A stretch of 64,000 nt of DNA from Tetmemena sp. SeJ-2015. Its lineage: Eukaryota; Ciliophora; Spirotrichea; Sporadotrichida; Oxytrichidae. This document shows, one piece after another, positions 1 to 64,000 of this stretch; positions within the stretch are counted from its first letter, which is position 1, and every line of letters starts with the position of its first letter. A program made the position numbers and the translations under genes. Location: positions 124,001 to 188,000 of the forward strand of contig JAJKFJ010020874.1 in the NCBI GenBank assembly GCA_027382625.1, read 5' to 3'. The notes under the pieces were generated by a model. That model was not told where the DNA came from. It did no database searches and saw only the letters and a list, made by a program, of their open reading frames with translations.

Positions 1-325
1 GTTTAATTGCGTTCCTCACCTCTGAGAATTAAATCCATTATAAATAATCAATTGGACGGCAACTTGATCAATGGTTTTTATCTAAAATCATTATCCTAAT
101 TATAATTAATCTTCAATAAGAAAAGCGAATTTATAGAATTTTATAAATTTCGATTTTGTGTTTGCTAGTTTGTTTGTCTTCTTATATTTAAATCTGATGT
201 GGATGTTATTTTTAAAATGAAAGTTAAGCATTGGTCTTTAAATTAATTGAAAACTCTAACTTCATTATCAAAATAAAGGTTTTTAAATTAATTTAAATTT
301 TAATTCTATTTGTCAAAAATGCTTT
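1..325. other. AT-rich flank, no gene seen
   Basis: AT-rich sequence with no coding pattern in either direction. It lies downstream of the minus-strand gene that ends near 326. It may be germline-limited spacer or the 3' flank of that gene. Confidence 0.5.
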
Positions 326-2337
326 TCATATATTTTGACTTACCTAATTATACACCTTAGAGAAATCAAAAGCTTAGATATTGCTATAGTCCGTAGAACT
401 GATAAGTTGCTTCAGTTCTTCTGAGACTTCGGCAAGTCCCAACCCAGAGATTATTTTCCTCAACTACTCTTCAAAAAAGGAAAGAGAGACCTCACTCTCC
501 TTAAGCTTCTGCATGTATACAAAATTAAAAAGTAGAAATTACAAAATATATTCCTCCTTCTCAACTGTAATGTTGTGAGTTTCAGTCCTAAGATACTAAA
601 TCTCGTATTTTTGCTTCTCCGACTGCGATTAGAAATTCCTCACTATCTTGATTATTGATACACTTAAATTAATTAAGCAACTACTCTAGAAGATATTTAT
701 TTATACTATAACTGGGCTAATTTTCTCTGAAAATTGAATTAAAGATAGTCTATTTACCCTTGCATCTTCTAAGTCAGTTGGATTCTATGAAATAAATAAG
801 AGAGCAATTAAGAATTGATATTAATGCTTTGACGAGTATCCTGTTGATCTCTTCATCTGAGATGTAGTCGTTCATTACTTTACTTTGGTAGTCATTCATC
901 ATCATCTCAGTTTACTCCAGTTTCTGCATCATCTCCAGTTTGTATTCATTGAAGGCGGTCTATCATAACATTTATAATGCATGATGTGCTTACCTCTTGG
1001 GCTGAAATGTAAAACTCATGATGCTTAGATACTAAGTCCAGTTTTCTCTTCCACGCTTTCACGATTTACTCTCGTTCTATCTCATACCCCTTCATGTCAT
1101 CTTAACAATTATTATATCACACACATCATAATCTATCTTCTAGCTTCTTCTCAAATTCTTCTACTGTAGTCCAAAGCTCTCCTTTCAGTTGCAGTATGTC
1201 CTCATTAGTGTCTATTTTTATCTAGTCCCATTCGTGCATCATCTAACTTATCTGCTCGCCCGGGGGGTTATCTCCAAGCAAGCGATGCGTGTAGGGCCTA
1301 TCCTCACTTATAAGACCTAGTTTATAAACGGCTTCTATATTGTTGTCCTCTATGTCCTCTGCGATAACTGATAACTGCTTGCACTTCTAAGTCACCTCTG
1401 CAAACATTTACTTCACCTATCCAAATCTGTCTTCACAAAATCCCATATATATAAATCAAAATTAAGGACACATGAAATCCTTCTTCCTTTATTCCTCTCT
1501 TAAAAATTCCTGTTCCTTCTCCTAGATCTTTTTGAAATCGTACTCTTTGAATTTATTGCCTTTGGTTTGGCTTTCAAAAAAAAATAATCAATCATTTATT
1601 GAATGATGAGTAGTTCATTCTTTTCTGGGTGTGCCAGTATTTATTCTAGAGTGTCTAGATGAGAATAATCTCTAGGATTGCCTGGAGTGCTCATGAACTC
1701 CTTTATCATGTCTGAGTTCTTGAATAGCCCCTCTCATTATGAAGTTGTTCAGCTATAGTCAAATAATAAGGAAAAGCAATTTTAATTGAATTATTTTATT
1801 ATGGTATTTTACTATGTAAAGTGTCTCAAGTTACTTACATTTTGCACGTACTCCATCAACAGCTTCTATAATCCAGATGACTTTAGCATCAAATTAGACC
1901 ATAGCAACTTGTTTTTTTAAAACTTCTCTGTCACCTAAAAGTTAAATTCATTAAGGATTAGAGAGGAGGATTTTCAATCGTATACAAACTGAGGATGCAT
2001 TTATGTGGCTTACATTGAAATTTGCTTCTAGACTTTGAACTAGATGAGAAAGAGTTAGTGTTGAAATGTTCTTGACGAGATCTTGCTTCAACTCTTGCTT
2101 AAGTTTAATGAATTAGTGGTAAAAGTCTTTATGAGCGTAAGAATGCTTTGGATTGAAGAGCGTGTAGGAGTTAAGCAAAGATAGACCTGTGTCCTACTTG
2201 GGCAAGGGCTGGCGGAAAGATAGAGGGAGCGAACTGTCTCTCTTCTTTATGTAGAGAGTTCTTGAATCCTCTTCCCTATAGGATTTGAGGCTCTTGTTCA
2301 TGAGAGACTTCTCAGCTGCTGCAGTTTTCTATTTCAT
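326..2337 (-). CDS. Coiled-coil protein, function unknown
   Basis: Minus-strand gene of roughly 550-600 codons starting at the ATG at 2337 (MKQKTAAAEKSLMNKSLKSY). TAG/TAA are read as Gln and the first usable TGA is at 326-328. The product is charged and helical (for example LKGELWTTVEEFEKKLEDDM), with no domain I recognise. The body is broken by GT-AG introns (about 2013-1935 and 1008-960 on the plus scale) and by three repeat-bounded IESs at 1099-1134, 1436-1456 and 1574-1587. Their removal restores the frame and takes out in-frame TGA codons. One extra G in a GGGG run near 1732 also breaks the frame, probably a sequence error. Splicing of the last 400 bases is not fully resolved, so the C-terminus is approximate. 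Confidence 0.6.
1099..1134. other. IES, 36 nt, pointer ATCTT
   Basis: ATCTT repeats at 1099-1103 and 1135-1139. Removing one copy plus the intervening DNA joins ...EKKLED to DMKGYE on the minus strand and removes an in-frame TGA. Confidence 0.75.
1436..1456. other. IES, 21 nt, pointer CAAAAT
   Basis: CAAAAT occurs at 1436-1441 and 1457-1462. The insert keeps frame but contains TGA. Excision gives MCPQFCEDRF on the minus strand. Confidence 0.75.
1574..1587. other. IES, 14 nt, pointer TCAA
   Basis: TCAA occurs at 1574-1577 and 1588-1591. Excision restores the reading frame (QQMIESQTKGNKF). An indel in the A9 run is an alternative explanation. Confidence 0.5.
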
Positions 2338-2506
2338 TTTATTTAAGAAAGTAATTATCAACATTCTTATCACTTCATAAGTAAGATAAATAAATAAAAG
2401 CCATCCAATTTCAACCCCTCAGTAAAACTCAATTGGTAAGTTTGGATAGAATTATAGATAGTTTATAGATTCTTAGAATCGTGAAGATTATTCTCCAAAA
2501 GCTTCA

Positions 2507-4197
2507 ATGATAAATAAGGATACCTCCTCACCAAGTAATTAACGAGAGTAAAAGGCAAGTTTGAAACTTGACCTAAATAGGATTTCACAACCTCTGAACA
2601 AGCAATCTTTAATTAATGAGCCAGAGCAGAAAAAGACGACTTTCAGAAGTTCACTGAGGGCTGATGCTAAAATCCTCACTTAAACTGTCTCAAGTCAACT
2701 CAAGGGAAGAAGAGAGCTGATTGGCTACAAAGAAGTTTAGGTTCCAAAGTCTTACTAGGACTAAGCAGTCAACACAGATTGTAAGTTTGCTTAATGAAGA
2801 TAAAACTTTTATAAGGGCACTTAGAGGTGGAGCAATTCTTCAATTTGAAACTAAAAAGCGAAACACTCTCAACACTTACTAACTTGAACGAATTTATAGC
2901 TCATTAGTAGGCATTAAGCAACATACTGATGAAAGATAATTCATCATCCACTATGACTGCCTTTACTAATCTAAACAGGCTTTCTACTCAGCAAAGAAGA
3001 GTAGTTCAAAGAAATTATTATCACTCTAATAGGAACTCAATTGAGTTCTCTCCTCTCACTGAAGCTTAACTCCCAATTTATATGAGAGATTAGGATTCTT
3101 AACTAGTTCAAGAGCCTCATAACGGAGAGACTATCTCAGTTTTCCAATCATTCTCTAACAATTAATCTTAGAGAGGATTATATTCCCAAACTAAGAATAA
3201 TGAGAAGCAATCGGTTGATCTCGTCCTTTAAAGATAATTCAGCTCAGATGAATATCAGGCTTAAGAAGCATTGATGAGACAATAGAAGCTCATGTCTCGA
3301 GTTAGAAGATCTTAGGATGTGTTCAGAAGAGAGGAATTAACTTCTCATAGAGATGAGCATCCTACTCTATTAGAATAGGTGTAGACTGAAGTTCCTGACT
3401 CTAAATACTATGAAAAATTTAGAGCCTTTCCCTTCCCAAAAAATAGCACTAAGTTTTTCCCGCATCTTAACAATAAATCGAAGCCCTAGAAGTAAAAGGC
3501 AATGATGAGCCAAACTACTCAAAACTTCGGGCTGTATATTAAGAACCTGAAAAATCTGCCAGAAAAGCAAAAGTAGATAGTTAGATTGAGTACAAATCTC
3601 CTCAACAATTCTCTAAACTCAGATCCTGCTCAGACTTTAGCGCAGCCCACAATTGATAAATAGCTTATAACACCACTCTCTCTAAAAGAGGAAAATATGC
3701 TCTCCTTTGAAGGGTAAAGTCTAATGAAGATAGAAGAAGTAAATTTTGATAACAATACGCAATTTGTGGCAGCTGGAAGGGATTCTCTCAACAAAGATTT
3801 GATTATAGCTCAGTACTATAGCTCCCCTAAGAATAGTCTTAAGATCCCTCAGAATCACTCCATGCATATTAAGACTCCCGAGCAGTCAAGCTTTATTGAG
3901 ATGAGAACCAGCTAAGATAAACTTGTGCCTAGAATATCTTAGTAGAGCAATCACAGAAGGAGTTCTTTGAACAGCAGTCTCATATTTAATCTTTATCTTT
4001 TCTTTAGTCTGATAAAAGGACAGAATACTCATGAGATAAATGAATAGAATGGCCTTGGAGTATTTGATTGGAGACAAACTGAAAGTAAAGTAGGAATGAA
4101 CTGTCCTAATATAGGTGAAGTGCTTCAGAATTAGGGGCTTTTGACAGCTAGAGTAAAGAAAGGTAACAAGAGGAATTTCTTTAAGGTCATCAATTGA
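2507..4197 (+). CDS. Ser/Gln-rich protein, function unknown
   Basis: Starts at ATG 2507 (MINKDTSSPSNQREQKASLK) and ends at TGA 4195-4197. From about 2870 to 4197 the frame is open if TAA/TAG are Gln; Gln is very frequent and mostly encoded by TAA/TAG. An intron starting GTAAGT near 2780 and ending near 2815-2830 links the first exon. A 30-nt insert at 3976-4005 with AGTCT repeats looks like an in-frame IES encoding an unlikely hydrophobic patch. The product is low-complexity and basic, with no recognisable domain. The head-to-tail MORN gene starts about 150 bases downstream. Confidence 0.6.
3976..4005. other. IES, 30 nt, pointer AGTCT
   Basis: AGTCT occurs at 3976-3980 and 4006-4010. The insert is 30 nt, in frame and without TGA, but encodes a hydrophobic run out of character with the polar protein. 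Support is moderate because the protein is not conserved. Confidence 0.5.
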
Positions 4198-4350
4198 TGT
4201 TTACGAGTTAATAAGCATATACTCTAACTTTTTTATAATAGAAAATATTTCACCAGGTATGATCAGAAAATTAGGGAAGAATTGTAATAAAATTAAAATT
4301 TTAATTGCGAGATTAAAGCTCATTAAAGTTTGAGTAATTTTATCTTCGAA

Positions 4351-6392
4351 ATGGGAAATTGTAGCACATGCTATTGCGATCCACAGCAAGAATTTGCATC
4401 TTCAAATGACAAATCCGAAGTAAGCTACAACTTTCTTTGCTTATTATTTTAAGAAAGCACCAGTTGTAAAGACAATAATCGATAAGTGACAACAGTAGCA
4501 GTAGTAGTTTAGCTAGTATAATAAAAACTATGAATCCTACTATCGACAGTAAGAAAGCTACTGATAGAATTCAAAGCCGTCTCCTGGTCTCTAAATAAAT
4601 CAATAAACAATCCCCTCCTTGCAAATATCAAACAACCAGTCAGCATAGTAATCATTTGATATATTCCATACTTCCTCATATCGCACTCTCTTTGTTTTTA
4701 TGATTAGGACTAAGAATAGTAAAACGACTCTTAAAATCTCTTAATCTAAATGCTAGATTAGATAAACATTCCTTATCTAAAAAGAGACTCTCAACATACA
4801 AAAAATTAGAACATGCATGGAGGAAGTGATACTTCCATCTTGGATAGCCATCTTTAAAAAGGCAAAAAATAAATACCCTCTATTTAGAACTATCATATTG
4901 TGAATAGCTTAACTGATATGGATGTCTTGCAATCTCTATCAAATGAATTTAATCTATCATATCAAGACTTTCTGCATGTATTGAAGCAACTAGTCAGACT
5001 CTAAGCAATAGTGAGAGGAAATATTGCAAGAAGAGAGTATGCGTATGTGCAGGCTCATTAGATGAATCTTGCGGAAAACGCTAAGTATTTCACGATTGAA
5101 GAGTATCGTGAAACTCTTTTCAATAGTAAGCTTAAATAACTTTGTCATTAGAACTTATAGAGACATTTGGAGATGGATAGTTTCAACTTCAGAGACTCTA
5201 AAGAGGTGATTACTTGTACGAGTGCAGTGGGGCTATTTACGAAGGAGAGTGGCAAGGAAATATGAGATTTGGCTTTGGATCGATGATTTGGCCAGATGGG
5301 GCGAAGTATGTAGGAAATTGGGCTTTCAACAGAGCTTGGGGGAGAGGATAGTTTTTCCACACAGAAGGTGATGTGTATGATGGAGACTGGGTTATGGATA
5401 GAGCTTGTGGATATGGAGTTACAAGCATGAAAATGGAGCGTTGTATCAAGGGTAATGGAAAGACGATCAACAGCACGGCCATGGTTATGAGAAATGGGTG
5501 ATGGAAGTTCTTATCTAGGCGGGTACAGAGATGGCTTGAAAGATGGATTGGGAATTTACAGATGGAGTGATGGAAGTGACTATGAAGGAGAGTGGAGAGC
5601 TAATAGAATCAATGGAGTTGTAAGACTATGACTACATTTAATAAATCCTAATAGGGAGTGTATCAATGGCTTGATGGCAGAAAGTATCAAGGATAATGGG
5701 TGAACAACAACATGGAGGGCATTGGGATGTACTAGTGGTCTGACGGTAGAAGGTATGAAGGTGAGTATAAGGAGGATAAGAAGAGTGGGTTTGGGATTTA
5801 CCACTGGAAGGATGGGCGAGTATACATAGGCTTTTGGTCTCAAGGGAAGTAGCATGGGCTGGGTTCTTTCAAGTCTCCTGAGTTTGAAGGGCTTAGATAC
5901 GGTTTGTGGGAAGATGGAAAGAGAATAAGGTGGTTTGAAGATGAATAAGAGATTATTAAAGTGTAAAGAGGAGAGATTGACTACACCTCCTTTTTCCTTA
6001 ATGCTCAAAGTGTAGATCAGCTCTCTACTGGCATCGCCTCTGCTAGAGCAAGGCCCCAACATGACATACAAGAAGAGGATGTTAACTATCAAGATGAGGA
6101 GTTAGAATAAGATGCCGCTGTTGTAGTAGCTGAGAGTGGGTTCAACCCTCCTTTGGGATTTGAAAAGGCTTTTAAGTAATTGAGGATAAGGCTAGAGCAA
6201 GTTAAGTATTGCATTTTCTAGGTTTTTTATTTGAAATCCTTTGCGTATTTTATTTTGGTAATAAACAATTAAGCAATTCAAAGAAGCAGGATAGTGAATT
6301 AAATGTAACATGGCTTTGTAGATTTATTTTTATTCATTTCAACTACCTGGAAAGCACAGCATCTATTGCCTAAAATTGCAAGTGATATTTGA
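4351..6392 (+). CDS. MORN-repeat protein with IQ motif
   Basis: Start ATG 4351 gives [12 protein letters not shown], a Gly-2 plus Cys pattern expected for N-myristoylation/palmitoylation and so for membrane anchoring (inference). Near 5000 an IQ motif ([15 protein letters not shown]) suggests calmodulin binding. From about 5200 to 5940 there are about eight MORN repeats of the form Y.G.W..G...G.G, such as [17 protein letters not shown] and [18 protein letters not shown] proteins scaffold membranes and basal bodies or flagella. A GT-AG intron lies at about 5621-5655. Single bases appear to be missing at about 5203, 5420 and 5500, each in a homopolymer, breaking the MORN frame. The N-terminal 300 bases contain further unresolved interruptions. 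The TGA at 6390-6392 is the first in frame; an intron near 6200 could change the C-terminus. Confidence 0.8.
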
Positions 6393-6424
6393 AGAATTCA
6401 TTTATGTAGTTGTATAATTGATAA

Positions 6425-8157
6425 TCATTTGTTGTTGATGTTAAGAGACCTCTCAAGTTGCAGATTCATGTCCTTGATTCTCTTGACCTCAGCTTCTATC
6501 CTTTCGCGCTCCTCGCTTATTCTCTGCTTCTCCAGATCCATCCTCTGAGTCATGTCATCAAACTGCTTCTTCTCCACGTCAAACTCCTTGTAATTAAATA
6601 TATCATACACATTATAGAAATTATTCTACTATGTACTGTTGCTGCATGATCTGTCTGTGTTCGTTCAGGAAGTTCCTCATCTCATCTTGACAATATAAAA
6701 ATTATAAGTGCTATTTGATCTAGCTCTGAATCCTTGAGGACTGCGAAGCGTGAGAAGGTCTAGTTAATCTCGTCAGGTGGAGGGATCTTGGCCATCTTGG
6801 TGATGGAGTTATTGAGCAGCTGGTGTTGGCCCTCAACCAAGGCGTCATAGTTTTGGAGCAGCAACTTCAGTTGTGGATGCTTGTGATTGAGCTGAACTTG
6901 GAGTTGCTGACGTCCATGTCTGCGAAGGAGGCAGGTTCATGCTTCTCGTTGAAGACTGAGAACTGCGCCGTCTCCTTATCTATCTTGGTTAGGAAAGCCT
7001 TCAGGTGGGAGAAGTTCTACTGGAACCTCTCTATGATCTTAGTTTTCGCCTCTGTGAACTGCATGCCGAAAATCTCATCTCTAATCAATTAAAGCAGTAT
7101 AATATAAATTTAAGTTTTAAATTTATTAAATTTATCTATATAACTAGAATTTATTAATCCGTAATTATTTAGCAATGTATTATAATCCTCTGTATCTCTG
7201 TGCGAACTACTTCCTCAGTATCGTAGTCAGCATAGGGGTGAGAATGACCAGGCTGTTAGTTCGAAATCTCAGAGCGGTAGCGCTTTAGGTAGATCTCAGT
7301 CTTGAGATCTACTATGTCAAATAGTTCGTTCTAGAGCATTTTGAGGCACTCCTTGAGCTGTTGGTTCTCTTGCATGACTTGCGAGTGGATCTACTCTTAG
7401 CCTTTTAACATTTGCTTTGTGAACTCGAATTGCTAGTTGCTAGAAATTTATCATATTCTTCTAAAACAGTAGAAATATTTGGGTCTTGGTTAAGAATGGG
7501 GATCATCTTTAATACATTACTGCACATTTTATGGTTTATATGTATGATGTGTATCTCTGGCTGTGATATTTTTCCCTATAGAGCAGCAGGCTTATCAAAG
7601 AGCTTAGCGTTGATAGTATCCTGCAGTTTCTTGATTTGAGCGTCCTTGTTCTTCAATTCATGGAGGTATTGGTTTTGCTTTGCCTGCAGCTTTTGATTGT
7701 CTCTTGAGGCTGCTTCCTTTTCTTGAGTGAAGCGATCCCTCTCCACTTTGATCTTCTGGTCTTGAGTTGAGAGTTGGTTCCTGAGGTCTTTGATTTCATT
7801 GGAGAGGTGCTCTATCCTGGATCTGAGTTTAGTATTCTAGTCCTGCAGCTCCTGCTTCTCAGTCTCTAGCTTAATTGCCTAAATTATACATTTAAAGCAT
7901 CCATTGAAGTGAAATAGAAGAGATTTAAATAAATGCTATTTATATTTCAGTGATTGGTTACCCTTGATTTAGCGTCTTGCTTGAGTTAGATATCAGTCAT
8001 TCTCTGACTCATCAAGTGGTAGATGGCATTCAAAGTATCCTCTATGTTATCGTGGGTGGCGTTGAATAAGTCTCCGATGACTGGCGCTCCCATCTCTTGC
8101 ATGTTCTATAAGCAAACTCACTCTCGCTATTCAATTTACCTTTCTAAGGTTGTCCAT
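6425..8157 (-). CDS. Coiled-coil protein, function unknown
   Basis: ATG at 8157 (MDNLRKNMQEMGAPVIGDLF, spanning a 33-nt GT-AG intron), TGA at 6425-6427. The product has an N-terminal segment NIEDTLNAIYHLMSQRMTDI followed by long heptad coiled coils (QELQDQNTKLRSRIEHLSNE; DLEKQRISEERERIEAEVKR). A GT-AG intron of about 86 bases lies near 7880-7965. IESs at 7082-7182, 6687-6714 and possibly 6627-6633 restore the frame. Apparent single-base losses near 7428 and 6915 are homopolymer-type errors. It resembles ciliary or basal-body coiled-coil proteins in style only; I do not recognise the family. Confidence 0.7.
6627..6633. other. Possible 7-nt IES, pointer TACT
   Basis: TACT at 6627-6630 and 6634-6637. 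Deleting seven bases restores the frame between MQQQ and NNFYNVYDIFNYKEF. A base-call error would explain it equally well. Confidence 0.3.
6687..6714. other. IES, 28 nt, pointer TTGA
   Basis: TTGA at 6687-6690 and 6715-6718. Excision joins DSELDQ to DEMRNFLNEH on the minus strand in frame. Confidence 0.7.
7082..7182. other. IES, 101 nt, pointer TAATC
   Basis: TAATC at 7082-7086 and 7183-7187 flanks a very AT-rich block. Excision joins RTEIQRI to RDEIFGMQF on the minus strand. The ends lack GT-AG. Confidence 0.75.
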
Positions 8158-8611
8158 GCTAAATATAAATAAATATAATGATGCTGTTCATGAGTTAGTG
8201 TGCTCTGAGTTGTGCACTGTCATTTTAAGACGACACTTGGTTATTAGTTGCGTTAAGATAATCGTTGAACTCGTCCTGAATCTACTCAAATAGTTATAAT
8301 AATTGGCAATTGTAATGCAATAATGAGTAAGATTATGAAGATTACCATTTTTAAGTTTGAAGGCTGTTGGAAATAAGAACAATTTTTGAATTTAAATTAT
8401 AATTAATTCAAATAATCTTTAATATTCCACATATCTAATTCAATTTCAAATTATTTAGTGCTCCTATGAAATTTACTCTAATTTTGTGCATCAAGATTTC
8501 CAAAATCTTAATATAAATAGTCAAAATCATATTCATTACTTTATTTAATTTTAATTATAATTATGTATACACCTTGATAATAAGAAATTAATTTTCTTTA
8601 AATAATCTTTA
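8158..8611. other. AT-rich intergenic stretch
   Basis: About 450 bases between two divergent genes. AT-rich, no open frame with coding character; presumably 5' flanks plus germline spacer. Confidence 0.5.
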
Positions 8612-8942
8612 ATGGGTAATAAATCAGGGAACAAAGCTATAGCTTGGAAAACAATGGCAACTAATATCTACAAAAGATGGTCAATAAAGTACACTAGGCA
8701 GTTCGTGCTGGCTCTTCTATTCATAGTGGTGGTGCTCACCATGCTTCTATTTATGCTCACTGCAGGCCTCAGGTGCGTAGACGACAACGGCTGTCTCAGA
8801 GAAAATTTATAAACTCATGCATATAATGTGAAATAATATTTATTATGTATTGAATTGCGAGCTGGGGAAGTTCAGGGACGAGTACCAAAATTTGATAAAG
8901 GCTTCTATGGTTAATAACAATAATTGCAGAATACTCGCTTGA
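8612..8942 (+). CDS. Small single-pass membrane protein
   Basis: Start ATG 8612, stop TGA 8940-8942. After excision of the 49-nt IES (8804-8852) the product is about 93 residues. It has an N-terminal MGNKSGNK (possible myristoylation site), a basic stretch, one strong transmembrane helix (VLALLFIVVVLTMLLFMLTA, residues about 31-50), then a short Cys-containing tail (CVDDNGCLRENC) ending NNNNCRILA. Without the IES cut the tail is lost, and the restored tail has regular codon use. Family not recognised. Confidence 0.65.
8804..8852. other. IES, 49 nt, pointer AATT
   Basis: AATT at 8804-8807 and 8853-8856. Excision joins GCLREN to CELGKFRDEY in frame and yields a natural stop at 8940. Confidence 0.65.
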
Positions 8943-9155
8943 TCACAAAATACTCATATAACTAACTTAATTTCATTATCCTTAAAAATGTTTAAATTAT
9001 ATAAATTATTTATTGGCTTAATTTATTTGCATATAATTATAATTATAGATAAAAATGTTATTTGATATTTAAAATTATAAAAGCATTTTAATGATTTGTT
9101 TGCATAGTGTTGAAGTAGCTGGTAATTATTTAAATTTAAATATATAATTTTTCTT

Positions 9156-12063
9156 ATGGCTGCTCGTCAAACTGAAGAAGCCCTCTCTCACTTTCAAGTG
9201 ATAAAGGACCTCTACTCCCAGAAGATAGAAGATCTCTCCTCCCTCAAGAAGCTAATTTATTTATTTCAATTTTCCAGTAGAATGACAAAGAACTAGACCA
9301 GCAACTCAGATCCAAGCTTAGAATAACAATTGAGAGTTTGCTGATTGACTTGAATGAGGAGGAGTTTGCAATCTCAGAGGAACTGGCGAAGTCATTCACT
9401 TTCGAGAGGAACAAACAGATGCTCTCCTAGAAGGCATTTGAATTCGAACAGAGACAAGATAGCTCTAACAAAATAAAAGACACCATTGAAAAGAACCCCA
9501 CAATCAAAACTCTCAAGAGAAATTAGAAGATTCATAACTAAAGTCCTCCCCAGAAAGACTTAAATAATTGCAGTAATTCATATGTGCTATAATTTTATTA
9601 TACTTGGGAACTTTTGGAGCTTCGAATGGATATGAATCAAATGCTACAGTATAATTAAGATAAAATAATTAAAACGGCAATCTAATCGCCCACCTAAAAA
9701 CATCCACTCTCTCAGAGATCCCTCCCCTCAAATGCAGTCCAAGAGAATCAAAACTAAATAGATTTGTAATCATCATATTTTCATTAAACTAAGAACTCTT
9801 CAAAGAAACATGCACATCAATCTTTCGATTATGGCAATCAATTTATTTAAAGCTTTTATTCATTATAAATCAACCTGGTTTAATGAGGAATGATTCTGAA
9901 TAACTTTAGAGTTACAACACTACTAAATAAAACACTCAACAGTAACCTCCCATTATCATTCAACATTTTTATTGAACTTAAATTATGAAGCCGAAATCCC
10001 CAGCCCACTTCGAGAAAAGATTCAGTGTAAGAAGGCTAAATCCCAAAGAGTGGAAGACGCATGAGTGGCAGTTTCACTATGACAAACAACTCAGCCAAGA
10101 AATAACTCAACTTCAAGAGCTCAAATGCAGAACTTAGGAGAATCTTTGGCACTACTAACAACATCAATACGAACAGCACACTCGATAAAGACAATCTGTC
10201 CAGACAAAGAGTTAGCTTTTAGGACATCCACTACCTCACTAATACAAGTGCAGAAGGCTAAAAGAAAGTTAGAAACCTGGATTAGTTTGAAAACTATCTC
10301 AACAAATTATTCTATCTATTCTTTTCTCATGCTGATTTTAATTTAACAAGAATCGAACTGATGCGAGTGGATCCAAAAATTCATCCAAGAAGCCTAAGAA
10401 AAGTGGAAGCCATTACGAATGCAATAAGGAAAACTACAAAGGACTTGCCAATGTAAGAGATTTCAGTCAAACTGCCCCTGCTATCGAAAACAAGAACTTT
10501 TCAACTCTCTAACTATAAAGTGAAACTTTCGAAGCCTTCGCTCAGGACTTCGCAAGGTTAAAGCAAAAGCTTATTCAAATGCAAAGGCAGATAAATGAAG
10601 GGGGAGAAAAGTATTTGTATTTGGAGGATGGCATGAACAAGATAAAAATTGATAATGTCAAACTACTTACTGACATGAAATTCATGAGAGAAGAGCAAGC
10701 TTAATTGAATTAAAGAGTTGAGTAGCTGGAGTAGAAGAACTATCAACTCTAGAAAGAAAACTCAGTCCTCAGAAATATGATGTAAGGGGAGCGAGAGTTG
10801 AAGGGCTAAGAGTCTAACTTACCTCGACCTTCTTTTAATGGAAGCAGCTCAACCCATAATAGACTAAATGTCTTTCACAGCAGAGATAACTCAATTATCT
10901 CTAATATTGAGCAAGCAACTTAGGTAAACAACTCTGCCTCTAAGAGAATGTCCCCCATCAATAACCCAACTAATCGAAGCTTTACCCAGAAGTATCAGTC
11001 TTTGAGGTAACTTGAGAGGAAGAGTCCTACATCTGCAGAAAGAGTATCTCTGAAGCAAGATACTCTCGCCAGAGGTCAGTTTAGTTTCTATCCCACTTTG
11101 GATCCATCAGCCAACAATAGGGCTGAAATGTCTAATGAGGAGACTTAAAGCTTGTAAAGGTTGAGAAAGTCTCAAGAGAGAATAGCAAATCTATAAGACT
11201 AGCAAAGCTAGTACGCCTCAAATAGCCATCTCAATAGATTCAGCAATGAGCCCACTTTGAATTCACGTAAGAATCTTCACACCTTGGTATCTAATTCAAC
11301 CACTAGAATTCCAAGTGGGTATTAGAGTCTGAGGAACCAATACCTAAATCAAGAGCCAGCTTAGAGCAGAGTAATCAATACCAACATTGATAATCTAACT
11401 TAGCAAAACATTACAAGCTACACAGGCAAATCTAGACTTAACTAAACTTACAATGACTTGACTTAGCATACCCCGGACAAGGTAAATATGTTCCTGAACT
11501 AGACTTATCAAGGTGTTTCCTCGTTGTAAGATGAGCTGCAGAGCCAGCCAGGACAGCAAGATCTACTCTATTACAACAACGCAATTTAAACCAATAAATG
11601 ATTTATTGATGCAACCTTAGGTGGAGGAGGGCTTTTAAATGTAAATCCACTGAACCTAACTCAAACTAGCCACTAGATGTAACTTATTTGGTTAATTTTA
11701 CTATTAATTTTTCTCTTTATGCCCTCAAATAACTTGACACCTCAAGCTAAAACTCTTAACTAGGGCCACTAAACACAGAGCCAGGGAATCTTCGGCCAAC
11801 AAAGATTGCCTAGTTCAGACTATAGAGAATACATTTTTATTATCATATAATTTAGAGGTCCTTAGAAGGAGTTAACTCCAAGATCAAATGCAGGAGGAGG
11901 AGGTCAAGGAGTGAACAATAATAGCATGAGCAAGTCATTCTAATTGAATCAAAGCAGCAGCTACAACAAGTTAATGAGTTTGAGTGGCTAGAAGATAAAT
12001 CAGAGAGTGCAAAATTAGAATGAGCAGCTGTCTGATTGGGTTCTAGAAAGAATTTAAAAATGA
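9156..12063 (+). CDS. Q-rich coiled-coil protein
   Basis: Proposed start ATG 9156 (MAARQTEEALSHFQVIKDLY), stop TGA 12061-12063. The first part is helical and charged, the middle a coiled coil (FARLKQKLIQMQRQINEGGE), and the last third low-complexity, rich in Ser, Asn and Gln. Several IESs are resolved (10301-10344, 11584-11604, 11677-11718, 11823-11852), and another with an AG repeat lies near 9251-9280. An in-frame TGA near 9972 followed by ATG 9986 leaves open that there are two genes. The 13-base gap and continuing codon style make one gene with an unresolved interruption more likely. No domain recognised. Confidence 0.55.
10301..10344. other. IES, 44 nt, pointer AACAA
   Basis: AACAA at 10301-10305 and 10345-10349. 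Excision joins QFENYLN to KNRTDASGSK and restores the frame. Confidence 0.7.
11584..11604. other. IES, 21 nt, pointer ATT
   Basis: ATT at 11584-11586 and 11605-11607. The insert is in frame but contains TGA. Excision gives YYNNAIDATLGGGG. Confidence 0.6.
11677..11718. other. IES, 42 nt, pointer ATG
   Basis: ATG at 11677-11679 and 11719-11721. The in-frame, TGA-free insert would encode a hydrophobic helix in a polar protein; excision gives SHQMPSNNLT. An uninterrupted frame cannot be excluded. Confidence 0.5.
11823..11852. other. IES, 30 nt, pointer TAGAG
   Basis: TAGAG at 11823-11827 and 11853-11857. AT-rich, in frame; excision gives SSDYRGPQKEL. Confidence 0.5.
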
Positions 12064-12339
12064 ATTATTTATGACAAAGAGAAAGTATGTTTTGTAGAAT
12101 GGATCATATATCTGCAGAATTTTTGAACGAATGAAAGTCTTTTAAAATTTGAAATTCATAAAGTCTGATAGTTTAAACTATAAAATTAAAAGTATTTAAA
12201 TCATAAAAAATATGTTTTACATGAAATTATCTTTAAATTTTTTTTAAACACAAAATATCTCTTAAATGACTATAATTATAGTTTACATAAGTTATAAGAT
12301 AATTTATCTATAGAGTAAGGGATATATATTTATACACCA

Positions 12340-14809
12340 TCAAGGGTTGATATCTCGATGGGTGTCGTCGTTAGATTTTGAGTAGTAAGAAGGAGTGTGG
12401 GGGTCTTCAGCTTGTGTTGGGTTCTCCGCAGTATCAGAAGATTATTTACTTACTTGTATAACGCTACCAAATTTCTTAAGTTTGAGAGCTTCTCTCGCGA
12501 AGTCCTTTGCTTTATTGGTGAGCATGAAATGGATTTTTCCAATTTATAGATTTGCATCCTCTTCAGGATCTATGGATCGAAATGCGTCATTCAAAGACTG
12601 ATCCACTGAACTAGATTCTTCGTCTAGGTTGTCTAGTTAAATAAGTAATTTGAATGCAACTAAATTAATGCCTATCTGTATTTAGATTTGCTTTTATTCT
12701 TTGCCTAAGCTCTCATTGATTATAGGGCTTTCTACTCTTTGATTGGGCGTGGCTTCTGAACTTTTAAACAGCATAGCAGTTGCAGTTTCAACTGGCGTGC
12801 TGCTTTCAGTTTGGAGAGACGGCACATGACTGGTTGTTTTCCTCCTCCTGAGTTGCTTTAGCTTTGCTCTCTGTTTTCTAATGTTCTTAGTCAGAGTGTG
12901 CCTCAAATTAATGTACCATAGGAATGCTATACACATTAGAGTTGATATGATATGACTTCATAATTCTATGACTGGGAAGAGTAAATTCTCAAAGATGAGA
13001 TGGAATTGAGTGAGTGCGCACATTTCATTAACCTAAGTGTACTTGACAACTTGCAGGTGCAGAAACAAATTAAACAGGAATTCGTTCCCATAGAAGATAA
13101 TCAAGATGCCCTGCCCAAACAACTGTATTCAACGAGTCACTGAGCTGTGGGGTCGCAACTTCTTGCAGTAGTTTTACACCACTATCATCAGAACTTAATC
13201 TTATATCATAGTTATGAGAATTGTTATTTTAAACTTGAGCTCCTATATATCCTGAGAAGAATATCAGGCATATTTAGCGGATGATTATAGATCAAATCAT
13301 TGAGTTATTATTAATATTGTCAAGATTTTTAAAATTTGAATAGGACGCTGAATCCCACATAGGTGTAGAGATAGATTAGAAAAAGGTTGAGAATCAGGAT
13401 TATCTAGAAAGTCATTTGAAAACCATTCCGCAGCCATCTGAATTTCCAACCAAGGCCAACGTGGAAAAAGAACATATCTGTAAAGAAAAAGAGAGATGCG
13501 TTTATCAAGCCCAGAAAGAAATGAAAGGCCTTCAACCCACCTGAGTTATAGTCGATATAAAATTATATAATTGTTGTTTTAAAAAATATTTGAAGCCATT
13601 AAATAGAGACTAAAGTGAATCAATGCGAGAAACTGTATCAGCAAAATCTTCGATATTGGAAGAGTACTACAAAGATAAAATTTATGTCTACATTTTTGCG
13701 AAGAGTGACGTAAATATTTTTCCTTTTGATTTCTTTGATGAGCTTGGCTAAAAATATTACTATGACCACCACGACTACTTCCAAAAAAAAGCATACATAG
13801 AGTGGGGCAAATCTAGATTAAGAGTCCTATCTACAAACAACTCCTGCCACGTTATTTATCAGTGAAATCTGCACATATTTCTAGAATCTTAGGTTTATAG
13901 AAGTTATGGAGCTGTTCTTATAAAAGCTTGACTGTGGATTAAGGAGGTTTCCTAATTAGGAAACATAGCTGTACCGATTCTATTCTGTAGAAATTTCCCC
14001 ATCAACATCATCTAAGTATCCATAGGGAAGGTCAGGCTCCCCATTTTTAAATTCTTTTAATACATAAAAAGACAAAATTTAAGAAGCAAAGCTCTCGATG
14101 CGTGTCGGGGTAGTTCAGTATTAGCATCCCTATTTTCTAAACCGTACTATGTGAAATATTTACCTGATAGCAGTCATTTAATAAGAAAGAGGATTCTAAT
14201 TAAACTTAATTAATTTACTGTAACTGGTTTGGAATCTGATGAGTTTTAAAATCCAAAGTTTGATGTAATCCAAACTATTGGTACATCTACACCAGATTTG
14301 TTGAGCTCCAGTTACTTAGGTTGATAGCACTCTTATAAGAACTGAGTTTCATTTTGGGCGAAGCAGAGACTAGCATTTCTATCTTCATTCCAAAATTCAT
14401 TAAAGACATTTGTCATCTTACTGAGGCCGAAAACCCTATAGAAGTATTCTTATTTGGAATTGGTGAGTAAGTCAGAAGAGGATAGTTTAGAGAGTATTTA
14501 ATTATAGCTGCTTGAATTCGTCTATCAGCTAGTTGTCGAAGAAGAAGTTCTTTCACCTCCTTAACTTGTGCTTGTGCTTTATTAGGAGCTGAGTGCTTGT
14601 AAACCGTTTTACTAATTTAGAGTAAACTATGAGGCCGACTCATAAATTTTAAAAAGTGAATTTTTAAGCTTTTTAAATTAGGAGCCTAGGGTAGAAATCA
14701 AAGAAATGACTCTTGCACCAACCTTAAAACATTTAATAAATAATTTTGAGTTTTAACCTAGTAAGAGTAGGAGTATAATGATCTTGAGAAATAATTGTTT
14801 GTGAGTCAT
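12340..14809 (-). CDS. Multi-pass membrane protein with large N-terminal ectodomain
   Basis: ATG at 14809 opens with a signal peptide or anchor (MTHKQLFLKIIILLLLLG). TGA is at 12340-12342. The region about 14,700-13,850 is polar, Asn-rich and likely luminal or extracellular. From about 13,800 to 12,900 there are several hydrophobic helices (LEVVVVVIVIFLAKL; GGLKAFHFFLGLINASLFFF; MCIAFLWYINLRH), followed by a basic, Ser/Thr-rich cytosolic tail ending SNDDTHRDINP. A signal peptide, ectodomain, about seven helices and a short tail recall the GOST/Wntless class, but I see no diagnostic motif, so this is only a suggestion. Many AT-rich interruptions remain unresolved. Confidence 0.6.
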
Positions 14810-15244
14810 GGAGAGTATAGTTTTAAATAATCGATATATAATAAACTGATTTCAGGTATCCATCGCTTCTCTTATAATTATTCTATTTTTAATATTTCTA
14901 GGCTAATCTGTTTCTAATTTCACCCAATCCCACGACTTACAGCCTAATTAAACTAATAAGGAGATAAAAGAAAAATCAAATTTGAATTAATGATTTATAT
15001 CTAATTTTTATTTGTTCTTATTGTATTTAAAGGAAGAAGATTTGATACTTACTGCTTACTGCTTATAATGTTTTATCATGATTTATTACTCAAACTTACA
15101 GAGAATATACTCTCCAGGTTATTGTAATCAATTAAATTAAATTAGAACTTTTAAAAGTAGCTCTATTTTAAAGCAAAATAAGAAATGTAGATTTGAAAAC
15201 ATGAAATTAAAGTATACCATAAATTAAAGAATAATTTTTGAAAC
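14810..15244. other. AT-rich intergenic stretch
   Basis: About 435 bases between two minus-strand genes, strongly AT-rich with no credible coding frame. Confidence 0.5.
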
Positions 15245-17666
15245 TCAATTAGTTTAATATTTGTTATTAAAACTTTAGTTGTGAATATTATTTTGTTCCA
15301 TGAATTTCTTGAGAACGAACATATACTCATCTTTGCCTTTTTAGTAGTCCATCTTACTCATGAATGGATGCTTTAGCAGCTCTTCCACAGATTAATTCAA
15401 TTATATTTTAAGATGGTCTCTCCCTTGGGTCTTTAGTGAGGCAGACTTTGACGAAATCTCTCATGTTTGCTGACCACTTAACTGGGTCTATCTCAGGTGG
15501 ACTCATAGTGAGTATCATGTAGCACACCTGTGTCTGTGGCTGATTCAAATAAGGGGGTTCTCCATATACGAACTCCTGCATCATAATTCCCAAACTCCAA
15601 ATGTCTACAAGAATTTAAAATACACAACTCTTATAATGTCAACTTTCTGAGTGTACATCTCAGCTCCTTTGATGATCTCTGGAGCCATCCAGCAGACTGT
15701 CCCCACTTTTGACTCTCTTCTTTTCCTTTCTCTCGTGAGCTGAGCTGCATATCCAAAGTCTCCCAATTTTATATCTCCATTCACTCCAAGCAGAATATTA
15801 TCGCTCTTTATGTCTCTGTGGATAATGTGTCTTTAATGCAGATATTTTATTGCCTTTAGAGTAAAAATAGTTTTAATTATACTATTTTTAAGTAGAGTTT
15901 CAAAAACAAGGTATTGTATAACTCCTTCAGTGAAAGCCTGATAGAAGCCAGCCTCCAATATATCAGTCAGACACCCAGCGTCCATATACTCAATAAACAG
16001 CCAGAACTTCTGCTTGAAATAGAAACCATCATAGTACCTCACTATGTTATCACAGTCGCATACTGACATAAGAGCTATCTCATTCTTAATAGAGCTGATC
16101 TGCTGAGAGTTCTAATTTCCTTGTTGGATGAATTTTAAAGCATAGAGACTTTGATCCACCTTCTTTTGGACCAGATAAATCTTGCCATAGCCTCCAGATC
16201 CAATCTGTTTCACTATGTCATAGTAGAGAGCAGGGTTGTCTTGTTTGAAGAGTTAGGAGCTCTCCAAAATGGCATTATAGTCTATATTTCCGGGAAGAGG
16301 TAAGGGCTCTTCTTTTGGCTAAAAGCCGCCCTTGGAGTTGAAACTTATAACCTCCAGAACAGAAATGGGATTTTGCTGTATCTGTTAAGCGTTAAAGTTT
16401 GATTTTTTCAACTATTATTCACTAAAATACTTTTAAACAATTAGATACATGTGATTTGAATTCAAGTTCTTCTGGAAGACCTTTGAATCCAACTGCGTTG
16501 CTTGGGTCCACTTCAACCTCATACTATACCATTACCTTCTCACTTAAACTCTCAGCTGGTGTTTGAAACTTTTCTGAGTTATCGGGTGAGTGGGTGGTGC
16601 CCTTAATAAGAGGTAGAGTCTTGGATTCAGCACTTTCCCTATCTCTTAATCTCAGACTTTATTTTTCAGTTTAAGGCGTCTAAAACGGACTGCCTGTTCC
16701 TTATTGGTTATTTGGAATATTTTTTATTGCCGTCACTATAAAAGAGCCCTGCACTTCGTTTCTTTGTCTGAACTCATAGTGGAAGTTGTTTGGCAGCACT
16801 CCTTTTAATCTCGAAGTGTTAATCTATAAACTCTCATCAAAATATTCCAACTCTATGACTTTTTAAAATATCATGAGCTTAATAAATTCAAAGAGAAGAA
16901 GCAAATTATTTAGAAGCTAGGATAATCTTTTAATTTTTAACCTAAATTAAATGAGTAGTGAAACGTTTATAAATGAAATTATTCTCATGAATCTGATCAA
17001 TTTCTTGAGATTAAGGAGTCATTTCAAGTAATTCTCTCCACACCCTAGGTAATCCTTCATACTAATTCAGCTCTTTATTGAACTTGACCTCCAGCGTTTT
17101 TTCATACTTGAGGGGTTCACTTATCCTGGGTAAGGCATCTTCTGCTGTTTGAGCGGACTTTTTGCCTTTTTTAGAGAGATTCATACTCTTTGATGTCTCA
17201 TTGTCAGATTTGTAGTGAATGTCGTCCAGAGAAACAAATATCTTATATAAGAGATACAACCATTGATTAATGAGTCTGCTTATTTGTTTTCTTGGATCTT
17301 TCGGTGACTGAGTTATCCCTAAGGTTGAAAGACTTGTTATTTCTAGTCGAATTGTGGGTTTGTGTTTTCCGGAGGCTTATTTTCTGCGACTCATTATTCT
17401 TAGAATATATTAAGACTCCATATAAAAAAAACATGAATATTATATCATTTAAAGATTAATTTGACTATATTATCTATGCTGATTGAGCATGTATGGCATA
17501 CTCTCTTCTTAGACTTAGAAGCTACTCCATCCTGCATTGCGATCCTCTCCCTATTGCTGCAGTTTGTGCAATGACTGCGGTTGCATATGACGCACTCAGT
17601 TCCCTTTTGAAATCTTTTCAAATTCTTGTTGCAGCTGGAGCAAAATAAACTCTGGTTATTGCCCAT
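15245..17666 (-). CDS. STE20/PAK-type kinase with FYVE-like finger and CRIB motifs
   Basis: ATG at 17666 begins [20 protein letters not shown]/treble-clef-like zinc finger follows (Cys pairs CSSC, CVIC, HCTNC, CHTC). At about 17,110-16,850 a first CRIB/PBD motif appears ([20 protein letters not shown]), interrupted by the 114-nt IES and continued as [11 protein letters not shown] second CRIB-like motif ([14 protein letters not shown]) lies near 16,500, interrupted by a GT-AG intron at 16,460-16,391. The kinase domain runs 16,240-15,330: glycine loop [12 protein letters not shown], catalytic loop [14 protein letters not shown], and APE in [13 protein letters not shown] kinases are activated by Rac/Cdc42-type GTPases through CRIB. 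Six IESs lie in the gene (17393-17468, 17234-17255, 16871-16984, 15857-15892, 15600-15634, 15389-15410). One homopolymer indel near 16,862 is needed. TGA at 15245-15247. Confidence 0.88.
15389..15410. other. IES, 22 nt, pointer AGAT
   Basis: AGAT at 15389-15392 and 15411-15414. Excision joins DPRERPS to [10 protein letters not shown], the conserved end of a kinase domain. Confidence 0.9.
15600..15634. other. IES, 35 nt, pointer AATGTC
   Basis: AATGTC at 15600-15605 and 15635-15640. Excision restores VDIWSLGIM, kinase subdomain IX. Confidence 0.93.
15857..15892. other. IES, 36 nt, in frame, pointer TAGAGT
   Basis: TAGAGT at 15857-15862 and 15893-15898. The insert is 36 nt with no TGA, so it would be silently translated. 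Kinase spacing ([18 protein letters not shown]) shows it is foreign to the protein. Confidence 0.9.
16871..16984. other. IES, 114 nt, pointer TCATGA
   Basis: TCATGA at 16871-16876 and 16985-16990. It splits the first CRIB motif; excision places QIHDI directly before [10 protein letters not shown], apart from one homopolymer base. Confidence 0.75.
17234..17255. other. IES, 22 nt, pointer ACAA
   Basis: ACAA at 17234-17237 and 17256-17259. Excision joins QSMVV to [10 protein letters not shown] in frame. Confidence 0.65.
17393..17468. other. IES, 76 nt, pointer ATTAT
   Basis: ATTAT at 17393-17397 and 17469-17473. Excision joins CSISIDN to [10 protein letters not shown] and removes an in-frame TGA. 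Confidence 0.75.
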
Positions 17667-17865
17667 TTTAAGTATTTCTATTCTTGTTTATAATATTTAC
17701 TCTATCTTACTTATAATCAACTTTTTACTCAAATAGTCTCAAAGAAATAAATAACCAGATCTTTAACACTATGCTTCCTTAATGCAAGATTGTTTTTCAA
17801 TATTGAGTTAGTAGCAATGATTAGACTCAAGCTTTAAAATAATAGCAATTATATAAATAATTTAA

Positions 17866-18361
17866 ATGAATTCGAGTAGCAGCAGTCAGTCAGTGTTTGA
17901 GTTTCTGATCTTCAACCGATCAGGGCAGTGTCTTTTCCATTTGGACTTCACAGGCACCATCAACTTTGAGAAGACCACAGACGTCCACTCAAGGTAGAAA
18001 CTTATATTTTTGGACTTATCTGGTCCCTCAAATCCTTCTCTCAAATGGTAAGCCCCACCACTATAAAGCCATTCTTGTCTATTTTTATAATGACTGGATA
18101 TAGTTATCGCTCAAACCATTACAAAACTTCAGAAACTATTCCACTTCCAAATACAAGTTGCACCTCTATGAACTTCCAACTGGCATCAAACTAATCCTCA
18201 TAACTTCACCCTAAAAAATAGACTAGTTAGATAAACTACAGCAACTCTATCAAACCCTATATGTACCCTTGGTCAGTAGGAATATGTTCTGCCAGCCCAA
18301 TGCCAAAATATAATGCAAACTCTTCTAAGAGAAGGTCACTGAATTTTTAGCCACTGTATGA
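17866..18361 (+). CDS. TRAPPC1: TRAPP complex subunit 1 (Bet5)
   Basis: A longin-fold subunit of the TRAPP vesicle-tethering complex (Rab1/Ypt1 GEF) in ER-Golgi traffic. ATG 17866 leads to the N-terminal FEFLIFNRSGQCLFHLDF, then IFGLIWSLKSFSQM, then the diagnostic STSKYKLHLYELPTGIKLIL. C-terminal FCQPNAKIQCKLFQEKV ends at TGA 18359-18361. Length of about 145 residues matches the family. A 57-nt GT-AG intron lies between SQM and LSLKPLQNF (about 18,052-18,108). One base appears missing near 17,990 (AAGG in place of AAAGG). The 3' end overlaps the last codons of a possible extension of the opposing ankyrin gene. Confidence 0.92.
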
Positions 18362-20464
18362 TTTATTTATGCCAATTGCTGATTTTAATCTCAGAGGGAT
18401 TCAATTAATAAAGTCCAGCAAATTTATTTTTTACATCAACTTTGATTATCATCTTATAGTATGTCTTACACTTGAGCCCCTTTTGAATCTTCTTTTAACT
18501 TTATGAACAGTCTATGCTTACAATAAAGAAAAAAATTTGAATTTGCTTTTTGAATAGACTCTCAGTGAGTTTTGAATAATTGTCTTTTGTTAAGAGATCT
18601 AGGGGATGGCTCCCATCTTCTGCTGTTAAGTTTACATCTGCTTTATTTTTTATCAAAAGCTCTGCTAGTTCTAAGTCTTGAAGCTTACAGGCTTGATAGA
18701 GGGCAGTCCTTCCTCTGCTATCTTGAAGGTTTATAATTGAAGAGGCTTGAGGCACAAATTTATTGTGGTGAACCAAAAGCTTAGTTAGCATTTTATGCTA
18801 AGTCATCACTGAGATGTGAAGTGCGGTTTATCCTACTGCGTTTTGAGACAAAATATTTCGTGTTTAAAAAATATAGATAGTCTTACTTTAACAAATTATA
18901 AAAGGATCCAGTTTAAAAGAAAACATTTCTTTTTAAATTTAAAGACAAAAGCAGAGTGATATCTTGCTTCAGAAGTTAATCTACCTTGGCAATATCTCCT
19001 TGGATTACAGATTGGAAGAGCTCTACTTATTTTTATTGGTAGGCGCTTTCCTCTTTAGATGCTTCGATTTAAAATGGTATGGCTATTTTTCAAATTTAAA
19101 TATAAAAGCTACTCGAGGAGTAAACTGCAGACTACCTAGTTCCTTGTCTGAACTGATTACTATCTTCATGCTTAGCTAATCTTTTGAGTCTTAGTATGTG
19201 CCTTTACTTGTTCATTTAGTACTGATCCTTGCAGTCGGAGTGTTTTATTAAGTGCTGCTCAATTGACTTAATTTAGTCTCTGTTGAGTGTTTTTCGACCT
19301 TTATATAGTCTTTAATTTTTGAGGTGACTCATCACTCAGCAGTTTTTTACTTGAGACTTATCTTATCTTGATGTTTTTGATTGAATTGACTAGCCTCTAT
19401 TATTATGAATTCTAGATATCCTTCCTCGAAAGAGAGTTAAAACTTTCAAACAGCAACGTTTAGAAAGCTGTCCTTTGTTTGAATTACTCTGTCGTTGCTT
19501 CCTTCAAGTGAATGCAAGAGTTCTTCCTCCTTGGATTCTCTCTGCATATTTTAATATCGATGCTTTTATTGTCATATGTTGATGGATGATAATCTGAATT
19601 CGATAACCTAAAGCTGATATTTTCTATCCTTAAAAGTTAAAATAAAGTAACTTTCTAGATGCAGCTTGTCGAAACTTCTATCGAAGGGCTGTTGATACCT
19701 ATTCTTCTTATCCAAGAAACTTTTCTCATGAAAAGACTGTCAAAATTAAAAGTTTATTTTTAAGATAATATCTCCTATTTAAGTCATAGCTAAATCAAGT
19801 TCATGCTCTTGAATATACTTTCTTCTTCATCATCTCCTTTGGTTTCCCTATTCTAATTAGCTAGTGATTACTGCAGGTGGAGGCTTCTTCTTTGATTGTA
19901 GAATTATAACTTCTACTGGATCTTTGATATGTCATCCTCATTCATGTTGATAATATTATCACTGTTGCCTACTTTAGTTTTTAATTTCACTTTTTCAACC
20001 AGTTGCTGTAGATTCTGTTGGAGTGAATGTTTCTTTATCTTGAATAAACTTATAAAAAGAGAATTTATATTAATTTCTTATATAATCAAGGATATTTTGT
20101 GCTTTTGCTATTTACTATTAAAAAGCTAAGTCTCTTTTATTGCAGATGATAATCTGGATCTTATTAGATTGTGTTGAATTTAGCTTTATCCTTGACTCGC
20201 TAATAATGTACTTAGTTGGAGAATGGCTGCTAGATTTTAAACATTTCGTTTTAAAGATTGCTAGAAGGGCTACTCATTTAGAAAATTATAAATTAATGCT
20301 CACTTCTGAAGAGTAAAGCTGATTGCTTCTTTTGCTGCTTTCACTGTCTTAACTTATTTTTAGTAATTAAATAGTATTTATAGAAACTGATAGTGAGGGA
20401 TTGAAATCTCTGGCAAAAGCAACTTCTAAAAATCTTTTCTCTCACGAGACGCGACGTGTTGCAT
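18336..20464 (-). CDS. Ankyrin-repeat protein with coiled-coil N-terminus
   Basis: ATG at 20464 (MQHVASRERKDFQKLLLPEI). The N-terminal two thirds are basic, helical and Gln-rich (HSLQQNLQQLVEKVKLKTK) with several unresolved interruptions. From about 19,060 to 18,520 there are about three ankyrin repeats (SVIQGDIAKVDQLLKQ; NAVGQTALHISVMTQHKMLT; DSRGRTALYQACKLQDLELA; DGSHPLDLLTKDNYSKL). Ankyrin repeats mediate protein binding; the partner is unknown. If no intron follows residue SLFKKQIQ, reading continues to TGA 18336-18338, a 26-base tail-to-tail overlap with TRAPPC1. The stop may instead lie earlier, after an unrecognised interruption near 18,500. Confidence 0.65.
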
Positions 20465-20563
20465 GTTTAATTTAAAGCAAATAATTTATATCCTCGAGAA
20501 GTCGATTACTGGTGAAAAGGAAAATAAGTAGTATAAACGAGAAATAGAGATGTAAAAATTAGA

Positions 20564-23474
20564 TCAGGAGAAGAACTATTTGTATCTAGACACTATCATC
20601 TTCATAAGTTCTTCATTCTCCAAAAATAAGATGTGTGCTGTTCTTATAAAGTAAATTAAAGTAATAAATATACAACAATTCTTCCAATAAAAGAATCCAA
20701 ATTAGTTTCTGAAATGTTAAAGTTCACGTCAAGCCTGTAGAGGACTCCAACAGGTAACTTTGAAAAGAAGGTTATTTGCCATCTTTATATACGTGTTGCC
20801 TTTATTAACATCCTTTGCAGCATCCTAGCAAATTTGTATTCTTGCTGAGTCGAAGGGAGCGTACTAGTCTTAGTAACTGCTCACAAATATTATGTGCTTG
20901 AACCAATTCAAGCCTTCCATTTCCGATAGCTCATATATCACAGTCTTCTCCAGATTCTTATTGTCTGCCATCGACAGCTGAGTCAGGCACTGAGACTTCC
21001 TCCACTTCTTGAGCACCCACATACCTGCATTGAACATCTTTCCAGATTTAAGAATAAATAGAGCAGAATCATAATTTGTACATGTAACCAAGGTGAGGAC
21101 TGCATAAGGTGATGAAGCCATGCATCTTATCTTTGTACTTATCTAGATACTAGAGTGCTGCTCTTATTATCAGACCTCCTAAGGAATGCCCGATGAAAGT
21201 AAGCCTCGACAGATTGTGCCCTGGGCAGCTTTCTCTTATGTACTGATGAATTTCTTGAGACAGTTTATATCCCATATCTAAAAATATATCTTACATTTTC
21301 ATTTATGAAGATATAAATCAATTTTATATCTAGATATTTCCATCTGTGTCTGATTCATTAGCAGTAGAACAAAGAAACTGAGCGTCTGGAAGTGCAATTG
21401 ATATGACATTTTTAAACATCCTCATATCAAACGAGGAGCCTTGGAATCCATGGCACAGCACAAACAAGTGCACTCCCTTGTAATTATCAGGGGCCTTGCT
21501 AGGATTGATCTTGTTTTCTATATCTACATCACTCAGCTCAAATGCATTCTTAACTTTATTCAGCTGAGTCTTTTCGATCTTGACATAGCACTCCTCAAAT
21601 ACATTAAGCATTTTTAAATATGAGGGGAGCGTATTTTTCCATATTCCTCTTCTTTCTGCGCTTACTCTTCTTCTTTCCATTTTAAACCTCTTCGACTTCT
21701 ATTTTAACTTCTTCAACTGTTAGTGGCTCTATTCCAACCATCTGCTTGTGCATTTTTAACATTTCTCTTGTCTTCTTCGCTACTGTATCATTTAGTTACC
21801 CGGTGTAGTCCTCACTTGGGATTGAATAAAAGTTAAAAGCAAATAGTCACTAGTCTTAATCAGATGTCTGAGAATATTTTCGCCATATCTTTCTTCAAGT
21901 TACTTCTAATATTGATCAAGAAGAATCTTGTAAACTCTCTTAGGCTTGTACATAATCATTTTTGCCAAGTTGTTGAAAGTTCAAACAGCTAACCTGCGAT
22001 GAAGTTAACCTCTAAGATAATGGCATTTGCAACTTTATTAGAGTCATTTCTAATATCCTTCTGCTCTTGAGATAGTTTAGAATAGGGAAGCGGCTGAGGA
22101 ATCTCAGTGTTGTTGCTACTGTTGCTACTTATCTATTAAGATAAGCTTTTCTATGCTCCTTGATTGATTTGCATTTGTAGTATAGACTACTTGGAAACTT
22201 TTGATTCCTCCTCTTCGTTTCCATCAAAGCATACATGAATGAATAAAAAGTTGTATATGATACATTAGGACTATCTCCGTTACTATCATTATCAGGAATT
22301 ATTTTCCTCCTTGGCTCTAAGTAATTCACTGGCCGCTCCTCTTCATTCAAAGTAGAGATACTACCGCTTACTTTAGTCTCTTCATCGAGTACTAAAGTAG
22401 ATTAGTCAAGAATGATGGCGTCATTTATACTGAAGTCGTCAAATTTCTCCTCAATCTTCTAAATATCTTTGTCAAGGATTTTATCTAGGCCCTGAATTTC
22501 TAGGTCTTTAGGAACCCGAGGGAAATCGATATAAGCCCAATCGTCTTGGTAGATGATTTTTTAAGAGAAGTTGAGATAGATAGCTCTCAAATTGTGAAAG
22601 ATCTACTTGAGAGTGCTCACTAGCTCCACATATCTTTCATTTATTTTACGATCATTGATTACAACTATCCCATACTCGTCTTAGAAAAAGAAATCTGCTA
22701 GACTAATTCCAGCTGAGTTTTGCTTCTCTGTTTGAAGTAAATACTCTTACAGATCTTCAAACTTAGCCTCCACCAGTATTCCATTTTCCATAAAAGTGTC
22801 CCCTCTGCTCTTTATCTTAAACCTCTGATTCTTAACTCTAAATCTGTAATCGATTATAGACCCATGGATAGTACTCACACATTAAGAAGTATACTCCTTT
22901 TCAAATTGTATAGGTACAAAAGTCGACATTCCATGCAGTAAGCCATTGATTTGGTAGATTTTGGTTTGAGAAAGCTAGAATTTAGAGGCCTGTTTATTCA
23001 TTTCCTCCTTCATAATTTCTGCTGAATTAATTGCAGCTGAGAAGTTTTACTGAGGGGGTTGACAATAGTATAGTTCGCACTTTAAAAAGAACTCTGTGTT
23101 CAGGTAGCCAGGCTAGATGTCGATTTCTGTTCTAAATTTAACGATATCCCTAATCATCACTAGCTCCTCAGCATAGCGAATGAAGAAGATCTTAGTCACA
23201 AAGGATGAACTGTCGTCAAGGGTTTGAGGCTCTTGAAGTCTATGAAAACTCGCCTTATCCTTATTGCGAGATTCCAAGTCCTTGGAAATGTAGTCATAAG
23301 GATTTGCATAATAAATCTAGAAAGGAGTTTAAAATGGGGAGGGAGTAACCTTACTTTTTCTACATCTTCATTAAATAGCTAGAATCTCATGTAGTAAAGT
23401 CCTTGTTGGAAGAGATCCACATTTCTGAAGTGTTCAATATGGAAAATGATCTCCGCTATTCCTCTAAACGACAT
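20564..23474 (-). CDS. FAM135: FAM135-type alpha/beta-hydrolase (DUF676 lipase family)
   Basis: ATG at 23474; TGA at 20564-20566. The N-terminus MSFRGIAEIIFHIEHF followed by RNVDLFQQGLYYMRF matches the FAM135 N-terminal domain, and the C-terminal half is a serine-hydrolase domain. The oxyanion/strand region LFVLCHGFQGSSFDMRMF lies near 21,450. The nucleophile motif FIGHSLGGLIIRAAL is near 21,190. The acid-loop region SSYQDQYAPFDSARI is near 20,880, and the His region RTAHILFLENEELM near 20,630. So a complete Ser-Asp-His triad is visible. The physiological substrate of the family is unknown. IESs at 21046-21073 and 20642-20679 interrupt conserved segments; a further interruption near 21,280-21,340 is unresolved, and a homopolymer indel is needed near 20,765. 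Confidence 0.9.
20642..20679. other. IES, 38 nt, pointer TCTT
   Basis: TCTT at 20642-20645 and 20680-20683. Excision joins LDSFIGR to TAHILFLENE, the catalytic-His region of the FAM135 lipase. Confidence 0.85.
21046..21073. other. IES, 28 nt, pointer ATTT
   Basis: ATTT at 21046-21049 and 21074-21077. Excision joins PHLGYMYK to SGKMFNAGMWVLKKW, as FAM135 spacing requires. Confidence 0.88.
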
Positions 23475-23631
23475 TAATATTGTTAAATTCGACTTTATAA
23501 CAAGTTTGAATATTATTATTCTATCTTGTTATAAGGAGTTAGCTTTATCAGAGTTTATTCCAAGAAAAGGAGGTTTAAAAAAGCAAATATAGTCTACGAT
23601 AAAATTGTTTACATCGTTTATTTAACTAAAA

Positions 23632-26600
23632 ATGTCAGATATTGATTCAATTAGCTCGCCAGAAAAGGGTAATTTAATTATAGACTTAAGAGAGCCTATA
23701 GTTGTGAAGACAAAGTAGGATAGAGAGGACTGAAAAAGTGAGGAATATTGACCCAAATTCAGCTTTAATGAGCAAAATTCCATGCTAAAGCCTCTGCCTC
23801 TGATTAACTAAAATACGAATTAACAGCCTGAACCTTAACTACTCAAAGCGTAAGTTAATTTAAGACAAGAGTAGAGTCGATAGCATTCCTTCCTATTAAT
23901 AATTTCTTGCTAGAATGAAGAGAAGGCCGACTAAATTAAAAAATTAGTTCAATGAAGATGAAGGTTGTCAGCATTTGAAGGTAAATAATTGGCTTTGCTC
24001 CGATTGCAATTAAAAGGTTTCTTAATTTGGGAGTGTATTTGACACAAATAGTGGCAAGGTTAAAACGTTTATGCAAGTTGTCTTAATAAAAGTAAAAATT
24101 ATCCTTTTGTGTCTATGAAAATGACTTCTTAGAAGATTTCATGCTCTCTAATTTGAACATGGCCTAAAATATGGAGAGCTACTACTCTCGGTAATCGACT
24201 GGTCAAAATGATTCTGAGTAGTAAAACTCTTAACAGGAATTAGATGGAATGAAATCACACCAATCGAACATTAAATAACAACAGAACATTGCATACAATC
24301 GCTTTTAATGTTTTCAATTCTATTATAAGCATTAAAATATATCTTAAATGCTGGTTAAAATGTGAAGGAGCCTGAAATAATTTACTAACAGTATTAGCCC
24401 TAAAATACCTCCCAACTCAGAGAGTACTTAAACTTTCTGTTGTGTAAGAGCATAAAGAAGGTGAATAAATCGGGCGCGAAAAATTATCTTGGTACAGGAA
24501 ACTTCAAAGGAATCTCTAAAAGGCTTTTGAAATACCTTCAAGAGAAGGAGTTAAATAATAAGAAGCTCTTATAGAAGTACTGTAACGATATTCTCTTATT
24601 CGACTCAACCTTTGAAAGTGGAAATTTATTGTAGGCGGAGATGATAAACTCTCATGAGTATCAGCTTTATATGCAAGTGGACACGAATACTCGAGGACAC
24701 TAGCAATGGTTTTACTTCAAGGTTAAAAATGCGAAACCAGATAGGAAATACGTTTTCAGAATCATGAACTTCACAAAGCCTGGGTTGGTGAGGTCAAGTA
24801 ATTAGAAAGGCTCAAAGCAATAAGAAGGCTAAGATTCCTTAACCAATCATCTTTTTTAATCAGTCATTAAGGCACTTAAATTAATTAGAATGAAAACGAT
24901 GAGCCTATATAAAATCCAGACGCAGGATTTGTTGGACCTGCATTTTTGGGCTAGAAAAAGCAAGAGCATCTTTAAAGAATCCACTTTTAATACAAAGGGT
25001 AGACGAGTTGGCAATAAATAGACTCAGATAAGTTAGAGTTTGTAAAAACTGATGTTCCTCGCAAGAGAAAGGATATTCTTGCAGCGGCTCAGGATAGTGA
25101 TCAGGAAGATATCGCTGAGTATATTAAGTTATTTAATTTCTTATTGAGGAATAAATAGATGAGAACGGAAAATAGAGCAAAGCAAAACAGTAGAAAAAGA
25201 GAAAAGCGCAATTCTATTACGCACTATAGTTTGAATTTCAATTCACTGAAGCCAAAGGATCAGTTCGTTTTGCATTTTCAATTCCTCAAACTCTTAGCCA
25301 AACTACCTTTACATATCTAGAAAAAGAAGCATACATGAGTTCATAAAGGCTTGAAGAACCCTATCTTGAAGAAGATGATTTAAATCAAATAGCTAGGCAG
25401 GGAAAGAGTGGCAAAAAATCCCTCAATCCATCTTACTTTAAAGTTGAATTACCATCTAAGGGGATATTTTACAGAAGGGAGGAGCTAGCAAAGAGCATTT
25501 GCGGACTGCCACTATATTAGATCGTGATAAGCAAGGATAGTAAGAATTACAAAAGAAGGCCTATTGTTATCATAACTTCAAGAGTTCATGCAGCTGAAAC
25601 CCCAGCAAGTCACGTCTATGATGGTATTTACGAATTCTTGACTTCAAATACATACTAACCTTTATTTTTTACTAAGCAAGAGGCTTGAGAAAGCTTTACA
25701 CTTTTATTCTTGTCCCTACTCTAAATCCTGACGGCATAGTGAGTGGAAACTATAGAAGTTCTGTGTCAGGAGTAGATCTAAATAGATAATGGATTCAGCC
25801 AGATTAAGATATCCATCCATTTATCTTTTTACCATCCTGAGATATTTGCAATAAAAAACCTCATGCGGTAACTATACGAGGTTGAAAAGAGAAAACTCTG
25901 GATCTTCTGCGATTTACACGGACACTCGAAGAAAAAGAACTGCTTCTTCTATGGTTGCAATACTGCAGCAAATGGAGGATTTCTGAGCTGGACTATAGTA
26001 AGATTGTTGCCAAGAATATTTGCAAGGAAGACTCACTTCTTCAACTTTAAGGACTGCAGATTTAAAGTTGAGCCTTACAAGTTAGGAACTGGAAGAGTAG
26101 TCGCATGGAAATAGTTTCTCATTACTCACTCTTTCACATTGGAAAGTAGTTTCTATGGGTATGATTATGGAGAAGATTCCCACAAATGCTTTGCAGAAAG
26201 AGACTATAGGGAAGTTGGAGCGAAGCTTTGTTCGTCCATCTATGAATTACACTTTCTCTGGAAATCTATTAGGAATGAATTGAGGTTAACGCAAGGGTGG
26301 TTGAAGCCTCGAAAGCTTATAGAGATCACTGGAGTGCCTGCAGCCTAACTTTTGAACGAAGAACTTATGAAGAAAAAAAAAGAGGAATAGAAGCGGAAGG
26401 CAATTGAGCAGTATGAGTAATTTCTTAAGAAGTTTTATAATAACAACATACCTATAAATTTAACTGCACAGACATCAGATAAAAAGAAGTCTTTATTTTA
26501 TTATAATAAGAAAACTAAAGGCCTTCATTAGAATTAACAACCTACAGATTAAACTAAAGCCAAATCTTCAACTTACTATTCAAATAAATTCATCAATACA

Positions 26601-29600
26601 AAGCAAGGCTTTAACTAAACCATACTCAATAATCAAAATTAAAACTCTGAAAAGAGTAGAAACCATATGCTTAACTCATTTAATTTAAGATATTTCTAGA
26701 AGTAAAAAAATGATTAAAGGAAAACTTGAGTTTTTGTTTTTAAATCTAAGTTTTTACTTTATATTTAACTCAAATAGCAACAGCTACTCTAAGCATTAGC
26801 AATCAAACTCAAGTCTACAAAATGAAACTCCAACCATAGAAGACTATGAGACTCTTTACAAGAAACTTCTAGGGCTAGTGAAAATCTAAGCTTTGGTGAG
26901 AGGATATCTGGCTCGAAAGCGAATCATTATCCCCAGGGTCAAAGTATTTTAGAGACCCTCTTTTAAGAAGAATCTTCCAGGAGAAAGTAGCACAGTTAAC
27001 TCGCCCAAGAATATGATTTTGCAGGGTGGGAATAGAATTGAAGATGCACTCGATAAAATGAACTGGAGAGAGTATTTCTAAGAGTAGGAACTGGAAGAGG
27101 CCTTTGAAAATGTTGAAGTTAAGAAGATAGATGACCCTCATGACGATTTCTCAGATGGAAGCAGCTCCAATCCATCTATCGACAACCTTGATAAACATTA
27201 TACTTTATATGCTTTATCCACATTTTTTGTGTATAACTTGTTTACTAGGATATAGCAGAGAGAATTTACAACTTCAAGCCGAGCAAGGGCTACGATAAGC
27301 TATTAAAGGAGGCACGGGATTAATTTGAAAGAGAACTTCTCTCTCAAGAACAACTAGACTAGCAAAGAATGATTTAACTCATAGATGATACTTTCTCTCC
27401 AAAGAATTCTTCATTAATTCTTCTATTAGCTTTTTTAATAGAACTCGGATCCTCATTCAAGCTAAGCACTCAAGCAACTATTTCTGAAGCAAAACACATC
27501 AGTTAAGAAGAGTCTTAAAGCTCAAAAGACTATGGCTGATTCAAAATCTCTGGCTAACTAAAAAATGCAGAGTATCCAAGAAAATTCAGGGTCATTAGCA
27601 GACAGGAATCTAAATCGAAAGGATTCCAATCCAAAGATTCAAAATATTAGAGAGAAGTTTTAAGCAGGTCTTGCTCAAAGGAAAAGTCCCTATCATCCTC
27701 AGTTTTACAATACAGGCATGAATATTGATCAACAGATACTCAAGAAATCTAATAAAGTGATTTTAATACAAGCCATATTTGTGGATCTAACTTTTATTAT
27801 ACCTAGAGTCCTATAGCTAACGATCAGAGTTCTAGCTACCCTCTCACTACTCATTCAATCTTCGAAAGCAAAGCTCTTAACAAGGCTCAAATGTTACAAC
27901 CCAAGCTCTAAGTAGGGCTTTTATTATTTTTTGGCAAACTCAGTATCCATAGAGTCTGACACATATCTCAACTTAGCAATTAAAGGTGTTTCAACAATAG
28001 CAGATGAATTAGATCGGTAGAAGAGAGAACATCTCCTAGGTTATTAAGGATTGCTTCATCACCAAGAAAATTAGCAACTAGTTACCCCAGAATATTCAAT
28101 AGCAGTTGACTATGCAAGACGATTTTTCAAGGAATCATGGATAAGTCAAGGGAAAGAAGATGAATACCACTGGAGAGGGACAGAGGATGCACTCTCTCCA
28201 CTCTAATTTATACTTAATTAGGATCAAGAATTGTCAAGAAACGTTGTTTAGTAAGGTGTATATAGCAACAGCTCTTTCCAAAATCAGAACCAAAATTCAC
28301 TACTCATGAATACCAACAACCAAGTTTACAATACTCAGAAGATCAAGTTTATCCAAACGCAAGCCAAAAGAATGAAGTCGCAAGCAATAACTTAATCATA
28401 AATCACAGCTTAGCCCTAACAGACTTTGCATCATTTCTCAGGTTAAAATAGACCTTCTTTTAAGGCATCGAACCAGCTAAGTTAAAAGGACAGCAATGAA
28501 GTGACAAGGGATCAGGCTTCTCAGTTTTATTTGCCTAATTAGCAGAACCAATTCTCTAGATAGGTAGCTTACAACAATCTTAATTTATTCTTATCCTACT
28601 TAAGGGTTGCAAGGATAGAGTCTCTCCGATAACAAGAGATAAAACGCTTATTTCTCAGGGAATACGAACCACTACGATTAGGAGAGATTAATGATGATGC
28701 TCCAGCAAAATTAAATAGGACTGCCTGTTCATACTTAGTCTGATGATGATAATTTGAATCTTAGTAGTTAGCAATATGACTAGTAGTCACTTTTCAAGCA
28801 GTATATTTAAAGCTAACTACAAAGAAAGCACTTTACAGAGCAGCTAGGATTTCCACAGTAATCTCTAGGTGGATTGAAAGATATTGAAGATGAGAATTCC
28901 AACAATAGGAGGTGCCAATATTTTGATATAGTCTTTTAATTTGTACAACGAACTTGTAGCAGAGAGAAGTTTGATGAGCAATAGCAAATCGCAGTCTCTT
29001 TCTCAAAACATGAGCCGAAGTAAGCACTTCACAAGATCAGAATCTAAGCAAAGATCCACTCACTTCAATGATTCCTTACATAGCAATCAGTTGATTCAGC
29101 AGACTATAGCTGCTTCAACTCACAGCAGGCAGTAAAATCTTAACCACTAGAGTAATTAGTTTTACACACAGATGCCTATAAGTAGTGATTTCCTAGATCA
29201 GGAGAGTGAGAAGCTCCAAAGTTATCAAAGCGTCAGTTAGTCAGTGAATACGCAGTCCTTTAAGGGAAACAAAGTTAAGTCCCTAGGCTTAAACTCTGAG
29301 CATGTTGTCTCAATTTAGCCTCAAAATGATAACCATATTTTAGTGAGCCTATGTAAACTTATAATATTTTGCAGAAGATAGTGATCTAAAGACAGAGCGT
29401 TGAAAATGACAACGTACCGAATCAAGTACTCAATCCCTTAACTTAGCAAGTCAGACTTCCTAAAATAGATGCTCCTTTAACTTATTTTCTTCCGATTATC
29501 AATGGGTTGACTCAAAGCAACAACTACAATAAAAAAGCGAAAGAGATCATTAAAGAGTCAAAGAGCTTCAAAAATTAACTCCAAATTGCTCATCTCAATG

Positions 29601-30950
29601 CAATTTCTTAATTTATATCTTAATAAAGCATAAAATGCAATGAAGAATGAAGGGAACAAAAATTCCATAATCAGCCATATTCCAGGTCACCAATCTTTCT
29701 AGGACATTTCTCAACCTTTCTCAAACGCAGAGCTCATCAAACAAATTCAACAGACTCCAGAGGGACAAGCTTTACTGCAATCCATAATTTACAAGCAAAA
29801 CAAAAGAATAGCTTCTCAAGGCTTCAGAGAAGGGATCGTTATCCTAGACACTCAGACAGAATTTCCAAATGAACAATTCTTTTTTAACTAATCTTTTAAA
29901 TAAAAAGGTTTATAATTCTAAATAATCTTAATTAGATTTTAAATTGCATTTACGATGCTATTTTTTTAATTAAAATGAGCAGTTGTTAAAAGTTGGTTCA
30001 AACACCCTGATGCCGATGATTGGGCAGCAAGCAGTTTCTGAGCAGGCCTTGGACGACGACATAATTTTCAAAATAAAGAACATTTACTCTGAGATGCGGA
30101 ACGCCACTCAGCAGCAGTTACACAACTATAACTATTTATTATTCTATCAAATGAGCAAGAACAGCAGGATAGGCACTATAGCAGTAAAGGCTATTATTTA
30201 TACTTACTTGTTTTATTCATTCCGCAGGGTGGTCAACCCTCTATCGATAAAGACTCTTAGAATAATATGTCCACCACTTATCAGCAGCCAGTTCAAGAGA
30301 CCAGAAATATTCCAATCAAGGCAGTAAACCAAAACAGCAGAATCAATCAGCTTTCTTCTCCAGACTCTCAATCTCTGCCCTAACTGGCTATCAACAGGAC
30401 AGCTAAGAGTTTTCAATTGCTTCTAATCCCCAAATTACTAACCTCAGAGCAGCAGCCCAACCCACTTAATACAAGAGTTAGCAGATCAATCTAGCCACAA
30501 GTAGCTAAATTTAAAGTCCGTGGAAAAATACATAGATATATCAATTAATTATATTCTCTATTTTTGAAATAAAGATCAACACGTTATTAAATTATATCTT
30601 ATTTATATTTGTCCTTATATTCCTTTTTCTTTAAATCCAAAATTGGATTATAACTTCCGAAGAATTCCCTAAAAGCAATTTTTAGGATATTGTGGGCATT
30701 TTCATCTCTTATAAATGAGATATTGAAATAAATTTTTATTCTATATAAAATCAAGTAGAACGATTTAGAGGTGTCTTACAGTCAACAGCAAGAGCAGTCT
30801 GGAGTCAGCTAAAAGCTAAGCTCTATTCAAAGCTAGGAACGAGTTACCCATCACTACAAGACTCAGAATGAAGTAGAAAACAACCAAGAACAAAGAAAGC
30901 AACCAATGGTCAGACATCAGTCTCCATTTGTTCAACATAGAAGGAAATGA
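23632..30950 (+). CDS. AGBL: Cytosolic carboxypeptidase-like protein (M14, AGBL/CCP) with IQ motif and long Q-rich tail
   Basis: ATG 23632 (MSDIDSISSPEKGNLIIDLR). The CCP N-domain is clear near 24,600 (FDSTFESGNLLQAEM; NTRGHQQWFYFKVKNA). The zinc peptidase domain runs about 25,440-26,320: HxxE in SRVHAAETPASHVYDG, NPDG in LVPTLNPDGIVSGNYR, third zinc ligand in FCDLHGHSKKKNCFFYG, and catalytic Glu in TLESSFYGYDYG. CCPs remove glutamates from tubulin tails, so an axonemal or microtubule role is expected. An IQ motif (KIQALVRGYLARKR) follows near 26,890, then a very long Ser/Gln/Asn-rich tail. IESs at 25653-25669, 25813-25831, 27190-27248, 27403-27439 and 29867-29972 support continuity. A TGA at 26727 must lie in an interruption for the fusion to hold; otherwise the peptidase ends there and a second gene follows. 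TGA at 30948-30950. Confidence 0.82.
25653..25669. other. IES, 17 nt, pointer TACTAA
   Basis: TACTAA at 25653-25658 and 25670-25675. Excision joins FLTSNTYQ to ARGLRKLYTFI in the peptidase domain. Confidence 0.88.
25813..25831. other. IES, 19 nt, pointer CCATCC
   Basis: CCATCC at 25813-25818 and 25832-25837. Excision joins QPDQDIHP to EIFAIKNLMRQL, the expected CCP sequence. Confidence 0.9.
27190..27248. other. IES, 59 nt, pointer GATA
   Basis: GATA at 27190-27193 and 27249-27252. Excision joins PSIDNLD to IAERIYNFKPSKGYD in frame. Confidence 0.7.
27403..27439. other. IES, 37 nt, pointer AGAA
   Basis: AGAA at 27403-27406 and 27440-27443. Excision joins DTFSPK to NSDPHSSQALKQ in frame. Confidence 0.65.
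29867..29972. other. IES, 106 nt, pointer AAATGA
   Basis: AAATGA at 29867-29872 and 29973-29978 flanks a very AT-rich block. Excision joins DTQTEFPNE to QLLKVGSNTLMP. Confidence 0.75.
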
Positions 30951-31127
30951 TTCCTAAACTCTCCAAGTCTAACACTTTTTGGATTTAACTAAAGTTTGAT
31001 GAGTATTTCTACTATAATTATATCAATTTGCTTTTTGATTTAAAGAAATTTGTTCATAATTTCGCTCTATATAAGCAAGAGTATAGGTAAATCCTGCAAG
31101 CTAAAAGGTATTTTATATCTTTATTCT

Positions 31128-33037
31128 TCATTCCAATTTATCATCATCGTCATCATCACCGCCTTATGCGAAATTCTATTGCTGCAACTAGCCCTGATAA
31201 TGCTATTGTATGCCCTCTCCAAAATTGATATAAATATTGATCTTGTTTTAGTCAGTGCTAGTCATTGGGAAAGTCTTCTCATAAAGTAGAGCAATTACTC
31301 TCTCTTGACTCAGCAGCAGTTCAATCACTCTTTCTCTTTCTGACTGAGTGAGGTCACTCAAGTCCTCGTTGTCCATCCCAACTGCAGAACCAAGCAATTT
31401 AAAATTAAAGCCCACCCTGACTGATGAACTTAGCTCCACCAAGAGTTTGAGTAATCTTCTTCTGTGACCCTCTCCTCTCACTTCTAACTGTCTCCACAGT
31501 TTCTCTCAACAGGTGCTCTAGTTCAGTCTTGCCTTGCATCTCTCTCTGGTACTATAGTCTACTCAATAATTTACAAATATTGTAATCATCCTGAGTGACT
31601 TCCTCTCGTTGTCAAGCATCTTCTTCAGTTTCTCTATGACTCTCTCATACCTCTTAATCTTCTCCTCCTCAGTCTCTACTTTCCTCGGAGGCTGGTACAC
31701 TAACGTCTACTGTCCCTGCATTGCACCAGCTGCATTCAAGAAGATAGACTTCTAACTCAATAGAATATAGACCAATTTCTAATTGGAAGCGGAGCGATTG
31801 GTTCCTCTGGTGTTAAGCTGCGATCTCTTGTTTATTCCACTAAAAATGAATAATTTGATTATAGATATTTCACTAGCATCTCTAGCTTTGCCACTCATCT
31901 TGCTTTGCATGCCCACTGCATTAGATTAGGCATCCATCTCTGCACCGTCCATGTCCATTTCATCAGCCTCCTCGTCCTCACCCAGCTCTTCTTTCCTCTC
32001 CTGGACAACTCTGGAATAGAACTCTATCTCCTCCCTCACCTTTGCGTTCTCCTTCTTCTGCATCACCAACTGTTTCACCAACAGCTCTCTGTCGTTCTCT
32101 TGTTGCTAGATACTCACCTTTGAGCTCCTAGTTCTTCTTCATAAGAGCTCTGTTCTCGTTGTCGATCCTCTGCGCTATGTTGGTAATCAATTCCAAATGG
32201 TGGTGCAACTCGTTCTCCCTGTCCTTGAGGTCTGCAGCCTAGTCACCCTTCTGAGTCTTCCTCTCCTCGATCTTCTTCTTCATCTTTGAGAGCTCACTGT
32301 TGAACTTCCTCACTATGTCCTTCTCTTGCTCCTCCTTCAGCTTCTTAGTCTTAGGCTGAATGCCGTCGATGTTATCATCAAAATCAAAAGTCTATCATCT
32401 AGCTGAGACTTGAGGGCATCAATTATTCTCAAGTTCTTTTTGTAGGCGTCGTTCTCGTAGCCATACCTGACACGCAACTCTCTCTGCAGGTCTTCGATGT
32501 GCTTGCGATACTCCAGTTCTCTCTTTTAGTATCGGTCTTGTCTGCGTTGAAGGTCCTCTTGGATTTTCTTGTTCTCCTCAACTTGCGACTCTAACTTGAC
32601 TGAGATATCTCCATACATCTGGTACCATTCATTCAAAATAAAGGAAGACAAATACTTTCATGACTCTTAATGTCTATAATCAATCATAGACTTAACATTT
32701 TTAAAGTCCTTGATGTCTTTTCCCAACTCTAGCAGCACATTATTGAGAATTAAAGTTCATTTGTCAGAAAAGGAATGATGATAATTTAGTTGAGACACTT
32801 ACGAAGATGAGGAGGCTGTGGTTCTCCATTATTTTGATTCAGCTGTTACTGCCTGCCCACACCTGCTTTCTTCTGCGCTGCAGATCCTGCACCTCCCGCC
32901 ACCTTCGCATTTGACTGTGATTCAGGCCTTCCTCCTTTCTTGCCTAAAAAGATTAATCCCCTAAATAATTTACCAGTAGCGTCAGTTGACTTATTCAAGA
33001 CGCTTTCAATATTTTTCATAGCTTTGTCGATGTCCAT
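31128..33037 (-). CDS. Coiled-coil protein with acidic C-terminus
   Basis: ATG at 33037 (MDIDKAMKNIESVLNKSTDA), TGA at 31128-31130. After a Gly/Ala/Lys-rich linker come long coiled coils: WYQMYGDISVKLESQVEENK, then YRKHIEDLQRELRVRYGYEN, then ENELHHHLELITNIAQRIDN, then VETEEEKIKRYERVIEKLKK. The C-terminus contains SERERVIELLLSQERVIALL followed by an acidic, Gln-rich tail (GGDDDDDDKLE). The style is that of axonemal or basal-body coiled-coil proteins, but I cannot name the family. Interruptions near 32,390 and 32,640-32,810 and homopolymer indels near 32,110 and 31,480 remain. Upstream, no TGA separates it in one frame from the MAP kinase gene. Confidence 0.65.
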
Positions 33038-33287
33038 CTCTTCTCCTTTTTCAAATATAATATTTTACAACTATCTCAAAGCATTCTCTTTCATTACAGA
33101 AGAGAAAGAGAGAGAATTTGATATAGATGATTTATGAATCGTCTTGATAATATAAGTGATGAACTAAAATGCAATATTTGGAAAGACTTAATAAAACTTA
33201 ACCTCTGCCTTCCTTCCATCCATTTCCATCCTCCTTAACACTATAATAATCTGCTGTCCTAAAGAGTGAAGTGAATTTTGAATCTAC

Positions 33288-34815
<1,528 letters not shown>

Positions 34816-34925
34816 TCTCTTACCACATTAAGAAAATTCCATCCAACTCTACTCTCTAGTATAAGTCCTCATAAGTATAAATTATAGGTGATTCTTAAAA
34901 CTACATTTTGGAGCAAACTTTATAG

Positions 34926-36583
34926 TCATAATAAAAGATAAAAAGCTTCTATAAGATACAAAGAAAGAGACCAAATTCTGGTTAAAGCAAGGCAAGTATA
35001 AATAAATTATTTATGGTGGTTTCTCAAATAACTATCTCTGGGTTTTGATGGTCTCTAAAATTATACTATTTCTGATTCCTTCTATCCAAGTGTTCTTATT
35101 GCTATTATCTTAATGAAAGTTTAAGGAACCACTTGCATTTTGAATCCTTTCCAAAAGCTAGTTGATTTAGTTGAACTTCTCGCTCTTCTCCTCTTACTGC
35201 AGCTACTTGAAGGGAGTCTTGAGGGATGAAAGACTGTTGATGAGGGAGTTAGCGATATCTGGGGACTGTATTTAGCTCATCATGTTCTTCTGAGTGAAAT
35301 ACTTTACATAGAGACCCACCACGTTCCTCAGATTGAAGTTGCTGGCTCTCTCCTACTTTGATGTGTCTTCTTCTTTTCTCCTACTGTGAGAGGATCGCCG
35401 AGAATTCTTGCTTGAGGAAGGTGGCCTGAGCAATCTTTCAACTTCAGTATTCACATTAAGATCTACTTTGTGACTCAGAATCAAGTAGACAAGCACTGCT
35501 TTCATCTTCTGAGTGGCAGAGAGTTAGTGCGACAAGTTATTCTCTTATCCAAAGTGCAGTCTCTTCAGGAAGTTGAAAGACACCTGCGAAGTTTGCTCTT
35601 CCTCTTGTAGCTAGCTTACGAGACTTGCTACTTTCAGAGGGAGGATGATCAAGTATCCACTCTTTATTTTGTGGATAAGTTGGTTGAGAATCATGATTGT
35701 GGAGTATTCTTGCGACTTCTTGTGCTTCGCATCCTTACTTATGTTAATTTAAAAAACAGCAACATATTTTGAATGTTGTAGAGGTTGTGATGCACTAGAT
35801 ACTTACACTTGCTACTAGACACTTCCTCTTCGATGGCTTCTTCTGGGTTGTCAGGCTGACTCAGCAACTCTAAAACGTTCCTCTATTTACTTTCTAAATT
35901 CTCTTGCTTCTCATTGATGATTGAGTTTTGCTAATTTGTATCGCAATATGCGCATTAGATAGAAGAAGTTTCTGACAGTTTCAAAAGCATTTAGACAGAG
36001 TATTCAATCACAGGTAGTTGATACTTCACATAATAAACTATCTCCTCACCCACAGCATTTTCCAAATTTGGCTTTTAAAGAGTGCTAAACTCTTTTTAAG
36101 GAATTTCTGTTCATAGAAAGGAGGGAAGTATCTTGGTTGTTTTGAGGCTCTAAAATTAAAATATTACTGCCCGCGTCCTCAATCTACAGAGGAACTATAC
36201 TCTTTGTGGATTGACTTTTATTTTCCTCTATTATTTCTTGTTGGTGTACTTAGTTTTTAATGTTTTCCTTTCTCTAGTTGCCCTTCTTCCACATTTGAAT
36301 GAGTTTGTATGCTTGTTTGAATTTGTATTCCTTGAATATTTGGAGAACCATCTTGCCGATCTTATACTTCTTGAGTTGGCTGTAATTTATATCCTGGGCT
36401 ATCTTGGATATCATGAGGAAGGTCTCTTTGAGTTGCTGCTTGAGGTTTAGATGACCCTTTATTTGGATTCAGTCCTTGCAGGCCTGGGTGTTTTCGAGGT
36501 AGGTTTCGGGCGAAAATTGTAAAAAAGAAAGGAGTCTGTTCCGCACGTGGCAAAGATACAGGTGCTACGATGAGCTAGGCCAT
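34926..36583 (-). CDS. Protein with TFIIS N-terminal-like (LW) domain
   Basis: Proposed ATG at 36583 (MAQLIVAPVSLP); an upstream in-frame ATG at 36814 is an alternative start. Near 36,430-36,270 the helical segment LKQQLKETFLMISKIAQDIN, continuing through YKIGKMVLQIFKEYKFKQAY to KLIQMWKKG, resembles TFIIS/IWS1/LEDGF N-terminal domains (KIGK.V..L.K...........WK). These bind transcription elongation factors. The remainder is Ser/Gln-rich and ends in LLERIQNASGSLNF and an uncertain tail; the TGA used is 34926-34928. At least two frame breaks near 36,500 (poly-T/poly-A) make the N-terminus unreliable. Confidence 0.5.
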
Positions 36584-36952
36584 CCCCCAAAGTTATACAT
36601 AATAATAATTAAATAAATATACAGTATGTTATAAATATATAAAAGTATAAAAGTATAGATATTTTTGATTATTAAAGTTAGAGGCAGAGGTATCGAACAT
36701 TTCCGAGGAGATTTAAAGCTAATCGTCATTGTTAGAGGAGATGCTCAGAATTTTAGTTAATAGTTTTAGGTTTGCAGTAGTGGTGGTGGTTTGGAACTAT
36801 CGTTGGGCGTGCATCTATGTAAAAATAAAAAGAGAAGAAGATAGTTACAGGTATTGATGTTTGCTTCAAATATGCGTGCTTAAATTTACAAATTAAACTT
36901 TAAATTTCTTTCTTCAATATTTATAATATCTCCTGACTTATTTTGCGAAGTA

Positions 36953-38640
36953 ATGAATCGTTGTTCGAATAATAAAAAGAATATAAGTTTAATGGATAGC
37001 AGAATGAGCCAGCAAAATTTACAAAGAGGTTACCAAAATAATCCAGCAACTGACAATCTCTATGGTAAGTTACAAATAAATACACAACTAATCCTATATA
37101 AATATAATAAGCATAATAATAATTAGAAGTAATTTATAGAACTATTTTATATAATTTTGCTATTTTTTAAGCAAACTTATTTTATTTATTATATGTTTTA
37201 TATATTAGATGTTTATTGATATGAAGCTTTGAAGATTGGTAATAATTATTGTTAGGGCTTTAGAGAGACGGGAGACAGGTGGAACAGACGCAGCAGAGAG
37301 ATGCCGAGAGAGTAAGCCCACTACTGACTCCTAATAATTTGTATAGATCGACCAGCAGATCAGTAAGGTGAACGTAAAGCGACAGGTAGTCAAGAAAGAC
37401 AAGGACGAAAAAGAGTAACAAAATTTCAATTATTCATCATCCTCTTATAGTGTGCGAATTGAAAAGCTGAAGGGCATCAACGTCAAGCTCCGCAACAAAC
37501 TCAAAGAGCTCAACCAGCTGCTCGAGAAGACCCTCGAGAAAGCCAACGCCAGAAAGCTCTACAAGAACAAGGACTCCTCCAAGCCGCAACAGGACATCCA
37601 GCACCAGATCCAAGTCAAGCAGAAGGAACTCAAGAACTCCTAAAACTAAATAGAACTCTACAAGAAGGAAATACAAAACCTCCAGTCTAAGATTGAGCAA
37701 TTATCAGGAGTGGATAAGATCCTCGCTCTCGAAACTAAGCTAAAGGACAGTCTGAAAGAGAAAATAGACTCTAGAAAAGAAAGTGAAGGAACTGGAGAAA
37801 CAACACAAGAACTAGGGCAAAGCTCTGGAGAAACTGGCTAATGAGGAGGAGTACCAGGCTAAGATGAAGTCCCTGGTGGATGAGCTAAGAGTCTGGAAGG
37901 AGAAGGTCAAGAAGCTAGAACTGCAATAGGAGAAGGAGGAGAACTCCCGCAAGAACCAGACTGAGAAGATAGCTTAGGTGCAGGAGGAGAATAAGCGTTA
38001 CTAATCTCAGATAGACTAACTCAAGGCCAAGAAGGGAATAATCGACCAAGAGATGGGGAAGGAGACCACTTCCAAGGAGGAGTTGGAGAGACTGGAGATG
38101 GAGAAGAGGAGGCTAGAGGAGCAGATAGCCGAGGAAGAGAAGAAGCACAAGCAGGAGATGAGGAAGTGGGAGAAGAAGATCTAAACTAGCGAGCAGAAGC
38201 TGGATTCCCTCAACAAAGAACTTAAAGAGAAGGAGCAGGAAAACAGGATCAGCAAACTCAAGATCAAGGAAATGCGAAGACTCCTCAAGCACAACCAGCT
38301 CAAGCCTCTCAATAACTAGACAAATGCTATTGCATAAGTATAAAGTGTATGTTACATCTTTTAATTCAAAGTTTCATAATTGAATAACGGTTTGAGTGAT
38401 CAGGTAGAGACAGGCAGTCATGTGTCGTAGAGCAATCATTCGTAAGTTCAGCTTGCTCCCTTGAGTAAGGACAGTCTGCAGCAGCACAATAGAAAGATAA
38501 AGCAGGGTGGTGACCACAAGTCTTTATTAGCATTTATTTATGATAAGAGAGATAGCAGCAAGTCCTCCAAGAGCAGCGATGATGACGATAACAGGGATGG
38601 CAAAACTTTCTTAACTAATGGTAATAAGCATAGGTAGTGA
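36953..38640 (+). CDS. Long coiled-coil protein, function unknown
   Basis: ATG 36953 (MNRCSNNKKNISLMDSRMSQ); a second in-frame ATG is MDSRMSQQ. TGA at 38638-38640. A first intron starts GTAAGT near 37,064 and ends near 37,258, and a second lies at about 37,311-37,346. From about 37,450 to 38,310 it is an almost continuous highly charged coiled coil (KLKGINVKLRNKLKELNQLL; EEQIAEEEKKHKQEMRKWEK), followed by a Ser/Asp/Lys-rich tail (SSKSSKSSDDDDNRDGK). One frame break near 37,765 in an AAAA/TAG context is probably a base-call error. GC content is higher in the coil region than in neighbours. Confidence 0.7.
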
Positions 38641-38842
38641 GTTCACTTTTTAGCAATATTTTTCCTCTTTTAATTGTAAGGTAAAGTCCCAAATAACTCT
38701 TAGGGATGTGTGATATTAGAGGTATAAGACTTTTTTCGAATAGAGTTGCAAATTAAATGACTATAATCGGTTGCTAACTTTGACAAAAATAATTCACAAA
38801 TGAGCAGTATTAGAGTTTACTAAGTTTATAGTTATTAACCAG

Positions 38843-40740
38843 TCACTGCTGACCCTGCTTATGATAAGTTGACTGAGAGTTCTTGAGCATCTATAGAGCA
38901 ATCAGATTCACAGCGGGACTGTTATTAGCGTTTAAGCTAATTGAGTTAGACTAAGACTGGCTGAAGTTTGGCTGTTATTGCATCTACCCATATCTGTTAG
39001 AGTGACCACTCCCTCCGTAAGCTGCATAGGTGTTATTTGGCTGCGACTGGATCAAGTGATTTGGTCTTAGAGGCTAGCCGCTTTAGTTTAAGTATTCATT
39101 AAATTAACAAGTTACTAGTCTAAGCTTGAGTGACTTATTAGTTGGTGGAAGTCTGAGGGCTGAGTGAGAAGTTCTGGTTAGCTTAGTTTAGCTTAGCGTA
39201 TATTGAAGAGTATGATAGATGGTTCTTGTTGGACCTGTCTGCATTTGGATTAGCTGCTGAACTTGGCTTCTGCGATGCAATAGTTGATTGAAGACTGCTC
39301 TGCAGATAAAAATAGATTTTGAGGAGTGTGGCTGCTTGTTGGCTATTGAGATTCAAACTTGGAGATGAACTTGTTCATAGTTTGCCCCAGCTTGCTTTAA
39401 GAGCTGTTATGCTCTTTCAGTTTCACCTGAGATGACTTTGACTGCGATGAGCTAGCTACTGACTATTAAAACATATTTGAGGAGTCGATCTTTGAGATGT
39501 AGTTGGCGTAGGTCTTTCTCAAGTCCTGATTCTTCTGCTGAAGGAGAGTGAATGAATTTTATGGGAATGAATTTAAATCATGCAATCAAGGGAAATCTGA
39601 GAAAGTTTTAATCCTCTTAATTTTCATTGACTTTCTTCTACGACTGCTATCTCTAACTTTGCTGCAGTAGATGAGACCCCTTAGGAGTAGTATTAGCCGA
39701 TTAGAGATAGGCGGTAGCTGCTCTGGTGTATGTTAGCTGACTGCCGTTAGAGGTAGTTTGGGGCATCTACTTTTCAGGCTGGCTTGAGTATTGGCCACTC
39801 ATAGTAAGCTTATGAGAAGAAGACATCTTCAGGATCTTAGAACTGCCACTTGAAGTTAGTCCTTGAGAATATTGAAGCAAGCTCCCTGGTTGTTTCACAC
39901 TTGATCTATGAACACTTCCACCCTGATTTGAAGAAGCAGTTCCAGGTCTCAATGCCTTGAAAGTAGCAGCAGACTGGTTCTGGTGCTGAGATTATCTGAC
40001 TTAGGCTGAGTTAGCTCTCTTATCTTGGTTGGAGAGTTGAGTCCTCCTAGGATGATCAACTTAATGTTGAACTTTTCTAGTTGACTCAAGACTTAGAGTT
40101 GCCTCAGTTTCTATAGATGATTGAGTATTTCCTCTTGCATTTTTAGCTTCGACATTCTTCCCAATGTTTGCAAAGTTAGCAGGCGATACACTTTGGTGCT
40201 GAGTTTGAGGCTGACTACCTGATCTCTTGGTATGCTTTTGTAAGGATTTCATGTACTCTTAATACTTCTACTCTGATAGGGAGAGTTGACTTTGACTTTA
40301 TAGGCCACCTATCTTGTAATTTTCCTGTGCGTTCTCCTTATCATGACTTTGAGTAGGTTGAATGTTCACGAAGTCTTGCTTGAGTACATTGGATTGAGCA
40401 GAGGGGGTTCTGTTGAATAACTGAGGTTGAGAGCTTGTTTGATAGAGGGGTTGTCTGATTTATTCCTAGGAGGTTCTAAGATCGGAAGGCTTAGGCTTTA
40501 GATCAGGCTGTGATTACTGGTTGGGACTAGTCTGCATAAGTCTTTTCTTCATGTCTTAAAAATAATACTTCTATTTGACTCTGCTTCTTATTGTGAGCCT
40601 GTTGCTGTTACCTCAGCTGTTCTATTGAGTTTTATAGGATTTAGAGTTGCTGTTGCTATTGAGTTACTGCTTAGCTCAGGCTTTTATTAGAACCTTGGCT
40701 AGGTTAATATAAATGATATAGAGCATTTGTTATGTGGCAG
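38843..40740 (-). CDS. Ser/Gln-rich protein, function unknown
   Basis: TGA at 38843-38845. The coding frame can be followed upstream through MKKRLMQTSPNQQSQPDLKP (ATG 40552) and beyond into QQQLQILQNSIEQLRQQQQA near 40,640, so the true start is upstream near 40,700 and unresolved. The product is extremely rich in Ser, Gln and Asn, with short helical stretches (QKNQDLRKTYANYISKIDS). Gln is encoded largely by TAA/TAG. Several AT-rich interruptions and at least one poly-T frame break are present. No domain recognised. Confidence 0.5.
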
Positions 40741-40854
40741 ATTTTGGCTTCTATTGAGAGTTTTACAAAGAGTAATGTCCGTTTTTAAGCTATAGAGGAT
40801 GACAATTTAAAATTTATAAAATAGGAAACTCTAAAATGGAAATTATATAGATAG

Positions 40855-42574
40855 TCAAGTGTATATAATTACATACTCTATAAGTTGTATGTTGTATATA
40901 CTTAATTAATGATGAGATTGCTGTGGAGTATGAGTCATTTCTCTTTGCTTGATTCCACTGGGTGCTTTCTCAGGTTCTGACTTAGTCTTTTAGGGAGTGA
41001 AGACTGCATTTGCTCTCAGCTTCTGCATCTCATCCTCTGGATTCATAAGTTACCCTATATTGAGTAGTTCTTTCGCCCTTCCAAAGTCAATTTTATTTTC
41101 AGTAACTATCTTAGTGAGATATGGTCGCACATCTTTTACGATTGCCAGCTTCTCCAGAATCGGAACCATGTCGTTGAGTTCTCTATCAGTCATGTCATCG
41201 TACCAAGATATACTTGGGAGAGAGTTCTCTGGCTGAAAGAGATAACTAGTCGGAGAGTTGTCAATGATAATTACATCGCTCAGATTTCTGCCCAGTCTGG
41301 CCATATCTTTCACAAATAGGCCATTATAGAAAGTGCAGTGCTCTCTATACAGAAGGGTGGCAGTTACTCCTTGCTTATCTAGTTTGCTGTAGAGTGGCTG
41401 TGCATACTTTGACAGAGAGGCTGTGAACATTACTATCTCATAGGAGTTACTCATCCTTTGAATGAACTCTTCACAGTGAGGTCTCTTCAAAACGTATACG
41501 TACTGCACCTTCCCATCGATGTCTACTCCTTGCACGATATCGGGATTATCAATAGGCTTGAAGCTTGAATGGACTAAAGTTTCATCTAAATCAAGCACTA
41601 GAGTCTTCTTTCCCCGATCTCAAAATTTAAATAAGCACTCTTTCAGATTGCGGAGGAAGCAGAGCTTCACCGTTCATTGCATTTTATCTAGTGGGAGACA
41701 TGGTGTTTGATTGATTTTTCTGTTGAATTTGTTGGGAGAGCTGCTTTATTTCTTGAGCTGAAGGCTGGTGCTGAGCTTGGAAGATTACGGGAGCATTATT
41801 TTAAGAGAGCTAGTTGGAAATTGCAGGAGGTCTGTTGCTGCTTTGGCCTCTTAGTAACATCTTCTTCCTTTCAAACTCTTCATCTTATTGCTGATTGTCT
41901 TTTTTACCAGCATTATAAATAAGCAATTTGGTGTATCATAAAAACATAATCATCTATATAAGCCTTTTTCTACATTAAAATGATGAATAGCTGTCTTTGA
42001 GTAGTTTGAGAGGTTGCTCCACATCTTCCTCTGAAGTAGTCGAGGAGGTGGAAGATCTGCTGGAATCCAGTTCTAAATACTTTATCTAAGTGTATCGATT
42101 CTTACTTTCTTTTTCTCTGCGTTGTTGGTACTTGCTGTCCTTAGAGTAGAAGTCGATTTTATTCAAAACCTTCTCCTGCATTTAAGTGCTCTCGTACTTT
42201 GGATTCTGCTAACTCAACCCTCTTTGTTCGCCATATCTAAACAAGATGGTTACTTATATAGTAACGAATTTAAGAGCACTTACACTGGCTACTAATTTTA
42301 GGTGTGTTGTGTCTGAGCATCAAATAATTTAAAATACACAACAATACTTATTGATAAGCAAGCTTTTGAGAGTTTTGCATTTGAGTGGCGATGCCAGCAT
42401 TATAGTAGCTCTATTGTTAGAGGATTTGAATTGCTCTCTCCTTAGAACTGTATCAGAAATGTGATTAAGCGAATGAGAATGAGTTTACCTTTGGTATTTA
42501 GGGCTGGCCTAGGATGTGGAGCGGTGCTAGTTGGTGGGCGATGTTTATTTATTTTACAAAGTAGCAGCCAGCAT
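40855..42574 (-). CDS. SCP/FCP1-like CTD phosphatase (HAD family)
   Basis: ATG at 42574 (MLAATLQNKQTSPTNQHRST); a Gln-rich N-terminal region; then the catalytic FCP1-homology domain at about 41,660-41,080. The HAD nucleophile motif DLDETLVHSS carries the DxDxT/V signature. Also present are KPIDNPDIVQGVDIDG, VYVLKRPHCEEFIQRM, FTASLSKYAQPLYSKLD, the FYNGLFVKDMARLGRNL loop and VIIIDNSPTSYLFQPENSLP with the second Asp. It precedes a short tail ending near TGA 40855-40857. The small CTD-phosphatase family dephosphorylates Ser5 of the RNA polymerase II CTD among other substrates. A GT-AG intron lies near 42,440-42,490; a GGGG run near 41,618 carries one extra base relative to the expected frame. 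Confidence 0.9.
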
Positions 42575-42717
42575 ATTTTTAAGCTTGTTATTTTTGTCTG
42601 TTGGAACTTTTATGCAATTTATTATACTTAAAATCTCACCCCTACACAGCACTTTTACTATAAAAGATCCTTCTCATAATAAAAATTTAGAAGAGAATTT
42701 AATAAATTAAAGTTGTA

Positions 42718-43552
42718 ATGGAAGGAAGCAGAGAATCTCAAGAACCTAAAAGAGGCGATTCCGCATCCAGGAATCAAGAAAAAGAGCAAACTGAATCATA
42801 GTAGTAATAAGAAGTAGTCAGAGCTGAAAACCAAAACTAATCAGAGTAAAAAGGAAGCGATAGACAGGACAGAAGAGGGGGAGGAAACACTTTTCACAAT
42901 CACTTTCATGTGGACAGGGAGAAGACTTGTCCTTTCCTGCTTAGAATGTTTGTAAGAGTAAATGGAAGGCTCGATCTCTCGGATCTTAAATACGGAATTC
43001 CAGACTAGATACAGATCTACACTTGGATGGATGCAACTCTTGGAGAGCTAGCTGAATGCGTCAGGAGAGAATTTGAAGTAGCAAGATAGAAAGAAGCGGA
43101 TCTTCAGTTTTCGATAGTCTACCCTGATCAATCTGGAAAGTACAGAAGAAAGCATATAGGGAGTGTATTCCAAGGCTAGAGAAATTTCATAAGCTCATGT
43201 TTTAAAAATTAATTTGGAATACAAAGAGACTCTTCATCAGCACAGATTCGTTATCGGGGACTATATTGATCTCTCTATCTTCTGTGAAGAGACGAAGAGT
43301 AATTAGAAAAACTAGACGAGAGTACAGGGATCTGGCCTCGCTCATCCAAGGGATTTTAATGAAAGAAACCCTAGAAGACAGGACTCAAGGGAAAGATACT
43401 AAGAGAAGAGGAATGATAATAGAAGAGAAGATAATGGCATATCTAAAAGTGATAAAAGAGCCTACGATAACAGAGATAAGAGAACTTAGAATTACAGTGC
43501 AAGCCAGAAAGATAATCGCCAACAGAGAAATAGATCAAGATCAAATAGATGA
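42718..43552 (+). CDS. SAP18: SAP18 family protein with RS/RD-rich tail
   Basis: ATG 42718, TGA 43550-43552. After about 60 charged, Gln-rich residues the ubiquitin-fold SAP18 domain is unmistakable (VDREKTCPFLLRMFVRVNGR; IQIYTWMDATLGELAECV; then HRFVIGDYIDLSIF). SAP18 belongs to the ASAP/PSAP complexes with RNPS1 and Acinus/Pinin in splicing and exon-junction biology, and to Sin3-HDAC complexes. A 28-nt IES (43183-43210) interrupts the domain. The C-terminal about 85 residues (from about 43,290) are Arg/Asp/Ser/Asn-rich, ending QQRNRSRSNR, an RS-like extension absent from the compact animal protein; it might be a fused splicing-factor-like tail. Confidence 0.92.
43183..43210. other. IES, 28 nt, pointer AATTT
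   Basis: AATTT at 43183-43187 and 43211-43215. Excision joins GSVFQGQRN to LEYKETLHQHRF inside the SAP18 domain. Confidence 0.88.
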
Positions 43553-43782
43553 TCAGCCTTTTAAACTATTTTTGCCTCAAAGATAGAGGGATAATTAACA
43601 AAAGATTTTCAATTCAACTTAGATTTTAGCTTTACAATATTTTGTGAAAATTTAGCTCAGACTCTAATTTATATTTATATAATTTTCTTGACGCCTAAAT
43701 TCTACATAATACGAATATGAACTATTTTAAATTCAAAGAACACAAGTCTTTATGACAAATTTTCAATAAGTATTGCACAATT

Positions 43783-44913
43783 TCAAAAAGGTGAGGTATG
43801 AAATTTGATTATTAGGCATGAAGTGTTATAAATAAGAAAAAACTTATCTTTGGATCCTTTTTCAATGGACGATTTGACTATGGCTTATGCGATTTCCTTG
43901 GAGTTGAATTCATCCTTACAGAAATTGACTGCATCCTGATCTTCAAGGGCATCCCAAACACCATCACTTGCTACTATCAGGTACTTGTCACTCGTTCTTA
44001 AGATGTGCTTCTTAATATAGGGTTTTGCAATAACACCATCCTTCTTTAGAGAGTGATCTCCAAACGCCCTTGTAATTGCAAGAGAGCCTCCCACTCTGTT
44101 ATCCAAAACGATTCCTCCTTGAGATCTGACTCTCTCCACCTCTGCTTGATCTGTACCTTTGTGGTCGTAGGACATCCTCTCCGCAACTCCGTTCTTACTC
44201 AGCACTGCTCTCGTGTCTCCCACATTTGCCACATATACAACCTTATTTCCCATTTCTTGTCTCACCACAACTACGCAAGCAGTTGATCCCGTGTTATCTG
44301 CATCTATCAACCTTAGCTCGTTATGCTTAAATTTAAATTCAATTCAATTTATAAAGTGTGACATCTGATTTAGGCAATATCGATCTATGTTTGAGTAAAC
44401 AAATATTGATAATATTTTACTCTTGTGAACACTTATTCAAGTGCTTAACTTAAATCCCCTGAGGTCCTTTAGATCTCCTTTCTGAGTTCATCTGGGATTC
44501 TCTCAGCGCAGTGATCTGCAACTTGTCTGCCTCCATGTCCATCGAACACACCAAATATTCCAAGATTGGGGTCTCCATTAAGTTTGTCCCTTGCGAAATA
44601 AGCTATAAAGATACATAAGCATATTCAATTCGTTGTAAAAAAGATTTTTGAATATGAATACTTGATTGATGAAACTTACTGTCCTCCATGGATGGCCTGA
44701 ATCTGAAATTTTTGTCTTCTGTATATGCAAATTCCTTGACACATGAGGCGTTCTTTTCATGAACTAAAAAATAATATAGTAAGTAACTCCAACTTCTTGC
44801 ACTAAGTTTCCAATAGAGAAGGCTCCTCCAGCTGCTGGCCCAGAGCCCCAGTCTACACCACCGCCAAAAATGGGATTAGATCCTCCGAACTGGTACTAAT
44901 ACGAACTTTGCAT
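43783..44913 (-). CDS. PP2C-family Ser/Thr phosphatase
   Basis: ATG at 44913 (MQSSYQYQFGGSNPIFGGG), TGA 43783-43785. Metal-binding motifs are in order: FRFRPSMEDTYF with the MED motif (restored by an intron at about 44,676-44,601), IFGVFDGHGGRQVADHCAER, then NTGSTACVVVV, YVANVGDTRAVLSKNG, RVGGSLAITRAFGDHSLK, YLIVASDGVWDALEDQDAV and the terminal SKDNTS restored by IES 43826-43843. All aspartates expected for the binuclear metal centre are visible. A 115-nt GT-AG intron lies between VFTR and HNELRLIDADN. An additional IES lies at 44762-44784. Convergent with SAP18; 230 bases separate their stops. Confidence 0.92.
43826..43843. other. IES, 18 nt, pointer TTAT
   Basis: TTAT at 43826-43829 and 43844-43847. 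Excision creates the canonical PP2C end GSKDNTSCLII followed by TGA. Confidence 0.85.
44762..44784. other. IES, 23 nt, pointer AACT
   Basis: AACT at 44762-44765 and 44785-44788. Excision joins NLVQEVGV to HEKNASCVKEF in PP2C. Splicing at the nearby GT/AG would break the frame. Confidence 0.75.
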
Positions 44914-45119
44914 TTTATATTACAATTCAATTAATATTTCATTAAAATACAACAATCTCCTATTCGAACAGGAAGCAACGTAATTTACAAAAAGAAAGCT
45001 AAAATACTTAGAAGTTTGCTTCCAAATCATTCACTCAAATAGAAATCTTTCAATATGAGTTCAAAGTAAGATTAAAAATTGAGCATCTTGAATTAAAAAT
45101 TAATAATTGAGATTTATAC

Positions 45120-46925
45120 ATGGCAGATAATTAAGTTAAGAGTCCTTGACCCGATAGCCAACTATTTCAAATCTGGAGGGGTCTCAGAAGCAGCAGTCCA
45201 GGCGGAACCTAAAGAACGCAAGCTAATCAACTATTGAAGATTTTGAGGTTCTTTCTAAACTAGGTTTGTAACGACTCTCTCTTTTTAAATCAATAAAATA
45301 TTTTGGCAATAATTTCTAAAAATTAACTTTTTTTTATAAAGGTGACGGCGCTTACAGCAGCGTGTTCCAAGCCAAAAGAATTGCAGATAGCGAGATATAT
45401 GCGCTTAAGAAAGTCAAACTGCATCATCTCTCCGACAAGGAAAAGGAAAATGCTATTAATGAAGTCAGAATTCTTGCTTCAATCAAGCATCCAAACATTA
45501 TTCACACTATCCCATTATATGTTTGTGTTTAAGTAATTTGATTATAAATTGCTTACAAAGAAGCTTTTCTAGACAATACTTCTTAATCTTTAAATATATT
45601 GTATCTCTATGGTAAGCAACTATAAACTTGTAACTTCTTAAGCATCGTGATGGAGTATGCGGACAACGGAGATTTGTTTCAGAAGATCCAAGACCACTAA
45701 AAATAGAAAACCTACTTCTCAGAGCAAGAAATCTGGAAGATATTCATTTCAGTGGTCAGAGGACTCAAATCCATGCATGACCTCAATATCATGCACAGAG
45801 ATCTCAAGAGCGCAAATGTTTTCCTCTGCAAGGATTTTACTGCAAAATTAGGAGATATGAATGTATCCAAAGTAAAAAATAATGATGATTTAAGTTTGAT
45901 AATAGTTATTATATGTTTGGGGTTTAGCGAATAAAAAAGGACTAAATTACACGTAGACTGGAACTCCTTACTATGCAAGTCCCGAGGTATGGCGGGATGA
46001 GCCTTATGACGTTAAAAGCGACATCTGGTCATTAGGTTGTGTGCTCTATGAAATGATTGCTCTGAAGCCGCCCTTCACAGCTGAGGACATGGAAGGGCTT
46101 TTCAAAAGCGTGAATAAGGGTTACTTCCCAAGGATCCCTAAGACATTTTCCCACGATCTTTGGCAGATGGTGAAATACCTGCTGCAAGTTAATCCTTAAG
46201 CTAGGCCCTCATGCGACTAGATAATGAATGTGCCCACCTTCGCCAAGAAGCAACAGAAGTTCTTTGGCAATAACAAACTTAATGACTCATTTGACCAAAA
46301 CATCCTACTCAAGACTATCAAGTTCGGCACTAACCTCATGTATTTTACAATCTTTAATTTTTTTTTAGAATTTGAGTGACAAGCTGCCAAAGTAAAACTA
46401 CTCTAAGGATCTTTCTCTCTTAGCGAACGAGGACATTATGATTTAAAACTAGTAAGATTCGTAGACTCTAAATAGAAACTCAAGTAAAAAGGTGGCTGCT
46501 TATAACTCTAGAATACTTCAGCAGAAGGAGTCCAGACTGCCCTCCATTCAAAACATGAAGCAAATATACCTTAATGGAAGCTCTACCAATCCTGCCTAGA
46601 GTGCAGTCAGAGAACTCTCTATCACTCAAAGCCAGGAGGATGCAAACAATAGAAGCATGATTCTTGCTCAAAGTCCGCAAAAGAATAACAACTATCCAAT
46701 ACTCAAATTAAAATATAATTAAATGTAAAGTGTTTAATTAGTGAAAGATACTTAACTTATTTCATAAAGCTTAGATTTAATTCAGTTTCTCAAAGTTAAA
46801 TACAATTTATTAAGAATTACAATATCGGCAAAACAGTAGGGTATTTTTATTTTATTTAGGCTATATTAAGTCCCAAAGAAAATGGACAGATTAAAAAAGC
46901 AAGAATATACCATAAAATCAAATGA
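45120..46925 (+). CDS. NEK (NIMA-related) protein kinase
   Basis: ATG 45120 (MADNQVKSP), then a frame break in a CC run near 45,150, then IEDFEVLSKLGDGAYSSVFQ. Kinase motifs: YALKKVKLHHLSDKEKENAI, then NEVRILASIKHPNII, SLSIVMEYADNGDLFQKI, HDLNIMHRDLKSANVFL, TAKLGDMNVSKVA, QTGTPYYASPEVWRDEPYD and DIWSLGCVLYEMIALKPPF. DMN replaces DFG, common in ciliate NEKs. Four IESs (45262-45339, 45500-45547, 45590-45637, 45873-45924) are needed to restore these motifs. NEKs act in ciliary length control and the cell cycle. The tail is Ser/Gln-rich. The end at TGA 46923-46925 assumes that the short exon-like SPKENGQIKKARIYHKIK belongs here across an unresolved interruption. Confidence 0.88.
45262..45339. other. 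IES, 78 nt, pointer AGGT
   Basis: AGGT at 45262-45265 and 45340-45343. Excision restores the glycine loop SKLGDGAYSSVFQ. Confidence 0.9.
45500..45547. other. IES, 48 nt, pointer ATT
   Basis: ATT at 45500-45502 and 45548-45550. Excision joins SIKHPNII to AYKEAFLDN, a conserved NEK segment. Confidence 0.9.
45590..45637. other. IES, 48 nt, pointer TTAA
   Basis: TTAA at 45590-45593 and 45638-45641. Excision restores TSQSLSIVMEYADNGDL. It is in frame without TGA. Confidence 0.88.
45873..45924. other. IES, 52 nt, pointer TA
   Basis: TA at 45873-45874 and 45925-45926. Excision gives NVSKVANKKGLNYTQTGTPY in frame. A GT-AG cut nearby would shift the frame. Confidence 0.82.
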
Positions 46926-47337
46926 GTTAATCAAATAATTTCTCTTTTAACTTTTAAATTTAAAATTATTTTGCTTTAATTTTTAAATGAAATTTAACTT
47001 CTAAATACTACTTTTACCCCATATAATGAAATAATTTTTATTGTTAAAATAATTAGATTTGAATAAAGATTTTTCTTTTTATTTTATTTTTTGATTTATT
47101 TTATAATTGGTAAACAGATCTGTCGCGTTGCCTGATATAACAAACCTAAACGATTAATTTAAAATTAATTCTATCTAATTTAATATAAAATTAAGATCAA
47201 GAGCTATATTGGAGGTTTGAAACTGATAAAGATTAAATTAGAATGAATAGATTCTTTGTAATAATTTTTAATTACAATTTAAATGCTAAAATTAATTAAT
47301 CTTCTTAAGATTTATGGGATTATTATAAGTGCTTCAA
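46926..47337. other. AT-rich intergenic stretch
   Basis: About 410 bases, extremely AT-rich, no coding signal. Probably the spacer between the NEK gene and the next plus-strand gene. Confidence 0.5.
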
Positions 47338-48585
47338 ATGAATCCCAGTTTATCCTTTTGAGATATAAATGTTTTATAAGAAGAAATAGATTCTTGCAAT
47401 AATCTCCCTGAGAGTAGGAGCAATCAGTTAAATAAAGCAGTTTAAATATGAAGAAGGCGTCTGTGAATCCTTAGTATACATTAATTAATTATACTGCCAC
47501 TCTTGACACACTCAGTGAGGAGGGACTCAGTCAACTCAGAGATGACCAGTCCAAAATATCTCAGTTATTTCCTAACTTAAAAATAAATTAAATTGCTATA
47601 AAGTATTTTTCTTAGTTGATAGCCAATGTGTAGAGTGAAACTAAAATAAAAAACCAAAACTAGAGAAGTGAAGGCCTTCTTCCTTAAATTAACGTAGGCA
47701 TGCAGTCCAATGATAACGACAGAGATCAAAGTCCAATCCTACTCAGGAATAGAGTTAACCAGAGAAATAAAAATCAATACCATTTAATAACACATAAGAT
47801 AAAATATTATCTTTAAAGCTTATGTAGAAATGAAAGGGCATTCAATTTATTTTTGCTAAAGCTTTTAAGAATTCTACATTCAAGTAAATGAATAAAAATA
47901 CTTTATTAGAGGTTTGATTCTCTTTCAGTGAGTGTAGACCATCCCTCTCAGAAGAAGATTCTAAGCAAGCAGCCATCCTAAGCAAACTATAATCTCTAAT
48001 GAGTGCTTGGTGCCTACAACTACCCAGTTTACACATAATATACTTGCAATTGTTATTTGAGTTCCCACAAAACTACCTTACACTTAGAAGAAACAACTCC
48101 CTATACAAATGTAACATAAATTATCTATCTATTATATGCAACACTCTGAAAGCATAGAGAGGCTGAGAGGCTCTCCCCAAAGAGTGAAAGACATCCTGAG
48201 TTCACAATTAATTTATAGTAGGTATAACATCAGGTCCCTCAAGCAGAGTTTACATATAGGGTCTTTGAACAGGACTAAGAACAGGCCTTCGCTGGTGCAT
48301 CATCAGTAATATGATGAGGCCAAGGATAACTTCATTTACATTAACAATCCCTACCTCCCATCTAATCTAAGGCCCAACAACTCACTCAACCACTCACTCG
48401 TGCACAGCAGCCAGAGCAAACTCATTCTCCAGCAACAGTAAAAGGGCTTAATTAACGCAAGCATGATAGCTGAGTCAGATGGCGACTCAGTCAAGAACAA
48501 TAAGAAAGGCCCCAGGAATTTTTAACACTAAAACTAAGTATTAATGGCTTATAATCCATCTGCACAGACTCAACTAGCCAATTGA
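47338..48585 (+). CDS. Ser/Asn/Gln-rich protein, function unknown
   Basis: Likely plus-strand gene ending at TGA 48583-48585. Coding-type segments are MKKASVNPQYTLINYTATLD (ATG 47448), DTLSEEGLSQLRDDQSKISQ, ESIERLRGSPQRVKDILSSQ and SLNRTKNRPSLVHHQQYDEA, the last two near 48,150-48,320. The upstream ATG at 47338 meets a TGA after seven codons, so 47448 may be the true start. AT-rich interruptions at about 47,600, 47,770-47,920 and 48,030-48,135 are unresolved. No domain recognised. Confidence 0.5.
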
Positions 48586-49083
48586 TAAACTCTATAATTA
48601 TAAATCATCATCGCTCTTCTTGTAATCTATTTTATCTTCAATTCTCTTCATAAAGTCAGATTTGAGAAATTTTAATAATCTTTATAAAATATAACATTTT
48701 ATATAGGTTAGACTATAATAGATAAATATTACTTTTTATTGAGATTATTATCTTGGTGAAGGTAATGATTTAGAAAAGGGGTGATTACTTGGATAATATA
48801 GATGGATTATTATGTGAATGATGATTAAGTTATGTGGTAGGAGTGACTCATTAGGTATTATTCTCATAATTTAAAAAAATTCCAAAATAAAAAAAGAATA
48901 ATAATTCTATTAAAAAAATTTAAAGAATTAATTTCTAAAATTCCATTTTTCTAATTTAATTAAAGAAATATGGCTTTAGAACGCTCGATAATAAAATAAA
49001 ATGTATAAAATTTAAATTATTGTTGGTAATATAATTAAATCTTTCTGTGAAGGAATCATAAATCAACTTAGAAAATCTAAAAT
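48586..49083. other. AT-rich intergenic stretch
   Basis: About 500 bases, strongly AT-rich with poly-A and poly-T runs, no coding signal. It separates an unknown gene from the mutase gene. Confidence 0.5.
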
Positions 49084-51690
49084 ATGCAGTCATTTAAGCA
49101 AGCTTACAAGAGCGCCCTCTCCTCAGACAGAGAACTCTCTTCGCCTCCCAACAGCTAGTCAACCAGTAGTATAGAGTAAGTCAAAATCATAACTGAAAAC
49201 TCACTCATGATGACGCAAGATTTCAATTGCTATCTGTGAATTGCAGTTAAGAATTTGGTTCTATCATGTCATCATCATTAGCAATCAATCTGAGGATTTA
49301 TCTCTCTTTGAATGTGATTTCTCATGTTATTTGTAGGCTATTGGAAACAAAGCTGATGTCACCCTCAACAAGAAGTGGGAAGGCTTGGCCGCTAAAGAAC
49401 TCAAGGGAAAAGATGTCAAGCAAACTTTGGTTAGAGAGACTAATGAGCAAATGCTCGTCAAGCCCCTCTACACTGGTGAAGACTGGTAAACTCCCGCAGG
49501 AGAGCAAGCAGTGCCAGGTAAGAATCAAGCATTCCTTTCTCTACTTGCATCATATCGCTGGAGTCAAGATATTTCTGAAAGTCACCAGTACTTAATTCAT
49601 GATATAGGTGTGTTCCCTTTCAAGAGAGGACCATATGCATCCATGTACACCTTCAGACCTTGGACTGTAAGGCAGTACGCAGGTTTCAGTACCGTGGAGG
49701 AGTCTAACGAGTTCTACAAGGCAAATCTTAAGGCTGGACAGCAAGGTCTCTCAGTAGCCTTCGATTTGGCTACTCACAGAGGATACGACTCTGATCACGA
49801 GAGAGTGGTTGGTGATGTAGGTATGGCAGGAGTGGCTATTGACTCAGTAGAGGACATGAAAATTCTCTTCGACTCAATCCCCTTGAAGGATATTTCAGTG
49901 TCTATGACCATGAACGGAGCAGTGCTGCCCATCCTTGCTATGTACGTCGTTGCAGCTCAAGAGCAAGGAGCTACTCTTGACTAGCTCAGTGGAACCATCC
50001 AGAACGATATCTTGAAGGAGTTCATGGTGAGAAATACTTTCATCTACCCTCCTGAGCCTTCCATGAAGATCATCTCAGACATCTTTGGCTACACTTCCAA
50101 GAACATGCCTAAGTTCAACTCTATCTCCATCTCAGGTTATCACATGCAAGAGGCTGGTGCTGACTCCAAGCTCGAGCTCGCCTTCACCATCGCAGATGGT
50201 CTAGAATACATTAGAGCTGCTCAGAAAGCAGGTCTGACTGTTGATGAAGTCGCCCCTCGTTTCTCATTCTTCTTCGCCATTGGAATGAACTTCTATATGG
50301 AAATAGCCAAGCTCAGAGCTGCCAGACTTCTCTGGGCTACTCTTGTCAAGGAAAAGTTCCACCCTAAGAGTGACAAGTCCTGCATGCTCAGAACTCACTG
50401 TCAGACCTCTGGTTGGTCTCTATTCAAAAATTTAAACTTCTGCATTAAAGGATGAATCTTATGATCGCTTTATAATAACTGAGCAGGACCCATACAACAA
50501 CATCGTCAGAACAGCTATTGAGGCTTGCGCTGCAGTTTTCGGAGGCACTCAGTCTCTCCACACTAACTCTTTTGATGAGGCCATCGCCCTTCCTACCAAA
50601 TTCTCTTCCAGAATTGCAAGAAACACCCAACTCATTATTCAGGAAGAAACAGGAATCACTCACGTTGCTGATCCCTGGGCTGGAAGTTACATGATGGAGT
50701 CTCTTACTCAGGAGCTCGCTGCCGAGGCCCTTAAGATTATCAATGAAGTCGAAGAACTTGGAGGTATGACTAAGGCTATAGTTTCAGGCATGCCCAAGCT
50801 CAGAATTGAAGAGTCCGCAGCCAGAAGACAAGCCAAGATTGACTCAGGAGCTGAGACAATCGTGGGAGTTAACAAATACAGACTTGCCAAGGAGGAGACT
50901 AACTTCGAAGTGAGAAAGATCGATAACTCTGTCGTGAGAGTGAAGCAGATTGAGAGAATTAACAAGATCAAGGCCACTAGAGACGAGGCTAAGGTGCAGG
51001 ATCTACTTGGACAGCTCACTGCAAGTGCCAAGAGTGGACAAGGAAACCTCATGGATATGGCTGTTGAGGCTGCCAGACAAAGAGCAACTGTTGGAGAAAT
51101 CTCCAAGGCACTTGAAGATGTGTATGGCAGACACGTACCCCACAACTAGATTGTGAGAGGTGCTTATTCCAAGGAGGCAACTACCAAGGCTGGAGAGAAG
51201 GGCAAGCTTGAGTTTGAGAACGCTCTTAATAAGGTTAAGGAATTCGCCAAGAAGGAAGGACGTAATGAAATATTAATAAGAGTCATATTGAAGTAATCCC
51301 AGAATCCTTGTTGCTAAGATGGGTCAAGATGGTCACGATCGTGGAGCCAAGGTTATTGCCTCAGGTTTCGCTGATCTCGGCTTTGATGTTGACGTTGGTG
51401 GACTTTTCCAGACTCCTGAGGAAGTAGCTCGCCAAGCCATCGATAACGATGTGCACGTAGTTGGAGCAAGCTCTCTAGCTGCTGGCCACAACACCCTGGT
51501 ACCTGCTCTCAAGCAAGCTTTGAAGAAGCAAGGTGGAGACCACATCGTGCTTATTGCTGGCGGTGTGATCCCCAACCAGGACTACGACTTCCTCCTGAAG
51601 AACGGAGCCTCGATCGTGTTCGGCCCAGGCACTAAGGTAACTGACGCAGCCTGCAAGATCGTTGACCTCCTCGAAAGCAGGAAGAAGTGA
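49084..51690 (+). CDS. MMUT: Methylmalonyl-CoA mutase, mitochondrial
   Basis: Adenosylcobalamin-dependent isomerisation of (R)-methylmalonyl-CoA to succinyl-CoA in mitochondrial propionate catabolism. ATG 49084 opens with [18 protein letters not shown], a plausible targeting presequence. The substrate-binding barrel is full length ([60 protein letters not shown]). The C-terminal B12 domain carries the DxHxxG ligand motif in [18 protein letters not shown] and [20 protein letters not shown] is at 51688-51690. In-frame TAG occurs in TLDQLSG and VPHNQIVRG. A clear 90-nt GT-AG intron lies at 49518-49607, a 160-nt interruption near 49175-49334 with AG ends, and two IESs at 50421-50475 and 51262-51292. 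Codon use is GC-richer than in neighbours, as expected of a well-expressed gene. Confidence 0.97.
50421..50475. other. IES, 55 nt, pointer TA
   Basis: TA at 50421-50422 and 50476-50477. Excision restores the invariant [13 protein letters not shown] of methylmalonyl-CoA mutase exactly. No GT-AG alternative keeps this sequence. Confidence 0.95.
51262..51292. other. IES, 31 nt, pointer GTAAT
   Basis: GTAAT at 51262-51266 and 51293-51297. Excision joins KKEGRN to [14 protein letters not shown], the conserved entry to the B12 domain. Confidence 0.96.
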
Positions 51691-51878
51691 GATTCATGCT
51701 TTGAATTTAACTCCTACCACTATTTAACTTTTGTTGCTTTAACATTTAAGGTTAACATTCCACAGAGTTTAATGACTTCTGTGACTATGATGTTTATTCT
51801 AATTGGAGCGAATATTTCTAATTGAGTTGCAAATAATAATTGAGAGTAATATTAAATATTTATATCGCAGTAACAAAC

Positions 51879-52732
51879 ATGGATTTGGACCAGACCACTT
51901 TGCTCTACAGAGTCAGACGCACAGTCCTCCAGATGCTCAACGACAGAGGCTACATCGTGAGTCAGAGCAAGCTCAACCAGACCATCGAGGACTTCAAGGT
52001 TAACTTCAACGGCTCGAGAGACTCCCTCAACCTCCTTGTCTCCAAGCGCCCCCAGGAGGCTGAAGGAGCTGAGCAAGCAAACTCAAATATTCCTTGTACA
52101 TAAATATTTGCATTTAAGATTTAGTTTAGTGAACGAGCAGCAGAAGTTGATTGTGTTCTTCCCGGACACTGAGAAGCTGAACATGGAGCAGCTGAAGAAG
52201 ATCACCCTCAAGATGATTGAGATCAACTGCTTCAACGCCATCGTCATCATCAAGGGCGCCACTCAGATCTCTCGCAGGGTAAAAACTTTACTATCCAAAC
52301 TCATTATTCTTTAACCCTCATTTCGAGGTTGTATTCGATTGAACTTAAATGAATGTTTGCTATAGGAACTGGATGAGATGAAACCTTGTGAGATTGAGTG
52401 CTTCCTTCAGCAAGAGCTACTTGTCAACATCACTGAGCACGAACTTGTCCCCAGACACGAGGTTTCCTCACAGACAAGGCAAAGAACGAACTCCTCCAGA
52501 AGTAGTAAGTTATTAAAATAAGCTCAACAGAGAGATTTTCCTCAGAGAAAGTCTAAGAAACTTAAGTTTAAACTCTTATGTTTATAGTCGTGTGAAAGAC
52601 GCACAGCTGCCTAAGATTCAAGTTGATGACCCTATCGCCCGCTACTACGGAGTCAAGAGAGGCCAAGTCATGAAGATCGTCAGAGCCTCTGAGACTGCTG
52701 GCAGATATGTGACATACAGACTGGCCTACTGA
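51879..52732 (+). CDS. POLR2E: DNA-directed RNA polymerase subunit RPB5 (I, II and III)
   Basis: Shared subunit of nuclear RNA polymerases I-III. ATG 51879 gives [20 protein letters not shown] and [20 protein letters not shown]. The C-terminal core shows [12 protein letters not shown], then [19 protein letters not shown] and [21 protein letters not shown] at 52730-52732. Introns are GT-AG at 52096-52129 (34 nt), 52279-52365 (87 nt) and 52505-52587 (83 nt). Length is close to the usual 205-215 residues. At 52461-52468 two extra bases break the frame between HEV and [13 protein letters not shown]; no pointer repeat is evident, so this is more likely a sequence error than an IES. The N-terminal linker is slightly long. 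Confidence 0.95.
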
Positions 52733-52825
52733 GCTTTAGGAAATAGAATTAATATGAACTAATTAACTTTGACTTAGCTAACTAACTTCACTAAATAATC
52801 TCATACTTATTATTTATAATGCCTT

Positions 52826-55800
52826 TCAATTCATAACCACTGAGAGGTATTTCTTGTTTTTCCTCTTTCTTTGATTCTGCTGCGAAGTGTACTTCTGCAA
52901 TATCGCATCGTAGACTGTTGCTCCATGCTGTCTGTAATCCAAATACTCCTCCAGTTCTTAGTCTATGAATTCTTGCAACACATCTTTCTTGCCCTTCCCT
53001 ACCACAAAGTCTTACTTCAATTGCATATACTCTTTGAATATGTCCCCGAAAGTGCGCTTCTTTTTCGATGGGCAAATATCATCCTCCTCATCTTTTAAGA
53101 AGTTGAAGAAGAAATCCAAATCCTCAAAGCATTTCTAAATCGTACTTTGGTCTTTAGCCAGTTTTTTATTATCGTAGTTAGACTGCTTTATCATAAAAAG
53201 GCAGTCTCGAATAATCTAAATAGCCTTCAATTCCGTGCTCCTGATTTCTTCAGGCTTGTGCTCTAAAATAGTTTGAACCGCTTAGCAATCCTAAAATGCC
53301 TAAGCATCTTGCAGTGGGTCGTGAGATATTAAAGACATACTCTGACTCTTGTTATGCTTAATTGAGCCATCTAAGCTTTAGCGAGGGCTTATTTTTCTTG
53401 ACTAAGAAAGTTGATTCTTTGATTGTAGGTTGGTCTGAGAGTTCTGAGGGCTGACTGACCTGCTTTGTTGAGGACTACTGCTTTAATTTTTCCTCTTACT
53501 GCGGTGACTTTGAATACTAGACTTTAGGTTTCTATGTGATTTGATTGGATAGATTCGTGAATCACTCTAGAAACCTGAGGCTGTTTCGATTTAGCTGAGT
53601 GTCTTCAAGTGAACTTACTTATTCCCTTGACTTTGCAAGAGAGTGAGGAGATTTGGAAGAATGGGTGCAAGGTTGTTGTGTTCGAATGGATAGCGTGATG
53701 TGATTGAATCAGGCATTCCAAAGGTGGGTCTGAAATGGCTCTTTGAATCCTTGATTTGCTTCTTCTTCATCTCACACAAATCCACAATCAACTAGTTTGA
53801 GGCAGATCTTGAATGCCCTCTCGAAGTCATTACACTTCGCTTGAAGCTGCTAGTATTAGTGAGTAAGTTTTTGTTGAGAGATAGCTTCTCTATCAACTCA
53901 TCTGGTTTCTATATTTGAATTGAACTTTAGATTATCTTAGACCTCTGCTTATCATAAAGCCTGGTCTTAAAAAAGTAGTTCTTATTCAACTCAGCCTCTA
54001 ACTTGAGTTGATCTCTACTTTTGGCCTCTTCAAATAAGTCATCATTAGGTTTGCCACCTCCTCTTTCAGTCTTTTAAGCCCTCTCTAATAGCTTAAGTTG
54101 TATATGAGAAAGCTGGAAGTCTCTTTCCTTCTAAGGGATAAGGATTGAAGCTCTTTTGCTCTTGGCATTAGATTCATTCATGGACTGATGCTTCTAGTTA
54201 AATATTCCAAGTGAAGGATTCTTCGATTAAGGAGTAATGAGCATGCTTGCAGGTCTCTTTGACTATTCCAATATGTTTGCGGTGCTTGGTATTGCCTTTT
54301 AATTTGGGACTGCAGTTAGAAACATCTTAGAGGTGTTTTGCTTCTAGGAAACATTAGATAGAAGTAAGCTGCTATTGACAAATTTACAAGGAAATAAATT
54401 TCCAACATTTAATGAGAAATTGAAATAGGTTGAGTTTTTGTGTTTGGGCTTAGGAGTCTAATGGTTGGATGTTTATCTTTGTTCTGGCTTTTCGCTCTCT
54501 GTTAGGTTGGTTATATGGAAACGATTAAGTTAAAATATACTAATTTTCCAGTCTTTAGAGGATCGCTTCTGCTCTGCTGCAGTCCTAGACTAGTCTCTAT
54601 TCATCAGTTTCAATTCGTTCATGTACTTTTCCGAATCAAACCTGCTACCTTGAGTGTCTCTAAATAAAGAAGGGAAGTGAAAATTAATTGTGTCTAATCT
54701 GTTTTGATCTTCATCTTCTAGGCTACTGTCTCCTCTGTAGTGGAGAACTTCAATCTACTCTACTGCTGGTTTGGCCTTTTAACTAGGCACGTGTGCAAAC
54801 TGCTTCATGAAACTTTCGAAGTCTCTCATTTCCTTCTGCACTTGGTTTCTTATCTCTAACTTCATGTCTGTCTTTTTTAGACTCCTCATGGTCTGCACAG
54901 TTTCCAAAGGATTTATTTTGTACTTGGCATAGAACTTGCGCTGCATTCTAGTGTTCGGAGTCAATCCCAAATATATATACTAGAGTAGCTAATAATAGAT
55001 AAATTTATTTAAGCTTATGTAATTTCGATTAAGATTCAAAGGATTATTATATTGAGTGTCGTCTGCATACTCATCAAAATGCTAATCCTTATTCAGGTGC
55101 TTCAAAACAGAAGCTAAATTAAAATATCATGATCTCTAATAGACTATAATGAAGCTGGAAGTTAAGAACTTATATGAGCTTTATCAAGAGCAAGATTGTT
55201 TGGGGGCTAGGCCTGGCTGTTAAAAGACTAGTATAGGAAAAAATTATAACGCTAACCATATAAAAATAAATATGATGTTATCGAAATAGTAAGATTTATT
55301 TTCTGAATCTACTTCTATTTCTTCTATCAATAAATCTGTATGAGGAATCTATGCAGAAGATCTTTGACTTAGTTTGGCTGTTGCCTGCTTTTGTAAATCA
55401 GAGCCCAAGAGTCTTTTATCGAGACTGGTTTGATGCTTAAGAACAGAAGTACTCTCATGGTGACTTTTGTGAATGGTCTAGTGGGAATGAGTATTTGACT
55501 TCTGATGCTGAAGTTACTGCTACTGCTGTTCCTTCTTAATCATTTACTTTTAGTGCTACTCTAATTCGAACATCTCTTACTCATCTAACTCTGAGTCATC
55601 ACTTCGAACTTTCACTATGTTTCTAGAAATTTAATTACACACTTAAGATTAGCTAATCTTTTTGGGTTGATGAGTGAAAACATGTCTGAGAATCTGTTTC
55701 TCTCACTAGCGGGCAAGCTTTCTCGAGGGTCAGCAGCCGCATAAGGATTCAGAACTTTCTTCAGGCCTAAGCTATTTATGATCATAAGTTTCTTGAGATC

Positions 55801-56701
55801 ATTATCTTCATTGCTAACGGCATCTCCTAACTGTGGAGAAACTCTACCTCCCAAGGTCTACTGATGCTGAAGTTGAATATAGGTGTTTGGACTCATTGAA
55901 ACCTGACTTGAGTTATTATTCGGACTAGGGTTGTATTAGGGTTAGTTGCTGTAGATGCCTGATGAGGCGCCTTGTTCCCTTAGCTTGAATCTTTGCTCAC
56001 TATATAATCAGTAAATTGTAAGGAATATTATGCTATATAGATTTTTAAGTTTGATTTCTTACCCGTTTTCAACTCGAATCAAGGGAGTAACCGAAGATTT
56101 TTACGAAGTGCTCTCCAGAGGAGAGTAAGTTATGGGAAGTCCTTGTCGAGAGTTTTAACCCCGTTAGCCCAGCCCAAGTTGCTTTAAATTCTATGTCAAT
56201 GCAAAAGGAGTACAACAAATTAGTATTAAATATCTTACTCTTATATATGAGATTGAGGGATGCTGTGGTTCTCGACTGTTTGCATTCTAAATAAGAAAGG
56301 AGAAACTCCAGGCGAGTTGCCAGATTAGCCTTGCTTCATCTATTGCAAAACGAAAGCTCCTAAGTTTTCACTCTGCATCCTATGAGTCCAATTCATTTCA
56401 TTAGCTGACTATAATTCTGAGGTCCTCCCTTCTTCAATATTATGAGAATTTTTCCTCGGATTTTCCTAGCCCCTCGTTACTCGAATAGCAGAGGGCCTCT
56501 GAATCCAATTTAAAGAGTAGACCTCACATTCTTATTAAGAGTTAGTGTCATCTGTGGCTTTAAACTTGTCCTTTGAGTTATTTGCTAAGACTGAGCCTGT
56601 TGCAAGTTTAGCATCTAGTTTAAATTAGAGCTGCTAGAGGATGTCTTCACCTGCTACTGCTTTGACTACTAGACTTACTGTATTATTGCTTAGTCACTCA
56701 T
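52826..56701 (-). CDS. Large Ser/Gln-rich protein, function unknown
   Basis: ATG at 56701 (MSDQAIIQQVQQSKQQQVKT), TGA at 52826-52828. Segments with good codon character run almost throughout: KNSHNIEEGRTSELQSANEM, SLGLKKVLNPYAAADPRESL, PHTDLLIEEIEVDSENK, GLTPNTRMQRKFYAKYKINP, ELNKNYFFKTRLYDKQRSKI, and a C-terminal RTFGDIFKEYMQLKQDFVV followed by DVLQEFIDQELEEYLDYRQH. Frame changes at AT-rich inserts and homopolymers are numerous and mostly unresolved. The length and composition could also fit two adjacent genes divided near 55,000-55,260. No domain recognised. Confidence 0.5.
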
Positions 56702-56832
56702 AGTTTCGTTTTAAATGTGAGAAGAAGAAAGTGACTGTGTGAGAATTGGAAGACTTCTTAATTTAATTATAAGCTGTAATTTAATCGAGACTCCTTTGCA
56801 AAATAATAATTGAATTATTATAAAGCAGCGCA

Positions 56833-57054
56833 ATGAATACCTCCAACAGTCAGCTTAGAGGACTCCAAACCCTCTAATAAGTATATACCTCATGCGTGAA
56901 TGAGACTCTCACTAAGTTTTTGGCTCAAGCTCCCCAAAACCCTCAGGTGGAAGAGTTTTGCCTGAAGGAGAAGTAAGCATACTACAACTACATGAGAGAA
57001 AACTATAAGACTGAATTTGATAAGCTCCACGCCATCGATCTCAACAGATTCTGA
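56833..57054 (+). CDS. Small protein with two spaced cysteines, function unknown
   Basis: Intact 73-codon frame, ATG 56833 to TGA 57052-57054, with TAA/TAG as Gln. The sequence starts MNTSNSQLRGLQTLQQVYTS and contains CVNETLTKFLAQAPQNPQVEEFC, in two pieces CVNETLTKFL and VEEFCLKEKQAYYNYM, ending LHAIDLNRF. It is helical and soluble, with no signal peptide. Size and paired Cys are reminiscent of small mitochondrial import or assembly proteins, but the spacing does not match CX9C or CX3C. Divergent from the large minus-strand gene, about 130 bases away. Confidence 0.6.
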
Positions 57055-57473
57055 GAAATATTCGCAATCTATGATAAACTTCTATCATAATCTTTCGCAG
57101 ATGCTAATACAGCATAAGAAAATATAAATCAAAACTTCTACTTTCAATAACCTCCCTCATTAGAATTTTAATTTTTAACAAGAATTGTACAAGTTCAAAA
57201 TCTTGAATGATTTCCATGAAATAGAATCCAAAATATTGAAATATTTTAGCCTCATATATTAATTTATCAATAATAACAGTCTCGGATTCAAAGGGTGGGT
57301 GGAGAACTATATTTCAAGATTGCTAAGAGTATTCTTCCATGTAATACTTCCACTTGCAAAATAGTAATTCGCCAGCCATGTTTCCTTATTTAAATAAAGC
57401 AAATCTCTCTATTAAAAGAATATTCAGAGTCATATACTACAAAATTAATCCATTTCATGAAATTAAAATTGAG
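57055..57473. other. AT-rich intergenic stretch
   Basis: About 420 bases between two convergent genes. A short frame around 57,354 exists on the plus strand but has no coding character. Confidence 0.45.
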
Positions 57474-60400
57474 TCAAGAAGTTTATCTCTTATTAATCTT
57501 CGTCATATCAGCAAAAGAAAGCCATCTACTATACTTATCCATTCTGTTGCGTTTTAATTTCCCATCTAACTTTACTCCAACCTTTTATGGAGAGTCTTGA
57601 AGAACAAGAGCTAAATGATGACTCTAGTTTTCCTCTTCTTGATTATTATTAACATGTGTTGACATCCTATTTTAATTGAGCTAAGGAAGTTTTGTTCTAG
57701 GCTACTTTATATCTTTTACTTATTCACCACTTGTTTGGCTATTCATGCCTGATTCTTGAAGTTGTGCCTAGCCGCTGAAAGAATCTGAAGCTGGTATGAT
57801 TCCAGCTATTTCTTTCTTCATGATGGAGAGACGTCTCTAGTCTTCTTTCCTCTGTATCAGGGATAGCGCTTATCTGAAGGGGCTCTACGCTTCTAATCTT
57901 TCTCTCAGGTCCTCTTTCAACTTAGTCAGAGTCTTTGACTGCACTCCTTTCTCCAGTGCCTGAGAAATGAATTTCTGGTGAGTAGTGGCAAACTGACTTA
58001 AGAATTGGTTCTTCGTCATTAACTCTTCAAACTCAGCTAAGAATAAAAGATAAGTTTGGAGGTTGCTGCTGCTGATCTTATTCCTTCTCCTTTGCATGAG
58101 GATAGGAGGAGGATATTTTGTGGAGACTATTGATTAGATCTTGGAATCCTTCAGCCCTGGATCGAGACCTGTTTTGAGTTCTGAAAGCGCTAACTTAACT
58201 TGAAGGCTAACTCTAATTATCTAGTTGACTTTGTAAATAGGCTTTACTCGGTACTGATAAGGATTTTATAGAAGAGAGAGCATGAGATAGAAGGCCTTCA
58301 GGGTTTCCAAAATCGTAATCTTTATCATCTTGCTTTATCTGAATCTCTAGTTAGTTCACAATTGCAGCAACCTCTTCTTAATCTTAGATCTACTATAACA
58401 ATATTAAGTCTTATAATGAGTAAAATTAATCAATTGTAATTCAACTTCCTTTATCGTTTTAGTTCCTCCTCTTCACTATAGAAAAGATCACTGGCTCTCA
58501 AGTTAAGCTCCACACTTTTCTAAGTCTGCGCTTGAGTTCTATTTCTTTTTCTTCTTATCTGTGTCTGTTGCTTCATGGCCTCCTAGCTATAAGCCTAGGA
58601 TATACTCTGGATGCTTTCATCTATGCCAAATTTTAAACTAGAGTTGCTTTGTCTCTTCTAGATAATTGAGGTATCAGCTAGCTAACTTCCATTATTAAGG
58701 TAGTATAAAGAGCTTTGATTCTTGTGCCCTCTCAGATTTTGATTCACACTCATGTCCCTTGAGGTCAAAGAAGCAAAGGGGTTTCTTTGAAGGTTTCTTT
58801 TCAGAGTACTTCTAAAATACGAACTAGTTGGAGTTAGTATGACTATCCTTATTCAAGAGAGAAGTTTCCATTCCATTTTGAGTAAAGAAAACATTGCCTT
58901 GGCTATTCTTTGAGGTCTAATCTCGAGAAAAGGTTTCCACAACTCCCTACTTAAATCATAACAAAAAAAATCTATAGTATCTTAAATGCCTTGAAGAAGT
59001 TCTTGTCTTGACTGTCACCAGGTCTCAAATACTAAGACTTTAAGGTATCAGAGTTTCTCTGAAGCACTTTATTTTTAGTTTAAAGCTGCTCTAAATCTTT
59101 TCGGATAGTCTTAGCTCTGACACGAAATTCACTTAATCAATTACAGGCATCTAGAAAAGATTAATATAAAAATGATAATTTCTATAAGCGACTGGTCTTA
59201 AAACATTTGCTGGTTTATTATTGGCTCGTTTTTTAAAATACTTTCATTATATTCCTTTTGCTCACTATCATTCAAGAGTACTTATGAAATCATCCTTTCC
59301 TAATTAAGAATTATAAAAACTAATTTGTGAAGTTAAGTTGTCCCTCTATGGGCTAGTAAGACCCCATCCTACTTGTTTCGAATAATGAATGTGCTTTTAC
59401 TCTTCCTTGAGAGGGAAATATATGAGACTAGAAATTTCTAGTATTGAGAGCCACATTTGATTACTGTGCCTAGTAGTTTTGAGGACTTAAAACTGAAGCA
59501 TTCATAAGCGCAGTTTCACCAAGCTATATAGATTGATTCTGTCTCCTCTTTGATATTCCTTTCTGGTATTTTGAAAACGCTTCACCAAACTGCTTCTCTT
59601 CCTTTCCAGGTAGCACTAAGTTTTAGTAGCTCTCCTTCACTTTGAGCCTTTCATAACTCATTTAATCTTGTTAGATGTTTGCCAGATGTCTTTATACGTT
59701 ACTCTCTAAGATCCCTTGTTCAATTTAATCCTAGAGAGTAGTTTCACCCTTAGACAAGCCCTCAAGTTTTTCAAGGATGCTTTCTCTTTTCTCTTGAGCT
59801 TTTAATAACTTGCTTCTTGTCAAGTCATTAAGTCTCTATTCGTCTGGGACTTCAAAAAATTACACGGTTGAGTATTTATCACTGATCGAGGCACCCTCCT
59901 TGTACCTTAATGTTGAAGCAACTCCAATAAAGGGTCCTTGAATAAAATTTCTGCTTGACTAACTCTTGCCAGTATCAATTGAACTAAAGCCGTAGTTTTG
60001 AGAGCCCCTTTAATAGTTGGAGGTGCTACCTTAATTCTGAAGGGTCAGCTTGTGAGTTGCGAGATAAGCTCTTTTCTTCAGCATATCTATAGTATAAATA
60101 ATAGATAAAAACAGGTAATCTAAGTTGCGTTCGTATTCATTCATTTAGAGTGGCTTAACGGGGCTTGACTATTCTTAGAAGTAAGCTTGCTGGATATTGG
60201 CAATTTTTTTCTTGGCCTGTGAAATAGTTTGAGTTTGCATGTAGTAGCTATTTCTAGCGAATGCTAAAATATCCTGTTTATTTAGAGTTGACCTCCTCTT
60301 ATGAGACTTCAATAGCTCCTCCACATCTTCAATTTTTTCTCTAGTCGTCTCTATTTTATGTATATCTGGATCTATGCTCGAATTTGCAAGCATTCCATTG

Positions 60401-60933
60401 AAAGTTGTGGAATTCAGATTCACTGGACTGGTCTTTTCAGTTAGCAAATTAGCTTTATAAATTAGAATTAAATTAGGACTTCCTAAGCCTGATCTTGTAA
60501 TGTTGAGTGCATTGATGGTTGATGAGTCAAGCCTTTCAAGAAAACTCTGGGGCTTTGCTCTGGAGCTCAAGAGGTATCCCCTCATTAACTAAGCTGTAAA
60601 AGATTGTGCCTTTTAAATGCAGACTTCTAAATCTGTGGGAAGTTGGATCCATTTTATAAGTTTTCTTGTTTCTATGCCGTAGGATTACTACTGTCATTAT
60701 TATATTTCAAGTTGGTTCTCTGAGTTATGGGGTATAACTGGTGTTTGCACTGCTATAGTGTTAGTGGCTGAATTTTAAACAGTTGGCTAGTCAATTTTGT
60801 GGCTGTTTCTTTTCTTCTCCAAGACTAATAAATGCACATATTTATTTTAAAAGAGCGGTTGGAAAGTGGGTTTGCTGGACGAATTCACCACTGCAACAAC
60901 CTGTGAAGTCTAATTGTGGTCTTTATGAGACAT
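57474..60933 (-). CDS. Large Ser/Gln-rich coiled-coil protein, function unknown
   Basis: ATG at 60933 (MSHKDHNQTSQVVAVVNSSS), TGA at 57474-57476 after KINKRQTS. Segments: SPNLILIYKANLLTEKTSPV, KIEDVEELLKSHKRRSTLNK, then NKQDILAFARNSYYMQTQTI. Near 59,900-59,650 a coiled coil follows (RLNDLTRSKLLKAQEKRESI; LQDQIEQGILESNVQRHLAN). Near 58,090-57,900 another helical block occurs (NLQTYLLFLAEFEELMTKNQ; ALEKGVQSKTLTKLKEDLRE). Several AT-rich interruptions (about 60,080-60,130, 58,950-59,330, 58,390-58,470) are unresolved. No known domain; the tract could hold more than one gene. Confidence 0.5.
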
Positions 60934-61599
60934 TTCTCAAATAAAATAAATTATTACTTCATCCAATAAAATCTGTAGTAGAAGTTAATTCCACTTATAT
61001 CTAATATTAAAAAAGCAGATTATTCAACTCATACTCTAATTATTTCTGCTTGAACTTCAATTGTATGTATCAGAATAAAATAGGCTATCCATAAGAAAAG
61101 CATAAATCGATATGACATTCTAAAAAAAGCTCAGATTTAATTAGTATAGTCTTGTCCACAGAGTGTTTATATGTAGAGCGAAAGTGATTCTATTTATAAT
61201 TGATTATTGGAATATATTCAATTTAATCTGAATGCATCTTTTTATTGAAACTTATTTTAAGCCTAATTATCAAAGACGCCTTTATTTACTTAAATTAATT
61301 ATTTGAAGTACTTTTCATTCGATTTATTCTAGTCAACTTTATAATAAATATGGAAAGCAAATTTTTTCCCTTTTGAATTTATAAATTTTATTATTAATAA
61401 ATGAAAGAAGATGATTGATATTACGTTGATAATTGCTTAATTTTGTTCCCTTCAATATTCTTATCAAGATATTTTTCTTTCAAACTTTAATGCTTTATAA
61501 AATTCCTTTTCGATATTTTTATAACTTCTTGTAATTATGTTTTGCGTATTAATTTGGTCTATAATACATCATCTTCAACTTTGATATTTCAAAAAACCA
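60934..61599. other. AT-rich intergenic stretch
   Basis: About 670 bases between two divergent genes, strongly AT-rich. No coding frame, RNA gene or repeat seen. Confidence 0.5.
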
Positions 61600-62870
61600 A
61601 TGAGCATCAAAATAATTATACTCGTTTTAAATAATCACATTACCAATCTTCTAAAACTTACAACCTCAGATCCAGATCTAGCGCCCACAACTGCTCTCTA
61701 TGCCTCAGGGAGTCCAATAGAATCAGGTCTACATCATCAAAACCATCCCTGCTACACAACAGCAGCAATAAGAATTCAAGGCGCCTCTTCCCTAAATTCC
61801 CTCAGCCAGGAGAATTCACCACTATCCAAATTTAATAGTTGCTAATCACCAATACCTTTTTATAGATTAATCAGCCCAGCGGTTTTGATAATCAGAGGCC
61901 ACTTGTTGTTAATATTCCTAATCAAAATCTAAGCCTGAGCTCTTCCCAAACACAAAAAGTCATTGCCTACAAAGCCTTCCTCTACCGCCAGGCAATAGAG
62001 CAACAGCAAAGAGAAATCCAAAAAGCCATCAGACAGCAGAGAGAGGCCATAGCAAACACCAACAAAAGTTAGTACATTATGAGACTTCAGCAATACGCCA
62101 GACTTCCTCAATACTCTTAAGCAGTCTTAAAATTTATTACTTCCATTATACCTTATACTTTCATTGTCTTCAATATCCCTCAGTAAATTTGCGAGTTGTC
62201 TGATTTTGTTCTCTCAACTGAACAAATCGATTAGCTGATTCTCTCCTACAACTTCGAGACCCTCAAGCTCTCCGCTTCCCAAGAAAATCAAGTGACTATG
62301 TTTGGAGACTTGGTGGCATAAGAGACTGCAAGAATTACAACCAATAGTATTGCAGCAAGTGTAAGTGGAGATTCAGCCGCTTCCGAATCCGTTAAGCAAT
62401 TGACTCCCAGCAAATTCTCAGATCAGAATAAAACTACTGCTAACTCCGACTGCAAAAGTGAGGACCTAAGTACAGAGTCAGAGACCTCCAGCGAACATGA
62501 AGACTCCCAAGAGCAACAGTCCCTCTCACAACAGTCGCTCACCATCCGCATCAAAATCGTAGAAGAAAGTTCTGTCCCTCAGGAAAAGCTCGTAGAGTTC
62601 AAGGTGCCCAAGTGGTATCTCGATAACGAACCTGAGTGTGAAGACTGTACTTGCAATTCCGCAGACTGTACTTTCTGCAAATATAGTATCAGAATAGGCA
62701 TGTACTCTCTCAAAATGAGGGCCAAGAAAATACTGAGCTATAAGAAAAAGCTTCTAAAGCGCAGAGTATAGAAGCCCATCTCTAAGAAGTTCAACGGCAG
62801 AAGCAAGATTGCAACTCAGAAGCTGAGAGTAAACGGCAAGTTCGTGAAGAAGGATTAAATTATTCAATGA
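61600..62870 (+). CDS. Protein with CCT-like motif and Cys cluster
   Basis: Proposed start ATG 61600; the coding frame is clear from about 61,660 (QLLSMPQGVQQNQVYIIKTI) and continues to TGA 62868-62870. A Gln-rich region and a helical stretch (EQQQREIQKAIRQQREAIAN) are followed by an acidic Ser region. Then comes a compact Cys cluster (CEDCTCNSADCTFC, near 62,637-62,680). A basic C-terminus follows (RAKKILSYKKKLLKRRVQKP; IATQKLRVNGKFVKKD) that resembles the CCT motif of CONSTANS/TOC1 proteins, especially its final RV.GKFVKK. CCT motifs act in nuclear import and DNA or protein binding, so a transcriptional role is possible. An IES lies at 62124-62165. The start and first 60 bases are uncertain. 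Confidence 0.6.
62124..62165. other. IES, 42 nt, in frame, pointer GTCTT
   Basis: GTCTT at 62124-62128 and 62166-62170. The AT-rich insert would add 14 hydrophobic residues; excision gives YSQAVFNIPQQICEL. Confidence 0.65.
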
Positions 62871-63591
62871 AAAATTTCTCCTGATGGAGCAGTTTGGATA
62901 ATGAGGTCTCCAAAAGACCATGAATTTAATAAAGTAGTCTCGCACTATTAATCGGCAAACAGATGTAAATAGTTAACTACTGATTGCACAGAGTAATTAT
63001 TCAAGGAGTTTCAATCGATTTAACTATTTCTATATAAAATTCATTTACTGTTAATTATAGCTTAACAAATCTAAATTTCTTAAAAGTTAAAAATGCAATA
63101 TAAATTTTTTTGGTAAAAAAACTTTCTTAAATTAAAGGTATTTTCCAAACTTACTAAGTAAAAATGATTTTGATCTCTATTAACTGTTACAGATATAAAT
63201 CCTATTGAATATTGTAGTCATATAACTAAGATTAATTGCTTTTAAAATTTCTTCCCTAAAAAAGTTTCTCTCAATCTATCTTAAGCATTGGAGTGGTGTC
63301 CTCAGATTGTAATAGGACTATTAAAGATTTTATCAGACCCCTTCATTTATTCTATTTTTAATATGTTTTCACATTTCTAATCTCACCTTCTAAACCTTTT
63401 GCTAAATATTAATTATATTTAAATGGAAGAGGCGATAATGAGGTTTATTAAATGGATGAGTGTTTTATATGTGAGAAGGTGAAGTAAGGAATTAATTCAT
63501 GTTGTTGTGGCAAAGTCTAATAAATGAATGACGAACACTACTGCATATTAAAAATTGCCCGCTGTCTTCATTAACCAATGACTGCTGCTGC
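62871..63591. other. AT-rich intergenic stretch
   Basis: About 720 bases between convergent genes, AT-rich with no coding signal. The longest gene-free stretch in the window. Confidence 0.5.
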
Positions 63592-64000
63592 TCATTCGTG
63601 TCTTGGCCTCTTGTTCTTGTTATCCACGAAGTCGTTGGAGGCGTTGTAGCCCTTGCTCTCTGCTTTGGCTTGCCATTTCTTTTAAGCGCCACCTGCTCCG
63701 TTCTGCTGAATGACCTTTCCGCCTGACTCAAGGAGCTTGACTCTGCCTTCAAGGTAGGCTCTGTTCTTCATACCGAGGGTTCCTTCGACGTCTTCTCCGA
63801 GGGCATCGTATCTAACGCAGAGGGCGCACTTGTTAGCAAGGGTTCTGGAGACCTTACCCTTTAGCTGATTCTTGGCGGCACCAACGATACTAGCGTTGTA
63901 GATGAGACCGTACTTGGGAGTGTTCTTTCTTGCCTTAAGAGCTCTGAAGAGAGCCTTCTCGCTCCGAGGATTTGAATAGTTGAGGCGGGAGCTTAGCGAG
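63592..64000 (-). CDS. NOP58: NOP58 box C/D snoRNP core protein, C-terminal part
   Basis: Partial: the window edge cuts the 5' side. Visible residues are the end of the NOP domain (EKALFRALKARKNTPKYGLI; KGKVSRTLANKCALCVRYDA; GMKNRAYLEGRVKLLESGG) and a basic tail ending NKNKRPRHE, with TGA 63592-63594. NOP58 pairs with NOP56 and fibrillarin in box C/D snoRNPs that guide rRNA 2'-O-methylation in the nucleolus. RYDALGED and GMKNRAYLE fit NOP58 better than NOP56. Two single-base gaps near 63,962 and 63,980 break the frame at the extreme edge (LAKLPASTIQILGAEKAL expected). Codon use is GC-rich, like other highly expressed genes here. Confidence 0.9.

What the first reader, a model, noticed from the sequence alone, without database searches (positions are those of the whole stretch)
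1..64000. The window is germline DNA with dozens of pointer-flanked IESs
Thirty-seven interruptions have exact 2-7 base direct repeats at their borders. Removing one repeat copy plus the insert restores conserved protein (mutase, PAK, MAPK, NEK, PP2C, SAP18, FAM135, CCP). This is seen directly; that such structure marks ciliate micronuclear IESs is established for spirotrichs. Identification of this contig as micronuclear is inference.
Basis: partly seen in the sequence, partly recalled or inferred. Interest (0 to 1): 0.9.

Follow-up and report, generated by a model that had tools for sequence, protein, structure and literature searches.

The report
Ciliate germline DNA with excised inserts
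The window is very probably a piece of the germline genome of an Oxytricha-like ciliate, whose genes are cut up by short AT-rich inserts that the cell removes when it builds its working nucleus; this is a known system, with one extra find, a mobile-element insert present in only one of two germline copies.

Summary
The main claim holds. The window (part of a 234,701-bp contig) uses TAA/TAG=Q and TGA stop, and conserved genes are interrupted by short AT-rich pieces flanked by direct repeats. I placed 17 such elements in seven genes: repeats 2-6 bp, removed 13-55 bp, 13 of 17 not a multiple of 3, none GT-AG compatible. Nine rest on repeat-blind alignment (two as ties or near-ties), eight on reading. 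Ten other interruptions are GT-AG introns, two with a 4-bp AGGT repeat, so repeat-only counts mix classes. The figure 37 could not be checked.

For another gene the assembly holds a telomere-capped contig whose germline version is scrambled: 42 junctions, pointers 2-9 bp, none GT-AG compatible. Window repeat lengths do not differ from these. A second germline haplotype keeps 8 of 8 elements examined.

Extra: that haplotype carries a 412-bp TA-flanked mobile element in the PAK exon; a related copy lies in a stretch missing from the somatic contig.

No somatic copy of this window was found, so excision here is inferred. Known kind; new examples.

The parts
50421..50477 (+). IES in methylmalonyl-CoA mutase, pointer TA, 55 bp removed
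   Evidence: repeat-blind spliced alignment to P0004 and P0003; 14 of 60 shuffles reach a 2-bp repeat
51262..51297 (+). IES in methylmalonyl-CoA mutase, pointer GTAAT, 31 bp removed
   Evidence: repeat-blind spliced alignment; 0 of 60 shuffles reach it
16417..16464 (-). IES in PAK-like kinase, pointer TGAAT, 43 bp removed
   Evidence: repeat-blind alignment to P0241; kept in second haplotype
15857..15898 (-). IES in PAK-like kinase, pointer ACTCTA, 36 bp removed (in frame, no TGA)
   Evidence: within 4 points of best join, which has no repeat; kept in second haplotype
15600..15640 (-). IES in PAK-like kinase, pointer GACATT, 35 bp removed
   Evidence: equal-score join; kept in second haplotype
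15389..15414 (-). IES in PAK-like kinase, pointer ATCT, 22 bp removed
   Evidence: repeat-blind alignment; 21 bp in second haplotype, same pointers
34063..34081 (-). IES in MAPK, pointer AATA, 15 bp removed (in frame, no TGA)
   Evidence: repeat-blind alignment to a plant MPK6 chain; kept in second haplotype
33824..33840 (-). IES in MAPK, pointer ATGA, 13 bp removed
33514..33532 (-). IES in MAPK, pointer AAT, 16 bp removed
25653..25675 (+). IES in cytosolic carboxypeptidase, pointer TACTAA, 17 bp removed
   Evidence: read by eye; distant-reference alignment skips at the same place but at a join without repeat
25813..25837 (+). IES in cytosolic carboxypeptidase, pointer CCATCC, 19 bp removed
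   Evidence: as above
21286..21337 (-). IES in FAM135-like gene, pointer ATAT, 48 bp removed (contains an in-frame TGA)
   Evidence: read by eye
21046..21077 (-). IES in FAM135-like gene, pointer AAAT, 28 bp removed
   Evidence: read by eye
20641..20683 (-). IES in FAM135-like gene, pointer AAGAA, 38 bp removed
   Evidence: read by eye
45590..45641 (+). IES in NEK-like kinase, pointer TTAA, 48 bp removed (in frame, no TGA)
   Evidence: read by eye; the alignment to distant NEK1 skips here but at another join
45871..45927 (+). IES in NEK-like kinase, pointer AG, 55 bp removed
   Evidence: read by eye; a 2-bp repeat alone is weak, and the distant alignment chose another join
52076..52129 (+). 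IES in RPB5 (RPABC1) gene, pointer AG, 52 bp removed
   Evidence: read by eye; distant alignment chose another join; kept in second haplotype, 5 substitutions in 52 bp, none in the repeats
49176..49337 (+). GT-AG intron in mutase, 161 bp (not an IES)
49516..49609 (+). GT-AG intron in mutase, 90 bp, with AGGT repeat at its borders
34343..34591 (-). GT-AG intron in MAPK, 248 bp
33945..33982 (-). GT-AG intron in MAPK, 37 bp
33333..33369 (-). GT-AG intron in MAPK, 36 bp
45262..45343 (+). GT-AG intron in NEK, 78 bp, with AGGT repeat at its borders
52278..52366 (+). GT-AG intron in RPB5, 87 bp
52505..52587 (+). GT-AG intron in RPB5, 83 bp
44603..44679 (-). GT-AG intron in PP2C, 77 bp
44326..44420 (-). 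GT-AG intron in PP2C, 95 bp
16413..16415 (-). empty site: in the other haplotype (L053 790-1207) a 412-bp TA-flanked mobile element sits here

Best explanation
The window is micronuclear (germline) DNA of a hypotrich-like spirotrich ciliate related to Oxytricha. The non-GT-AG interruptions are internal eliminated sequences: during development of the new macronucleus each AT-rich piece is cut out as DNA and the flanking coding segments are joined at a short direct repeat (pointer), one copy of which stays. A second set of interruptions are ordinary spliceosomal introns removed from RNA. Shown: the code, the repeats, the restored frames, and germline and somatic versions of another gene in the same assembly with DNA-level loss at pointers. 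Inferred: that the 17 elements of this window are removed at DNA level. The enzymes (TBE-type or domesticated transposases) and RNA guides are recalled from Oxytricha and were not studied.
For: Code and frames. 17 repeat-bounded elements in seven genes, 7 returned exactly by an alignment blind to repeats and splice sites and 2 more as tie or near-tie. P0241 (83% identical; that its GI-type number points to O. trifallax is recalled) is uninterrupted at the 4 PAK sites, P0004 (87%, on a 2,769-bp contig) at the 2 mutase sites. Somatic/germline pairs for another gene: 42 unique junctions, pointers 2-9 bp (median 4), removed 10-964 bp (median 51.5), 0 of 42 GT-AG compatible; window pointer lengths do not differ (KS p=0.93). 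The 17 elements are poorer in GC than the 10 introns (0.18 vs 0.27, p=0.001). The second haplotype keeps 8 of 8 elements examined, and insert bases differ more than exon bases (14/231 vs 80/2854, one-sided p=0.009), so they are not assembly errors.
Against: No somatic copy of any window gene was found, so removal from DNA at these sites is not seen. Three of 17 repeats are only 2 bp, and one of these (MUT TA) is reached by 14 of 60 shuffles. Eight of 17 joins were placed with the repeat in view; for NEK, RPB5 and CCP the repeat-blind alignment to distant references chose other joins. Interruptions in NEK (about 45505-45552) and MAPK (about 34219-34250) have no convincing repeat.
Confidence: 0.96

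Rival explanations
1. The interruptions are introns (spliceosomal or non-canonical, repeat-flanked) removed from RNA only.
For: Ten interruptions in the same set of genes are GT-AG introns, two with a 4-bp AGGT repeat; intron and IES positions are known to interchange in this group (PMC9797194, section 10). Insert and intron divergence between haplotypes do not differ (p=0.64, four elements).
Against: None of the 17 can be framed as GT-AG in any register; five are 13-19 bp; DNA-level loss with the same pointer lengths is seen for another gene of this genome.
Confidence: 0.03
2. Assembly or sequencing errors, or decayed pseudogenes.
For: One- and two-base frame slips exist (SAP18, FAM135, RPB5, mutase 5' end), and the RPB5 slip is absent from the other haplotype.
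Against: 8 of 8 elements examined recur in separate contigs of a second haplotype with both repeat copies intact; conserved protein reads on between the elements.
Confidence: 0.005
3. The in-frame, TGA-free pieces (PAK 36 bp, MAPK 15 bp, NEK 48 bp) are retained protein segments, constitutive or alternative.
For: They read through in frame.
Against: In PAK and MAPK they break motifs that the homologues keep intact; random AT-rich pieces of these lengths lack TGA 77-92% of the time, so readability means little.
Confidence: 0.03

Closest known systems
Internal eliminated sequences and pointers of Oxytricha trifallax / Tetmemena (hypotrichs)
   Same: C4A4 contig ends, code, short AT-rich inserts, short diverse pointers below 10 bp, scrambled loci, DDE transposase domains (literature passages)
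   Different: Probably another species than O. trifallax (closest PAK protein 83% identical). Removed pieces listed here (13-55 bp) lie below the 73-bp median given for O. trifallax (PMC10901763, passage), but my method favours short ones.
TA-flanked IESs of Euplotes and Paramecium
   Same: Precise DNA excision between short repeats
   Different: Pointers here are diverse, not a fixed TA; the code is not that of Euplotes (TAA/TAG read through, TGA stops).
Mobile IESs and TBE elements (transposon-derived germline DNA)
   Same: The 412-bp element has four copies held with matching ends next to TA, one of them in a stretch missing from the somatic contig
   Different: Short, no C4A4 ends; one reverse frame is open throughout under TGA-only stops (138 codons) but was not examined; present in only one of two haplotypes at PAK.

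Membership tests
Hypotrich IES | direct repeat (pointer) at both ends, one copy left after removal | tested here: met
   17 of 17 listed have repeats of 2-6 bp, but 8 were chosen with the repeat in view; two further interruptions without a convincing repeat were not listed
Hypotrich IES | removal restores a conserved reading frame | tested here: met
   13 of 17 lengths are not multiples of 3
Hypotrich IES | absent from somatic DNA | tested here: inconclusive
   met for 42 junctions of another gene; no somatic copy of this window found in queries covering 15.1 of 64 kb
Hypotrich IES | AT-rich, non-GT-AG | tested here: met
   mean GC 0.18, 0 of 17 GT-AG compatible
Hypotrich germline genome | scrambled genes elsewhere in the genome | tested here: met
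   L028 matches pieces on several contigs, for example on C2416 on both strands
Hypotrich germline genome | C4A4 telomeres on somatic chromosomes | tested here: met
   L028 and L029 carry CCCCAAAACCCCAAAACCCC after 8 bases; nine more contigs begin with it, their somatic status not shown
Hypotrich IES | removal guided by parental RNA and transposase | not testable with these tools
   needs conjugating cells
MITE of Tc1/mariner type (412-bp element) | TA target duplication, conserved ends in several copies | tested here: met
   four copies share TAGCTGAG..ACT ends next to TA
MITE of Tc1/mariner type (412-bp element) | terminal inverted repeats | tested here: inconclusive
   only TAG..CTA at the very ends; best longer match lies inside the ends and 3 of 300 shuffles are as good

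The most novel reading that the evidence does not exclude
A short TA-inserting mobile-element family is still creating IESs in coding exons: the PAK gene carries a 412-bp copy in one germline haplotype and an exact empty site in the other, a few bases from an older IES, so the birth of an IES is caught as a polymorphism and can be tested within one strain.
Probability: 0.55. Interest if true: 0.5.

Novelty: new member of a known kind. Interest (0 to 1): 0.3.

Why it matters
It supports that this assembly is a germline genome and gives coordinates for 17 elements and 10 introns, so that repeat-only counts can be corrected. The pair of copies at PAK gives a filled and an empty site of a mobile element in one genome, a direct way to ask how soon a new insertion is removed during development.

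Tried and rejected
The Euplotes-type code (TGA=Cys) was tried first for frames and dropped after the mutase showed TAA/TAG at Q and a TGA stop. Own-genome searches with 20-kb pieces gave no somatic copy, but they did not list the window itself, so they count for nothing; the 10-kb queries likewise did not list their own contig, so the lack of a partner for L026 and L019 is weak too. Queries of 2.1-5 kb (15.1 kb of 64 kb) listed the window and copies 95-99% identical; the three stretches of these that I fetched keep the inserts. For mutase 49001-51828 only the window itself and a 67% paralogue came up. An own-species somatic protein was sought with a mutase piece chosen to span an IES between two TAG codons; among the 120 listed of 7,998 scored the highest identity was 93% (over 81% of the query), so none is listed. 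Distant reference chains (NEK1, CCP5, bovine RPB5) did not fix joins. In the somatic/germline comparison 183 pieces gave 167 neighbour pairs; 4 pieces under 96% identity and 50 pairs with more than one unmatched somatic base between them were set aside, none for lack of overlap; 117 pairs remained, 42 unique junctions. Species name: not determined; Tetmemena was considered from published assembly figures and not shown. My first reading of the PAK 5' IES (another repeat) was replaced by the repeat-blind result.

Full report
What the window is. It is bases 124,001-188,000 of contig C1953 (234,701 bp) in an assembly of 146 Mb and 5,213 contigs. Pfam names, among 20 fragments scanned, MORN, DUF676 and FAM135, NLI-type phosphatase, SAP18, Nop and a carboxypeptidase N-terminal domain, besides IQ, DUF5406 and weaker matches. 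PDB chains match MAPK, NEK, RPB5, PP2C and CCP; database proteins match mutase and PAK. The mutase shows the code: TAG and TAA read as Q, stop at TGA. The window has no CCCCAAAACCCC motif on either strand.

Checking the observation. I wrote a protein-to-DNA alignment that may skip any stretch of DNA at a fixed cost and knows nothing of repeats or splice sites. Mutase against P0004 (87% identical) gives two skips, both at repeats (TA, GTAAT). PAK against P0241 gives nine skips: in the conserved part TGAAT, ATCT, a site where GACATT is an equal-score alternative, and one where the best join has no repeat but ACTCTA scores within 4 points; the five in the poorly conserved N-terminus have repeats of 0 or 2 bp and were not counted. 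MAPK against a plant chain gives seven skips: AATA, ATGA and AAT, one exact GT-AG intron, two near introns, and one at about 34219-34250 without a convincing repeat. With distant references NEK gave three, RPB5 five and CCP seven skips, none at the joins that I list, though some at the same places. Reading by eye adds CCP 2, FAM135 3, NEK 2, RPB5 1, for 17 in all. Repeat lengths are 2-6 bp, removed lengths 13-55 bp, 13 of 17 not multiples of 3, 0 of 17 GT-AG compatible.

Introns. Ten more interruptions are GT-AG introns of 36-248 bp. Seven have repeats of 0-1 bp, one of 2 bp, and two the AGGT repeat, the usual exon context AG|GT (recalled). A count by repeats alone therefore takes some introns for IESs. 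The figure 37 could not be checked because no list came with it; it is not implausible.

Germline status and DNA-level removal. Nine contigs of the assembly start exactly with the 20-bp C4A4 end. One contig (L028), with that motif after 8 bases and a TGA-free frame of 2262 codons, has 137 matches spread over several contigs in mixed order and strand. Aligned to the twelve loci fetched (L039-L050), it gives 42 unique junctions with pointers of 2-9 bp (median 4) and removed pieces of 10-964 bp (median 51.5; 22 of 42 at most 60 bp), none GT-AG compatible; 50 of 167 neighbour pairs with unmatched somatic bases between the pieces were set aside. I read this as germline DNA and its somatic product in one assembly. 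Pointer lengths in the window do not differ from these (KS p=0.93). A search for the DDE_3 transposase domain had 921 first-look candidates; the 150 scored are listed over the cut-off; the domain also rings in 3 of 14 control genomes.

Second haplotype. Short queries find contigs 95-99% identical to parts of the window: C4995, C1481 and C305. In the stretches fetched, 8 of 8 elements (MAPK 3, RPB5 1, PAK 4) are present with both repeat copies unchanged, while the removed pieces differ at 14 of 231 compared bases plus two one-base gaps, against 80 of 2854 in exon columns (one-sided p=0.009; the MAPK exon slice includes some flank, and gap columns are left out). Intron bases in MAPK and RPB5 differ at 29 of 491, like the inserts of the same genes (7 of 96; p=0.64). 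The two-base slip in RPB5 is absent from the other haplotype; the other slips look like assembly errors at short runs, which is inference.

An insertion polymorphism. In C305 the PAK exon carries, a few bases beyond the TGAAT element, a further 412 bp that the window lacks, with a 3-bp ATA overlap at the empty site, best read as TA duplication. Copies with the same ends occur in L032 (88%), L048 (85%, matched over 406 of 412) and L031 (78 and 85%, in two pieces). The L048 copy lies at C4540:6854-7259, inside the stretch 6403-7302 between two consecutive segments of the L028 gene, and L028 and L029 hold no match longer than 20 bases to it. So a member of the family is missing from somatic DNA together with an IES, and another is present in one haplotype only. 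C305 could also be a paralogous rather than allelic copy (about 96% identity); removal of its element is not seen. I had no own-genome search left to count copies.

What it works like and what it is. The features of a hypotrich IES that I could test are met, except direct absence from somatic DNA, which is met for another gene only. How the cuts are made in this species was not studied; transposase and RNA guidance are recalled from Oxytricha. Literature used: PMC9797194 (abstract and outline, section 4 part 1 with Table 1, sections 6 and 10, some passages) and PMC10901763 (abstract, outline and passages); search listings.

Noticed in passing
L053 790-1207 (contig C305), window empty site 16413-16415: 412-bp TA-flanked mobile element in the PAK exon of one haplotype only; related copies in L032, L048, L031.
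   Followed up: partly
L028, L029 (contigs C2611, C5026): Telomere-capped contigs with a 2262-codon TGA-free frame; the germline version of L028 is scrambled over several contigs with inversions.
   Followed up: partly
L019 (C298) against C1815:27610-44130: 95-96% identical copies, one with a 6.5-kb insert that starts next to a C4A4 repeat and shows a 3-bp overlap of flanks, as expected of a TBE-type element; the insert could not be fetched.
   Followed up: no
window about 49120-49145, 43150-43160, 52460-52470, 20770-20785: One- or two-base frame slips near short base runs in otherwise readable genes; the RPB5 one is absent from the other haplotype.
   Followed up: partly
window about 45505-45552 and 34219-34250: Interruptions in NEK and MAPK without GT-AG ends and without a convincing repeat; the MAPK one is kept in the second haplotype.
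   Followed up: partly
search tool: 20-kb queries failed to list the window itself and a 97% copy that a 4-kb query finds at once; 10-kb queries did not list their own contig. Negative results from long queries should not be trusted.
   Followed up: yes
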